This document shows, in pieces, positions 1 to 64,000 of a DNA stretch of 64,000 bases. Made by a program: the position numbers and the translations under genes. The notes beneath the pieces are model-generated. The model was not told where the DNA came from and searched no databases. It saw only the letters and a program-made list of their open reading frames with translations. This DNA comes from Chrysoperla carnea (Eukaryota; Arthropoda; Insecta; Neuroptera; Chrysopidae): assembly GCF_905475395.1 (NCBI RefSeq), contig NC_058339.1, forward strand, positions 89,662,520 to 89,726,519, in the 5' to 3' direction. Every line of letters starts with the position of its first letter. Position 1 is the first letter of the stretch.

Positions 1-444
1 AGGTTGTCACCAATGCAGAAGTGTTTGCAATTGGGAGTACCAATTACCACCTATTATGTTTTCTGGGCAAAAATGCAAGTCCCGCATATAACAAAGTTTT
101 ATTAAACTGTGTACTAGAGAGTTAAGTAAGTGCAACCATTACCTGTACATTCTTTTAAAAACTTGTATTGATAAGTTGCCTCTGTTCGATTCCAAACGAA
201 TTATAGTATAATTCGCTTACAATGACAATCCGTTTATAACCACAAACTGTACTTGAATGTTGATTTTTTTTTTAACAGAAACTACAAATTTTAATCTGTA
301 ACTTAATTATTTTAAATTAAGATAGCATCTAATATCACTAATCATCAGATTCTGGTAGTTCAATTGCTTTAACTATTGTGATACCCACTTTTTGACAGAC
401 CTTAACACAATTTATTTTTACTGGCTAAGAATAGAGCTTATTAC

Positions 445-888
445 TCTATCACAAAGTTTCCGAAATTTTGTCCGCTTAAAACACGATGTTTACGAAAAAA
501 TGTTTCATACAAAAGTTGTTTATTTTTTATAAGAAACAATTTTTATATTTAAACTACCATCTCTAACGGTTTACAAGATGGGTCCTACGCACCCAAGACC
601 CAATTATTCTATGTTGCTCATTTGCGAACTTGACCTCACTTTTTACGTCCTACGCAAGCCAATTTCAGCTTGACATCTCGCTTTTCGTTTTTGAGTAATC
701 GTGATGACAGACGGACAGACAGATGATAGACAGACAGACATACAACCGTAAATTTACTAATTAGGTGATTTTATGAACGACCTACACCCAAATTTTGTTC
801 TTAGTATCAATATTTTTAAGCGTTACAAACTTGGGACTAAACTCAATATACCTTGGTATATTTCATATATACGTAGTATAAAAACATA
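445..888 (-). repeat. R1 interspersed repeat, partial
   Basis: This is one of about ten copies in the window of an unclassified ~600 bp repeat (R1). Plus orientation is defined here by the copy at 19,549-20,182, so this copy is reversed. Recognisable landmarks are the core GGGTCCTACG..CCCAAGACC, the GACGGACAGACAG tract and TAATTAGGTGATTTTATGAA. It ends in the usual palindromic TATACC..GGTATA-like terminus. I see no long open frame and no terminal inverted repeat. Confidence 0.85.
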
Positions 889-1998
889 AACTTTCCTATC
901 ATTCAATGTTCAATCATTTTTTCATTAAAATGTACTGTAAACAACATAATAATTATAACTATTTTAGCTACTTTTCTTAAATTATTGCACATTTACAAAT
1001 TAAAAATCAGGCTTCTTTGTCTGTGATCGTTTTTACGCATACCCGCGAAATATAAAATAAATTAGTCATTGAATACTATTTTTTAATATGGGCTATCGTA
1101 GGGACCTGGGCTATCAACGGTTCCAATACCTTATTATATTTTTTAAAAACTATTCCCTGTGTTTTGATATCAGTACCTGTTTCGATACAGTCTTTAATTT
1201 TAAAGTGTTTTAGGCAGTTATTGAAAGATATTTTCATCACCTGGGAAGATAAATTACTTGTTTAAATTTTATATCCGAACAAAACTAAAAAGTTAATTTT
1301 TCTCATCAGACATTTTAACGTTAAATTCCCAAAAAATAAAAATTATTCTATTAATAAAAAGTTATAGAATGATTCAATAAACAAACAAAATTGTAAATAT
1401 TTGGTTTAATAAATATAACTTGTAAAACAAATACCAAAATTCTATTTTTACTCTCATATTATATTCTAAGTAAATATTTACCAAATATTCAGTTTATATA
1501 CATTCATCCAATATCGATACCGTTAACAGTGCTCAATGTTCGCTCATATATATTTGAGTTTGATATCAATTAATAATTTTATAAAAATATGAGTGAGTTA
1601 GTTGTTGCTTTTATAAAGCTCATATATAGCTGATAGCACTCATTATATTCCTATTGGATCATGTTGTGTTTATTTGTAAATAATTAAGAGCTTCATTGCT
1701 AATTATAATTTATACCTACAGGTTTATTATAATTATTAAATGTGAAGCGTCATTTGTATCATTATGAAAACGCTGATAACTAGCTTTTAATGTGAGTGCG
1801 ACCCTTCTGATGCACACATTCAAGTTCCTAGGCGATTAAAATAGTTTTAAATCCTAAAACACTGCAATATTCATTTTAATAGAGATAGAGGTGAACAACT
1901 AGCGTTCTGTATCAAGAAGTACATACTCAAAACTCAGCACTTGGAAAAATGTTTGTTTAATGTTTTACAAATTCATCAAATAATTAAATATGTTATTT
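889..1998. other. AT-rich intergenic DNA, nothing recognised
   Basis: I see no exon, RNA gene or repeat shared with the rest of the window in this stretch. Only short frames broken by stops are present. Confidence 0.5.
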
Positions 1999-2573
1999 TT
2001 ATACCATGTATATATGAAATATACATAGTATATTAAGTTTAGTCCAAAGTTTGTAACGCTTAAAAATAATGATGCTAGGAAAAAAATTTTGTCATAGGTG
2101 TTCATAAAATCACCTAATTAGTCCATTTCCGGTTGTCCGTCCGTCCGTCCGACCGTTCGTCCGTCTGTGGACACGATTACTCAAAAACGAAAAAATATAT
2201 CGAGCTGAAATTTTTACAGCGTACTCAGGACGTAAAAATTGAGGTCAAGTTCGTAAATGAGCATCATAGGTCAATTGGGTCTTGGGTCCGTAGGACCCAT
2301 CTTGTAAACCGTTAGAGATAGAACAAAAGTTTAAATGTAAAAAACGTTCCTTATCAAAAATTAAACAACTTTTGTTTCAAACATTTTTTCCTAAAAAATC
2401 ACTGTTTACCCTTGAGAGCGCCAATTGAGAGCGCCAATTAGGCGGAAATTTTATAATATGTACTATACTTGATTATCAGTTATGTATGTGTCACATGTTT
2501 GTATGTGTAATGTGATAAAGAAATCAACACTGAATATGCATGATATTTCAACAATTAACTCAGTCAATTATAC
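1999..2573 (+). repeat. R1 interspersed repeat, near full length
   Basis: This R1 copy runs from the palindromic TTATACCATGTATATATG terminus through the CCGTCCGTCCGTCC tract to the CAATTAACTCAGTCAATT end. The 60-codon frame at 2,133-2,315 is an accident of the repeat: the same region in other copies has stops and indels. Confidence 0.88.
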
Positions 2574-3333
2574 TAAGATAATGTTTACACTTACCTCCTC
2601 ATTTTATATTTAAATCAGTAGAGGTCAAGTATTATTTTTTCCTCTTTCTCCAATGCCCACGATTTTGCCAATCTTATGATTATAATAAAATTTATATCCA
2701 AATTTCTCCACAATAATGTTTGTCCTTGGAAATAGTTGAAAGTTGAAAACATTGAAGCCTGGATGAAAATTTAAACAGCTTCACAAAATTCTGTTTCAAA
2801 TTAATACAAACTTTAAGATCAAAATATTTATCAAAAAACTCGTGTACAGAGTGTTTGGTGAAAATAAAGAGTAGATTTAGAGATATTAATTGGTATACAA
2901 TTTGTATGAGACAACGAAAATGTCTATAATACTGGTTCTTTCGATTTTCCCATAGCTCAGTTTAAAGATTGAAGAAGAAGGGCTAATCCATGAAGATCGT
3001 AGAATGACTACATTTTTGCGTATAACTTCACCTTTGCTGTTCAAAAGTCTAATACTTTCAAGAAACCCTTATTTTTGCATGTATGTTCGGGGACAGTTTT
3101 TCATTCAATTTTTCTCGTGAATGAAAGGAGATTTCGATGTCGGATTTGCGCCAATCCCTGCGTTACAACTTCAAGATGTGTTTAAGAGATGGCCAAAAAG
3201 TAACAACAACAGCTTGTTTCTATAAAATTCAAACCCATCTCAAAGACTATAAAGCTATTGCCTATATAACAACAATATTTGGTTAAAAAGCATATTTTAA
3301 ATTCTCCATTTGGTATGAATCACTCTGTATAAA

Positions 3334-3870
3334 TCTATACTAATATTATAAATGCGAAAGTAACTCTGTCTGTCTGTCTGTCTGTTACTCTTTCACGCCT
3401 AAACGGCTGAACGGATTTTGATGAAATTTGGTATGGTGATAGATGATAACCTAGAAATGGTCATAGGCTAAATAATCACGCCATCGTTCTTAGGGGGTAG
3501 GCAGTGGGCAGATAACTAAATTGAGTTAGTGATTTTTAGTCGTTTTTGTTGGGACTTTTGCTCTTTCACGTCTAAACGGCTGAACAGATTTTGATGAAAT
3601 TTAGTAAGGTAATAGATGGTTACCTAAAAACGGATATAAGATCAAAATGATCACGTCATCGTACTTAGGGGGTAGGCAGAAAACTGAATTGAGTTAGTGA
3701 TTTTTTTATGGTTTTTGGTGGGAGTTTTGCTCTATCATGCCTAAACGGCTGAACGGATTTTGATGAAATTTAGTTAGGTGATAGATAGTAACCTAGAAAA
3801 GGATATGGAATATGGAGGGAGGAGTGAAAGTGGGAATGTTGCCCAGCAAAGCGGGTAGTTCACAGCTAGT
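3334..3870 (+). mobile_element. Non-autonomous Helitron-like element
   Basis: The element starts with TCTATACTAATATTATAAA and ends with CACAGCTAGT, between A at 3,333 and T at 3,871. This fits the Helitron rule of a 5' TC end, a 3' CTRR(T) end and insertion between A and T. The interior holds about three diverged ~170 bp tandem units, each opening with CTCTTTCACG or similar followed by CTAAACGGCTGAAC. A small GC stem lies just before the 3' end. There is no Rep/helicase coding, so it is a passive copy. Sequences of this type are widespread in insects. Confidence 0.75.
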
Positions 3871-4389
3871 TAAGTGATACATAAGTAAATATTGTATGTA
3901 TGTATAAAAGCTCATATTATATTGGTTTCATTCAAATATAGTTTGTTATCTGTGTAATATCTTCGTTTCTATGAATTTCTAGGTACCTCAATATTCCAAC
4001 CTTATCTTTGTAACTCCTTTCTATAAATAATATTCTATAAAACTATTTTCATATCTGTTGTCAGAGTTTTGAGTTTTGTGCCATACATACAGTATATGTA
4101 GGTATAGCGATAAATATTATATTAATAAGTTTAATATTATAAACTAATTTAAGGTAAAACTTTTAAACTCAAACAAAATAATATTATAATATTATTTGAC
4201 TATATCATCATTAATATAGTATAGTGTGTATAGGGGGTTCAAGGAATAACGATACATATATCTACAGGGGAACGAATACTGGTAGATATAGTTTGACTTC
4301 AAGTTTTAAACACTCTTGTGAAGTAACGTTTATTATAGTATTTTGATAAAATATATACCCTTCAGAATGTATTATAAAAATATTTAAAA

Positions 4390-4640
4390 GGATGCATAAA
4401 AATTATAATGAAAGTAGGCCGTTGTCACGTGACTAATCATCTAATCAACTATGCAATTTGGATGCGAAAATGCTCTAAAAATATTATTAACTAGGCAATT
4501 TGTATGACGTAAATGTAATAAAATGCTCTAAAAATATCTTAAAAGCGTCAAAAACCAAAGTTTTATTTTAGTTTTCTGTTTGGAAAGCGCTATAAGGTTT
4601 TTGCAGTAACAGAACCTGTGATAATTTAATAATTAAAAAT
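4390..4640 (-). repeat. R4 interspersed repeat
   Basis: The motifs GTCACGTGACTAATCAT, AAATGCTCTAAAAATAT and GCGTCAAAAACCAAAG recur in reverse complement at 43,120-43,370. A partial relative lies at 9,250-9,420. Homology is diverged and the boundaries are approximate. There is no coding. Confidence 0.6.
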
Positions 4641-4796
4641 TTTGATCCCAAGAGGTCCCAAAACTCGGTTTATTGTAATGAAAGGACTTTGAACTATCAT
4701 TTATCGTAAAAATATGAGCATTCACCGTACTCGCCCCAACAGCCGGATTTCTATGCTTTGGCAATCCTCTTCAATAGCATTAAATTTATATTCTAA

Positions 4797-5369
4797 ACAA
4801 GTGAAAACAAACAATTGACTGAGTTAATTGTTGAAATATTATGTATAGACAGTGTTGATTGATTTATCACATTACATATACATACTTGTCACGCATATAT
4901 AACTGATATTCTCATATAATACATAAGATACAATTTGCGCATAATTTGCGCTCTCGCGGGGAAAAAGTGATATTTACGAAAAAATGTTTCAAAAAAATGT
5001 TGTTTATTCATTCATAAGGAACATTTTTTATATTTAAACTTTTGTCCTATCTCTAACGGTTTACAAGATGGGTCCTACGTACCCAAGACCCAATTAACCT
5101 ATGTTGCTCATTTACGAACTCGACTTCACTTTTTACGTCCTAAGCACGCTATAAAAATTTCAGCTGGATATGTCTTTTCGTTTTTGAGTAATCGTAATGA
5201 CAGACGGGCAGACGACAGACAGACGACAGGCAGACAGACAGACAACTGGAAATGGATTAATTAGGTGATTTTAAAACCACTATACCCAAATTTTTTTCAA
5301 ATTTTAAGCGTTTCAAACTTGGGACTAAACTTAGTATACCTTGATATATTTCATATACATGGTATAATA
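4797..5369 (-). repeat. R1 interspersed repeat, near full length
   Basis: This reversed R1 copy runs from AACAAGTGAAAACAAACAAT, through TTACAAGATGGGTCCTACG and the ACAGACAGACGACAG tract, to the palindromic CATATACATGGTATAA terminus. Confidence 0.88.
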
Positions 5370-6502
5370 AGATAAAAATAGAAAAATATAAGTTATTAAA
5401 TCAAAGCTAGGTTTATCGTAGTAACAACGATGATACTTTCAAATTCAAATTTGGAAATATTTTTACTTAAGTATCCGTTTTTCGAAACTCCCCTTTTTAA
5501 GTCTAAAGTCATTGCGTTTGAAAAACGCTGTATCATTTTGATTCCATGTTTCCAGCATTAGTGATGCTTGTCCTGATTCACGCTGTAAAAATATAGATAT
5601 AAATACAATATTTACTAAAATTATTATAATGTTGTAGGCATTGAAAACCATCATCAGAAGTATCTAACTAGCAGACTTGAAAAGTAAACAAGGACCCAAA
5701 CCCAGACTAGATATAGTCTAAACTATCACTATAGGACTATAGATATACAGCTAATAATAATTCATACTGGTTGATTTTTTAAAAAGTTTCCGGCTCATTG
5801 GATTATCTACTAGCGGTAAAATTCGAGTTTCTTTGTAGTCGTCAAGAGTCTAGTTTTATTTTCTGATTCTTTAACTCTAAAACTCAATTTTTGTTTGAAA
5901 TCTTTATTTTTAGATTTTAATTATTGATACATTTAGGTATATTGATAGTATAGGAAAATAATTACTTGTATTTCGATGAAAACTGTACAAAAATTATTAT
6001 TTTGAGAATTTATTGGTTAAAATTTGTTTTTAGCCTGAAAAAAAACCTTAAATCATATGCCAAAAAGTTGCTTTTCTTTAGGGCAAGAATCAGAATCAAT
6101 TGAAATTTGTAGGTCTATTTAAAAAAATAAACTTGAGCATCCCCTAACCAGGAAAGGGTCCTCGGAAAATTTAATTTTTACCTTTTTAATCGAAAAAATT
6201 TTTTCCAGCAATATTTTCAGTATTGTTTTATTTTTTAATAACTTTTAAAACTTTTTTTGACCAAAATTATATTTCTAATTTTTTAATTATTATTATTAAT
6301 GTTGCTGTATATATTTTTATTCTAATTTTTGTACATATTATTTTTAACCATACGCAGATCATACAACTTATACAATAAACAAAATTGTTGTTGTTTTTTT
6401 AACGCATTTTTTAGTATAAATACGATGAATCTGTTGTACATATTCACAGTTGAAAATGGAGTAAAATCCGAAACATGTCTTTATAAACTTATAATAAAGT
6501 GG
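5370..6502. other. AT-rich intergenic DNA, nothing recognised
   Basis: No exon with splice sites and no shared repeat was seen. Short open frames on both strands look random. Confidence 0.45.
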
Positions 6503-7154
6503 TTGAGGATGTATGAGCATGGTAGTGGGGGCACAAATTTAAAAATAGATATTTTCAATTTTGATGATAAATTTATATTATTACTTGAAGATATAAGACG
6601 AAAAGTAAGAATACAATTTTTCGATATCTGGCTTAATTTTCAAAATATCGAAAATTGAAAATTTTGTTTAATTATTTAGCTTTCGATATTTCGAAAACCA
6701 AGACACGTATCGAAAAATTTTATTCTTATTTTTCGTCTACATTCATGAAGTCATAACAAAATTCATCATCAAAGTTGAAAATAAGATAAAAATAATTTCA
6801 ACCCTTAATCTACCCTGCTCTTACATCCCTTATATAGACGGTGACACTTAGTTTTTTTCTTTTCTAATTCATTGCTAATATGTTTACTTTCTATTAAAAA
6901 GTTTTTTTTTTTAATTTGTTTTCATTCATTCCAAATGAAAATTATCAAAAACTTCCAAAATATGTCGTTTTTTGAGATTCCTCCATAAGAGCCAATGTAT
7001 TTTATATCGATTTTTAATGACTTTTTTCTTAAAAATTTGCACGGTTACGTAAGCTGAAATTTTAACCACATATTCTTTGAGTAAAAGACTACCTACAAAC
7101 AAATAATTTTGAGCCTTTAAATCAAACATTGTTGTCATGCTCATACATCCTTAA
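6503..7154 (+). mobile_element. MITE-A, full-length copy
   Basis: The ends are inverted repeats: AGGATGTATGAGCATG on the left and CATGCTCATACATCCT on the right, flanked by TTGA and TTAA. The interior (about 620 bp) is very AT-rich and palindromic in places, for example around TTTCGATATTTCGAAAACC. A second copy lies at 11,952-12,518 and a reversed fragment at 8,069-8,196. TTAA at three of the four visible ends would suit a TTAA-targeting transposon, but the TIR does not look like a classical piggyBac end, so the superfamily is left open. Confidence 0.75.
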
Positions 7155-7454
7155 GCGAAAAAATAAGTGTTTTTAAATTTATTTAATCACATAATATATT
7201 TAATATAAAATTACAAGCATTTTTTCTTACCAGCTTTTTGATATTCCTATTCGTCTTCAAATAAATGAGCTGGAAACTTTTAAAAAATCACTTTGTACAG
7301 TTGTTATGTTATGACTAGAATTAAATAGATTAAATACTATTTTGTTAGTCGGTAGTCACTATCCTATGCCAATATCAATATTGTTATTAATAATAATACA
7401 GGTTGTATTTCTTACAATAGCACATAGAATATAGTCTAAAATGCGAAAATAGTG

Positions 7455-7600
7455 ACTAGATCAGAAATCAAAATTTAAAAGAATTGATAAACATAAAAGA
7501 TAAAAGCAATTATATAATTTTTTTCTATATTATTCCTGCAAACCAACTTTTGATAGGTAATCTCTTTGGTAATTCCAGGTTATGATGTCACCAAGTGTTA
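7455..7600 (-). repeat. R5 interspersed repeat
   Basis: The stretch with AAAAGATAAAAGCAATTATA, TATTCCTGCAAACCAACTTT and a later ATGTCACC is the reverse complement of 16,960-17,110. It is diverged and non-coding. Confidence 0.6.
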
Positions 7601-8068
7601 TTTACCTTTCTTTCTATTTGTACATATAAATACTTATATTTTCGTAGTTATTATCCAAAAAATTGATTTCACACGATGTTTTGGCTCGATAAAGAACGTC
7701 CTTTGTAACAATAAAATAAATTTAGGACAAAGATCCATTCTCATTCACGATTTTTTTGAAATATAACGATTGTTATATTTCGAGTGCCATTTATATCAAT
7801 ATAAAATTGAAATGTTTCACTATCTCCGTGGCAGGTGTTATGATGTATTTCCAATGAAATAAAATAAAAATTGAGTCAGATCTGTTACTATTTTACGGTC
7901 TAGAACGATTAAGTTCAGGTCAATTACAGCTATATACATTTCTCAAAAATGCTAGCTGTAAATATTAAAAGGAAGGGGGGGGGGTGGTATGGTGAGTATT
8001 TTAGAGGATTAGAGGTTTGTTTAGAAGTTTCAAAAGTTTAAAATATATATATAACTTAAATATAAATG

Positions 8069-8196
8069 TAGACGAAAAATAGGAATAAAGTTTTTCAATA
8101 TCTGCCCTTGGTTTTCGGAATATCGGAAGCTGAATTATTAAAGAAAATTTTTAGTTTTCAATATTTTGAAAATTATGCCAGATTTCTAAAAATTTT
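8069..8196 (-). repeat. MITE-A fragment
   Basis: This is a reversed internal piece of MITE-A. GTAGACGAAAAATAGGAATA to GAAAATTATGCCAGATTTCT is the reverse complement of the centre of the 6,503-7,154 element. It is more diverged than the 11,952 copy. Confidence 0.65.
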
Positions 8197-9249
8197 TTTT
8201 TTTTTCGTTTTTTATTGTCAAGTCAAATTTTCAAACAATGCGTAATTGATTGAGTTTTTTCCGGGTGTTAAATTTAACTCAATAGCTATTATGGCTTTAA
8301 ATACTCATTTTGAGGGTGCCCCTCTCCCAATTTGCAAGATCTTATTTTTTTTAAAGTTTTTAATTCCACACTAAAACCCGATGAAATAAATGTTTTGTTC
8401 GAAATTGGTGAGAAGTCACGATTATTTATTTAGCCCCCGAACCAAAAAAAGGTCTGATTGGTTTGACGCCTATGTTGCATGTCAGTCTGTCTGTGGTATT
8501 GTGGAACCTAAACGGATGAACCGATTTTTATTTTTTTGTTTCGTTTGAAAGGTAATTTAATGGAGAGTGTTTAGCTTAGCTGTTTGCAGTGCGGGTTCCG
8601 TACCTGAACTAAAAGAATAAAAAAGAACTAAAAAATAGAAGTTGATCTTCAAAATTGGTTAAATTTGGAGAAGACTTAAAATGAAAAGGTATTTTAATGG
8701 GGTATGTTCTTAGATATGTTTCAAGTGCGAGCTTTTTGTGCCGAAAATAAAAATCTTTTCGGGGGTTTTTTAAATTTTGTAAATTTCACTTTTCATTTCA
8801 TTTCGAGTATCGTAGTATTTATTTCAATAACTATGTCTCAACTCGAAGTCAACAAGAATTCATCCTTATAAATTTCACTTGTTTTTTTAAATGATTGGTC
8901 TATTAGCTTAATACATTTACCCACCTGCTTCGATTATCTCCCAATACTTTTGCAAAAGAATGCATACCTGGTGTAGCTTTAGTTATTATACATAAAAGTT
9001 TATTAATAAAATTTTGATTAATGTTGTTCTGTACAAATTGTCATATAATAATATAAGTTGACATTGATTAATGAAATAGAGTTTACATCTACACCAAAGC
9101 TGCTACGGAGAGCTACGCTAACGTTACGATATCTATGAAGTAAAGTGAAATGAAGTGAAGTATATCATAAATATTTGTAAAATTATATTTATAAAATGTT
9201 GTAACAAACCTGTTGAAAACTATGCGTAAAAAGGTTCGGCTGTTTGAAC

Positions 9250-9420
9250 ATTACCTTAGGGCGCAATAGGGAAATATAAAAAACTATGGTTTTTTACACT
9301 TTGTCGATATATTTAGAGCATTTATTTACGTTTGCGTCATAAAAATTGCCTAGTTTACAATATTTTTGGAGCATTTTAAGTCAATTAGTGCGTTACATTT
9401 AACTCTAATGTAAAATGCGG
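9250..9420 (+). repeat. R4 interspersed repeat, partial
   Basis: The stretch around AACTATGGTTTTTTACACTT and CATTTATTTACGTTTGCGTC is a diverged relative of 43,120-43,370 and, reversed, of 4,390-4,640. Confidence 0.5.
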
Positions 9421-10067
9421 AGATATTCTCGTAAAATATATAGTGTGTTAGCGTAATAAAGTCTTTCATCTCTCTTCAACTATCTTTACTGGTTATAGTC
9501 GTTTTTGTTCAACAATAAAATTAATTAACTTTGAGTAATTATATCTCAGTAATTAAACGGTCAATATTTTTTTTACCTCAGAATAAATACATCAATGTTC
9601 AGTTAGTTTTTTGAAAAAATCTTAAATCTAGTTTTTTTTTAGAATTAAAAACTTGCTCAAAAACAACCTCGTCCATGCTCTCCATATCCGAAATGTAATT
9701 AAATTTATCTCGAGTTTGAGACGGTCAATCGAATTTTCATGGTAATTTTATTATATCCTTAATAAGTCTAAAATAATTTAGAAATTTTTGTCACAATGCC
9801 AGGTATTGTACATCGGACATTCAACAAAATCAAATAGATGGTAAACAAGATTCTTCATATCTACATATGTGTTGGGTTTTTTATTTTGATAAGTTGGTAT
9901 GTACTTAAAATATTAATTAATAACTATAATGAAGTGTTTGTCCCAAATAATCCTATGAAGTTAAGTGAAATTTACTGAAGTTTTGGTTATAGAAATGCTA
10001 CCTACACCTGTGCCAATTTTTTAGCTTTTTACCTGTAAAATAATAAAAAAACTCTTAACAAATTAAA

Positions 10068-10330
10068 AACCGACTTCAACAAAACAATTCCAGAACAATT
10101 TAATATGCACTAAAAAATAACGAAAATATAATGTAGTTACAATTATTGTTATTTTTGGAGCCGATGTCAGCCAAGGAAATAACTGTGACAGAATAGTTTG
10201 CTACATTAACTTGGCTGACACCGACTTCAAAAATAACAATAATTGTAACTACATTATATTTTCGTTATTTTTTACTTTTTAGTGCATATTAATTTGTTTT
10301 TGAATTGTCTTTTTCTTTTTGAAGTCAGTT
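10068..10330. mobile_element. Foldback element (MITE-like hairpin)
   Basis: Two arms of roughly 110 bp are inverted copies around a centre near 10,193. The left arm runs from CCGACTTCAACAAAACAATT to CGATGTCAGCCAAG. The right arm runs from CTTGGCTGACACCGAC to TTTTTGAAGTCAG. The inner parts of the arms (10,102-10,175 and 10,210-10,291) are almost identical, so insertion looks fairly recent. It is non-coding. The GAAGTCGGTTAAAA at about 10,670 just downstream matches the tip of the arms. Confidence 0.8.
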
Positions 10331-11186
10331 TTTTTTTTCTTTTTTCTTAAAAGTTTTTTTATTTATGATTTTTACTGAATCTGAAGTACACTAACTAATT
10401 TATCACTTAAAAAAGAATAATCTAAATCGGTTGACGTGATACTAAGTTATTCGTCAATTTGTCGCGCACAAACTTAATGCAAATTTAAGACTTGGTTTTC
10501 ACATGGATACCATTGTCAGACCTGAAATGGCTGAAATGGGACCACACGGGTAGCACGAGCTTTCAAATAGATAAAGAATCGTTAAAATCGGTTCACCCAG
10601 TCAAAAGTTGTGAGGTAACAAACATTAAAAAAGAATACAGTCGAGTTGAGAACCTCTTTCCTTTTTGTTTGAAGTCGGTTAAAAATGTTCATAGGCACCG
10701 AAAAAAACATGGATTATTTCCGAAAAAATCAACAATTTCCCACGTTTAAGAGAAAATATCGGGCGTAAAATTTTCGATTGATTTGTATATTCAAACTTTT
10801 ATTATCGGTAATATTTTCTGAAAAATCTATATCAATGTACAATTTTTCGTGTTTTTTTTTTTAATTTTCTTAAAATCTTTAGGGAGTTAACAATTTCTAA
10901 AAAAAATTCTAAGACCTCCGAACAATTTTTTGAATGCTCCACTGCTAAAAACATACAACCGATATTGGGTTTACTATGTTGTTCGAGAGTCATAAAACAA
11001 AAATGAAAGTGTTACCAAAAGATTAAAATTTTGTGTGTCAATTAATGAGTGTGTCAATTTATAACGCCTTCTGTATAAATTTCAAATCAATTCTCTGTAC
11101 GGTTTACTTTAAATAAATAATTAAAAACAGTCCTTTTAAATGTTGGTTTTTTAGTCATTAGTACTTTTAAATCTGTTATCATTAAC

Positions 11187-11210
11187 ATAAAAAAAAAAAA
11201 AAAAAAAAAA
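11187..11210. repeat. Poly(A) tract
   Basis: An uninterrupted run of about 20 A. No retroelement 3' end is recognisable next to it. Confidence 0.8.
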
Positions 11211-11951
11211 CTTTTATCAATATTCCTCAATTTTTAAGCTTAAAAATCATACCAAAATTAGGAACTGAGCTTAAAAATGAAAAACTTTCTTTGTTAGAAA
11301 CACTTACTTTTATAGTTAAATTCTTCTAAACCCTACGGAGAATCGATACGAATTTTTTACAAAACACGTACTTACAAAAGCATGATTAATTGATAAAATA
11401 AAATTTCAAATTTTTGTCGAAATACTTAACAGGTATTATTTTTTTGGACAATTTTTTTTGCTGTTTAAGCGGTAACATCTTATTGAATAACTCTGTATTT
11501 TTTAGAAATCGAAAAAAAATAATACTTTCAAATGGAAATTGACTTGATGAAAGAACAGCGTAGCACGTAGGTGTAGCCATACCGTCTGTCTATGTTTAAA
11601 ATTCCACAAAATAAATTTTAATTAAAATCTCATGTATTTGTGTTTGTATATTTAAAACATCTTTGTGTTTTATTATTTATTATATACAAATTAGCCAGGA
11701 AATTGTGTAGAAAGAAAGATTTTTTTTTATTACAAAAGAATTGAGGAATTCAACTAACAAACAATACATTCTACAATATTGTATGTAATAGGTAGTAGGT
11801 ACTACGATAATGTTAAAAATTTCATCATATACATACATATTCAATTCATTTAGAAAACATTATGTACATATTTATACCGAGTGACCAGTTTGTAACGCTC
11901 CAACCCTTTTTTATGTCTTAGGGTACAATATTTTGAAAAAATTAAATATAC

Positions 11952-12518
11952 TTAAGGATGTATGAGCATGGTAGTGGGGGCACAAATTTCAAAATAGATA
12001 TTTTCAATTTTGATGATAAATTTATATTATTACTTGACGATATAAGACGAAAAGTAAGAATAAAATTTTTCGATATCTGGCTTAATTTTCAAAATATCGA
12101 AAATTGAAAATTTTGTTTAATTATTTAGCTTTCGATATTTCGAAAACCAAGACACATATCGAAAAATTTTATTCTTATTTTTCGTCTACATTCATGAAGT
12201 TATAACAAAATTCATCATCAAAGTTGAAAATAAGATAAAAATAATTTCAACCCTTAATCTACCCTGCTCTTACATCCCTTATATAGACGGTGACACTTAG
12301 TTTATTCTTTTCTAATTCATTGCTAATATGTTTACTTTCTATTAAAAAGTTTTTTTTTAATTTGTTTTCATTCATTCCAAATGAAAATTATCAAAAACTT
12401 CCAAAATATGTCGTTTTTTGAGATTCCTCCATAATAGCCATAATGTATTTTATATCGATTTTTAATGACTTTTTTCTCAAAAATTTGCACGGATACCTAA
12501 GCTGAAATTTTTACCACA
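11952..12518 (+). mobile_element. MITE-A, right end lost
   Basis: Starting at TTAAGGATGTATGAGCATG, this stretch is nearly identical to 6,503-7,070. Similarity stops abruptly after GCTGAAATTTTTACCACA, so the right end and TIR are missing. Confidence 0.8.
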
Positions 12519-13015
12519 CATGCATTTCTTATCGTGTATATTTTCTATCTATCTTTCTAAGATATTCCTTCCCCCCCCCCACTTCAATAGAAATACCTTA
12601 ACCAAAATAAATGTCCTCTCGGCTTCAGTTTAATCAGAAAATTGAGTTCTAGGAAAATTGAATAGGTCACGCTGTATATTATGATAGTATATATGTATTC
12701 ATTAGTTAGACAGGAATTCGTTCATATATTCGGGGTAGATTTTCTATTGTTTTAAATATATTCTAACGGAAACATATATTTCTACATAAATATATCATTG
12801 TACAACAATATATGTATGCAATATATTTTATATGGTAAACAGTTGTATAGTAGACCTTCACATATGAAAACACATATGTCACTATCCGTGAACTTATTGC
12901 CTTCTTGGGAATATTTATTACAGGTATGGTTTCCTAGGCGGCTTCTAATTACAATGAAATCAATGAAATAATAGAGTAAGATGTAGTATTTAGAGCTAAA
13001 TGTCCTTGATTCTTT

Positions 13016-13339
13016 GCCCTGATAAAAAAATCCGATTCATGAATCAGAAATTTCCAATTCAGCCAATCGGAATGAATAGGATTCAATTGTAAAAAAAGTT
13101 TTGATTCATTCCAATTCATTCCCATTGAAATCAATTAAAATTTTGAATCGAAATTTAATTGAAATGAATTGAATTCCGATTTAATCCCAATGAACTAATC
13201 GGAAATTTCCAATTGGTTGCAATTCATGAATGAGATCGAATTGGAAATTTCATATTGGGTTCTATTGGATTGAATTGGAATTCAAGAGGAATGAATTGAA
13301 AATTTGAATCGGAATTCAATTGGACTTTTTTATTAGGGC
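13016..13339. mobile_element. MITE rich in AATTGGAAT/AATTCA motifs
   Basis: The ends are inverted: GCCCTGATAAAAAAATCCGA on the left, and on the right a segment whose reverse complement begins GCCCTAATAAAAAAGTCC. The interior is a dense run of variants of GAATTGAAT, GGAATTCAAT and CATTCCAATTCAT on both strands, so it can fold in many registers. It has no coding potential. Confidence 0.7.
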
Positions 13340-13349
13340 TGTACTTTCT

Positions 13350-13925
13350 CGGCTGATTGCTATTTATTAGAAACAATTTGTATTGAAATGAGGGTGTTAT
13401 ATGAAAATGCAGGTAGTCTTAAGACTGATTGTCGAAGTGATTTTATTTTTGAATAAATCCAAATAAAATTAAATTTTAGACTTACATTCTCATATTTAAT
13501 TTATATTGCAGTATATAAGTAGAAAAAAGAAATCTCATCGAACCCGAGTGGTGAAAAATACCATTTGAAGTTGTTGTTCCACTAATTTAACTCTCCAAGT
13601 GGTTGAAGAATTTGCAAGAGAAACGTGTAGAGTTTTTCATGTTTCCAATCACACAGAATTAGCCAACCGGGATCATTCTTGTCAAAATTGATTTCCTTTT
13701 CAACTTTCTACGAGTTGAATGAGATAAAATCCCTCTGACCTATCATAATTTTGATCTTTTAGGCACTGCTACAAAATTTTTCTCTCAATTCCAACCGCAG
13801 TTCAGAGCAGTTAGTCTCTCGGCTGATATTGCTGTTAACTAGAGAGTACTTGTATTAAAATGGAGGTGCTTTATGAGAATGTAGGTAGTCCTAAAACTGA
13901 TTCTCAATGTTGCTTTATTGAATTG
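13350..13925 (+). repeat. R6 diverged direct repeats
   Basis: The block at 13,350-13,450 (CTCGGCTGATTGCTATTT.. to GACTGATTGTCGAAG) recurs at 13,815-13,915 (CTCGGCTGATATTGCTG.. to CTGATTCTCAATG). The block at 13,540-13,800 recurs at about 14,495-14,750. The array looks like old duplications of one non-coding element. Confidence 0.6.
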
Positions 13926-14494
13926 AAAACTTCTTTTGACACGTTGAGCACTTTTTAGGATGAACAAAAATCATGGAATTCGCGTCATCGGTGTTTGTAA
14001 ATGAACTCTTCCTAAACATATGGACCGATTTTGATGAAATTTTGTGTGCGTGTTCAATATAAAATGTTTTTGAGGGTTCTGCACCAAAAAGTTAAAACCC
14101 ATGAAATAAATGGTGGAAACGCATATAAATAGTATATTACACTAGATCTTAATATTCAAATGTATTTATTTTCGCTCCTACCATATTTATCTAGAATTTT
14201 AACAGCTATTTAAATAGTATTGGAGTATTATTTATTATTATTCAAGTATTGTAATAGATATTTATTAATTTATTAGAGGATTATGCGAGCGCAGCAAGCT
14301 CCACTGCCGAAGGCTCCCGTGAGGCCGAAAGCCAGTTATTCCAAAGTTTTAAGTTTTCACTTCCATCGACAATCCCTTATGATTGATTTATTTTTGGTAT
14401 GAAATCAAAATACAATTTTTTGGCGTTAAAGAGTAGATAGGTATACACGTACATTCTTATATTTTATGGATTTTGAAGTATAGAAAAGCGATGT

Positions 14495-14750
14495 ATAAGT
14501 GAGAAAAAGGAGTCTCATCGACCCCTAATTGTGAAAAATACCATTTGAAGATGCTGCTAGATGCTCAGAGAAGTGGATACTTGTAACAGAAACGTGAAGC
14601 TTTTTCCATGCTTCCAATTATTATGCAGAATTAACTAACCAGGAACATTTTTGTCAAAATTGATTCCTTTTTCAACTTCTTCCGATCTATCATAAATGTG
14701 ATCTATTAGGAACAGCTACAAAAATTTGCACTTGATTCCAACAGGCTTAA
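14495..14750 (+). repeat. R6 second unit
   Basis: TCTCATCGACCCC, GTGAAAAATACCATTTGAAG and TTGTCAAAATTGATTCC repeat the 13,540-13,800 block about 960 bp upstream, in the same orientation. Confidence 0.6.
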
Positions 14751-15239
14751 AGTAAACTGTTTTGCATTGCAATATGAAACGCCTCAGTATCGTGGAAAAT
14801 TGATTTTGACGATCCCTAAATGGCCATAAATCTTCATTACAATCAATAAAGGAATAAAATTTAATGGAATAGAACGAAATATAAAAGAAATGATGCAGTA
14901 AATCATTATCAAATCATTTCCGTCTGGTATGGAAAATTATTTTTATTTTTCCGAAATCTAAAGAGGGGAGAAAAAATAACGTGGAACTAAAAAAATTGAA
15001 ATATTTTTAAATTATAATCATCCTGTCTGAACTTGAGTTAAAATTAAATGATGTATATTACATATTGTTTTTGACTATTAGTATAAAAAAACGGACTCAC
15101 ACAACTTCCGTATACAGATCTTCGTAAGTAAGTCTATGGTAAATGGTAAATTGATAACAAATTTCCTTTGAAAGAGTTAATGCCATCAAAACAGGTTATA
15201 ACGAAGAAAATGAACGTAGCGGAACGACATCAATAATAA

Positions 15240-15890
15240 TGACATATTGACTAAACGTAAATTGACTGATGTCAAATTTGCCATGTTACGCATAAAAATG
15301 TAAAACTAGACTTGATACCATGACAAAATTTCTAAGAGACATTACAATTGAATAAAAACGAAGAAGCTATAAGAATTCAATGATTGTTTCCCATCTCCTT
15401 TTAACAAAACAATGTTTTATATGTATTTTATATGTATCTCTATGGTGATATCGAACAATGACGTCACTAACCTATAACTTCCTCTTTATTTAAATAGGAT
15501 ATTTAAACGTTCATCTTTGCGTACTTTTAAAGATTTTTAAAAACCAATATCACATTTCTGCCCGTGCAGTTAGAATTTTTTACCCGAAGTGATAAAAAAA
15601 AATTAGTCAACATGGCTATTGGAATTATGACCAATATATCGGCTATAACGACCAACGCATGTAAAAACACACGATTTTTTTTAAATTTAGGCGCGCTTTT
15701 TCAGTTAAACAACCCAAAGTATTCTGTTTTGCTCTTTATAAACTTTATTTTGGAACTCAATAACTCATATACGGGCTGTAGCGAGCAATCTTCATTGAAA
15801 TTGTTCAGCAAAAACGACCAATATGTACATACAAACATATACTGACCACTTTAATATAAAAATGGACATATCGCTAATAAAGACTATCGA
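15240..15890 (+). repeat. R7 interspersed repeat
   Basis: The block with ATGTAAAACTAGACTTGATA, ACAAAACAATGTTTTATATG, AATGACGTCACTA and TTGCGTACTTTTAAAG recurs at 63,545-63,860. The 93-codon frame at 15,564-15,845 lies within or next to the repeat and shows no familiar protein features. Confidence 0.65.
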
Positions 15891-16959
15891 TTATAACGAC
15901 GGAATTTCTTGGTCCTTTCAATTTCATTATAACCGATTTTGACTATATATATATCGAATAAATACTTACTGCTTAAATAAACATAAGCTGGGAATAGTCT
16001 TGGCTCGAGGAAGTATAAGAAGAGTTTCCTTGGCAGAGTATAAGATGAGGCAGATGGAAATTTTTGAAAAAAGATGAGAAGTCAGAGAAGGAATAGATGT
16101 ACTGACTAATACCTTCTATGACTTCTTATTTGGTTGGTGAACAAGTTTATCGTAATTTGGTGCGTTTTTGTTTCAGAATTCATGATCGCGGGTGTCCGAT
16201 GTTTTCTAAAACGTATTTTTAAGATCTATAACATATTGAGATAAATATTTGGTCTGACAGTTCAAACTTAACCAATGTTGTGCCTTTTGTATGGAAGTTT
16301 GGTAGTTTAATCTGAACATAGAGGAAAATGAGGGAACAAATGCACGCACATAAATGTGAGTACCATGATATAAGACCAAAGGTGAGGTAGAGCATTACAA
16401 TGCACATAAACAATAGCAGTCGAGCGCGAAGTCTCTCATATCATAAAATTAATGAAAATAAATTGCAAAAAAAAAAAAATACGACTGCTAGGGAACTTAC
16501 TACACCAGACAGGAAAATTGTAAAGGGAAACGTAATATACGGGGTGTTAATAAAAGATCTGTACAAAGTTCTACAGCTCAAAATTTAATCAAACTTGCCC
16601 TAGTTCGAAGTTACTTCTTTTGATGGCCAAGTGTTGTCAAAGTTCAAACATAGAAATCGCTTTTTGTAACTTAACTCCTAAAGCAAAGTGCTATTTTTCT
16701 AAAATTGGCTATGTAGACAATTTTAGGATAAAAATCCCACATGAAAATTAAGTTTATCTTTAATCCCTTGGCGTAGAATTAGGAGTTTTCTTATTTCAAA
16801 TCTTCCGTTTATTCTTACGGTTTATTTGAAATTCTGTATATAGTTTTAGATTTGAAACAATGGGCCTTTGTTCTATATTTTTTTTATTGCTTCACAAAAC
16901 GTTTGTTATTAAGCCAAAACATCGCGTGAAATCAAATAGAAAGAATGAAAAATAACACT

Positions 16960-17110
16960 TGGTGACGTCATCGCCTGCAATTGCCATAGCGACTACATAA
17001 AAAAAGTTGTTTTGCAGGAATAAGATGGAAATAATTATATAATTGCTTTTATCTTTTATGATTATCAATCGCTTTTGATTTTGATTTCAGATCTTTTCAT
17101 CTAAAATTGC
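16960..17110 (+). repeat. R5 interspersed repeat
   Basis: GTGACGTCATCGCC, TTGTTTTGCAGGAATAAGAT and ATTGCTTTTATCTTTTATG are the inverted counterpart of 7,455-7,600. Confidence 0.6.
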
Positions 17111-17385
17111 TTTTTTCTTTCTTTTGGTAGTTCACAGTTTACCGAATCTGAATTCAACATTTTCAATTCTTTTCTTTCATGGATGTAGTTCTGATTTAGA
17201 TCCCCACGTTCTGATTTAGATCCTTAAGAAGAAACTTAATGTTCATGAGTGCGGCTTTGTCCAATAAAACAATGTCAACATTGCTTTTAGAAAATTTGTA
17301 ATTGGTGGTTGGAGTTAACTCACATTATTTAAAAGTTTGTTATTTTGAGCTGTACTATCTCTAATTGTACAGGTATTTAAGAAAC

Positions 17386-17389
<4 letters not shown>

Positions 17390-17461
<72 letters not shown>
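17390..17461. repeat. (TA)n microsatellite, about 36 units
   Basis: A pure alternating TA tract of about 72 bp. It creates the poly-(Ile-Tyr) open frame in this region, which is not a gene. Confidence 0.97.
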
Positions 17462-17465
<4 letters not shown>

Positions 17466-17469
17466 CTGT

Positions 17470-19548
17470 CTGGTAAAGTTGGTATGTATGCGTGCGTGTG
17501 TGACTCTTTTAAACTTCCTCTGTAGTTCTGTACCCTATCTAACTCTCCTCAACCCTATCTAGCCCTGCGTTTTATAGTTTAATAATAATACACTCTTTGC
17601 TAACAGGAATTGTTAAAATATATGTATGTATATGTACGTTTATTTTATCGTTGGGGATCGGGTAAGAGTCACAGGTGTTTTTACCATTGTCATTTGATGT
17701 TCACAAAAGGGCTTCTTAGAAACTTTAATTTTTGACCTTTTTTGAAGATATTGATCTGTTCCAATAGGCTTAAAAATTAAAGTTATAACAAGACAATGAC
17801 AACGCAAATAAGTATGTTATCAAAGGTGGCTGTGCAAATAACAAGGAGGGTAGATTCCGGTGGAACGACACATGGGTGATTCCATTTGTGACTGACACTA
17901 TCTTCGAAAAAAAATGCGTTTTATTTTGCGTCTTATTATGAATACTTTTATGTTAACGGTTTTAAATTTAGTGTAGTTTTATGGTTGATTCTACATGTAA
18001 CAAGAAGTCGCGAACAAGAGTATTTTAAAAACTTCGAATATCCTTCTCTATGCAGCATTTATGTTTTTCAATTGTATCTGGGATCAAACTACATAAAAAA
18101 ATTATTGGAAAATGGTAAAATGATGAATCTTATTTTAGAATTAAATTCATTAGAAAAATAAATCGGAACTGATACAACAAAACGATGATAAATCGGGACT
18201 GATACAAAAAAGCGATTATAGTTGCAATTTTAGGTTAACTGTTTTGGGTGCATGTTTATTAAGAACTCGGGCTACTCTAAATAACATTTCATTGCAATCT
18301 TCGTAAAGAGTTATTCTTTGTTTAAAATCGAAAAACTTTCAATGGCCACAAATATAATCATTTATAAACAAAATGAACAAGTCGCGTCTTCGTGTCGTGT
18401 ATTTTAGTTTTCAATTTGTGCATTCTATAGGTAAACTACATAATAACACAATATACGTTTAAATAGAAAAAAAAATACAAGGTGGGTCATTTTCAGCGAT
18501 ATGTGTTTTAATTTGACCTTCAAAATCATCGCGACAAAAGTAACCTCAAATTCACTACTGATAAGAAATAGAGGAGCACCCAAAAAAAAAATCAATACGC
18601 TAAAAACACGAAAATTTTCAAATTAATAATTTGTACTTATATCTTGACATAGTGACCATGTACTTCTTTCAAAAATAAAGTCTAATATGGTAAAAACTCA
18701 AAAATTTCCAAATTTACAATTTGTACTAGTATTTCCACAATCATTTTTAGGAAACCCAAACGCAAGAAATTTTTTCCTTTTTGATATAGGTTTTTAAAAT
18801 CCCAAAAATTTAATTTTGCTCTATCAAATCCAAATTATATTCAATTTTAATAAACTAAATATGTAGTTTTATTAAATTTGGGTCACACATTTCAAATTTT
18901 TAGTCCAATTAAGAGTACCTATAAAAGTTTTGAAGTTTTGAAGATAGTGGGATCCTGGTACCAAAATTTCACACAAAGGTGAATGTTAGCAAAAATTTAA
19001 ATCAAAAATGAAAAGTTTGACCCAAAATAAGTGGATTTCAAAATATACTTTGTATACTTGGCGAGGATACTCTATCGATTAAAAATTTCCCCCCTGAATA
19101 TGCAATTAAAACTTTAGCAAATATGTGCATGTTTTTGGAGCTTGAACACCATGCTAGTATACCTACACGAAGGATATCCTTTCAAGGGTGACTTATAATT
19201 ATTTGCAAACAAGCATCAACTACGTAATTATCTACAAAATCAAATGGCTAACATAAATCCGTTTCGTTGGAAAATTAATATCGATTCAATTTATAAATAA
19301 AAAAATAAAAAACGGAATTCATGAACTGGTGAAAAAAATACTTTATAATCCTTTGTTAATAAATAATACTTTTTTTATATAAATATAGAAACATACACAA
19401 AAGTTTTGCAAAAAGGAACTCCATTAATCATTTTTATTTAAAAACAAATTCTTTTTTTAAAGTGTTATTTTTATAAACTGTTATAAAAACTGTCAATATT
19501 TGAAATGAAGGGCTTTGACGAACTTCTAATATACCATACTTATACTTA
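17470..19548. other. Intergenic DNA, no gene seen
   Basis: No exon is recognisable. Around 18,590-18,760 there are two diverged ~100 bp direct units built on AAAACTCAAAAATTTCCAAA and AATTTGTACTWGTAT. Confidence 0.45.
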
Positions 19549-20182
19549 TTATACCTTGCATATATGTAATATGCAAGGTATACTAAGTTTAGTCCCAAGT
19601 TTGTAACGCTTAAAAATATTGATGCTATGAACAAAATTTTGGTATAGGTGTTCATAAAATCACGTAATTAGTCCATTTCCGGTTGTCCGTCTGTCCGCCC
19701 GTCTGAGGACACGATAACTCAAAAACGAAAAAAGATATCAAGCTGAAATTTGTACAGCATACTCTGGACGTAAAAAGTGAGGTCAAGTTCGTAAATGAGC
19801 ATCATAGGTCAATTGGGTCTTGTCCGTAGGACCCATCTTGTAAACCGTTAGAGATAGAACAAAACTTTAAATGTAAAAAATGTTCCTTATAAAAAAATTA
19901 AAAACTTTTGTTTGAAACATTTTTTTGTAAACATCACTGTTTACCCACGAGGGCGTTAATTAGGTTCAAATTTTATAGTATGTATTAATATAGGAATATC
20001 AGTTGTGTGTGTGTCTATTTAAAAGTGAATATCTTTTGTTATTTACGTGACGTCAAAAAAACAAACGATTGCGCATCAACACTGTCTATACATTTTTGTA
20101 TGTGTTATGTGATAAAGAAATCAACACTGACTATGCATGGTATTTCAACAATTAACTCAGTCAATTGTTTCTTTTCACTTGT
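19549..20182 (+). repeat. R1 interspersed repeat, reference copy
   Basis: This near full-length R1 copy opens with a near-perfect palindrome (TATACCTTGCATATATGTAA, then TATGCAAGGTATA) and ends near CAATTGTTTCTTTTCACTTG. It carries a short extra segment around 20,020-20,080 compared with other copies. The element has no terminal inverted repeats and no coding, and its class is unknown. Confidence 0.88.
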
Positions 20183-20559
20183 TTTATTTTACATTACGTA
20201 AAGAATGAGTAAACTTCTTTTCTTATTTGTTCAGAAATATTATGAAAAACTTATTGTGTTCCAACAATCAAAGATACAATATCGGAGTAGATCTAACAAT
20301 ATACTTAGATATACAGTGTGACTTAAGTCTTGTGGTTATTGACGTGAATACGTCTATATTTTCGTTTATAATATGGTTGCACATTACAGTTAGGGTTGCA
20401 CATTTCGTGAATTAAGTTGGTAAGTATGAAAATCCTCTTATACGAAAGCGTATCCACGTAAAATTTGCGGCAAAGATTTTATTTAATATAAAAATAATGA
20501 TGCAAAAATCATAGACAACAAAATACGTAATAAAACGACCTCGCAAAATCAGATAGAAA

Positions 20560-21035
20560 AATTACTTTTTCTAACCCACATTCAAATATTCTTTGGATCA
20601 TTCTGATCAAAAGTTCTCACGGTCACAAATTCGATCACAAGTAGTTTTCGAGCTATGGGCGATCAAAGCTACGAATATATCATAGTTTTAGTATATGAGT
20701 AGGAAAATGGCTTTCCGTGAAACTTTTACGAACCACTCCTAAAATATTCTTCGGATTGTTCTCATATAAAGCCCACACGGCCACAAAATTTTTTAACAGG
20801 CAGTTTTCTATCTGAAGAACATTTTGAGAATGGTTTGAAAAAGTTTCACAGAATGTCATTTTTCTAGTCATTTACTAAAACTATAATATATTCGTGGCTT
20901 CGTCGTGGATCGTTCGTCGCTAGAAAATTACTCGCAAAAAATTTTTGTGACCATGATCAGAATTTGCGCTTTAGATCAGAATGAGTGAGTTAGAAAAAGT
21001 TTCATAGAAAGTCATTTTCCAATCTAATATTGCAT
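20560..21035. mobile_element. Large imperfect foldback element
   Basis: The two halves are diverged inverted copies about a centre near 20,800. Matching motifs include GGTCACAAATTCGATCAC with the complement of TTTTTGTGACCATGATCAG, ATATCATAGTTTTAGTATAT with the complement of TTACTAAAACTATAATATAT, and CTTTCCGTGAAACTTTTACG with the complement of AAAGTTTCACAGAATGTC. Arms are about 230 bp. It is non-coding; the 63-codon frame inside is spurious. Confidence 0.6.
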
Positions 21036-24000
21036 ATTGCGGGGTCTTTAGATAGTTACTTTGAAACTGTCTTGAAAAATGAAAAGTTTGGTCCCGTTTT
21101 TCAAACTTTTCGACATATTTCCAGTACTGTTTGACAAATTTCCAGTTTTTTTTTTTAGTTTTTTTTTTTGTATTTTTACGTCAAATTTACATTAATTGAG
21201 TTGCATCAAATTAAGTTACAAAAAATAATATCGCAATTTTTCGAAATTTCTAAAGAAAATTTATGCGTATCGCTTGAGCCCGTAATTGTGAGATAAAGGT
21301 ACATGTAGGATCGAGGCCTGGTTATGATTTCGAAAACTGTAACTACACCAACCACTGCTTAATGATTTTCATTCTTAACTTTCAAGTTTCAAAAATAGAA
21401 TCAATTTCGTTTTTTTTCAAAAATTTGTTAAATGAAATAGTCTTCAAAATCGTATTGATCATAATTTATGTGACTTAACTATTCTTCGAGACATATTGTA
21501 CATTTTCTAAAGGATATCAATGAAATGATTGATTCTTTATCGTAGAAAAAATATGAAAAATATTTATTTTATAAAATACTTATGTTCTTTTCAAAAGTTA
21601 ACCCCTTACCTCCCTTCGATATTCACTAAATATATTATTAATATTTGATATCAAACAAGCGAGATTGATCTAAAAATGATAAAACTTTTTGCAAATTATA
21701 ATCAAATTTAAATCGCCATTTCTTTTGAACCGTCAGTTATTTCTCAGTGTTCACCAATTTTATTTCATTTTCTCATCACTTTCACGTTCAGATAAAAATC
21801 ACCATCGTTTATAGAATGTAATATACACATTAATTTTCCCCCTTTTTATTTTGGATGTCAGTGATTTGGATTATTACTGGCCATTAGCCATTAAATCGAA
21901 ACACATTATTCTGTATGACACAAGTTCTAGTAGTTGATAAATGTATTTCTATTTGTTTACAAATTACATCATTTTACACGGCATAAAACAATTGGCTATT
22001 ACTTTCTTAATATATACAGGGATTAAATTTCAATTTTGCCCTAATTTCTTAGATTAGTTTTTGTATTGTATAAATACGTATTTTAACTACCATGTAGTCA
22101 TCCTCAGTATGAATTAGCTAATCGTAATTATTCTTATTGTATATGTCACTCGTTGCTCATTTGATGACGGTCTGGGCACTGGTGGTTTGATGTGCGTACG
22201 GGGTATAATCGATATTTAATTCGAAATATCCTAGAGTTCCTATTTATAGAATAGACGATGAATTGGTTAGAGAAGCAATGCAAATTCGATTCCAAATCAA
22301 TTTAAATAGTTCCCGCTTCGCATGTTTAAAAAAAATTTATATATAACCGTAAGCTCAGTGAAGATTCCCGGAATTATAAAGTTTTTTTCCGGGTATAAGT
22401 AACATTAAATTAATAATTTAAGGAAATCCCCGACATAAAATCAGGTCTGATTGATTCATTTGTGGTGTCACAGCTCTTTGGTGAATAAAACGGTTTTTTT
22501 TTAAAATTTTTTGTTTATTTTTGTTTTTAAAGGTAAATTAATCGAGAGTATCTAAGGTATGTTTAAAGAAAATCTGCTCGTCCGTAAGAAAATCACCTTG
22601 GTATAGGGAACAGAACCTTAAAGTAGCATTTGAAGCAAAGACCTTTGCCCAAACCTTTAAATAAATTCGTTATCATAGAAAGTAAATATTTCTAAATATT
22701 TGGGCATGAATTTTGTAAAACTAGATACATGATTGCTCTATATACAAGTATTTTCTAAATTTTAACCTTCCAAGTTGGTACAATTTACTTTTTACTTGAT
22801 AAGAAGAAAGACTGAATATAACACACTTTATTCTTGAAACAAATAAAATTATATTCAATCAATGAACGAGACAATATAAGGCAAGGTATAGTACCTTGAA
22901 TCAAAGTTTACTTTTATGTGTTTTTATAGGACATACATTGATATAGAACAATGGAAATTGCCTACGTTTATAGTAGTATCGTTCCTTAACACTAGTTATT
23001 TTTTGTGAATTTAAATATTAAGCAAGGTATATTTAAAACTGAAATAAGGTATTACAACTGAACTTACTCGCCACTAAACAATGATTTACGTTGAGTATAA
23101 TTTTTAATATAATTACCAACTTATAAATATGACTGCCAAAAGAATAAAAACTTTTAATTACTTGCAAAAAGAATTTATTTTTAATTTATTCGAAAATAAA
23201 ACCTCATAGACAATCAGTCTTCAGCCTATCTGCTTTCTTATAAAATACTCTCATTACAATGCCGCGCCTAGTAAAAAGCAATAGCTACCGAGAAATGATA
23301 GAAATTCAAGGTATATTTGACACTAGGTACCACATATTACCCTCATAAAGTGAATATTCACAAGATTATATTTTTCTTAGTACAACAAAAATAAAAATGC
23401 CTATAATATTTCAGATCCATTAATCTTTTTTCAATATAAAAAGTACACACATATACAGTGGAGGTAGTGGAAAACATTCTCTTCTTTATAAAAAAAAAAA
23501 AAATATATATATATATATATAATATAATATTGTAAGTAATTGATTCGATTATGTGATATAATATCAAATATGTATACTAAAAACTCTTGTGAAAAATATT
23601 TTACGAGGTCTAGAGCCAGACAATATATTTGACATTAATTTTGGTAAAGTTGGAAATTTGAGAGGCTAATGTAAAAACGATCATCAAGACAAATCACCCT
23701 GCAATGATTATTCAAAAAAGTTTTTAAAATACGAAAATATCGTTAAAAACTAGGGATCAATCTAAATATGATTTCATCCTGACATTTTTTGTACATTCTA
23801 GTTGAGAAATTCAGGCTTTTATCAAGAATACAGCATTTTTTAGCATTTGTTCAGGACGTTACAAAAATATCATGTTTTCTTAGTATCTTTTAACCGTATA
23901 TAAAATAGTCGCTCAGCTCTACCTACTTTGGCACAGGGTCAATCGTAAATGCCAGTCTATTACGCGGTTTTTTTTACATAATTATTTTCCTTAATTATTC

Positions 24001-24150
24001 ATTAAATATTACTTTATTAATTATTTAATACCTTATATTTATAAATATTGACCCAGCACTGAAGTACGTTATGCCGTACGCTCCGTCTTCTGTCCCCTTA
24101 ATTTCAAAAATAGTTAAACGTAGAAAAAAAATTCAGACAAAATTTGTAGC
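21036..24150. other. Intergenic DNA, no gene seen
   Basis: I find no supported exon. A GC-richer patch at 22,140-22,230 gives a short open stretch on the minus strand but has no convincing splice context. Its flank (ATATCCTAGAGTTC) recurs at about 26,180. A T-rich run and short (AT)n occur near 23,500. Confidence 0.45.
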
Positions 24151-24159
24151 TAATTTTAT

Positions 24160-24310
24160 CCTCTGCTACTTATATTTAAATACTTGAAGGCAAAGGAAAC
24201 ACGGTATTCTCAAAAAACTGATTTATGCGACCTTTGACCTTGACTATCTAAGGACGCGAACATGTGACCATATGTGACTTTTGACACGACATTTGTTCTA
24301 TCGAAATAAA
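24160..24310 (+). repeat. R8 interspersed repeat
   Basis: TTGAAGGCAAAGGAA, GACCTTGACTATCTAAGGAC and ATGTGACCATATGT recur at 60,270-60,390 in an intron of the protease-homologue array. It is non-coding. Confidence 0.65.
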
Positions 24311-25420
24311 GATTTTTATAAAAATTCAGCACAATCCGTTCGATCCCGAGGTGAAACCCTTAGATGATTGGAGTATATGTTCGATCTCTCTGCCTTAAAT
24401 CTATTTAATTTGTAGTTTATACGTCAAGAAAATAATTTTAATTCTAAGTTATTTTCTGAGGCCAATAACAAATAGGTGGAAATAACAATATGTTATACAA
24501 ATAGTTAGTTTTTAACACATTCCTCATGATTTTCTAGCTGAGACGTCAAAAATTCCGTAGTTATGAGAGTTACAGATTCGGACAAAATGGATTTTCTATT
24601 CTTATATCAATGCCAACCCCAATGGAATGCACAGTAATTTTATGCTTGCCACGCAATTAAAAATTTATACATTTTCTGAAAGGGAACTTCCAATGGTAAA
24701 AAGTTTCGTATTCTTTAAATTTGTTGGACACAGCCTTCACAAAAAGTTTTTCAAATTACCAGCCGTTCTAAAATGACTGTTGAATGCCACATTTGGTCCT
24801 ATACCTACGAACACATTCTCCTCCATACCCATTGCCATCGTAATATTTGGAAAGAATGAGCGTAGAGAGGAAAATTTTTTGGTTCAGACCATTAATATTA
24901 CAATTGAATAGAAATGTATAATATAATCGAAAAGATTAATAAATATTTTCTACGAAATACTTTTTTCATATGAAATTTATAAGGGGGAAATAAATTTGAC
25001 ATTATCTATATTAAATATTATACAGGATGTTTGTTTTTCAAATATGTTCAACCCAATGGCTTCTCTTAATTGGTTCCGAAAGGATGCAGGAAATTGTGTA
25101 TTGGATCGAACTCCTGAAAAAAAAATCGATGGAATCAAATCGACGAGAGATACAGAACAGTATTTGTAGCACTACTCGAAATTTGTAGCCAAAACTGCAT
25201 AAATTTGTCTTTTGTTGTTGGGCAAAGCTTCAAAAGGTAAGTTGATTTAACACAACACAAACCTAGATGAGTTTGATCTAGATTTGTAATCATGATCGTT
25301 TTGAGCTCAAAGAGTGTTTAAGAGGAAAACTTCCCATAGATGTGACGGTAAGGACGCAGAAAATTTGTATTTACTAATCCCATCATTGAAAGAAAGCAAC
25401 CATAGAATCGAGGAAAGATA

Positions 25421-25712
25421 GGTTAGGCTAGGTTATATTGGCTGTTCACGAAGGACACACTTAGGCTATAAAGCCCGGTTGTGATACCATCTGTGTTTTA
25501 CCACCTTTTCTGCTGATACTTTGATTTATTAGCAACTCAATAATTTTCAGAGACTGAGTGCACTTCCTTCATGCATATACCATGCACTACACCAGCCCAT
25601 CACAACTATCAATTAAATTAATTTTGGTAGTGACGGCGGGAATCGAGCCCGCTCCTCTAGGCATACCGCGGACGAAATTGGTTTCGACTTAACCAACTGA
25701 GCTACCAGGGTT
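25421..25712 (-). mobile_element. tRNA-derived SINE with target-site duplication
   Basis: Read on the minus strand, the element begins with a tRNA-like head: TGGTAGCTCAGTTGG as the A box and GGCTCGATTCCCGCC as the B box, with spacing close to that of a tRNA. A ~200 bp unrelated body follows and ends in TAACCTAGCCTAACC. Flanks are GAGGAAAGATA (25,410-25,420) and GAGGAGAGATA (25,713-25,723), an 11 bp target duplication with one mismatch. The head does not form a clean functional tRNA and continues without a terminator into the body, so this is a SINE rather than a tRNA gene. Confidence 0.85.
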
Positions 25713-26336
25713 GAGGAGAGATATGGCTGGAACGTTATTTGTAACATTGCTTGAAATTTGTAGCCATAGCCTCTATTCTTACGAAATTGTGCTTTTGGAG
25801 CCACCTTCAAGAAATAGGCTGATTCAACATAAGTGCATCATACTAATTAGTATTAAACTTGTGTTGAATTGTTCCGAAAAACCATCATCCTGCAACCTTA
25901 GAACATGGTGTAATATAGAGAGGTCAAGAAAAGACCTAACAAGGAGTCTAAATCTTCCATACTCTATAAGCTTTGTCCTGGACACGCAATAACAAGGAAT
26001 GTTGGGCACAAAACGGTGAATAAGATACTGGTTTATATTTTGAAATCATAAAATCTATCTCTAGATTAAAACATGAAGTATTCAAATAAACTTTCGACTT
26101 GGTAGTCGAAAATACGTATTTTAAAAATACAAAAAACTGATCTAGGAAATTGGGGCAAAAATCGAAATTTATTTCGATATATCCTAGAGTTCTCATTTAT
26201 TATCTTCGATAATATTTGTATGAAGTATTCACTAAAACGGAATTTCCTATGAGAAATAAAGAAAAAAAAAGACAGATTATATCTACTCTCAATTGGAAAA
26301 ACTGTTTTTAGATTGTGCCTTTATAAGCCTCTAGAG

Positions 26337-26609
26337 AAGGCATGGACGAGTTATTTTAAGTGGAAGTCACCATTATTATAACTTTCTTGTGTGCCATAAA
26401 CTTTATTGCTCGTAGAGGGGGAAGCGAGAGGGGTATATGGTTCTTCTATCCATCTTAGTATCTCTTATAGTAATGAGATAGGTAGAAAAAATTGTTGTCT
26501 CTCTTCCTTACTCGTATTTTTGGTTGTCACTGGTTAGGTTGTACTGTCTTACTCGTATTTTAGATACAGAAGTATGAGGGATTTGTCTAAGCCACGTTGG
26601 CCATGCCTG
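26337..26609. mobile_element. hAT-type MITE with 8 bp TSD
   Basis: A perfect 8 bp duplication, CTCTAGAG, flanks the element at 26,329-26,336 and 26,610-26,617. The ends are short imperfect inverted repeats: AAGGCATGGACGAG on the left and, reversed, CAGGCATGGCCAACG on the right. An 8 bp TSD with a CAGGC..GGCCAAC-like end is typical of hAT elements. At 273 bp with no open frame it is non-autonomous. The TSD is identical on both sides, so insertion is probably not ancient. Confidence 0.82.
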
Positions 26610-27207
26610 CTCTAGAGTCTTCGACTATCTCAAAAGAAACCTTTTCATCTGAATTTTCCAAGTCTTAGTAATCAATCTGTATTAGTCTGTAACTATTCTA
26701 AAAGGAAAGAAAATATCGTAACATAGAATATCAAAAAAGATAAAAAAAAGGAAAAAGATTGAAATAAAATCAGTTATAACTGACTGAGGTTACATATAAT
26801 AATAATAATAATTTGAAATAGGTTTGTTTATTTCAAGTGAGGAACTTGAAATGAATACACAAGTTCTACAAGGGGAGGGAGAAGATAAAGAATAGAGGAA
26901 TGAGAGAGGTAGTAATAAGAATGAGAATATCAGTCAGAGCTATAGAGTCAGTCCACCTGTAGAATCTGTGTTTGATAGTGATTGATTAGGTTTTTACTAC
27001 GAGATGGTTCTTATATGCGATGGTCTCACTGTTTTTGTACTCAATTCCACACATCTAGGGTATAGTCCAGACGCTGGATACTTTCTCATTTTCCTTTTGC
27101 ATTTCAACTATGTTTTCGTTTATTAAAACCAAAACTTAATTTTCATTAAAGATAAGTTTTAAGATGTCGTGTCAAACAATCAATTCTCACGCTAATCTCG
27201 GACATTA

Positions 27208-28470
27208 CAATATATCTCCAAAACTACCGTCCCAATTGTGATTTTTGAATTTTTTTAAGGGGTACCCCTTCAAAAAAATCGAAATAACCGAAAAAATTTT
27301 TTACTCTCAGAATTGGATAAAACTTGGTTTATAAGGTAAATATGACCCAAGAAATACAAAAATCGGGTTCATTTAACAATCGAATAAGTAATTTTGGAAA
27401 TATAGCCAGAAATATTGGGCAAATTTGTAATATCTCCAAAACTACCGTCCCAATTGCGAATTTAACGTGATTTTTGGGTCAAAATTAGCTTATAAACTGA
27501 GTTTTGTCAAAATCGGAAATAATATTTTTTCTCAATTTTTTGCAATTTTCTTAAGGGGTACCCCTTCAAAAAAATCAAAAAAATCGAAAAAAATTTTTAC
27601 TCTCAGAATTGGATAAAACTTGTTTTATAAGGTAAATATGACCCAAGAAATCCAAAAATCGGGTTCATTTAACAATCGGATAAGTAATTTTGGAAATATA
27701 GCCAGAAATATTGGGCAAATTTGCAATATCTCCAAAACTACCGTCCCAATTGCGAATTTAACGTGATTTTTGAATTTTTTGGGTCAAAATTAGCTTATAA
27801 ACTGAGTTTTGTCAAAATCGGAAATAATATTTTTTTCTCAATTTTTTGCAATTTTCTTAAGGCCCTTCAAAAAAATCAAAAAAATCGAAAAAAATTTTTA
27901 CTCTCAGAATTGGATAAAACTTAGTTTATAAGGTAAATATGACCCAAGAAATCCAAAAATCGGGTTCATTTAACAATCGGATAAGTAATTTTGGAAATAT
28001 AGCCAGAAATATTGGGCAAATTTGTAATATCTCCAAAACTACCGTCCCCATTGCGAATTTAACGTGATTTTTGAATTTTTTGGGTCAAAATTAGCTTATA
28101 AACTGAGTTTTGTCAAAATCGGAAAAAATATTTTTTTCTCAATTTTTTGCAATTTTTTTAAGGGGTACCCCTTCAAAAAAATCGAAAAAACCGAAAAAAT
28201 ATTTTACTCTCAGAATTGGATAAAACTTGGTTTATAAGGTAAATATGACCCAAGAAATCCAAAAATCGGGTTCATTTAACAATCGGATAAGTAATTTTGG
28301 AAATATGGCCAGAAATATTGGGCGAATTTGCAATATCTCCAGAACTACCGTCTCAATTGCGAATTAAACGTGATTTTTGAATTTTTTGGGTCAAAATTAG
28401 CTTATAAACTGAGTTTTGTCAAAATCGGAAATAATATTTTTTTCTCAATTTTTTGCAATTTTCTTAAGAT
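27208..28470 (+). repeat. Tandem satellite, ~300 bp unit
   Basis: About four units are arranged head to tail. The start motif ATCTCCAAAACTACCGTCCC, or a close variant, occurs near 27,212, 27,428, 27,725, 28,028 and 28,333. Steps are about 297-305 bp except the first, shortened to ~215 bp by a deletion of AACGTGATTTTT..TTTTGCAATTT sequence. Units share GGGTACCCCTTCAAAAAAAT, AGAATTGGATAAAACTT and GGAAATATAGCCAGAAATAT. Near-identity among units points to recent homogenisation. The frames at 27,721 and 28,328 are repeat-encoded and not genes. Confidence 0.93.
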
Positions 28471-30131
28471 GTACCCCTTGTTTACTCTTGTTTCGGTAAA
28501 ATGTAACGATCCCGAAAGAATGTAGATTTTATGTTCGATAGTGCTTCGACTATAAACTTTCCCCGATTCGCTTTCATCATCATCATGACCAGAGGTTAGG
28601 AGGGTTAGCTGCTGGTTATATTTGTGTAGTTGCTGACTAAGATGATCAATTACTTTTAGTACAACTCCAACTGTCAAATTCTTTTTCTGGGTTTCCCTTT
28701 ATTCAACTCTCTCTCATTCATTGTAAATGCATTTATAATCATTATATTATTTTGTGGTTTCTCATTGTAGTTTTTTTTATTCAATACTGCGGTTCATTTG
28801 TTATTTTCAGGAAAAATAACAGGAAAAATGAATTCCACAGATATTAGGTAAATTGACCTTTCTGCTTTCTAAAGATCTGTTTTGGTATTTTGTTCACCTA
28901 TTACCTTTCCATTATATCTAGTGTTTCTAAGTATTCCAAAACAAAGTAGCTGAAGGCACAGAGAACGTTTCTCAGATAAAATGATTTTTTTTTTTTTTCA
29001 GTGAAAATAATCGGGTTTGTAAGATCAAAACTCGGATATATAGTATTTTCACATTTTTTAAGTTCGGATTTGGATTTACCAACTCGAAAACCCCCCAAAA
29101 CAATCGTATTTTCTGAACTAATTTTTTTTTAATCGCGTTTTCTATATTCGAGATTCGAAAGGGGGTTTATAGCTAAAGTTGAATTTTCTGTCATTTTGAT
29201 TATTCACATTTTTTATAGCCAAATTCGGATTCAGCGAACTGCATGTTTTATAGTATCGAAAAATAGGCATTTTGACTAAAAACTGAATTTTGTAGCACTC
29301 ACTTTGAATTTTAATATTATTTAAGCTCAGGTTCAAGTTTAGTTACCTCAGAAACCCCCAGAATGGTCTCAGTAGGTTTTTTGGTCTCAGTAACTCTGGG
29401 ACTAAAAAGACGAATTTCCGCAAAAGTGGGTGGAGAAGAGTCACAAACTAATTTAAGAGGATTTTTCTTAATTCAATTACAAACAAAGTTCGCAGTGAAA
29501 AATTTTAATTCATTGTCAATAAAATTGGAAATTTTACCCAGATTTTGAATTCATTCACAGCACTATATCAAATTTTCTCACTTCCTGTGATTATTCATGT
29601 TTTGGATACATCCATTTCCAAAATAATGAGCGAAAATATTTGAGACCTACGTTTCAAATTTTGAGGGTAGATTTTGTTAAAACTTAAAAATAACACTAAA
29701 ATTAAAAATTTTTCGATATATACCATAGTTTTTGAAATATTTATGCCGAAAGATTTAGAGAAAATCGCTCAAAGATGAAATAACTCACAAATGTCACTCA
29801 TTTCTTCACTTATAATGTATTTTATGGAAAAACGATGCCCGTTTATAATAATTTTATTTGAGGGAAAATATTTGCCATGCTTTTAACTAATGAATATTAG
29901 CTTTCCAAATTAACCTCAAGAAAATTAGCCTTGTTACATAATCTCAAATCTTAAAATTTAACACCGTAAGGAATATTAAAAATTTACCTGCTTATTAAGG
30001 GCATTAATAAGAATGAATATAAACGATTTAAAGATGATCCTACGAGAACGCGATTTTTTGGGAACGTTCTTAAAGGGGAAGACAGTTAAAAATTTTTGGA
30101 CACCGCGTACCTATATTAACTATTGTACATA
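28471..30131. other. Intergenic DNA, no gene seen
   Basis: Several 60-90 codon frames occur on both strands but none has recognisable domains or a splice partner. Confidence 0.45.
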
Positions 30132-30139
30132 GTAGGTAC

Positions 30140-30464
30140 CATGAAGGTTATAAAGAAGGAGAACGACCGCTACGTGTTAAAGCATTAGCGCGTCTGTCCC
30201 TGAAAATTTGTATAATTTATAGTTCATTTTTCAGCCACCAGCCGCGCTGTCATCAAGAAGTAGTATCTGCGAAGTTAGCTGTTTATGAGTACAAGTAGAT
30301 GAAGTTAGTTGCATAATGTACAAATTGATATATCATTTCGAATTAGCGCACAACAGCCCGCTTTTATTGATATTACTTAGCGGTCGCAGCGCCTCACTTA
30401 TTTTATCCATATTTCGGGGACAATATTTTCTATAGCGATCGTTCTCCTTCTTATAACCTTCATG
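30140..30464. mobile_element. hAT-type MITE, long copy
   Basis: An 8 bp duplication, GTAGGTAC, flanks the element (30,132-30,139 and 30,465-30,472). Terminal inverted repeats of about 34 bp start CATGAAGGTTATAAAGAAGG and end TCCTTCTTATAACCTTCATG. The interior is GC-richer than its surroundings. It shares everything except a central ~100 bp with the copy at 59,142-59,364. No transposase is encoded, so it is non-autonomous. Confidence 0.9.
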
Positions 30465-30472
30465 GTAGGTAC

Positions 30473-31512
30473 TATTCACATAAAAGAATAGAATGAATAC
30501 CTTTGGTTTTACAAACTTCTCAAACAACATAAATAGACAACAATTATTTAATTAACTTAAAACCATAGAAATGTTTTTGGTATTCGTTTTCTAGGTAAAG
30601 TGAAAACTTACATCCACACATGTTGATGATGAACAAAACAAAACTCAACTATACATTTACTATTTTATTTTATATTTATCTATGTTAAGGATTGTTATTC
30701 CTACATATTTTATTTTATTTTAAAGTTCGAGTCTAGTTTACTACAATAATCATAGCAGAGAACAACAAACAGTCTAGACAATACAAAACTAGATAGATTT
30801 TGAAGAAATGTGCTAAAAATTTATATAACTTTACAAATTTATTTTTATCAATCAATGATCTCAAAATAAAATGTCAGAAGGTAATATAAAATTTGTTTTC
30901 ACATGCTAGTACCTAAACCGTAAGATAGTAAGGCATTTGGATACTTAATTTTATAAATTTTACCTCAAAAGGGGGCCTAAAAATTAGTTTAGTGTTGATT
31001 AAAATAAAAATTGATTAAAAGACGGCTTAGTTTTGGATAGTTCTTTTTCCATTGAAATTAAGTATTGAATCAAATAAAAATTATGATTGTGTTTATTATG
31101 TTTATTAAAGTGCGTATTCCTTGAACAAAATCCATAATTCCGGCACCATCTGTTTTGGTTTTCGATAAATTTGATAATTTTCAAAATTATTTTCTAGAAT
31201 TTTGTTTCGCTAGAAAAAGCGCATAGTAGGTACAAAATTTTTAATATTTTCAAAATATTTTTGTATTTTCAAATCAGTTTTAAGCAAAAAAGTACTCTTG
31301 TGATTTTTTCTCTAGGGGCTTAGTTTTCGAAATAGAAATTCTTGAAAAAATGAAAATGCAATATTATTCGATTTAAAAAAATTTTTTTTTTTATTTCTCA
31401 CTGAGTTCGCTTAGTTAACGCAGCTCCTGATCTCAATTTTCTTTTATATTTTTGAAGAAAATAGACATCAAATTTTTGTTCTAATTTTCGCTTTCAAAGT
31501 AAGACAATGGTA
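30473..31512. other. Spacer upstream of the MORN gene
   Basis: The missing first exon of the MORN4-like gene may lie in or beyond this stretch, but I could not single it out. Nothing else is recognisable. Confidence 0.4.
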
Positions 31513-31867
31513 TTTCCAAAAAAATGGTTGAAACAAAAGTTGTTAATTTTTTTATAAGGAACATTTTTTACATTTAAATTTTTGTTCTATCATGAATGAC
31601 TTACAAGATATTGTTCATTTACTTTTTACGTCCTGAGCATACTATAGAAAAATTTCAGCTAGATTTTTCAGCTCTTTTCGTTTTTGAGTTATTTTATTTA
31701 GTGACAGACAGACAAACAGGCGGATGATGGGAAATGGACTAATTAGATGATTTTATGAACACCTATACCAAAATTTTTTTCGTAGCATCAATATTGGTAA
31801 GCGTTTCAAATTGGAACTAAACTTCGTATACCTTGAAGATATATCTTTCAAAAATACAGGGTATAAA
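31513..31867 (-). repeat. R1 interspersed repeat, partial
   Basis: This reversed R1 copy (AAACAAAAGTTGTTAATTTT, GACAGACAGACAAACAGGCG, TAATTAGATGATTTTATGAA) ends about 60 bp before the first visible MORN exon. It therefore sits in the intron or 5' region of that gene. Confidence 0.8.
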
Positions 31868-31931
31868 AATGATATATATATATATTTGTTTTGATTTTCG
31901 ACACTAGACTGATTAAAATGTTTAATTCTAG

Positions 31932-32470
31932 TTGCATTATCAACTGTCGCTAAAACTGGTGCATACAAATATGAAGATGGCTGTCGATATATCGGAGATT
32001 GGAATTCTCGCGGACAAAAGCATGGTTTAGGACATTTAGAATTTGCTGATGGTACTCGATATGATGGTGGTTTCAATAATGGCCTGTGTTCCGGATTGGG
32101 TGTAATGTGTTTTCCCGATGGTGCAAAATATGAAGGTGAATTTATGCAAGGTTGGTTTCATGGCCACGGGGTATTTTGGCGTTCGGATGGTATGAAATTT
32201 GAAGGGGAATTTCGTGGTGGACGAATATGGGGTTTAGGTAAGTGAGATTCGATATTTAATCACAATGGAGAGACTCCGATGTGTAAATTATATATATTTT
32301 TATTTTTTTTGGTAGGAATTGTCACATTTAGTGATGGAAGCCATGGATTTCCACGAAATGAAGGATTTTTCCAAGATTGTCGATTAATCCGAAAAAAACG
32401 CTGTCCGGAAGTGGTACAATGTGCTCAAAAAGTTGCACTTATGGCACGAGCTCAATGTGATGCAGCTTAA
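31932..32470 (+). CDS. MORN4: MORN-repeat protein, MORN4/retinophilin orthologue (5' incomplete)
   Basis: Coding exons are 31,932-32,237 (after TTTAATTCTAG, ending TTTAG|GTAAGT) and 32,316-32,470 (after TTTTGGTAG, ending in TAA), joined in phase 1 across a 78 bp intron. The visible 154 codons hold four MORN repeats in a row, with cores RYIGDWNSRGQKHG, RYDGGFNNGLCSG, KYEGEFMQGWFHG and KFEGEFRGGRIWG. The conserved MORN4 tail follows (GSHGFPRNEGFFQDC, then RKKRCPEVVQ and an Ala-rich end). In animals this family is a small cytosolic adaptor that binds class III myosin; in flies retinophilin acts in photoreceptors. The first exon supplies one nucleotide of the first codon and the start Met; it was not found. 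All four repeats are intact and no stop or frameshift is seen. The myosin role here is inferred from the family. Confidence 0.93.
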
Positions 32471-32706
32471 ACTATATTTTAAGGAATTGTAGGGCAGATT
32501 GTATGTTGAAATACTAAACATAATAATTAGTTGGAATTTTTAATTTTTTACTACTTTTCCCGAAAAGTCCTGATACGAAAATTTCCTCCAAAGCTTCTAC
32601 ACTTTAAGGTCCAGAGAATTTAATGAACCCTGTCTGTTTGTACAAGCGCCTATCGATGATGACGATCATAAATTGGGTTTGTGTGTTACAATAGTTTAAA
32701 CCAATG

Positions 32707-32712
32707 AATAAA
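32707..32712 (+). terminator. Poly(A) signal of the MORN4-like gene
   Basis: AATAAA about 240 bp after the TAA stop is the first good signal downstream, giving a short 3' UTR. Confidence 0.5.
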
Positions 32713-33614
32713 AATAATCCTTGCCTTGGTCATTTATTGGATCTTGGAATTTACTAAAAGGTTTAAACGGCAAGATTTTGCAATTTTTTTTTATCAAAAA
32801 TGAGTTTCCCAAATTTGATCGTATATGGGATTTAAATAATTGTTTGAATATTGTCTTCATTTTCTTTTTTGATAAGCTCCCTTGAAATTTACTACTTTGA
32901 TTAAATATTTAAAAGTCGAATATATTTCCCTTACTTCATGTTCGATGAGAAAAATTAAAATCTTTTCAAGAATATTGATAAGCATTTTCATTCTAAAATC
33001 ACTGCAATGGATTTTACGAAACTTTATTTTTTATTTATATATAACTTAATATATTAATTTGCATGTGTTCACGGTTTTTTTTATTTTGACAAGTAAGTAG
33101 GACTCAAAAATTACAAAAATAAGCATTTTCACTGTTAGGCCCATTGAATTATAAACGATATCTCAGGAACTATTTTCAAAATTACCATATGCAAATTCAA
33201 TTTTATCAAATTGGAGACCAACTCAAGGAATCCACTCTATCCGTTTCAAAAAATTGGAAATATCACTACAGCAACATTTTGTTTCAGATTATTTATAAGA
33301 ATCGGTTTTAAATGTAATTTCGACTGAAAAAATACAAAAATCGAGCTCATTGGATAATTCTTAAAGAACTTTTTACATTCCCGTCAAAAATCCTGTCCTT
33401 AAGTTACCAAAAATTCTACATTGAAGAATTCACTGATTTTATAAAGAGTTCAGGCTGTACCTCGAGCGATAGGAGTTGATTAGATGATAAAATTAGGGAA
33501 GCTAACTTGTCAATGATATTTCCCAATATTCGCAATTTGTGGCCTGTCTAGAAAAACATAAAATGTAAATTGAAAAGTTTGGCGATAGTGGAAATCCGTT
33601 AGATTCTGACCTCG

Positions 33615-33953
33615 GAATCCAAGGATAGTCAATGAATCTTTATAAAAACTGTTCGATTGCATTGTTTAAAGTTTACTTAAAAAAGTTATAAACAAAAATT
33701 TGTGCGATCTTGTCCAATCGCCAACAGCTCGGAAAGTATTGACTTTTCGAAATATACTTAGAAGACTTTTTTTGCTTAGAATTCATCCTTCTAAAGATTC
33801 CCGTTATCATTTTTAACATAAACTTTTCCACCCCCGAGAAGGAGTCTCCCCCCACCCCCTGGGCAAGATCGCACAAAATTTTTTTTTAACTTCTTTAAGT
33901 AAACAATATATTAGAACAGTTTTTATAAAGATTCATTGACTATTCTTGGATTT
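33615..33953. mobile_element. Foldback element
   Basis: Inverted arms at 33,615-33,712 and 33,864-33,953 share, in opposite orientation, AGTCAATGAATCTTTATAAA, AAACTGTTC and TTGTGCGATCTTG. A ~150 bp loop between them includes a C-rich patch. It is non-coding, and the minus-strand frame at 33,673-33,876 is spurious. Confidence 0.8.
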
Positions 33954-34433
33954 CGAGCTTTTAACATATTTATACCTTACGGATCTCTGTTACGAGGTGC
34001 TCTAGAAATTACTATACTTTATTCCTTAAAAATAAAGTAAAAGCATTCAATTTATATATTGTATTTGCTCCCGTGTTCATTAGTAAAGATTTTATGTATT
34101 TTTATAAAGCACAAAAAAAACTTTTATAGATTAAAATAAAGGAAAAAAAAACCTTTTAAGATCATCAGTTGACTGTCAGTTGTTGAAAGTCAGTAAAAAG
34201 TACGTATGGCACAAAATCACTAAGATAGTAAATTTGATTCGGAGACATGATCAGTAAATTTACTATTTTTATTAAAATAATAATAGTCCTTTATTGACAT
34301 TAACTTATTTAAGCCCGGCATCAACAATATTTGATATAAAGTCACAGTAATTCTATTACATAGTAACAATTTTGTTGTACATTATTATATTATAAAAATG
34401 ATTTCGTGAATCGAAAGAATAAAATTTTGCCAG

Positions 34434-34532
34434 AAAATTTAGAGCAAAGTTTGTCTGACGGTTATGCGTCAATTTCGGAAATACAAGATAGCGTGCGAGA
34501 ATTTGTTTGTGAAAATGTGAAAAATGAGGCAG
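34434..34532 (+). other. Unassigned candidate exon (99 nt, phase 1 to phase 1)
   Basis: A 99 nt stretch with a plausible acceptor (TTTTGCCAG) and donor (GAGGCAG|GTATGG) stays open in one frame and reads like protein: ENLEQSLSDGYASISEIQ, then DSVREFVCENVKNEA. Codon use and the lack of low-complexity AT strings set it apart from neighbouring DNA. I do not recognise the protein and see no partner exon nearby. It could be an exon of an unseen gene, a fragment of a processed copy, or chance. Confidence 0.3.
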
Positions 34533-34769
34533 GTATGGTTTTTATCATCTTTTAACACCATACAAAAGCTGCTGAGTTTAATGAAGGGCATAATGTTCCG
34601 ACATCAGATTGGTCCTAGTTCTTCGGGTTTCTTTGATAGCCAATTTAAATCCTCAATGGTAAGAGATAGAATAACACTAAAAATAAGAAATTTATCCCCA
34701 TAAAAAAAACTATAATTTTTCAGCTTGGCCATTTCTTCGAAAATCGTCAGCTTTCCAAGAAAATGATTG

Positions 34770-35150
34770 TTTAAAATATGTCATTATTGCATTTAATCGA
34801 AAGAAAACACGCTAACTGCGTAAAAGTATTTTGGCTAAAGGTTGTCAAGGGCAGTAGAAGACATTCGAATGTGTCTTTGACTTTGACCTACAATTATCGA
34901 TAAGCTTTAAGCGTATATTCTTTCGATTAATGCAATAATGATATATTCGTAAGTCGCATTTCCTCCAAAAGCTAACGTTTGTCAAAAAAATGTTTTAAAG
35001 AAAAATTGTTAGTTTTTGTATGAGGATCAACTTTCTAGGTTAAAGTGTTCTCTCACCGTTTAGAATCTAAATTGACTATTTAAGCAACCCGAAAAACTAG
35101 GTCAAATTTGATGCGGGAATATGATATCCACCATCAAACTCTATAATTTT
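34770..35150 (+). repeat. R9 repeat with internal inverted arms
   Basis: The segments at about 34,774-34,806 (TTGCATTTAATCGAAAGAAA) and 34,911-34,943 (TTCTTTCGATTAATGCAATA) are inverted copies. The following part (ATGAGGATCAACTTTCTAGG.. to GAAAAACTAGGTCAAATTTG) recurs around 37,140-37,775 inside SPH1 intron 1. Confidence 0.65.
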
Positions 35151-35159
35151 TGTTAAAGT

Positions 35160-36690
35160 AGCCATCATAGATTAAAATTGAACTGTATATCAAAAACCAT
35201 TCTCAAAAATTCCAAATGCGGAATTTACCACCTTGGTGATTTTGTGCCATATAAGTAAATCTCATCACCTTATGATATGTTTTTTACCTCATCACCTTGG
35301 CATGCCGCCACTCCGCGCACCGTTACTTACTGAAAAGTTTATTTTAACAAAGTGAGAAGTGTAAAGGTAGACTTCAAATCATACAGTGGGAACAATGGTA
35401 ACTGATAAGTGGAATGGATGCTAATATGCTTATATACTTCGTTGCTACCATAGATGTTTATTTTATAACTTGATCGCTAAACAATTTCTTCTTTTCTTAA
35501 GAATAGTAAAAATTTTAAAGAAATTGAGAATTGTTTAATTTTTTAAATAATATATGTTTTGAAACGAAGCAAAACAAAACGCCAAAAGTGTTGTTTTTAT
35601 TAACATACTGACCAAAATGTGTCGATGTGGATTTCGATAGCTTCAACAAAGATAATAATTGTGTTTTGTAGGTTAATAAATTTGGCTGTTTTTAAGTTTA
35701 ACAAATATTGTTTCGAAATTCTTTTAAAACGATCACCACCTTTCAAGCGATTCGTATTCAATGTAATGCTCTTTGTTGACTAAAACTTAGAATATCTATC
35801 AGAATAAGCTTTTATACTACATAACTTCATCAAAAAGCAAGACACGAAGGATATGAACTTTGGTGATCAAATCAACAACTTTTTAATTCACTATGTTAAT
35901 TTACCTGTGATAATTAAATCATTTCACCCACTTCTCGAGTTACTAAACGGCGTGTTCGAACAAATGAGCAATAATCAAGGAAATAAATACTAAAGGAGAC
36001 ACCCAAGATACCCGGGCTTTCATTAAATACTTGAGAAATTTATGTTAGGATAATTTATGTAATTTTTTCGAAGTAGAAACAATGACTTTCTATAAGGAAG
36101 TTTATTCGAAATCCTACAACTTTAATATTCTTGTAGATGTGCGGTGAAAGTGTAAGTATGTATGTATGCGTTTTATTTCGAACTGATCGGATTAAATTCT
36201 TGGGAAATGTTTCAGGTGGAATAAAAAGTTATATATCAAATATGCTAACCAATGCTTAACTAACAACACATAGTGTAGAATATACTATACTTTAATTCGT
36301 CACACCATCAGATTCTTTAAGGGTTTTTGAGCACCAAGGCAAGTTTAAATAAAAAGCTTCACTTTTTTATATGAAGTTGGACTAGGTAGAATCAAAAGTA
36401 GGCATATTTAACATTGGTTTAATGGTAAAATGATATGTTTTCCTAGATTTCTCCAAAACTAATCGGTGGAAATTAAAAAAAAAATCTAGTTGCGGCCGTT
36501 TAATTAAATATGTATGAGTACTTTATATGTACAATACTTTATTATATTTATAATATAGAAAAGTAAAATGTTTTTTTGATGGAAGTATTTTTCATCAATA
36601 AAATAATAAACAAATTTCATCAAATTGACAATACTCGTTTATAATAACTTCAAAGCACCTTGATTGTACGTAATCACAATCAGGTTTAAA
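35160..36690. other. Spacer before the protease-homologue array
   Basis: I see no exon of an additional array member and no other gene in this stretch. Confidence 0.5.
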
Positions 36691-36699
36691 ATTTTACAA

Positions 36700-36800
36700 A
36701 TCATTTTATAAGCATGGAAAATTATTTTAAGATAATTGAAGCAAATTAATAGCTTTAGATAATTCGATTACATAATATATGCATAAACTAAAACGAATCT
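36700..36800 (+). promoter_or_regulatory. Conserved upstream block, SPH1
   Basis: The block runs from CATTTTATAAGCATGGAAAA through TTATTTTAAGATAATTGAAG and CAAATTAATAGC to ACTAAAACGAA, and ends about 95 bp before the ATG. Equivalent blocks precede SPH2 to SPH6 at similar distances, so it is a candidate shared promoter or enhancer module. Confidence 0.6.
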
Positions 36801-36891
36801 AATATTGAATTTATACACATTTTAGAAAAGAGTTTTGATTAAAAAGTAATTGAATTTGAAGGACTTTAAATTGGGATCAACAATTGAAAGT

Positions 36892-39800
36892 ATGAATCTT
36901 AAATTACTTGTAATCTTACTAATTAATATTGTATTTGTTTCAAAAGTTAATGGTAAGTTTTCGCAAATTTGTAATTGATTCCTTGAAAACATAAAATAAA
37001 CAAAAATTTAAAATTTAAAATTTAAAAAACTGAAAACTAAAAATTCGACCTTGATTTTCAATATATCTTGAAAATTGAGTCTACAAGTTATCAACACAGA
37101 CGAATAGTATTTATTATCCTTGATAACTATTGTTTTAAACATTTTTCTAAAGTTAGCGTATTTTCTTTCGATTAAATACAATAATGACATATTTTTAAAA
37201 CAAATTCCTAAGAAAGGTAACGATTTTCGAAAAAATATTTTGAATAAAACATTTTAATTTTTTTATGAGGAGCAACTTTTAAGTTAATTTTAGTGTCCGA
37301 CTGAAGGTCGATTTTTGGCCGAAGCCGAAGCCGATTAATCGGCTATCGGCACAACCTTCGGCCGAAGCCGAAGCCGAGCCGAAGCCGAAGGTTTAAAAAC
37401 ATGATTTAAAACTTGAATATTAAAGTTGATCTCTAGAAGTTGATCTAGAGATTATGATCTTTAGAAGTTGATCTAGAAGTCAATCTAAAGATGATTAAAA
37501 AAATTACCTTGAAATTTATTTCAAAATAATAACATTTAGAACAATTCGTTCAATTCCGACGTTTGCTAGGAACCTTCAGCCAAAGGTTCGGCCACGGCCT
37601 GAATTCAGGCCGAAGCCGAATGTTGGAAGGTGGTTTTTCTGGCCGAAAGTGGTCGAAGCCGAAGCCGAAGCTTCGGTCGGACACTATTTAAAGTTCTATT
37701 CTATCTCTTACCTAGCAGGATCTAAATTAGAGCTACCCGGAGAACTAGGTCCAATATGATGTCAGTATTTTATATATGAAGTATATCGAGGTATACTAAG
37801 TTTAGTCCCAAGTTTTAATACCATGTATATATAAAATATATCAAGATATAGTAAGTTTAGTTCCAACTTGTAACGCTTAAAAATATTGATGCTATCAACA
37901 AAATTTTGGTACAGTTAGTTGATTTGGTATTTAGATTTAATTTATAACTGTGTATTTTGTTAGGGTCAGCTTTTTCACCACCATTTTCTAATTTCTCCTC
38001 CAAAATAATACGACAAAATGTAATCGATTCAAGAGCGGATATAACTCATCACCCGTGTATGGTAAGGAACCAAAATTATATTTTTAATATTACAATATTA
38101 TACTTTGTAACTTTCTATTAAGATACCGTGGGTAAATTTCACCGAAAGTAGAGAAAGTAATCCGATAAGTTAGAGAGCTAAATATAACAGAATATGTCTA
38201 ATTCAAGGTGTATATTGCAAAATAATGACAAGAAAAATACAAATCTTGCGGAAGCATTGGAAACCAAATTGATTTTATTGCTATTCTTCAGTCTTAAATT
38301 TAAAAAAAAAATGAGTAAAAAATACTTCTCAAAGATCAGATAATTTTCTCTGAGAAATATTTCTCTTTTTTGTTTAAACTAGGAGTGTCAGGATAAAAAA
38401 AGATAGTCAGTCATTGGGACTGTCGACAGAAATAAAAAGTTAAAACTTTGGAATAGCTGTGATCTTTTTTTAAATTTTTAAATCAATGATAGAAGGTGTA
38501 ATTTATTAAAATTTCATAGATTCAAATTATTATTATAGTGTGTATAAAAAAACTATTTTAAATAATAAAAAAAAGCAACAATACGCAGTGATTCAAGCGA
38601 TCTCCCATCCTAGAACCAAGTGTGCTCACTGTTGCTTAACTTCAACGATCGGGTGTGAATCATTGCTATCAATGTGGTATGTATGGAGCGTGACGATGAC
38701 ACGAGTTCCATTATTCTTGTTCACCCAACAAGTGTTCAACGTGACTAAAAAACCTTTCACTTAAAAAAAATTGCATTTGTACAATTAGTGATACGTTCTA
38801 GCGATCTAATAAAAATCTCATTCCCCCCTCCCTTCGACACTCATCTAAAATTCGCATGTCGTTGTGACCTCACTGAAAGTAGCTTATTTAGACTCGTTCT
38901 TAAAACAGGTATGATATTTTAAAGTAGTTTCTTTTTTGCACACTCACGATTTTTAAAACACAGTCATTTGTTTGATTTTTTTTGCTTTAAATTTTACAAA
39001 ACTAATCATATCAGGTTCAAGTGTATGTGCTACGAAGACAAGAAGAAGGTTTCGCCGGTGTAGATGATTGGCATTTTGTATGCGGTGGAGCCTTGATTCA
39101 GCCTATGGTGGTATTAACTGCTCAAAGCTGTGTTTATGAAACATTATTTTATGCTGTTGATGCTGGAACACATGAAACTCATAGCTGTGAACATTTTAAT
39201 TATGTAACTAATAAAAGGATGCATCCTTTATACATACCGGGGCAGCCTGATTACAATGTGGCAATGCTTAAGGTATGTAAAAGACTTGAATCCGCACAAA
39301 TTAATTATTAACTTACTGGTAGGAACAATGAAGGACAAGCGAAAAACTTCTAACATGAAGCTTTTTTTGGAAAAAGTTCCACACTTTCTCGAAGTATCAC
39401 AAAGTCGGTCGAGGAACTTTTCTTGGAAATATATTTTCGTCAAATCGATTGCTATAGTATCTAACAACCTTTGGAAAAATGTTTTAAACAAAATTGGTTG
39501 TTGTTTTTATAAAATCAAACTTTGTGGTTTCTACTTTTTCCTTATCATTACGAAAAATATAACATAAAGACACGTGCGTATAAGCACAAATTTCCGTTGA
39601 AAGAATAATAACTTAACTTCTATCAGAAGGAAATAAATGTATTTCTATAGCCCATGTTAAATTAAAATCGGAGTGCGATGTCTTTCTCCGAGTAAAACAA
39701 CTTTTACTCCGACCAAAGTTTTCCCCTATAACGCTTCTATTCATCTCGATTATTTAAAATTTGAAATGTGTTTTTCGTTATACATATATTCAACTTTTAT

Positions 39801-42800
39801 GTTTTGTTAGGTGGAAAGGCCATTCGATTTATCATCGAAAGTTGGCCTTTGTATTATATGCTATACTCAGGATTGGGAAAATATTATGGAGTTTTCAAGG
39901 TGAGCCATTTAACTCGATATATCTTAAAAATTTCCTAAAATACATCAGCTACAAAAACTAGTTCGGATAAAAATTGTTAAGTTTGAGATGAGACAAAATA
40001 TTTTCACCGGGAATTTGATCTGTGTTTTCAGGATCACATCAGGAAGTATGTGCATTATCAAGCTCATATACGGCGTGTTAGAAAAATAACGAAATAGCAA
40101 AATAATTTATGTATATTCTAGTTAGTTATCGAAGAATGTACTAAACAGATTCTTTCTTTTATAATGCTTTTATAATTATAACCAACCTTGAAATTTAACT
40201 TATTTCCATACAAGAAAAAATAAATTCAAGTTCCATTTCTGACAAATCTACTAAGCTGCTGTTCATTTTCAGAATGTATACAATTCTTCTAGGTCTACAA
40301 CTTTACTATGCAACTGTTTCTTCTAAATATTTTTTTTAAATTTAGTTATTATTGTAACAACAGTCAATCTGTTCATAATATTTTTTCAACAGTTCGGTAA
40401 AACAAGGTTTTCCTTTCTAAATTTTCCGAATTCTTTGTTTTTATTAAATATTGTTTTTATAGAGAGAGCATTCCTAAATGAAGTTTTCAAGTTATACATG
40501 AATATATATCGACTCGTTGCCTGTTGTTTTTAAAGTCATATTTCTACGAATGCATTCGATTTTCGAAAAATAGTTTCAAATTAATGAAGAAAAAGCTTTC
40601 AAAAAATTATTGATATTTCATATGATAATATTTCAAATAAAAATGATAATTTAAAGTTTCATTTTTAACCAAACTGCCGGTTATTCTATGGAAGCTATTC
40701 GGTGGAAGCTTGGTTTGAAAGTGTTATTTTATCTCTTACTGATTATGAGTTGACTCTTAAGTGATCCTGATTATCAATACCAAATTCAAGGTCAAAATAA
40801 GATGACTACCATCAATCTCAATTATTGTTCCGCGATCTCGTATGTAGGGTTTCGTAACCGAACATTTACCAACGGAACCGTATTACTAAGACTCCGTACC
40901 GTCGTACAAATACTTTACAAATTCTACTTATTGTTTGGTATACTGAGTGCATCTCTTAATTCTTTTGCAAAAGTATTTAAAAAGTACATAATGTAACATC
41001 GTGTACGATGGTCCGGAACCGTTGGTGAAACTGATGTATTTTATGAATTTTTTTAGTATAAATTAAAATAACTAACTTATTTAATTTGTATTTTTACATT
41101 CAGTCAACTCAAAATAGAAGGAATGGCAGTAGGATGGCGTAGTGGAAAATTACGAAATTACGTGGCTACGGTAAGTGAATTTCTTTTTACACGTCTTTAG
41201 GAGCATTGTGAAAGAAAAATTATTAAGAGTTAATTTTTACGATGCGCGCGTACAGAGTGGCGATATATACAACGTGTCTACTTAAGTTGGCTCCATATGG
41301 AAAACTTTTCTTTTATATCGTTTACGTTTATCGTTATCGTTTACGAAAAAAGCTTTTTTTTATAAAAATTTCTGCTTTTGAAAGTAAGCTGATCAATTTT
41401 AACATCGAATGTTCAGGATGTCCCCAGAATTTGAAAAAGTTCAATAGGAATGTTAATAGTCGTTTTGAAATGTAGATCATTTAGAACAGATAATAAGGAA
41501 AACGATTCAAGAAATCTCTCCGGAGATATCTAGGAGTGTATTATACGAATTTTGTAAAATAATAATTACATGTGTGAAACGCGAAGGTTAAGGCAAAAAC
41601 GAACTGCCTTGGGCTTAATGAAATTTTTTCTGACTCCACTGTATCTGGTACTGTATAAAATTTGAGAAAATTAACAGGATTTTCGAGAAAAAAAAAATGA
41701 TTACCTATAACATATCCGAATTTCAAAGCGATAGAGTAAGGGATATAATCGCAGTGCTTGAAATTCAGTTGTAACTTTAACCATTATTATCTTGAAAACC
41801 GCTTTTCTTTATAAATTATTTTCCCGCCAATGAAAATTTAAGTGGGTTCTTCAGGAAAATATAAAGTTTCAAGCCAATCAATAATGTTTAAAATTTGTAC
41901 ATGAGAGCCTTAATCAAACAATAGAATTCTATAAATATATATTCCAAATTTTTCGTTCTATTTTATTCATTCACTTCGCTGAAACTTCCTCACTTCGCTG
42001 GGCTTAAAAGTAAAGACCACCGCATTATAATCGCCACCTTTCTTGCTCTCACTTATCTCCGTTCCATAGCACTGGAAATAGGGTAGAGATTGTTTTACAC
42101 AGGTCAAATACATGAACATGTTTCAATTTTTTTGAAATGTTATATAGTCTTGATTCATTGAGTGTATCAGAAAAGGTGGCCATGAATTTATCTAGTTCAG
42201 AATTTTTACAGAAATCTTTAACTTACGGTTCAAAATACTGCTAATAGATGGCGTAGTGAAAGGTCATAGACTAAATTAATTTTTTTTTAATTTTTATTTA
42301 GTTTTAATATTATTTCTTTATAAATTATAGCTTACCTTCGCAGTCGCTAATGACCCAGACGTTAAAAGCGACTTAAAAGAAAATAAAAAAATTAAAAAAT
42401 TATAGCCTAGTTTTTTCGTGAAAGCGTAACAAACACACAAACAAACAAACATCCATACTTTCACATTCATAATATATAGGGTTGTTCCTACTTACCTACG
42501 TATCTTGAAATCTTTGTGCAACGCCAAATATTTAACAATTTATTTGTTTTTTGTTCATTCAGGAACTTCATCATGGATATTTTGATATTTTAAGGAGATC
42601 TGCATGCGTTCATCGTATTAAAGAATACTTTCCATTGTCTGGCAGTGATCAAAACCAAGCTTTTTGTACTGTTTTCTGTTTATGTAAAGAAGAGATGTCG
42701 TATCAGAAAATACCAAATGTGTGTTACAGAGAAAATGGTGCACTGCTTTTTGTAGGAAAATATTTATGGGGTATTTCATCAATTCTCGGAGATGGTAATA

Positions 42801-43000
42801 GTTGTAAACAAACCACGACTTTCTTGTTTACAAAATTGGTTTATTATGGTATTGCGCATTGGATAGAAGCTATTAAGACAGAATTTAAAACTCTTCAGCC
42901 TCGACCCACATCATGGTTGAAAGATTCCGAGACTCCCATGCCAAATGCTTGTGAACGAAATACACCAATAGAAAATACCAAAGAGTATTATTGGGGTTGA
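36892..43000 (+). CDS. SPH1: secreted trypsin-fold pseudoprotease
   Basis: Six exons: 36,892-36,952, 37,964-38,061, 39,015-39,272, 39,811-39,899, 41,104-41,170 and 42,563-43,000 (TGA), 336 aa. Residues 1-20 are a signal peptide (MNLKLLVILLINIVFVSKVN); residues 21-53 are a linker with no IVGG activation site. The S1A fold is shown by FVCGGALI..VLTAQSC (C42/C58), YNVAMLK, AVGW and a C-terminal YGIAHWIEA helix. All three catalytic positions are lost: His57 is Ser (residue 91), Asp102 is Asn (134) and Ser195 is Asn (249, in CYRENGAL). It is therefore expected to bind rather than cleave. Unlike its paralogues, the exon before GW is split by an extra 1.2 kb phase-2 intron, and a C-terminal tail of about 35 residues follows the helix. 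It is the first of six tandem paralogues. The biological role is unknown. Confidence 0.9.
37140..37775 (+). repeat. R9 repeat interrupted by a MITE
   Basis: The left part (TTTCTTTCGATTAAATACAA to ATGAGGAGCAACTTTTAAG) and the right part (TTAAAGTTCTATTCTATCTC to AACTAGGTCCAATATGATG) together match one continuous R9 segment at about 34,915-35,120. The 37,293-37,684 MITE therefore inserted into an older R9 copy within SPH1 intron 1. Confidence 0.65.
37293..37684. mobile_element. GCCGAA-rich MITE with TA target duplication
   Basis: The ends are inverted: GTGTCCGACTGAAG on the left and CTTCGGTCGGACAC on the right, each flanked by TA (37,291-37,292 and 37,685-37,686). TA duplication suits a Tc1/mariner-type element. 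Clusters of the hexamer GCCGAA, in both orientations, fill about 37,317-37,395 and 37,570-37,675, making this the most GC-rich patch in the area. It is 392 bp and non-coding. Confidence 0.8.
37772..37911 (+). repeat. R1 fragment with doubled terminus
   Basis: Two successive copies of the R1 left end (GGTATACTAAGTTTAGTCCC, then ATATAGTAAGTTTAGTTCC) precede TAACGCTTAAAAATATTGAT. The rest of the element is missing. It lies in SPH1 intron 1, about 50 bp before exon 2. Confidence 0.75.
38575..38689 (-). pseudogene. 5S rRNA-like pseudogene
   Basis: On the minus strand this reads as a nearly full-length 5S rRNA relative: CATACATACCAC near the 5' end, CCCGATCGTTGAAGTTAAGC and AAC across the box A region, then GGATGGGAGATCGCTTG for the box C/loop E region, and TGCGTATTGTTGC at the 3' end. 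It is followed at once by a run of eight T (A at 38,567-38,574), as expected for RNA polymerase III. Length is about 115 nt against the usual 120. The 5' end no longer pairs with the 3' TGTTGC and there are many substitutions, so I call it a pseudogene. It lies antisense in SPH1 intron 2. Confidence 0.8.
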
Positions 43001-43060
43001 AATCTCAAATTGTTGAAACATATTTCAGATATAATCAAGTATATTTGTATTTTTTATGAT

Positions 43061-43066
43061 AATAAA
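43061..43066 (+). terminator. Poly(A) signal of SPH1
   Basis: AATAAA lies 61 bp after the stop codon. The following TTTTGTTGTTG is a plausible GU-rich downstream element. Confidence 0.65.
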
Positions 43067-43119
43067 TGATAAAATTTTGTTGTTGACACCATATAATACT
43101 GCGATACTTAAGTTTCATT

Positions 43120-43370
43120 AGGTTCCCATTGCGAAAAAAAAGCTTAACTGTGGGGCTACATCATTAAACATAAAAAAACTTTGGTTTTTTACTTTTACGC
43201 GTCAAAAATTAGTCAAATTGACGTATAAATTTTATCTATTATGGTATTTTTAAAGCATTAAAAAACATTTACGTGATACAAATATTATTTTTATTCATAT
43301 CTTAGATTTAAATTCAATAAATATAAATTAGTTGTTAACTTGACTAGTCATGTGACGGCCGAACTAATTT
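43120..43370 (+). repeat. R4 interspersed repeat
   Basis: AAAACTTTGGTTTTTTACTT, GCGTCAAAAATTAG and GACTAGTCATGTGACGGCCG mirror 4,390-4,640 in reverse complement. It fills the start of the SPH1-SPH2 spacer. Confidence 0.6.
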
Positions 43371-44298
43371 AGGGTCATATTTTCCCCTTACAAATTATTC
43401 AATTCACAAACTAACAAAAAGTCAGTTGAAAAAGCATGATATTTCGGTAGAAAAAAGTAACTGAACGTACATAAAAATGGCTATAAAAATGCGAAAAACC
43501 TTAAAGAACGCAAAGAAAAATATTATTCCTAAAATACGAGGAATAGAGGCTGAAAAATTACTATTCCGATTATTCCGACAAATTCGTTAATTTACTGCTA
43601 ATGTTTATGTTCAATTTTTAAAATCATTTCCTTAGCTGCATGAATAAATGTGATAGAATGCATATATGTACATTTAGCAATGTGTATAAGAAAGATATTA
43701 TGATAGTCTAGTCACTAAATCTAGTTTACATTACTAAGTAATGAAGAATTTAAGATCACCGATATATCTACAAATATTAGACTAAAAAAAGTTATAAATA
43801 TAAGATTTTGGTTCTATAAATCTTTATTGTATGTGAACCGATGATTCTAAAATCAAAATTTCAACAATTCAACACAACGCTAATATTTTTTAAGTTTTGC
43901 GAAGTACATATATATACAGAGAAGTCATGCCAAAATAATTTAAAATGGATTCAAGGATGCAAAAAAAAATATATTAAGTTGTTGGTTAAACCATAACCGG
44001 GCAATAATTGGAATTACATGTATAGATATAGGTAGTGTCCCATTCGGTCTCCCCCCTCCCTAGCTGAAAATTTCATTAAAGAAGCGTATTTGAAAAAATT
44101 TTAGTAAAATTTGTTGCTACTTGGAGGTCTTTACCACATTTCAAGGTCTTTGTTATTGGCGTCACATTTGCTTCGCCTTTCAATAGAAACCTGGCATTAC
44201 CTTAATAAATGGCATCCATCTAACCGAATAAAAGCAGAAATAAACTACTTCATCAACCTCTGAAGATGAGATATCTCAGTACTCCATTAACCAGGAAT
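43371..44298. other. SPH1-SPH2 spacer
   Basis: AT-rich spacer with no recognised feature. Confidence 0.5.
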
Positions 44299-44302
44299 AA
44301 TA

Positions 44303-44425
44303 AAAACCATTTTTATAAGCATGCTAATATTTCGAGTAAGTAAAAACTAATACCATTGACTACGGCTAATTATTATCGTTGACTAATTTAGTTACGATCT
44401 AAAAGCGGAAACCAAAACAAATTGG
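44303..44425 (+). promoter_or_regulatory. Conserved upstream block, SPH2
   Basis: ACCATTTTTATAAGCATGCT and CTAATTTAGTTACGATCTAA, then CCAAAACAAA, match the blocks upstream of the paralogues. It ends about 85 bp before the ATG. The middle is more diverged than in SPH1, SPH3 and SPH6. Confidence 0.5.
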
Positions 44426-44508
44426 TATAATTTTGTATTCATACAGTTTTGGATATAAGTAATTTATAGATTATTTCTTAACTGTGTTTTTTTCAATACA
44501 AATTTAAA

Positions 44509-47500
44509 ATGATGGACTTTAAACGACAGTTATTTCTATTTCTTAACATTGCCTTTGTTTCAAAAGTAGTTGGTAAGTTTTCAAAATTTATTTATGGTTT
44601 TAAAAAATTTTCTTCTTTTCTACATTTATACTTATTTGCTAAATTATTTATTTAAATTTAAGGGATCGATTTCTTAATACCAATATCAAATTCCACTTTC
44701 AAAATACAACGACAACAAGACAAACCCAGAGCGAGAATCGAAGACCATCCATATGCGGTAAAAAAAAAACACAATTGTATATACTAGCTTAATGTTACCA
44801 TACACAGTAAAACTTTTACTTGGCTGTTGATGTTCTTATAACAAGTAAATATGTCTTGAATCAAGGATCTCGAAGCTTAACTCAAGAAAATTGGTATTTG
44901 AATGTTTATAAATTTCCTTGAACCAAGAAAGTTTTTACTTGCAATTATTACTTTATTTTACAGTGTATACTAATCATAGGTATTAAACCATTTAATTTTC
45001 GAGGTTTGGTTTTTATCAAAATACAAGTATTTTACTCGAAAAGCATGTTTTATTGAGAAAATTTCTTCAAGTAAAATTTGTTATATTGAAAGTTATAGGG
45101 TGAGGGTCTGAGAGACTTATTTCATAATTTATTTCGACTGCACTTCTTTATCATCTCAGACCGTCAAAACTTATGGAGGGCTTTTATTTCAATTCGATTC
45201 AATTTATTCATTCTTTTCTAAGAGTCTAAGGTTCAAAGCAACAATTCGTCTAGAGAATATGGACAAATATTCAATAAATACTTTTTTTAATGCGGCTACA
45301 AAATTCGATCCATATTTCTTCATTATAGAATTGATTGTTTTACATTTTATAAAATTATACAGACGAATAGCTTGATTTCGAGATCAAAAACCGATTTAAT
45401 GAGATGTCGTTAAATTTTTTTAACGGCTTTTACAAGCAAAGTACCTTGGAATATGTTAGGCCAAAATGGAGAGTAAAGCCGTCATGTTTATCTTGACGTC
45501 AGATATTCTATTATACTTTGCTGGTCAAGAGAAATTTACCTCAATATCACAACAAGTAAATTTCATCCACCAGTTCGGATCTCTGCTTTTGTGAACAGTC
45601 CAAATATGAAAATTGATTTGATTGTATAAAATTATTTCTGCCTAAAATGTGTGCGTATTAATAATTATTTGAATTTCCTAAATACCAGGTTCAAATTTAT
45701 AAACGTGAAGGAGAAGATACAGGAAATCCATACTGGCAGTATACATGCACTGGAGCCTTAATAGCACCTCAGATAATAATAACTGCTGCGCATTGTGTAT
45801 ATGTCACGAAATATTATGGTGTTAATGCTGGCGAAAATATAACGTATAATTTTCTGAATTGGAGACTTGTTGTTAACAAAAGATTGCATCCATTATTCGA
45901 GAATATTGATCAAACTGAATACAATGTTGCATTGCTTAAGGTAAATAGGAAAAGGTGCAGTATCAAGAAACAAAATTTACATTTATGTATTTTTTGAAGT
46001 CTTAAATTAAAATATCACAATCAAAATGCATTTTTTGCTATAAAAAAACTATGAAATTAATCGTAACATTATGCAGTTTGCGATAATATTTAGTCTTCGT
46101 TTTTGGAATTTCTGTACCATCGGATAACAAATTAGGTATTTTTACGTTTATGGTGTGCGCTTATAGTTTTATACAGACTTTTAGAACAAATATGGCAGAC
46201 TTGCCTCTAAACATATTCTGTTTTAATCCATTTTCTACTCCTCTATATAGGTACTTACACAAATACGCTTTTGCCTACTAAGAATTAAACGGTTGAATAA
46301 AGTTTCAAATGATTAATCATGATATGTAGATAACAAAACACAAAATTAATTTTTATAAAATCCCAGAATTATTATTATTTAAAAAACATAAATTATTTAA
46401 AATTATACATCCGATCACGTTACAGCAAACACCAATCAGATGTACTTTGAAGGAACTACGTCACGCCATATGAATACCTATGAAAGCTTACAAATACAAA
46501 AAGATAAACTTGCAAGTACTTGTAACTTGCATAAACAAAAATGATTGTATGTCAAGTACTGTCATTCAAGACGCCATGGTAGTCTACACTATTTTAGAAG
46601 TAAATTTGACTTGGTTTTTTTAAATACAAAATACTTACTGTAAAAAGTATTTTTTTTTAAATAATACTTTATTGGTGTTAATCAGATACTAATTCTGTAA
46701 CGCATAAACCAATTTTTCAAATTTAGGACAAAAGCCTGGTAATAAATTGTTCAGATAATTTTTTGTTTTTGTTTCTTTAGTTTTTATTAAATTTTTTTCA
46801 GTTGGAAAGGTCATATACGTACACAGATAAAATTAAACGTATCTGTATATGTTGGAACTGCGATTGGGAGTATAAGGCACATATCAAATTCAATATATCT
46901 GGAGAAATAGTTGGATGGATGGAGGTAAGCCAGATTGTTTCGATTGTTTCTAAAGTACTTGATACGCCAATCTGAGCTAGAATTTCATAAATATACCAAT
47001 TTCAGAGGCTAAGTAACTTCTGTTTGCATTGTGAACACTATGTCGAAATTTGGCCTAGGTATTTATATTATCCTTCTTTCCAATTTCCAATATTCTGCTT
47101 GCTGCACTTAGAATATACTTATTTTTCGCAGAAATTGAGTTAAACAAGTGAAAACAAACAACTTACTGAGTTAATTGTTGAAATACCATGCATAGCCAGT
47201 GTTGATTTCTTTATACATAACACATACATGCATGTGACCCACCTGATATTCAAGTATAGATAGAACATACTATAAAATTTCCGCCTAATTTGCGCGATGT
47301 TTACAAACAAATGTTTCAAACAAAAGTTTTTTATTCTTTTATAAGGAACATTTTTTACATTTAAATTTTTGTTCTATCTCCAACGGTTTACAAGATGGGT
47401 CCTACGGACCCAAGACCCAATTGACCTATAATGTCCTGAGTACGCTGTAAAAATTTTAGCTCGATATCTTTTTTCGTTTTTGAGTTATCGTGTACACCGA

Positions 47501-48396
47501 CGGACGGACGGACGGACAACCGGAAATGGACTAATTAGGTGATTCTATGAACACCTATATGAAAAATTTGGTGGGTAGCATCAATATTTTTAAGCGTTAC
47601 AAACTTGGGACTAAACTAAGTATACCTTGCATATTACATATATGCATGGTATAAAAATTTAAATGTAAAGAAAGAGAAAGAACAAAAGTTTAGATGTAAA
47701 AATGTTCCTTATAAGAAAATATACAACTTTTGTTTGAAACATTTTTTCACTGTGTACCCGTGAGGGAGCAAATTAGGTTATAAACAAAATATACAGGTAT
47801 TGTATATTTTTAAATTTGTACGTTACATGGTTTTTATCCCACTGAGGCAATGAGAAGAAAGATACTCTTATTACTTTGTGTGTAAGAGTGGCTACCTTTC
47901 TTTACTTACTAAGCCAATGGTCTCTTTTTACTTGTGATGAAATTCTGTGCCAGTGAGTGTATTTTAAATCCTTTTTTTGTTTGTTAAGAATGGCAGACAG
48001 GGCAGTGTGATCGAAAAGGTAAAACTAGAAGTTACAAACAGAAATATTTGCTCAAACCTTTGGAAAACTCATTCTACCATCTTTGAGGGATCCTTACAAC
48101 ATCAAATGCATGAACATCGTATATGTTCTGGTTTTTGCTTAAAAACACCAGATTATACAGTAGAAAATGGAGGCTCGTCTGAGAAAATTTGTGGTCCTTC
48201 AATTGGTGCACTGTTTGTCAAGAACAACCAGTTATTTGGAATTGAATCACGAATATTATATCAAGAAAAGGGACATGCCACTTGTCAAAACGCCAATTAT
48301 TGGTTTCATTCAAAATTATCATATTATGGAGTAGCGCATTGGATTGAGGCCACAAGAAAGGAACTTCAAAGATCCATACCAAATCTGAACGGATGA
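44509..48396 (+). CDS. SPH2: secreted trypsin-fold homologue, His57 kept
   Basis: Five exons: 44,509-44,572 (a second in-frame ATG at 44,512 matches the paralogue starts), 44,663-44,757, 45,689-45,940, 46,802-46,924 and 47,989-48,396. Length is 312 aa from 44,512. A 20-residue signal peptide precedes a linker with an NST sequon and the PYAV motif that opens the protease domain; there is no IVGG. TCTGALIAPQIIITAAHC keeps the canonical His57 (residue 87), the only member to do so. Asp102 is Asn (131, in EYNVALLK). The Ser195 region reads CGPSIGALFV, aligning Ser at 194 and Ile at 195 (residue 249), so the nucleophile is displaced or lost. YYGVAHWIEA is the closing helix. It is closest to SPH4, sharing APQIIITAA. 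Intron 4 hosts an R1 repeat. It is probably not an active protease. Confidence 0.9.
47147..47650 (-). repeat. R1 repeat in SPH2 intron 4
   Basis: This near full-length reversed R1 copy runs from AACAAGTGAAAACAAACAAC to CATATATGCATGGTATAA, with a GACGGACGGACGGACGG tract. A small deletion removes part of the core near 47,430. Confidence 0.88.
47665..47785 (+). repeat. R1 fragment, inverted relative to its neighbour
   Basis: AACAAAAGTTTAGATGTAAA, TGTTCCTTATAAGAAAATAT and ACTTTTGTTTGAAACATTTT followed by GTGTACCCGTGAGGG are the internal part of R1 in plus orientation. It sits next to the reversed copy and makes an inverted R1 pair. Confidence 0.75.
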
Positions 48397-48479
48397 ATGA
48401 ATAATTCCCAAAAAGCTTTCCTTAATTTTTTCTATTTTTCCAATTTTTATGTTTATATTTAGGACATATTTTGGAAACA

Positions 48480-48485
48480 AATAAA
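48480..48485 (+). terminator. Poly(A) signal of SPH2
   Basis: AATAAA lies 84 bp after the stop codon, followed by TTTGTCTTTTC. Confidence 0.6.
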
Positions 48486-49575
48486 TTTGTCTTTTCAATT
48501 ATTTACTTATTTTTTTGTTTTTAACTAAATGATGATTTAAAATACTTTTTAAAGGGTAAGCTATTATTGCTCTAAATCATAAAAAAATTAAACATTTTCT
48601 CCTAAACAACTGCCCTTTAAACCGCCTAAAAATTGTTCGAGACTCTAATCTTGACAAAACGGACAACAACAATTTTTGAATTCCTTTAAACAACAATTCC
48701 AACCTACTCGAAAATTAACACGATTTGAAGAATCTTTTTTTATTGTATTTTTTTGAAATAGGATCTGAACTTTGAGTTTAATTTTACAGCTCTTCCATCA
48801 TATTCATACTATTTTGAAATAGTTTTGTACTTTTCGTAAATAAATCCCTATAATAAAAAAATTTTCGCCAAGAAATACTGTGCAAATATTAAGCTTTTAA
48901 TCACAAATAATAAAATTTCCCCTGCTCTACCTTACATTAAAATTTTGAGCGAAATTGGAACACACATTTTCTAAATTTTTAATTTAATCAACTCGTACAA
49001 GCTTAGTGGGATTGAGTTGAGTTAGCTCCAATTTTTTGTCAGAATTTTTTACTTGTCGTAATTCAATACCTATTGAACTACTGAAAAAGCAGTTTACTTT
49101 TTTTTTAATTAATACGAAATTTTATCACCAGCTGGCGGGATTTTTCTGATTAGAATATTTTCATTGGCCTTTAAAAATAGTAAATACAATATTGCTATCC
49201 ATTTGTCTAAATTAGAACTACTGAAAAGGGACCCACTTCCTGTTTTAGTTAGTACGAATTATTTTCGCCAGTTGGCGGTTTGCCACTAAATATGGTGCAA
49301 TTTCAAGCTTTCATTGCACTGAAAAATAGTAAAATTTCTGCTTCGCTACCTCACGTGAAAATGTTGAGCAAAATTGGAACTTAATTGCTTTAATCAACTC
49401 GTACGAGGTTAGTGGAAATGAGCACGTGTTGGCCTGTTTTAGTAGCTATTATAATGCTACCAAAATTACATGTCTACGAGGTTTATAAACTTTTGAAATT
49501 CTATTGCCGGTACAAATCCAATAGGTCATTTTCCTTGGAGAAGAAATTCGCTACAAAATAATTTTACTGTTTTAT
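48486..49575. other. SPH2-SPH3 spacer
   Basis: Two diverged stretches near 48,900-49,080 and 49,330-49,440 share AAAATTTCYSCTKC..CTACCT, GAGCRAAATTGGAAC and TCAACTCGTACRAGSTTAGT, an old direct duplication. No coding is seen. Confidence 0.5.
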
Positions 49576-49578
49576 AAA

Positions 49579-49700
49579 GATTGTGAATAGTCGTGTGTAG
49601 AAATTTTATTAACCATTTTATAAGCATGCAAATTATTTTCAAGTAATTGCAACTAATTAATAAAACTTTGGCTAATTTATTTACGAACTAAAACAAATAT
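49579..49700 (+). promoter_or_regulatory. Conserved upstream block, SPH3
   Basis: This is the best-preserved example: GATTGTGAATAGTCG, TTAACCATTTTATAAGCATG, AAATTATTTTCAAGTAATTG, AACTTTGGCTAATTTATTTA and CGAACTAAAACAAA in order, ending 91 bp before the ATG. Confidence 0.65.
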
Positions 49701-49790
49701 AATTCGAAACTATACAGCATCAAATTATAATTACAAATATTCAGAAAATATTTGACGAGTGATTAAGCTTAGAAAAACAAATTTTAAATT

Positions 49791-52700
49791 ATGGAGCTTA
49801 AACGACTTTTACTCATAATTCTTAACATTGAGCTGACTAAAAAAGTAGTTGGTAAGTTTACAAAACCAATTCCATTATTCTGATAATGGTGCTACGTCAC
49901 GATTTTAAGACGGCTGGATAGTTTAATTTTTTTTTTCTTACTGAAATTAATGTTGCTTTTAAAATCAATATTAAGACAATTTGTTTGAAATCATTTTTCA
50001 TAAGCTTTTAGCATAAATTATAATTACCAAGCAGTTTTGTCGTTGCTAACACCGCGTTAAATATTATTCCAATTATGAAAGAAACGTATTAAAATCATTT
50101 TAGTGGAGCTGTAATTTTAATATAATATATTTTTGTAATTAAAAAATTTAATTTTAATTTGCATGGCTGAAAATAGGTTGCTTTACTAATACGCATCCCG
50201 CGTTAATTATGGAAACCGTTCTTAGGCGCAAGACGTACTTCGCCTTCAACTAAGTTCAATAAAGAAAAAAGGTAAACTCAATAAGCAATGAAATTCAGTC
50301 GTATTAAAAAGACTATCGAAAATACTTTCAATCACAACTACCGTTAGACTAATAAATTCGACTATCATATGTCTAGCGAAATTCCATTAATGTTTTTCTC
50401 TTATGGCCAAAAAAGGCCATATTAATGCAGCTTGTAATTAATTGGACCTTAATTGAAAACAGTGTTTTCGTTTTTGTTTTAGGTTTTATACGGCCATTAT
50501 CAAATTTCACCTCCAAAGTTCCACGACAGGAATATGAATACTACGGAAATGTGGTGCAGCATCCATATGCGGTAAAAACATAACAAATGTTTGGTTGGAA
50601 GTTTTACAAACTGTTATCAAGATCATAAATACTGTTCTGCTTAAAAAAATACTCAACTGCTTAAAAACTGTCCCTATGTAAAAAAGTTTAGAGCAAGAGA
50701 ACTTCCCTTTCCAGTAGATTTGGAAAATTTTTAATTGCATGCTTAAATTTAAGTATCCACTGTGAATGCTATTCAGATAAGAAGATAATTGAATAAAAAT
50801 GCAAAAAATATTTTATCGAACATTTAAAATTAAGAAATTTTTTAGTTTTTCGAAGACCTCAAAAATTGGAATTTCAAAGTATTTGGCGACGCACGCGTTT
50901 TTTTTTCAGTGCTGGACAAACTGCTATTTGAATTTTTTTATTAAAATTTCTTCTCATTTGAATATCAACTCCAATGAAAATTCACCAATTTTAAGCTTGT
51001 TCCGCAGGTTTTTCCCAGGAATTAAAGGGTGAAATTTTTTCGGTTGCCATTTAAAAGAATTCCTCGTGTATGTTAATTTTCGAAAAGAATTACGATCTTG
51101 ATAACAGCCTCAATAATATCCAGCGGTTCTGAAACTACTATCAAATACCACGCCTGACCCTAGACCTGGAAGTCTGATAAAAGTGTTACATTATCGTAAT
51201 TTTAAATGTGCCGCCCAAATATGACTCAGGGAGTTAAAGTCTAATAAAACGCAGTATACGAAACTATTACATAGAAAATTCTTAAATTTGGAAAGAGAAA
51301 TCGCTACACGAAATTTTAAAACATGTAACTCATGATATTGAAACAATTTGTTTAAAATATTTTATTAGTTATTAATTAGTTTTCCTTAAAATCAGGTTCA
51401 AATTTATTCGACGGAAAAAGTCCGTAAACCTACATATTTCGAAGTTGATGGTTGGAATTTTGAATGCAGTGGAGCCTTGCTTTCGGAGATACTGGTATTA
51501 ACAACTGCAAAATGTGTACAAGATAAAAAATTTTATATAGTTTGTGCTGGAGATACGGCCACTTATTCTTTTATGAATCCCGCAGTCCCAACACTTGTTG
51601 TTAACAAAGCTGTCCATCCTTTGTATGAAAAAGGCAACCCTGATTACAATATTGCAATGGTTAAAGTATGTAAACTTTTGATATGTAAACTTTTATGTTT
51701 AAAAATTATTTATAGCCAAATAGGTGACAGATTTTTTTACGCCTCCTCATTCCGTGAATTTTTAAAAGGTCTTGCGTCTTGTTTTAGCTCAAAAGCTAAA
51801 TAAAAACTTTTGAAAAGCATGGCTTATTACTGACAGATTAATTTTTATTATCCGTTAAATGACATCAGTTTAAAAATTAATTTTCAGGTAATCCCGTCAC
51901 TCATAACTTCTATAACAATCCATTCGATCGAAATATGTTATACCCAAAATTGGGAATATTTATCAGAGTGGAAAAAAGCGAATGCAACAGTAGTGGGATG
52001 GGAAAAGGTAAGTTTAACTAAACCGGGAATTCAACGCCATCAAATATGTTTCGGCTCCCTGTAAGTTCTGGAATGATTGGCAATTACTATTTCTGAACAT
52101 ATTGCCTGTATTTGTAAAATAATGAGATTTTGTATTTATAATTATAGGCAATATTATTACATAAATGATGTGTATATCATTTTGTGTGAAAACTCAAATT
52201 AATAATAAAACAAAGCAATATTGAATAGCTCCGTGAAAATAACACCCCCACATGGGAATGGGATTCGTTTGTCCATCATTTAAACAATTTTTTCCAACCC
52301 AAAATTTGTCCACCCTCTATAATTATAAATTATGACATAGTTAAAAATTATAACAACAGCACCCTCCAGATGCAAATTTTCTTCCAAAGGAAGATGCCAT
52401 TCACGAACATTTACGTTTGTTTTTCTTTCAGATTTAAATTTTCTTTAAATTCAGAATTTTGGGTGGGCAAACGAATTTATTCAGCATTTTATGAACATTC
52501 ACATAAGGGAGTACTATTTTCACAGAGCTATATTGAAATTAAAAGTTCCGCGAGCGGTGCTAAATGGTTCTGCACGCATCGAATAGCGCCAAATATTGCA
52601 AGTACCTTTTTGTTTTTGTTAAGAATGAGGATCGTAAAGAAATTTCCATCGATTATACGAAAACTATGGCGAAAAAAGAATGTGGCTTGAAGATGAAGAG

Positions 52701-52962
52701 TTTGAGAATATTCGCTGATCCCGTACCGCCGCTATGTACCAGTAGTTGTTTAGAAACACCCTATAATTGTAAAAATCAAGAAGGTGCACTTGCTATCGTG
52801 AACGGATATTTATATGGTATTGGATCCCAGTTAGAGGATGAGGATTGTGAAACCACCTTTTATACAACGTTTACATCTTATGGTATAGCGCATTGGATAG
52901 AAAAGCATATGCAAATATTGTCCAATTCTGACAATTGGATAACAGGATTTGAGAATAAATAA
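49791..52962 (+). CDS. SPH3: secreted trypsin-fold pseudoprotease
   Basis: Five exons: 49,791-49,851, 50,483-50,571, 51,396-51,665, 51,888-52,007 and 52,624-52,962 (TAA), 292 aa, the shortest member. The signal peptide is MELKRLLLIILNIELTKKVV, less hydrophobic at its end than in the others. The linker has an NFTS sequon and ends HPYAV. FECSGALL..VLTTAKC keeps C42 and C58 with Lys for His57 (residue 89). DYNIAMVK has Asn for Asp102 (135). CKNQEGALAIV has Glu at the Ser195 position (233), so all three catalytic residues are gone. VVGWEK and YGIAHWIEK mark the fold. The stop codon overlaps an AATAAATAAA signal. It is expected to be a secreted, non-catalytic binding protein; the target is unknown. 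Confidence 0.9.
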
Positions 52963-52963
52963 A
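52954..52963 (+). terminator. Poly(A) signal overlapping the SPH3 stop
   Basis: AATAAATAAA contains the TAA stop codon itself, so the 3' UTR could be extremely short. No other canonical signal is closer downstream. Confidence 0.4.
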
Positions 52964-53046
52964 ACACTAAATTTGTATTTGATATAACACATATAGCCTT
53001 TCAATTTTTGATAGAAGCCCACTTTTTCCTCGCTAATCAATGGTTT

Positions 53047-53152
53047 TATATATAATATAATAATATATAATATAATAATATATAATATAATAATATATAA
53101 TATAATAATATATAATATAATAATATATAATATAATAATATATAATATAATT
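53047..53152. repeat. 15 bp AT minisatellite
   Basis: About seven perfect copies of TATAATATAATAATA lie about 85 bp after the SPH3 stop. They create a long repetitive Ile/Leu/Tyr frame on the minus strand that is not a gene. Confidence 0.96.
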
Positions 53153-53641
53153 ATAAGGGATTTGAAGGGAATGGTCAAAGTAAAAGTTGCTTGTTTCAAA
53201 GTGACAAACTGGATTGAATCCTTGAATTTGATATTGTTCTTCGGGATGAAGTAAATGTTAACTTTCCCCCTATCCAAATACGCTTTTCAAAATATTAATC
53301 TTGTGGCTTTCGGAAAAAAAAATTGTAAGTAGAAATTTAGCATCCTAACGAATCAATTCGGTTTTGAAAATAACAAAATTTGAAACAAACATGTTTTTAT
53401 TACAAAGAATTATTTTGTAATTTTTTCAAATTTCTATATCTATTAACAGTTAGTCTTTTGCATAGCCCTGAAAACTCAAGGTCAATTTCATGATGCCGTC
53501 AAGTTTCTTTTCTTGAAATAAATAACTTTTATTTTTTATGCATTTTTATAGGAAATAATTTTTCATTTCTCAATTTAAGTTTTTAAAACATGTACAAAAC
53601 AGCTTAGAATCTATTCGCCAATGCTAAAACGCTAAAAAATT

Positions 53642-53745
53642 TGATTGTGAATAATCGAGCGTGAAAATCTTGTTAACCATTTTATTTGTATGGAAATTAT
53701 TTTCAGTTCAATTAACAAATTTAGTTAATTTATAATAAAACAAAA
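53642..53745 (+). promoter_or_regulatory. Conserved upstream block, SPH4
   Basis: GATTGTGAATAATCGAGCGT, TTAACCATTTTATTTGTATG, GAAATTATTTTCAGTTCAAT and TTAATTTATAATAAAACAAA align with the SPH3 block. It ends 92 bp before the ATG. Confidence 0.62.
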
Positions 53746-53836
53746 ATGCAAATAATATGGATCCATATTTCTATAAAAATGAATATTTAAAAAAAGTTTT
53801 GAACTACTGTACTTTGAAAATAAACAATTTTAAGCT

Positions 53837-56800
53837 ATGGACTTCAAACAATTTTTATTTCTAATTCTAAACATTGTGTCTGTTTCAAAAGTAAATGGTA
53901 AGTTTCTTAAATTATTAATTACCCTGGTGAAAAAAATATTTGAAGAAAGAATAAGAAATTCTGAAAAAGTCTTAGGAACTTTGAATTTCTCTACGTTTTC
54001 GGACTAGTCTAATTCAGAGTTATTCAGAGTTCTTAATACTTTTTTAAAGTTTAGAAGACTTTTTCAGAGTTTCCTAAGACTTATTAAGACTTATTCTTTT
54101 TTCAAATAGTTTTTCCACCAGGGTATTTATTAATTTAGCTGTGTGTTTAAAACATCACATTTCATATATTGTGTTCTCCGAAATATACCAAGATACAAAC
54201 GTCTTCGTATCTCAATATTTCTAAGCGTTACAAACAATTGAGACTAAACTGAAAATACTTTGATATATTTTACACATTCATTGTATAATAATAAAAGTTG
54301 GGTAAAAATTTTAATCAAAAAGAGTTGATTATTATACGAAATTTCCCGTTGAACAACTTTGCTCCCTCCATAATTTTTCTAGAAATGAATGAATGGTTTT
54401 TGAGAAATTCGATATTTTCGAATGTTTCATGTTTCGAATGAAGAAAAACGTAGTCAATGCTTCAATTATATTCCAAGAGCTAGAAGTTTCTCAAAACCAA
54501 TTGAATTTTTAGAAGAATCACAACAAAGTAAAAATTTTCGTTTCATTCATTATTCACTTAAAACTGTTCTTCCTTTTTGATTAAAGGGACTATGTTTTTA
54601 TTCCCAATATTAAATTCCACCGCCAGAAGAGCTCAAATGCCAGGAGTAATGGTCAAAGTCGACGATATTGACAAGACAAGAGCGGAAATAGAAGATCATC
54701 CGTATGCGGTAAAAAAATAGCTTACTTATCACCTAAAATTGCATAAGTATTTGTACCTATCTACAAGGCCTATGCTTATGCGTAGTATCTGACAATTATT
54801 ATAGAACGATTGGAAAGACGCCATCTGCAATCGTTTACAATCTGAAAGTGGGGTTTTTGATTCTCTAAATTTTAAACCAAAACTTTAAAACCAACAATTC
54901 TTGTTATAATCATTTTTCACGGAATATCAATATTTATCGAGATAATTGACTTCTTCTATGATTCAAGATAGCAGCCATCTCTTTAGGAATTCGAGGACGG
55001 CGAGGGGCGGGGGTACCATTAACGCAAAACCTTGTTGTACGATTTTACTATTCTAATTTGCTGATCTTACATATGTTTAATTGTATAGGGAAGTTCTTGT
55101 AACCAATCCGAAAATCCAAATCGAAGCATTCGAACCATATCTTTACGTTTCATGTCCTGGATAATGTGTTAACACCACTTTTAGATTGAAGTCTATGTGT
55201 ATACCATGTGTGTGTGTGTGTGTTCGGGTACATTTTTACGTTCACAATTTGTCGTGAAAGAAAGATGATAGCGATTTCTGATATATATTCCAAGCTCTAA
55301 GAAATTCGGGCGTTGAAAGGGGGAGAAGAAAATGATAATTTTCTGTTCAGATTATGAAACTGGAAACAGAGAGCGAGTATTTGTAAGTTACATATCTCGG
55401 TTGAAATATAATTAATAATAAAGTGTTTTAGGCAGTTATAGAAAGTTATTTTCATCATCTATAGCAAGTTGAATATGTGTGGATCATAACAGCTTGTTTT
55501 TCTGATCGAATTTGTCTAGATTAAGTTTAACGAATGATTATTTTTAATTATTAATAAAAAATATTAAATGTCAGGTTCAAATTCACCAGTATAAGAATGA
55601 AATAAATCCAGATAATGGTTGTGTGCTGGGATATCAATTCATTTGCACCGGAGCTTTGTTAGCCCCTCAGATAATAATCACTGCTGCAAAGTGCGTATAT
55701 GTGGATAATTATTATGGTGTCAATGCTGGAGTTGTATGTACTAACGAATTTACAAATTGGCGTACTGTTGTTAATAAGCGCATCCATCCCTTATTCGCTC
55801 TTGGAAATTTTGACTTCAACGTCGCATTGATTAAGGTAGACAAACTTTTAACAAAATGCATAAAATTACAAAAAAAAAAAATCAAATCTATATTTTCAAA
55901 GTAAAACATGATTCATATTGATCGAAGTAGACTAGAATTATTGTTTGAAGCAATTCTAATAATTGATGAAAGCTGGATTGGAATCACAATTCCGGTTCAT
56001 TATTCGAGCTAAATACCACTTACCAGTTACTGCTGATACAAATGCTTCTGCATGTGTTTTTATTTTAAAATCAATTTTCAGGTGGAAAGACCTTTCGATT
56101 TATCAACAAAAATTACACCAATCTATTTAAGTACTTATGATTGGGAATATAAGAGAGAGTTTGAAGACGTGAGTGGCACAATAGTGGGATGGGCGCAGGT
56201 ATGTTGACATGTTTTATAAAAAAAAAGTAATACCATCGAGCCGGTATTTAAGCCTATTTTGAATTTCGATAGTAGGAATACAACAGTAAACACGCTTTAA
56301 GCGTAATACGGCTTCCTTTGTAGGTCATACAATTTAGTCAATCAAAGAGTAACTGTTTTATAGAAATTGCCACCGTTTAGCAGACAAAAACACTTGAAAT
56401 AACATGGCGAATCCGACTTCTTCATCAGGGATGCTACTGATTTTGTTTTCATTCTTTTCTTTTGAAGTTTTGCAATTTTTTGTTTCGGAATTTGATAAAA
56501 CTTAGTTGATAGGGTAATTTTGACTGAAAAATCCGATTTATTTGGTGATCTGGCGATTTGTTTGTTAAGACAAGACCTTTTCAAGATCCACAAGATGCCA
56601 CTGAGCTACAACAAGATACATACAGACTTATAAAAAAAGAAGAATGCGATTCTCAACTGAGTTGGATGGAATCCAATGAGAAACCTGCACCCGAATTATG
56701 TGCCAGTTTTTGTTTGGAAAAACCAGCGTATGGTCCCAAGCCTAGAGTTTGTATCAGTCAAATTGGTGCGCTGTTTGTCAAGAATCGTCGTTTATTTGGT

Positions 56801-57001
56801 ATTGCCTCGTATCTGCAGTTTAATTGTAAATGGTCGTATGTCAATAGTAAAATAGCCTATATTTATGCAAAACTCACACATTATGGCATACGGCATTGGA
56901 TAAATGCAACTATGGTACAATTATCAACAACGAAGCCAAACATTCTGGTGAAGCGGCTCAAATTATTGCGTAATCACAAACTACAAGTTTGCCGCAGATA
57001 G
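53837..57001 (+). CDS. SPH4: secreted trypsin-fold pseudoprotease
   Basis: Five exons: 53,837-53,897, 54,587-54,708, 55,575-55,835, 56,082-56,198 and 56,570-57,001 (TAG), 330 aa. The signal peptide is MDFKQFLFLILNIVSVSKVN. The linker is longer than in SPH1-3, with NST and an acidic stretch before HPYAV. FICTGALLAPQIIITAAKC has Lys for His57 (residue 100), DFNVALIK has Asn for Asp102 (143), and CISQIGALFV has Ile at the Ser195 position (252). TIVGWAQ and YGIRHWINA mark the fold. A basic tail of about 25 residues, rich in Lys and Arg with a final Cys, follows the last helix and is absent from SPH3. The last intron ends in a sequence resembling the 27 kb satellite. The nearest poly(A) candidate, at about 57,325, is some 320 bp away. 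Confidence 0.9.
54166..54290 (-). repeat. R1 fragment in SPH4 intron 2 region
   Basis: AATATTTCTAAGCGTTACAA, GAGACTAAACTGAAAATACT and ATATATTTTACACATTCATT are the left end of R1, reversed and diverged. It lies in intron 1 of SPH4. Confidence 0.65.
56468..56560 (+). repeat. Diverged piece of the ~300 bp satellite
   Basis: GAATTTGATAAAACTTAGTT, ATAGGGTAATTTTGACTGAA and AAATCCGATTTATTTGG parallel the satellite segment AGAATTGGATAAAACTTAGT, TATAAGGTAAATATGACCCA, AAATCGGGTTCATTT. It ends about 10 bp before the SPH4 exon 5 acceptor. Confidence 0.45.
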
Positions 57002-57496
57002 ACGGCACGGGAGCTTATATTCCCTATATTTTCACTATAAATTTGTATAACTCTGATCATTTTTAGGCTGTATGTAATATATTTGTGAAAAAAATTGTCT
57101 ATATTTTAAAACTTTTTGAATTAAAAAACTCCTTTGGGTACACAAAAAATATCATGGCGCAGAAGCTGCGTAAGTTAAGCAAATTCCCCCAGAGATTAAA
57201 AATCAAAAACAAAAACAACAACAACAACAACAGCAACAAAAACAACACATTTTTCTTAAAATCGAATATTGCTTTTTTAGTTTTCCAGGAATTTTTATTC
57301 CGAAAACTAAGCGTCTAGAGATAAAATAAAAGTACTTTTTTGCTTAAAACTGATCAAAACATATAAACATATTTATTATTTTGAAAAAAATCAACATTTT
57401 TTTCGTTTTAAAAAAAAAACTAATATATTTTTAGAAATTATAGGAAAGGAACTTTTTGGCCACTCTGTACATAATTGGGTGTAAAATATATTTCAG

Positions 57497-57582
57497 TCAT
57501 TGCATCATGCGAATAATTTTTGGGTAATTTAAGTTAATTAATAACCTTATCTAATTTACTTATGTGCATTAGCAAAACGAAT
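57497..57582 (+). promoter_or_regulatory. Conserved upstream block, SPH5
   Basis: GCATCATGCGAATAATTTTT, TTTAAGTTAATTAATAACCT and TTATCTAATTTACTTATG, then GCAAAACGAA, are a diverged version of the shared block, ending 86 bp before the ATG. Confidence 0.5.
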
Positions 57583-57667
57583 GAGATTTTTGATTTAAAT
57601 AAATAACATTACACTTTGCTTTTGTGGACTGATTTTGAACTAATAATAATAATAACCATCTATAACT

Positions 57668-60600
57668 ATGTGCTTCAGACGTATTTCATTACTATTTCTT
57701 AATATTGGATGGATTTCATTAGGTAAGCTTAGAAATATTTATATTTTTTTTTTGTAGCTAAAACGATTTACGTTGCGTATAAGACTACAATCAAAATTTA
57801 AGATTAAAAAAACCAGAGATAACTTCTTTTTTTGTGGCCGTTGTACGTATATATACGAAGAATAAATTATCAAATTTTTTAATTTTTCTTTATATTCTTA
57901 CTCCTACATAATCAACCTATTGAAATAATTTTGACAGTCAAAACAGTTTTCCTTTTTCATAAAAAGTATTTTATTGTAAATAAGAAATTACCGAATTTTT
58001 TTTATCCTACTTAGAAAAATTCTCGCGTTTGGGAATATTAATATGTTTAATGAAAATGGTTAAAAAAAAACACTCTAAAAAATATTTATCACATACTTAT
58101 ACATATTTAATTACTTATACACACAAATTCATATAAATGTGTAATGTGTAAATCCATATATAACAAGTGAAAACAAACAATTGACTGAGTTAATTGTTGA
58201 AATACCATGTATAGGCAGTGTTGATTTCTTTATCACATAACACATACAAACATGTGACACATACATAACTGATAATCAAGGTATAGTACATATTATAAAA
58301 TTTCCGCCTAATTGGCGCCCTTACGGGTAAACAGTGATGTTTACGAAAAAATGTTTGAAACAAAAGTTGTTTAATTTTTGATAAGGAACATTTTTTACGT
58401 TTAAACTTTTGTTTCTATCTCTAACGGTTTACAAGATGGGTCCTACGGACCCAAGACCCAATTGACCTATGATGCTCATTTACGAACTTGACCTCACTTT
58501 TTACGTCCTGAGTACGCTGTAAAAATTTCAGCTCGATATCTTTTTCCGTTTTTGAGTTATCGTGTCCACAGACGGACGGACGGACGGACAACCGGAAATG
58601 GATTAATTAGGTGATTCTATGAACACCTGAATTAAATTTTTCTCGTAGCATCAATATTTTTAAGCGTTACAAACTTGGGACGAAACTTAATATACTATGT
58701 ATATTTCATATATATATGGTATAAAAGATTTTTGATAACTTCGTTTAATTCACTCACAGATGGCGAGACTAAACTTCGCGATATACCTAATTAATATACA
58801 TTTATTATTTTTTGTATATTTTAATAGGTTACATTTCAGGTCTAAGTGCTTATATAGACGAATTCATAAATCCGGAAACGAATTTCATATCGAAAACAGA
58901 ACGATATGTATGGAAGAAACCAACACTCAATTCGCCGAATGATATGTTAATGTATGGTGGTATTAACACGAAAATTGAAGAATATCCATTTGTGGTATAA
59001 AAAATTTTAGGTGTCTAATAGAAAAAAATAAGTGAAAATTATTCCCTCGGGATAAAAAGATTCCTGGTTATCTCCGATGAAGTATATGTGTGTCTTTTAT
59101 GTATGGTTAGGTTAAAGTAGCTGTCTTGGGATAGTACAGACCATGAAGGCTATAAAGAAGGAGAACGATCGCTACGTGTTAAAGCATTAGCGCGTCTGTC
59201 CCTGAAAATTTGTAGAATTTATAGTTCATTTTTCAGCCACCAGCCGCGCTGTCATCAAGAAGTAGTATCTGCGAAGTTAGCGGTCGCAGCGCCTCACTTA
59301 TTTTATCCATATTTCGGGGACAATATTTTCTATGGCGATCGTTCTCCTTCTTATAACTTTCATGGTACAGACTCAGACCATAGGATCCGTTGTGATACCG
59401 AAAAGAGAATTGGACCATCATCAGCCACTATTTCATTTACCCTTTTAGATGTTTAAGAACAGCAAGAACAGCAGAAACTATTAAAAAGCAAAAATATTCC
59501 GTGTTTCCTTGCAAAATTGGGTCCACACTTCAACTCTCTGATCACTAGATGGTAGGTTCTTAAATTCATTTAGTAATAAAAACGGAAGACTTCACATGAT
59601 TCAAAAAATGGAAAACGAGTTTCCAATGTATATGCCATCTTCAAAAAGTTTCCTCTTATCCTAGGCAAATTTTTTCAGCCTTCTTTGCCATTCTCTTAAG
59701 CTCTAAATTTGTTGCAAGAATCAGAGTGTACTTTTAAAAATGTTCTTTATTCTTTCCAATGTACAAAAACTAGGTTCAAATATTCCAACGCATACGCAAG
59801 GTATTCCATGGAGAGAAAATATGGATATGGGATTTTATATGCACTGGAACCATTCTCTCAGAGTCGGTAATAATAACTGCAGCACGATGTATCAATGATG
59901 CGCAACAATATGGCATAATAGCCGGTGAAACATTTTGTGATAATTCAAGCCAATCACGTACATTAGACTGGAGTAAGAACGAAAATTTTAGAGAGATTGA
60001 CAAAAAGTCTACACGAATACATCCTTTATTCGGAAAAGATTCGGACATAGAATATAATGTTTCTTTGTTGAAGGTACAGTTTTACAAATATTTACTTTTA
60101 ATACGACAAAGTAAAGCTCGAACAAATTAATTTAATATTTACTTTAGTGCTATTAGTCTTCGAGTTTCCTTGTCTATATACGGAATGCAAAATCGAAAAA
60201 CGCTAAAATACGTATCGGCTTATTCTTAAAGGGAATAACTGCATAAGTCTAAATTTTATAATAAATGTGGGTAAATATGATTGAAGGCAAAGGAATCGAA
60301 ATATTCCCAAAAAACTTATTTTCGCGGCCTTAGACCTTGAATATCTAAGAACGCGTACACGTGACCATATGTAAGTTTTGAGCTATAGCACCACTAACTA
60401 ATTGGGGATATTAGTTATAAAAGTCTTTTCCGAAAGAAAAAACACCCCATTTTTTGTTTAAATATGTTTTTCTAATCAATTTTCAGTTAAAAGTAAGATT
60501 AATATATACAGACAAAATACAAAACATAAAAATCTGTCATAGAGATTTGGAATACTGGGCTAAAATAAATAAGGAGGAATTCGTGGGAGAAGTAGTGGGA

Positions 60601-62019
60601 TGGAATTGGGTAAGTTAATTTTTCAAAAGTTCTACACAAACATGATGATTCATTAAATGTTCAGCAGTGGATTCAATTTTCATGGCTGTGTTTGTTTAAA
60701 CACAAATTATGATACTACCCTCTCAGGAAATGACATTTATAAAATTATCACCAAGCTGAAAAATTTATAGAATATGCAGAATTCGATGTGTAATCTGCTT
60801 CACGATATTGGTAGAAAATTTCAAAGCTCAGAAAACTATTTTTTTAAATAACTTGTTAAAAATAGGCTTTTCGGCTGTTGAAGGGATTTCGTACAAAACT
60901 GTTTCTTACAAATTTTTTGTACAGCATCAACATTTATACTCTAAATCACGATTCAAAAATTTTTAATTGTTAAAATTATTCCAAAGAAACTGAAAAGTCC
61001 ATTTAAAAAAAATTAATATTTAATTTTCTTGGATTAATTACCAACCGTACAAATATCACCAGGCTGTATGTGGCCGAACGAAAAATTAAGTTGTATAGAC
61101 CTTTTCATCGTTTTGCTTTTGTTTCGGACATTTGTCAAAAAACTATTCAACCTAAGAAAGTTAAGTATATGTTATCTTTTTCAAGCAGCGCTTTTTGACA
61201 AGGATAGAAGATATAAGATATTTCTTTACTTGATTGAAAACAGTCCGAAACAAAAAAGAATCATTTTGTAAATGAAAAGCCCTATTCATAAGTGTGCACT
61301 TTGTCAACGACATCTGGTGGTTTAAAGTCATACTACCTTTAATGTGCAGTTTTAAATATCACGGATAAATTGAATTATAGCTTTTTCTATGTTATAACTT
61401 ACAGTGTAGAACTTATAAAAGTAATGTGGGTGGCCTCTGTTATAGATAGATATCTGAAACACGGAAGTTAAGCCCCATTATTATTATAACTTGTAGTTTA
61501 AAAGTCAGTCGTTCGACACCTTCTTCGAAAATCTTTTAATTTTTATAGACAACAAAGATCTTGTTATTCAGTTTTGGACAATTGTGAGTCCTGAGAATAA
61601 TTGTGAAATTCTACGATTGGTTCTAGTTTTATAATATTAGTATTAAATGATTTTTTTAGAGAAAGGACCAATATTGTTGTCCGATTTCCGAACAGCTAAT
61701 GAAAATCCAGCAAAAAATTACACCGCTTGAGCAATGTAGAAAAATGTTTTACGAAGATTCAAGTGGAAAAGATTATTTACCAACTTGTACAACATTTTGC
61801 GGTACTGAGTTTAAGTCTCAAGAATATTTGTGTAAATCTGATTCTGGAGCCCCGTTTGTATTCAATAATACGTTATTTGGCATAACGACTTTTTTCCCAC
61901 ATGAATGTGACAAAGACTTGAATCCGTTACGAACACGTTATGTGTTGTATGCACGACTGTCAAATGTTAATTTACTTACCTGGTTGAAAGAAGAATTGAA
62001 CAAACTTGACCAGGAATGA
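57668..62019 (+). CDS. SPH5: secreted trypsin-fold homologue, Ser195 kept
   Basis: Five exons: 57,668-57,722, 58,828-58,994, 59,774-60,073, 60,487-60,609 and 61,660-62,019 (TGA), 334 aa. The signal peptide (MCFRRISLLFLNIGWISLG) is followed by a long linker ending MYGGINTKIEEYPFVV, where MYGG sits where IVGG would be, a remnant activation region. FICTGTILSESVIITAARC has Arg for His57 (residue 112), and EYNVSLLK has Asn for Asp102 (169). CKSDSGAPFVF retains Asp194 and Ser195 (277), the only member to do so. With no His or Asp partner, normal hydrolysis is not expected. EVVGWNW and VNLLTWLKEE mark the fold. The 189 position is Tyr, not the Asp of trypsin. Intron 1 holds an R1 copy and intron 2 a hAT-type MITE. 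The GTATAA donor after exon 2 is weak, but the phase agrees with the paralogues. Confidence 0.88.
58161..58728 (-). repeat. R1 repeat in SPH5 intron 1
   Basis: This is the most regular R1 copy in the array: AACAAGTGAAAACAAACAAT, CCGCCTAATTGGCGCCC, GGGTCCTACGGACCCAAGAC, (GACG) tract, TAATTAGGTGATTCTATGAA and the palindromic TATATATATGGTATAA end, about 100 bp before exon 2. Confidence 0.9.
59142..59364. mobile_element. hAT-type MITE, internally deleted copy in SPH5 intron 2
   Basis: An 8 bp duplication, GTACAGAC, flanks the element (59,134-59,141 and 59,365-59,372). Ends CATGAAGGCTATAAAGAAGG and TCCTTCTTATAACTTTCATG match the 30,140-30,464 copy. The central ~100 bp of that copy is absent; the junction falls on a TTAGC shared by both sides of the missing piece. 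Confidence 0.9.
60270..60390 (+). repeat. R8 repeat in SPH5 intron 3
   Basis: TTGAAGGCAAAGGAATCG, AGACCTTGAATATCTAAGAA and ACACGTGACCATATG match 24,160-24,310. Confidence 0.65.
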
Positions 62020-62058
62020 CAAAAAGTTTATTTATATCAATACTTTGATTTGTATTTC

Positions 62059-62064
62059 AATAAA
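62059..62064 (+). terminator. Poly(A) signal of SPH5
   Basis: AATAAA lies 40 bp after the stop codon. A second AATAAA follows at about 62,075. Confidence 0.65.
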
Positions 62065-62305
62065 ATTGTGTTTTAATAAAACTATTTCTGATGGATAAAT
62101 TATTGTTTTCATGGATTTAGGATATTTCTTTTTAAATATGACAACAAATTATTTTTGAAAAACCTTCATTCCAGAGCATTTTATTTTCTTTTCGTACAAA
62201 ATTTTATTTCCCCATTGACTAGGATTATTTGTTTACAGGTGCCTCGACGATTACACACAAAGTAATAAGAGTATCTTTCTCCTCTTCCTTCCCCAGTGAG
62301 AAGAG

Positions 62306-62651
62306 TGTAAAAGTAAAAGTTGTTTATTTTTTTATAAGAAACATGTTTTACTTTTAAACTTTTGTTCTATATCTAAAAGCTTACAAGATTGATCCTACAG
62401 ACCCAAAACCAATTGATTTATGTTGATCATTTTCGAACTCGACCTCGCTTTTCAAAATGTAAGCTGGATATCTGTTTTCGTTTTAGAATTATCGTGTTCA
62501 CAGACGGGCAAACAGATAGACAACTGGAAATGGACTAATTAGGTTATTTTATGAACAAAATATTGTTCGTAGTGTCAATGTTTTTAGGCGTTGCAAACTT
62601 GGGAATAAACTTAGTATACCTTGATATATTACATATATACATGGTATAAAA
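62306..62651 (-). repeat. R1 repeat, partial, in the SPH5-SPH6 spacer
   Basis: AAAGTTGTTTATTTTTTTAT, AGATTGATCCTACAGACCCA, TAATTAGGTTATTTTATGAA and ACATATATACATGGTATAA are R1 reversed, lacking its far end. It stops about 50 bp before the SPH6 promoter block. Confidence 0.82.
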
Positions 62652-62698
62652 ACTTTTGAAATTGTACCTGTGTTTCAATCAATCATTGAGCAATTTGA

Positions 62699-62765
62699 TT
62701 TGCTAATTAATTGAATTATTGAAGCTAATTAATAACTTTGGCTAATTTATTTATGGATTAAATTA
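62699..62765 (+). promoter_or_regulatory. Conserved upstream block, SPH6
   Basis: TTGAATTATTGAAGCTAATT, AATAACTTTGGCTAATTTAT and TTATGGATTAAATTAGC match the 3' half of the shared block. It ends about 114 bp before the ATG. The CATTTTATAAGCATG half is missing. Confidence 0.55.
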
Positions 62766-62878
62766 GCATAAATCCAAATGAATTCAATCAATTATCTAAA
62801 TACATTAAGAAATTTAAAAAAAAAATTGTTTGTATTTGTAAATTGTCTTTGAACTTAACGAAGTAACAATTTAAACTA

Positions 62879-63328
62879 ATGGATTTTAATAAATTTTTTT
62901 GCTTAATTTTTAATATTGTGTTTATACCACATCTGATTGGTAAGTTTTGAAAATAATATTTCAAACAAAAAAATCGCGAATCTTCTTTGGAAGAACTCTA
63001 CTAGAAAAATCTTTTGGGGTATCAAATTGGTAGATTTTGACCAGATTGAAAAATAATCATAAAAATTGTTTGTCCGATGAAAAAAGTATATTTTTTACAC
63101 GGGTTGGACTTTTAAAAATGGTTTTTATTTAAAGGTGCAAATATTTATGGACAAGTAATGGAACCAATATCGAATTCCATAGACCGAAAATGGGACGTAA
63201 ATATGGAACATAAATACTTCAAGGGAAATAAACCAAACAAATACTCTGCCTACAACGGTGGAAGTAGCCGACCACTAATAGCGGGCGAGGGTGCTATAGA
63301 TGCTAAAACGATAGATTATCCTTATGTG
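62879..63328 (+). CDS. SPH6: trypsin-fold homologue, first two exons only
   Basis: Exons 62,879-62,939 and 63,135-63,328 are visible, giving 85 codons; the rest lies beyond the window, with 670 bp of intron 2 shown. The signal peptide is MDFNKFFCLIFNIVFIPHLI. Intron phases (1, then 0) match the other members. The linker is the longest of the family (about 65 residues) and ends RPLIAGEGAIDAKTIDYPYV. LIAGEGA at the correct distance before PYV closely resembles the IVGGxxA activation site of real S1A proteases. This member may be less degraded than SPH1-SPH4, but the catalytic residues cannot be judged here. The start is chosen by alignment to the paralogue signal peptides. Confidence 0.82.
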
Positions 63329-63544
63329 GTAAAATATATATCCTATTTACTAATGTTTTTTTAGAGGGTGATTTGTTAAAAAGTTTCCACTCTTTCGAAA
63401 ACAGAAGAAATGAAAATATAATATTTATTTTAAACATTTTTTTGGAGCTAATTTTTTGGCAAAAATAATACCCCCTCGTATAAAAAAAATAGACAATTTA
63501 TTTTCATTACTCGTTTAAAATGAGCCGATACCCTATATGATACG

Positions 63545-63860
63545 ATAAATATAATAGGAGATAATCCTGTTGTCGAATTGGTCATATTATTATTCATAAA
63601 AATGTAAAACTAGACTTAATACCATCACAAAATATGAAAATGAAACTAAAATTGATTAAAAAACGAAGATTGCATTCGAAGCCCATCTTCTTTTAGCAAA
63701 ACAAAGTTTTATATGAAATCTTTATAGCGATACTCACGTATGACGTCACTATTGTGGGTCTCTTTCTGTTTGTTTAATTAGGAATTTTAAATGTTCATAC
63801 CTTGCGTACTAGCACAGAATTTTTAAAACCAACTCATCTGAAGTGATAAAAAAAATTATG
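63545..63860 (+). repeat. R7 repeat in SPH6 intron 2
   Basis: ATGTAAAACTAGACTTAATA, AACAAAGTTTTATATG, TATGACGTCACTATTG and CCTTGCGTACTAGCAC match 15,240-15,890 in the same orientation, with large deletions. Confidence 0.7.
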
Positions 63861-64000
63861 TCCGATCCCCTATTGAAGAAACTTTTAAAAAATTCACTTT
63901 GTATATAACACAAAATCAAATGAAATACTCGAAAAATTGGGACAATTGTCAGTAGAAATCCATTAAAGTTTAAAATTCCATTGGTTAATTTTTTCATTTT

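What the first reader, a model, noticed from the sequence alone, without database searches (positions are those of the whole stretch)
36892..63328. Six-member tandem array of secreted trypsin-fold proteins, each with a different broken triad
Seen: six head-to-tail genes with the same exon phases and signal-peptide exon. The residue at the His57 position is Ser, His, Lys, Lys, Arg in SPH1-5; at Ser195 it is Asn, Ile, Glu, Ile, Ser. Known: serine protease homologues act as cofactors, binders or decoys in arthropods. Inference: a lineage-specific secreted pseudoprotease family, possibly salivary, gut or immune, that keeps the disulfide and GW framework while the active-site cleft has been freed to vary. 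This is the best candidate here for an undescribed system.
Basis: partly seen in the sequence, partly recalled or inferred. Interest (0 to 1): 0.85.

Follow-up and report, generated by a model that had tools for sequence, protein, structure and literature searches.

The report
Eight dead-protease genes in a lacewing
A row of eight intact genes in the green lacewing makes trypsin-shaped, probably secreted proteins that have lost the parts needed to cut other proteins; such retired proteases are common in insects, so the kind is ordinary, but this family looks undescribed and its new job can be tested.

Summary
Confirmed, and larger than reported. The window is Chrysoperla carnea (green lacewing) chromosome 3. 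The array has eight genes: SPH1-5 complete in the window, SPH6 begun there, SPH6-8 ending within 11 kb beyond it. All eight give open spliced frames, match Pfam Trypsin above cut-off and keep at most one triad residue: His57 only in SPH2, Asp102 in SPH6 and SPH8, Ser195 in SPH5. Cleft glycines 193, 197 and 216 are replaced in 8 of 8. Selection is purifying in 7 of 7 pairs tested (omega 0.16-0.53). Relatives with intact triads share the exon phases. The array is one clade; positions 57 and 195 each changed at least twice inside it. Cleft positions evolve at the average rate: released, not hypervariable. A shared upstream element suggests common regulation. Best reading: secreted non-enzymatic binding proteins of a feeding-stage tissue; tissue and mechanism are inference. 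Insect serine protease homologues without regulatory domains are a known kind (PMC11172050); this is a new member.

The parts
36892..43000 (+). SPH1 gene, 6 exons (36892-36952, 37964-38061, 39015-39272, 39811-39899, 41104-41170, 42563-43000), 336 aa; triad S57/N102/N195
44509..48396 (+). SPH2 gene, 5 exons (44509-44572, 44663-44757, 45689-45940, 46802-46924, 47989-48396), 313 aa; H57/N102/I195
49791..52962 (+). SPH3 gene, 5 exons (49791-49851, 50483-50571, 51396-51665, 51888-52007, 52624-52962), 292 aa; K57/N102/E195
53837..57001 (+). SPH4 gene, 5 exons (53837-53897, 54587-54708, 55575-55835, 56082-56198, 56570-57001), 330 aa; K57/N102/I195
57668..62019 (+). SPH5 gene, 5 exons (57668-57722, 58828-58994, 59774-60073, 60487-60609, 61660-62019), 334 aa; R57/N102/S195
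62879..64000 (+). SPH6, exons 1-2 (62879-62939, 63135-63328); the gene runs on beyond the window to 65871 (379 aa; F57/D102/T195)
57535..57564 (+). Shared upstream element of SPH5 (1 mismatch to TAATTAATNNCNTTNNCTAATTTATTTATG)
62726..62755 (+). Shared upstream element of SPH6 (0 mismatches to the pattern)
36592..36891 (+). SPH1 upstream stretch, aligned with the upstream stretches of its paralogs

Best explanation
Eight tandem genes, related to S1A protease genes of the same exon type, encode trypsin-fold proteins that do not cleave. Shown by computation: intact frames, S1 family membership, broken triad in all eight, replacement of glycines 193, 197 and 216 in all eight, an extra Cys four residues after Cys182 in all eight and in none of 11 catalytic rows, purifying selection, one clade, and a shared upstream element. 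Inferred: the substrate cleft was closed at or before the base of the array, after which His57 and Ser195 were lost separately in the two subclades because they no longer mattered; the proteins are secreted and act by binding other extracellular proteins through the surface of the fold; and they are made together in a feeding-stage secretory tissue (midgut or larval salivary/venom gland), by analogy with the mealworm Tenebrio.
For: Eight open spliced frames. Trypsin above cut-off in 8 of 8. Triad and cleft table: 193 is R,P,N,S,S,T,T,S; 197 is Ala or Val; 216 is L,I,L,L,F,F,F,F. dN below dS in 28 of 28 pairs; omega 0.16-0.53 with 2dlnL 8.7-65.6 against omega=1 in 7 of 7 pairs tested, of 28. 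One clade, 100/99, and 99/99 with the trait columns removed. Fewest changes over the whole tree: 3 at position 57 (one is psP1), 3 at 195 (one is the psP pair), 1 at 197. LCP1 and LCP3 have the same five exons and phases with H/D/S intact. Ten cleft positions that I chose: median rate 0.86 against 0.80 for the rest in the array (p=0.84), 0.12 against 0.74 in 11 catalytic rows (p=0.0006). Upstream 300 bases: mean pair score 46.6 against 21.0-23.8 after the donors of introns 1-3; 20 of 28 pairs reach the 99th percentile of upstream-versus-random. Tenebrio: of 84 proteases and 102 homologues without regulatory domains together, the majority were expressed only in feeding stages (PMC11172050 abstract).
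Against: No expression, proteomic or binding data were available here. The venom paper on this species names one venom serine protease that lacked the triad, in a double-domain group (PMC12758981 section 9), which speaks against this array being prominent in venom. Secretion rests on hydropathy only. dS is near saturation for most pairs. The AU test does not reject joining two other triad-broken genes to the array (p=0.283), so its root is open. Loss rather than gain of triad residues is inference; the tree is unrooted. No structure was predicted, so closure of the cleft is read from residues alone.
Confidence: 0.5

Rival explanations
1. Larval venom effectors: a narrower form of the best explanation, in which the array makes non-enzymatic venom proteins injected into prey.
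For: C. carnea venom holds 46 S1 gene products, of 227 S1 paralogs in the annotation, and one triad-lacking venom S1 (NVSPx11) is upregulated in venom-producing tissue (PMC12758981 section 9).
Against: One triad-lacking venom serine protease is named there, within a double-domain group, whereas the spliced models here are single-domain.
Confidence: 0.2
2. Haemolymph immune cofactors, working like clip-domain serine protease homologues in prophenoloxidase activation.
For: Clip-domain homologues are non-catalytic and needed for prophenoloxidase activation (PMC6901238, start of abstract in search listing).
Against: No clip domain: 0 or 1 Cys before Cys42 in the mature part of each, no clip match in Pfam. 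Where the activation site could be aligned (SPH5-8) residue 15 is Leu, so the usual cascade cleavage is unlikely there; SPH1-3 had gaps and SPH4 an insertion, so they were not judged.
Confidence: 0.12
3. Reproductive proteins (seminal fluid or female tract).
For: Serine protease homologues occur in the Drosophila sex peptide network (recalled; PMC3894160 seen only in a search listing that counts the term). Paralog divergence is high.
Against: No positive sign in the sequence; selection is purifying overall in the pairs tested.
Confidence: 0.1
4. Altered catalysis: Ser195 in SPH5 or Thr195 in SPH6-8 still gives some hydrolysis.
For: S195 is kept in SPH5; D102 with T195 in SPH6 and SPH8. PMC11172050 states that some homologues bind substrates and even give low-rate hydrolysis (passage).
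Against: Position 57 is Arg, Phe, Leu, Phe in SPH5-8, G193 is replaced in all eight and 216 is bulky in all eight.
Confidence: 0.05
5. Pseudogenes drifting to loss.
For: Triad broken in all eight.
Against: Eight intact frames at dS of 0.83 and more between paralogs, omega below 1 in 7 of 7 pairs tested, conserved upstream stretch.
Confidence: 0.03

Closest known systems
Serine peptidase homologues without regulatory domains of Tenebrio molitor (PMC11172050)
   Same: S1 domain, no regulatory domain, varied triad substitutions including N, I, E and T at 195, some with unconventional processing sites (passages)
   Different: In Tenebrio only 13 substitutions at Asp102 were reported among 125 homologues, whereas here 6 of 8 have lost it; orthology was not tested
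C. carnea venom serine proteases and NVSPx11 (PMC12758981)
   Same: Same species, S1 domain, a tandem array, one member without a triad (section 9)
   Different: NVSPx11 is placed in a double-domain group; the genes here are single-domain and all eight are triad-broken; sequences not compared
LCP1-LCP4, S1 genes with intact triad at C3:4.69, C3:4.92, C1:101.36 and C3:4.31 Mb of this genome
   Same: Nearest triad-intact relatives found; same exon phases in LCP1 and LCP3 (five exons modelled) and LCP2 (four exons modelled)
   Different: H57/D102/S195, G197 and G216 kept; no Cys four residues after Cys182 (rows)
Clip-domain serine protease homologues (CLIPA, PPAF-II type; features recalled)
   Same: Non-catalytic S1 domain, secreted
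   Different: No clip domain in the eight

Membership tests
S1A trypsin-like family (PF00089) | Pfam gathering score reached | tested here: met
   8 of 8, 36.4-67.0 bits against 20.6
S1A trypsin-like family (PF00089) | Cys 42, 58, 168, 182, 191 and Gly-Trp at 140-141 (numbering recalled) | tested here: met
   Cys columns 118, 134, 280, 307, 329 invariant in 8 of 8; Gly-Trp in 8 of 8. A Cys near 220 is present in each but spread over three alignment columns
Active S1 protease | His57, Asp102 and Ser195 all present | tested here: not met
   0 of 8
Active S1 protease | Gly193 in the oxyanion hole | tested here: not met
   0 of 8; among the relatives LCP2 has Ala there with an intact triad
Serine protease homologue (SPH) | S1 domain with at least one triad substitution | tested here: met
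   8 of 8
Serine protease homologue (SPH) | Secreted (signal peptide) | tested here: inconclusive
   Hydrophobic exon-1 peptide in 8 of 8, max 11-residue hydropathy 2.01-3.35; no signal peptide predictor at hand
Serine protease homologue (SPH) | No proteolytic activity | not testable with these tools
   Needs purified protein
Clip-domain SPH | N-terminal clip domain with six Cys | tested here: not met
   0 or 1 Cys before Cys42 in the mature part; no clip match in Pfam
Lacewing venom protein | Detected in venom or enriched in venom gland | not testable with these tools
   Supplement look-ups not available; main text seen in part

The most novel reading that the evidence does not exclude
In this lacewing lineage the substrate cleft of an S1 protease was closed first (glycines 193, 197 and 216 replaced, an extra Cys added), and only then was the triad dismantled independently in two subclades, giving a co-regulated set of eight closed-cleft binding proteins deployed together, possibly in larval venom or saliva as non-enzymatic effectors.
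Probability: 0.12. Interest if true: 0.55.

Novelty: new member of a known kind. Interest (0 to 1): 0.3.

Why it matters
Insects carry many non-catalytic serine protease homologues whose role is still poorly understood (PMC11172050, passage). Here eight sit in one intact array, with triad-intact relatives of the same exon phases in the same genome, which suggests an order of events (cleft closed, triad then lost repeatedly) that can be tested; deposited long-read RNA and a published venom proteome of the same species could show where they act.

Tried and rejected
Rejected: pseudogene decay (omega below 1 in the pairs tested, intact frames). Rejected: hypervariable cleft; the ten cleft positions that I chose evolve at the average rate. 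Rejected: clip-domain family. Weak: an upstream element shared with catalytic LCP genes; 3 of 24 comparisons exceed the 99th percentile of their null (LCP1-SPH1, LCP2-SPH1, LCP2-SPH3), 21 do not. Led nowhere: a genome scan with the element to find co-regulated genes gave 6 places, 3 of them in the array and 3 elsewhere at two mismatches, with 1 in the reversed control; SPH1-4 and SPH7 did not match that pattern. The PDB profile search, made with the first five proteins only, listed vertebrate coagulation factors first, best factor Xa (60 of 509 matches shown). IQ-TREE codon runs did not report omega, so I wrote a pairwise codon model. tRNA scans of the window and of L009 found none, under the tool's bacterial setting. 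Literature: no paper in the held library has both 'serine protease homolog' and 'lacewing'; other searches are. Residue numbering and the meaning of each position are recalled from chymotrypsin and were placed by motif alignment.

Full report
Source. G000 has 559,487,470 bases in 337 contigs. The genome note for Chrysoperla carnea gives 560 Mb, 337 scaffolds and chromosomes of 139.98, 100.74, 77.48 and 76.43 Mb, equal to contigs C1, C2, C4 and C5 (passages; contig lengths). Chromosome 3 is given there as 94.41 Mb, while C3 here has 94,120,854 bases; this is a mismatch. I take the window as C. carnea chromosome 3.

Gene models. Reading frames and splice sites gave SPH1-5 and the first two exons of SPH6 in the window. 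The 40 kb from C3:89726000, fetched, gave the rest of SPH6 and complete SPH7 and SPH8. All eight lie on + between 36892 and 74938 in window-extended coordinates. The shared introns fall in phases 1, 0, 0, 0 in all eight; SPH1 has one extra phase-2 intron. All acceptors are AG; donors are GT except one GC in SPH8. Each spliced frame has a single stop, at its end, while the other two frames have 17-38. tblastn of the eight proteins found no further member in the rest of the window, in 20 kb before it or in 39 kb after it.

Family. Trypsin (PF00089) is matched over the cut-off in 8 of 8. A profile of the first five matches 509 distinct PDB sequences at E up to 0.001, the best 8.7e-18. Cys at 42, 58, 168, 182 and 191 and Gly-Trp at 140-141 are invariant (numbering recalled). 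A Cys four residues after Cys182 is invariant in the eight and, reading the rows that went into, absent from all 11 catalytic rows.

Active site. Positions 57/102/195 are S/N/N, H/N/I, K/N/E, K/N/I, R/N/S, F/D/T, L/H/T and F/D/T in SPH1-8. No protein keeps more than one triad residue. G193 is replaced in 8 of 8, G197 by Ala or Val in 8 of 8, G216 by Leu, Ile or Phe in 8 of 8. Residue 194 is lost in SPH1-4 and kept in SPH5-8. Residue 15, just before the usual mature N-terminus, is Leu in SPH5-8; SPH1-3 have gaps there and SPH4 an insertion. LCP1, with an intact triad, also has Leu there and LCP2 has Gly, so lack of a basic residue is not peculiar to the dead genes. LCP2 also has Ala193, so that position alone does not mark a dead protease.

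Relatives. A genome search with SPH7 found 14 matches, all in the array. Searches with SPH4 and SPH5 found 28 and 24, the strong ones in the array and weak ones elsewhere. The tool scores only the best candidates, so these are lower bounds. From the weak ones I modelled LCP1 (C3:4.69 Mb) and LCP3 (C1:101.36 Mb), with the same five exons and phases and intact H/D/S, and four exons of LCP2 (C3:4.92 Mb), whose fifth lies next to it. A search with LCP1 led to LCP4 (C3:4.31 Mb, triad intact) and to two more triad-broken genes at C3:5.21 Mb, psP1 (E/N/F) and psP2 (H/D/F).

Tree. In a 21-row tree the eight SPH form one clade (100/99), split into SPH1-4 (100/99) and SPH5-8 (96/93). With the trait columns removed the values are 99/99, 100/99 and 95/90; LCP4 is flagged there as a long branch. 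The fewest changes over the whole tree between the usual residue and any other are 3 at position 57, 4 at 102, 3 at 193, 2 at 194, 3 at 195, 1 at 197 and 3 at 216. Reading the tree, one change at 57 is psP1 and one at 195 is the psP pair, leaving at least two each inside the array, while the single change at 197 lies at its base. Direction (loss, not gain) is inference. Holding psP1 and psP2 together with the array is not rejected (p-AU 0.283), so ten genes might share one origin.

Selection. Nei-Gojobori dN is below dS in 28 of 28 pairs, but dS is 0.83-2.29, near saturation. A pairwise codon model on 7 of the 28 pairs, mostly the closer ones, gave omega 0.16-0.53 and rejected omega=1 in each (2dlnL 8.7-65.6). 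Over 193 shared columns, ten cleft and catalytic positions that I chose have a median rate of 0.86 against 0.80 for the rest in the array (p=0.84), and 0.12 against 0.74 in the 11 catalytic rows (p=0.0006). The cleft is freed to the average level, no further.

Regulation. The 300 bases before the start codon align between paralogs better than stretches after the donors of introns 1-3: mean pair score 46.6 against 23.8, 21.0 and 21.2; 20 of 28 pairs reach the 99th percentile (35) of upstream-versus-random scores and 8 do not. Some introns are shorter than the 300 bases taken, so those stretches reach into exons, which can only raise the control. A second control, random pairs from the window, has a mean of 26.2 and a 99th percentile of 278; I read its tail as draws that overlap each other or share repeats, and do not rely on it. 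The core element with up to two mismatches occurs 6 times in the genome, 3 of them before SPH5, SPH6 and SPH8, with 1 in the reversed control. This points to shared regulation, or to slow divergence of one promoter, and does not name a tissue.

Context. In Tenebrio molitor 125 of 269 S1 sequences lack an intact triad (137 have one, 7 are multi-domain); of 84 proteases and 102 homologues without regulatory domains the majority are expressed only in feeding stages (PMC11172050, abstract and passages). In C. carnea 46 S1 gene products are in the venom and NVSPx11 lacks the triad (PMC12758981, section 9 read; otherwise outline and passages; supplements not read). In an earlier study proteases were nearly 40% of putative venom proteins (PMC11319779, passages). 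So the kind is known; this family did not turn up in the searches listed under Tried and rejected, which cover only the held open-access library.

Verdict. By their residues the proteins are very probably dead as proteases, and they are kept by selection. Non-enzymatic binding in a feeding-stage tissue is the best guess; no expression evidence was available here.

Noticed in passing
window 31913-32242: ORF with three MORN repeats (PF02493); of three upstream ORFs scanned it is the only one with a Pfam match.
   Followed up: partly
window about 47289-47660, 58160-58710, 62290-62650: Look-alike copies, judged by eye, of a dispersed repeat inside SPH introns and spacers; its 38-base core occurs 7318 times in the genome at up to two mismatches, 0 in the reversed control.
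   Followed up: partly
L033 (C3:5206000-5212500): Two further triad-broken S1 genes, psP1 (E/N/F) and psP2 (H/D/F), outside the array.
   Followed up: partly
L014 (C3:4.69 Mb): LCP1 has a full triad but Leu where Arg or Lys usually precedes the mature N-terminus, so its activation may use a different protease.
   Followed up: no
SPH1-8, four residues after Cys182; SPH5-8, two adjacent Cys after Gly-Trp: Extra cysteines, the first absent from the 11 catalytic rows; pairing unknown.
   Followed up: no
L015 (C3:4923800-4930000): A long inverted repeat seems to sit in the last intron of LCP2, seen on reading the sequence.
   Followed up: no
window about 53050-53150: ATATAATATAATA microsatellite between SPH3 and SPH4, seen on reading.
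   Followed up: no
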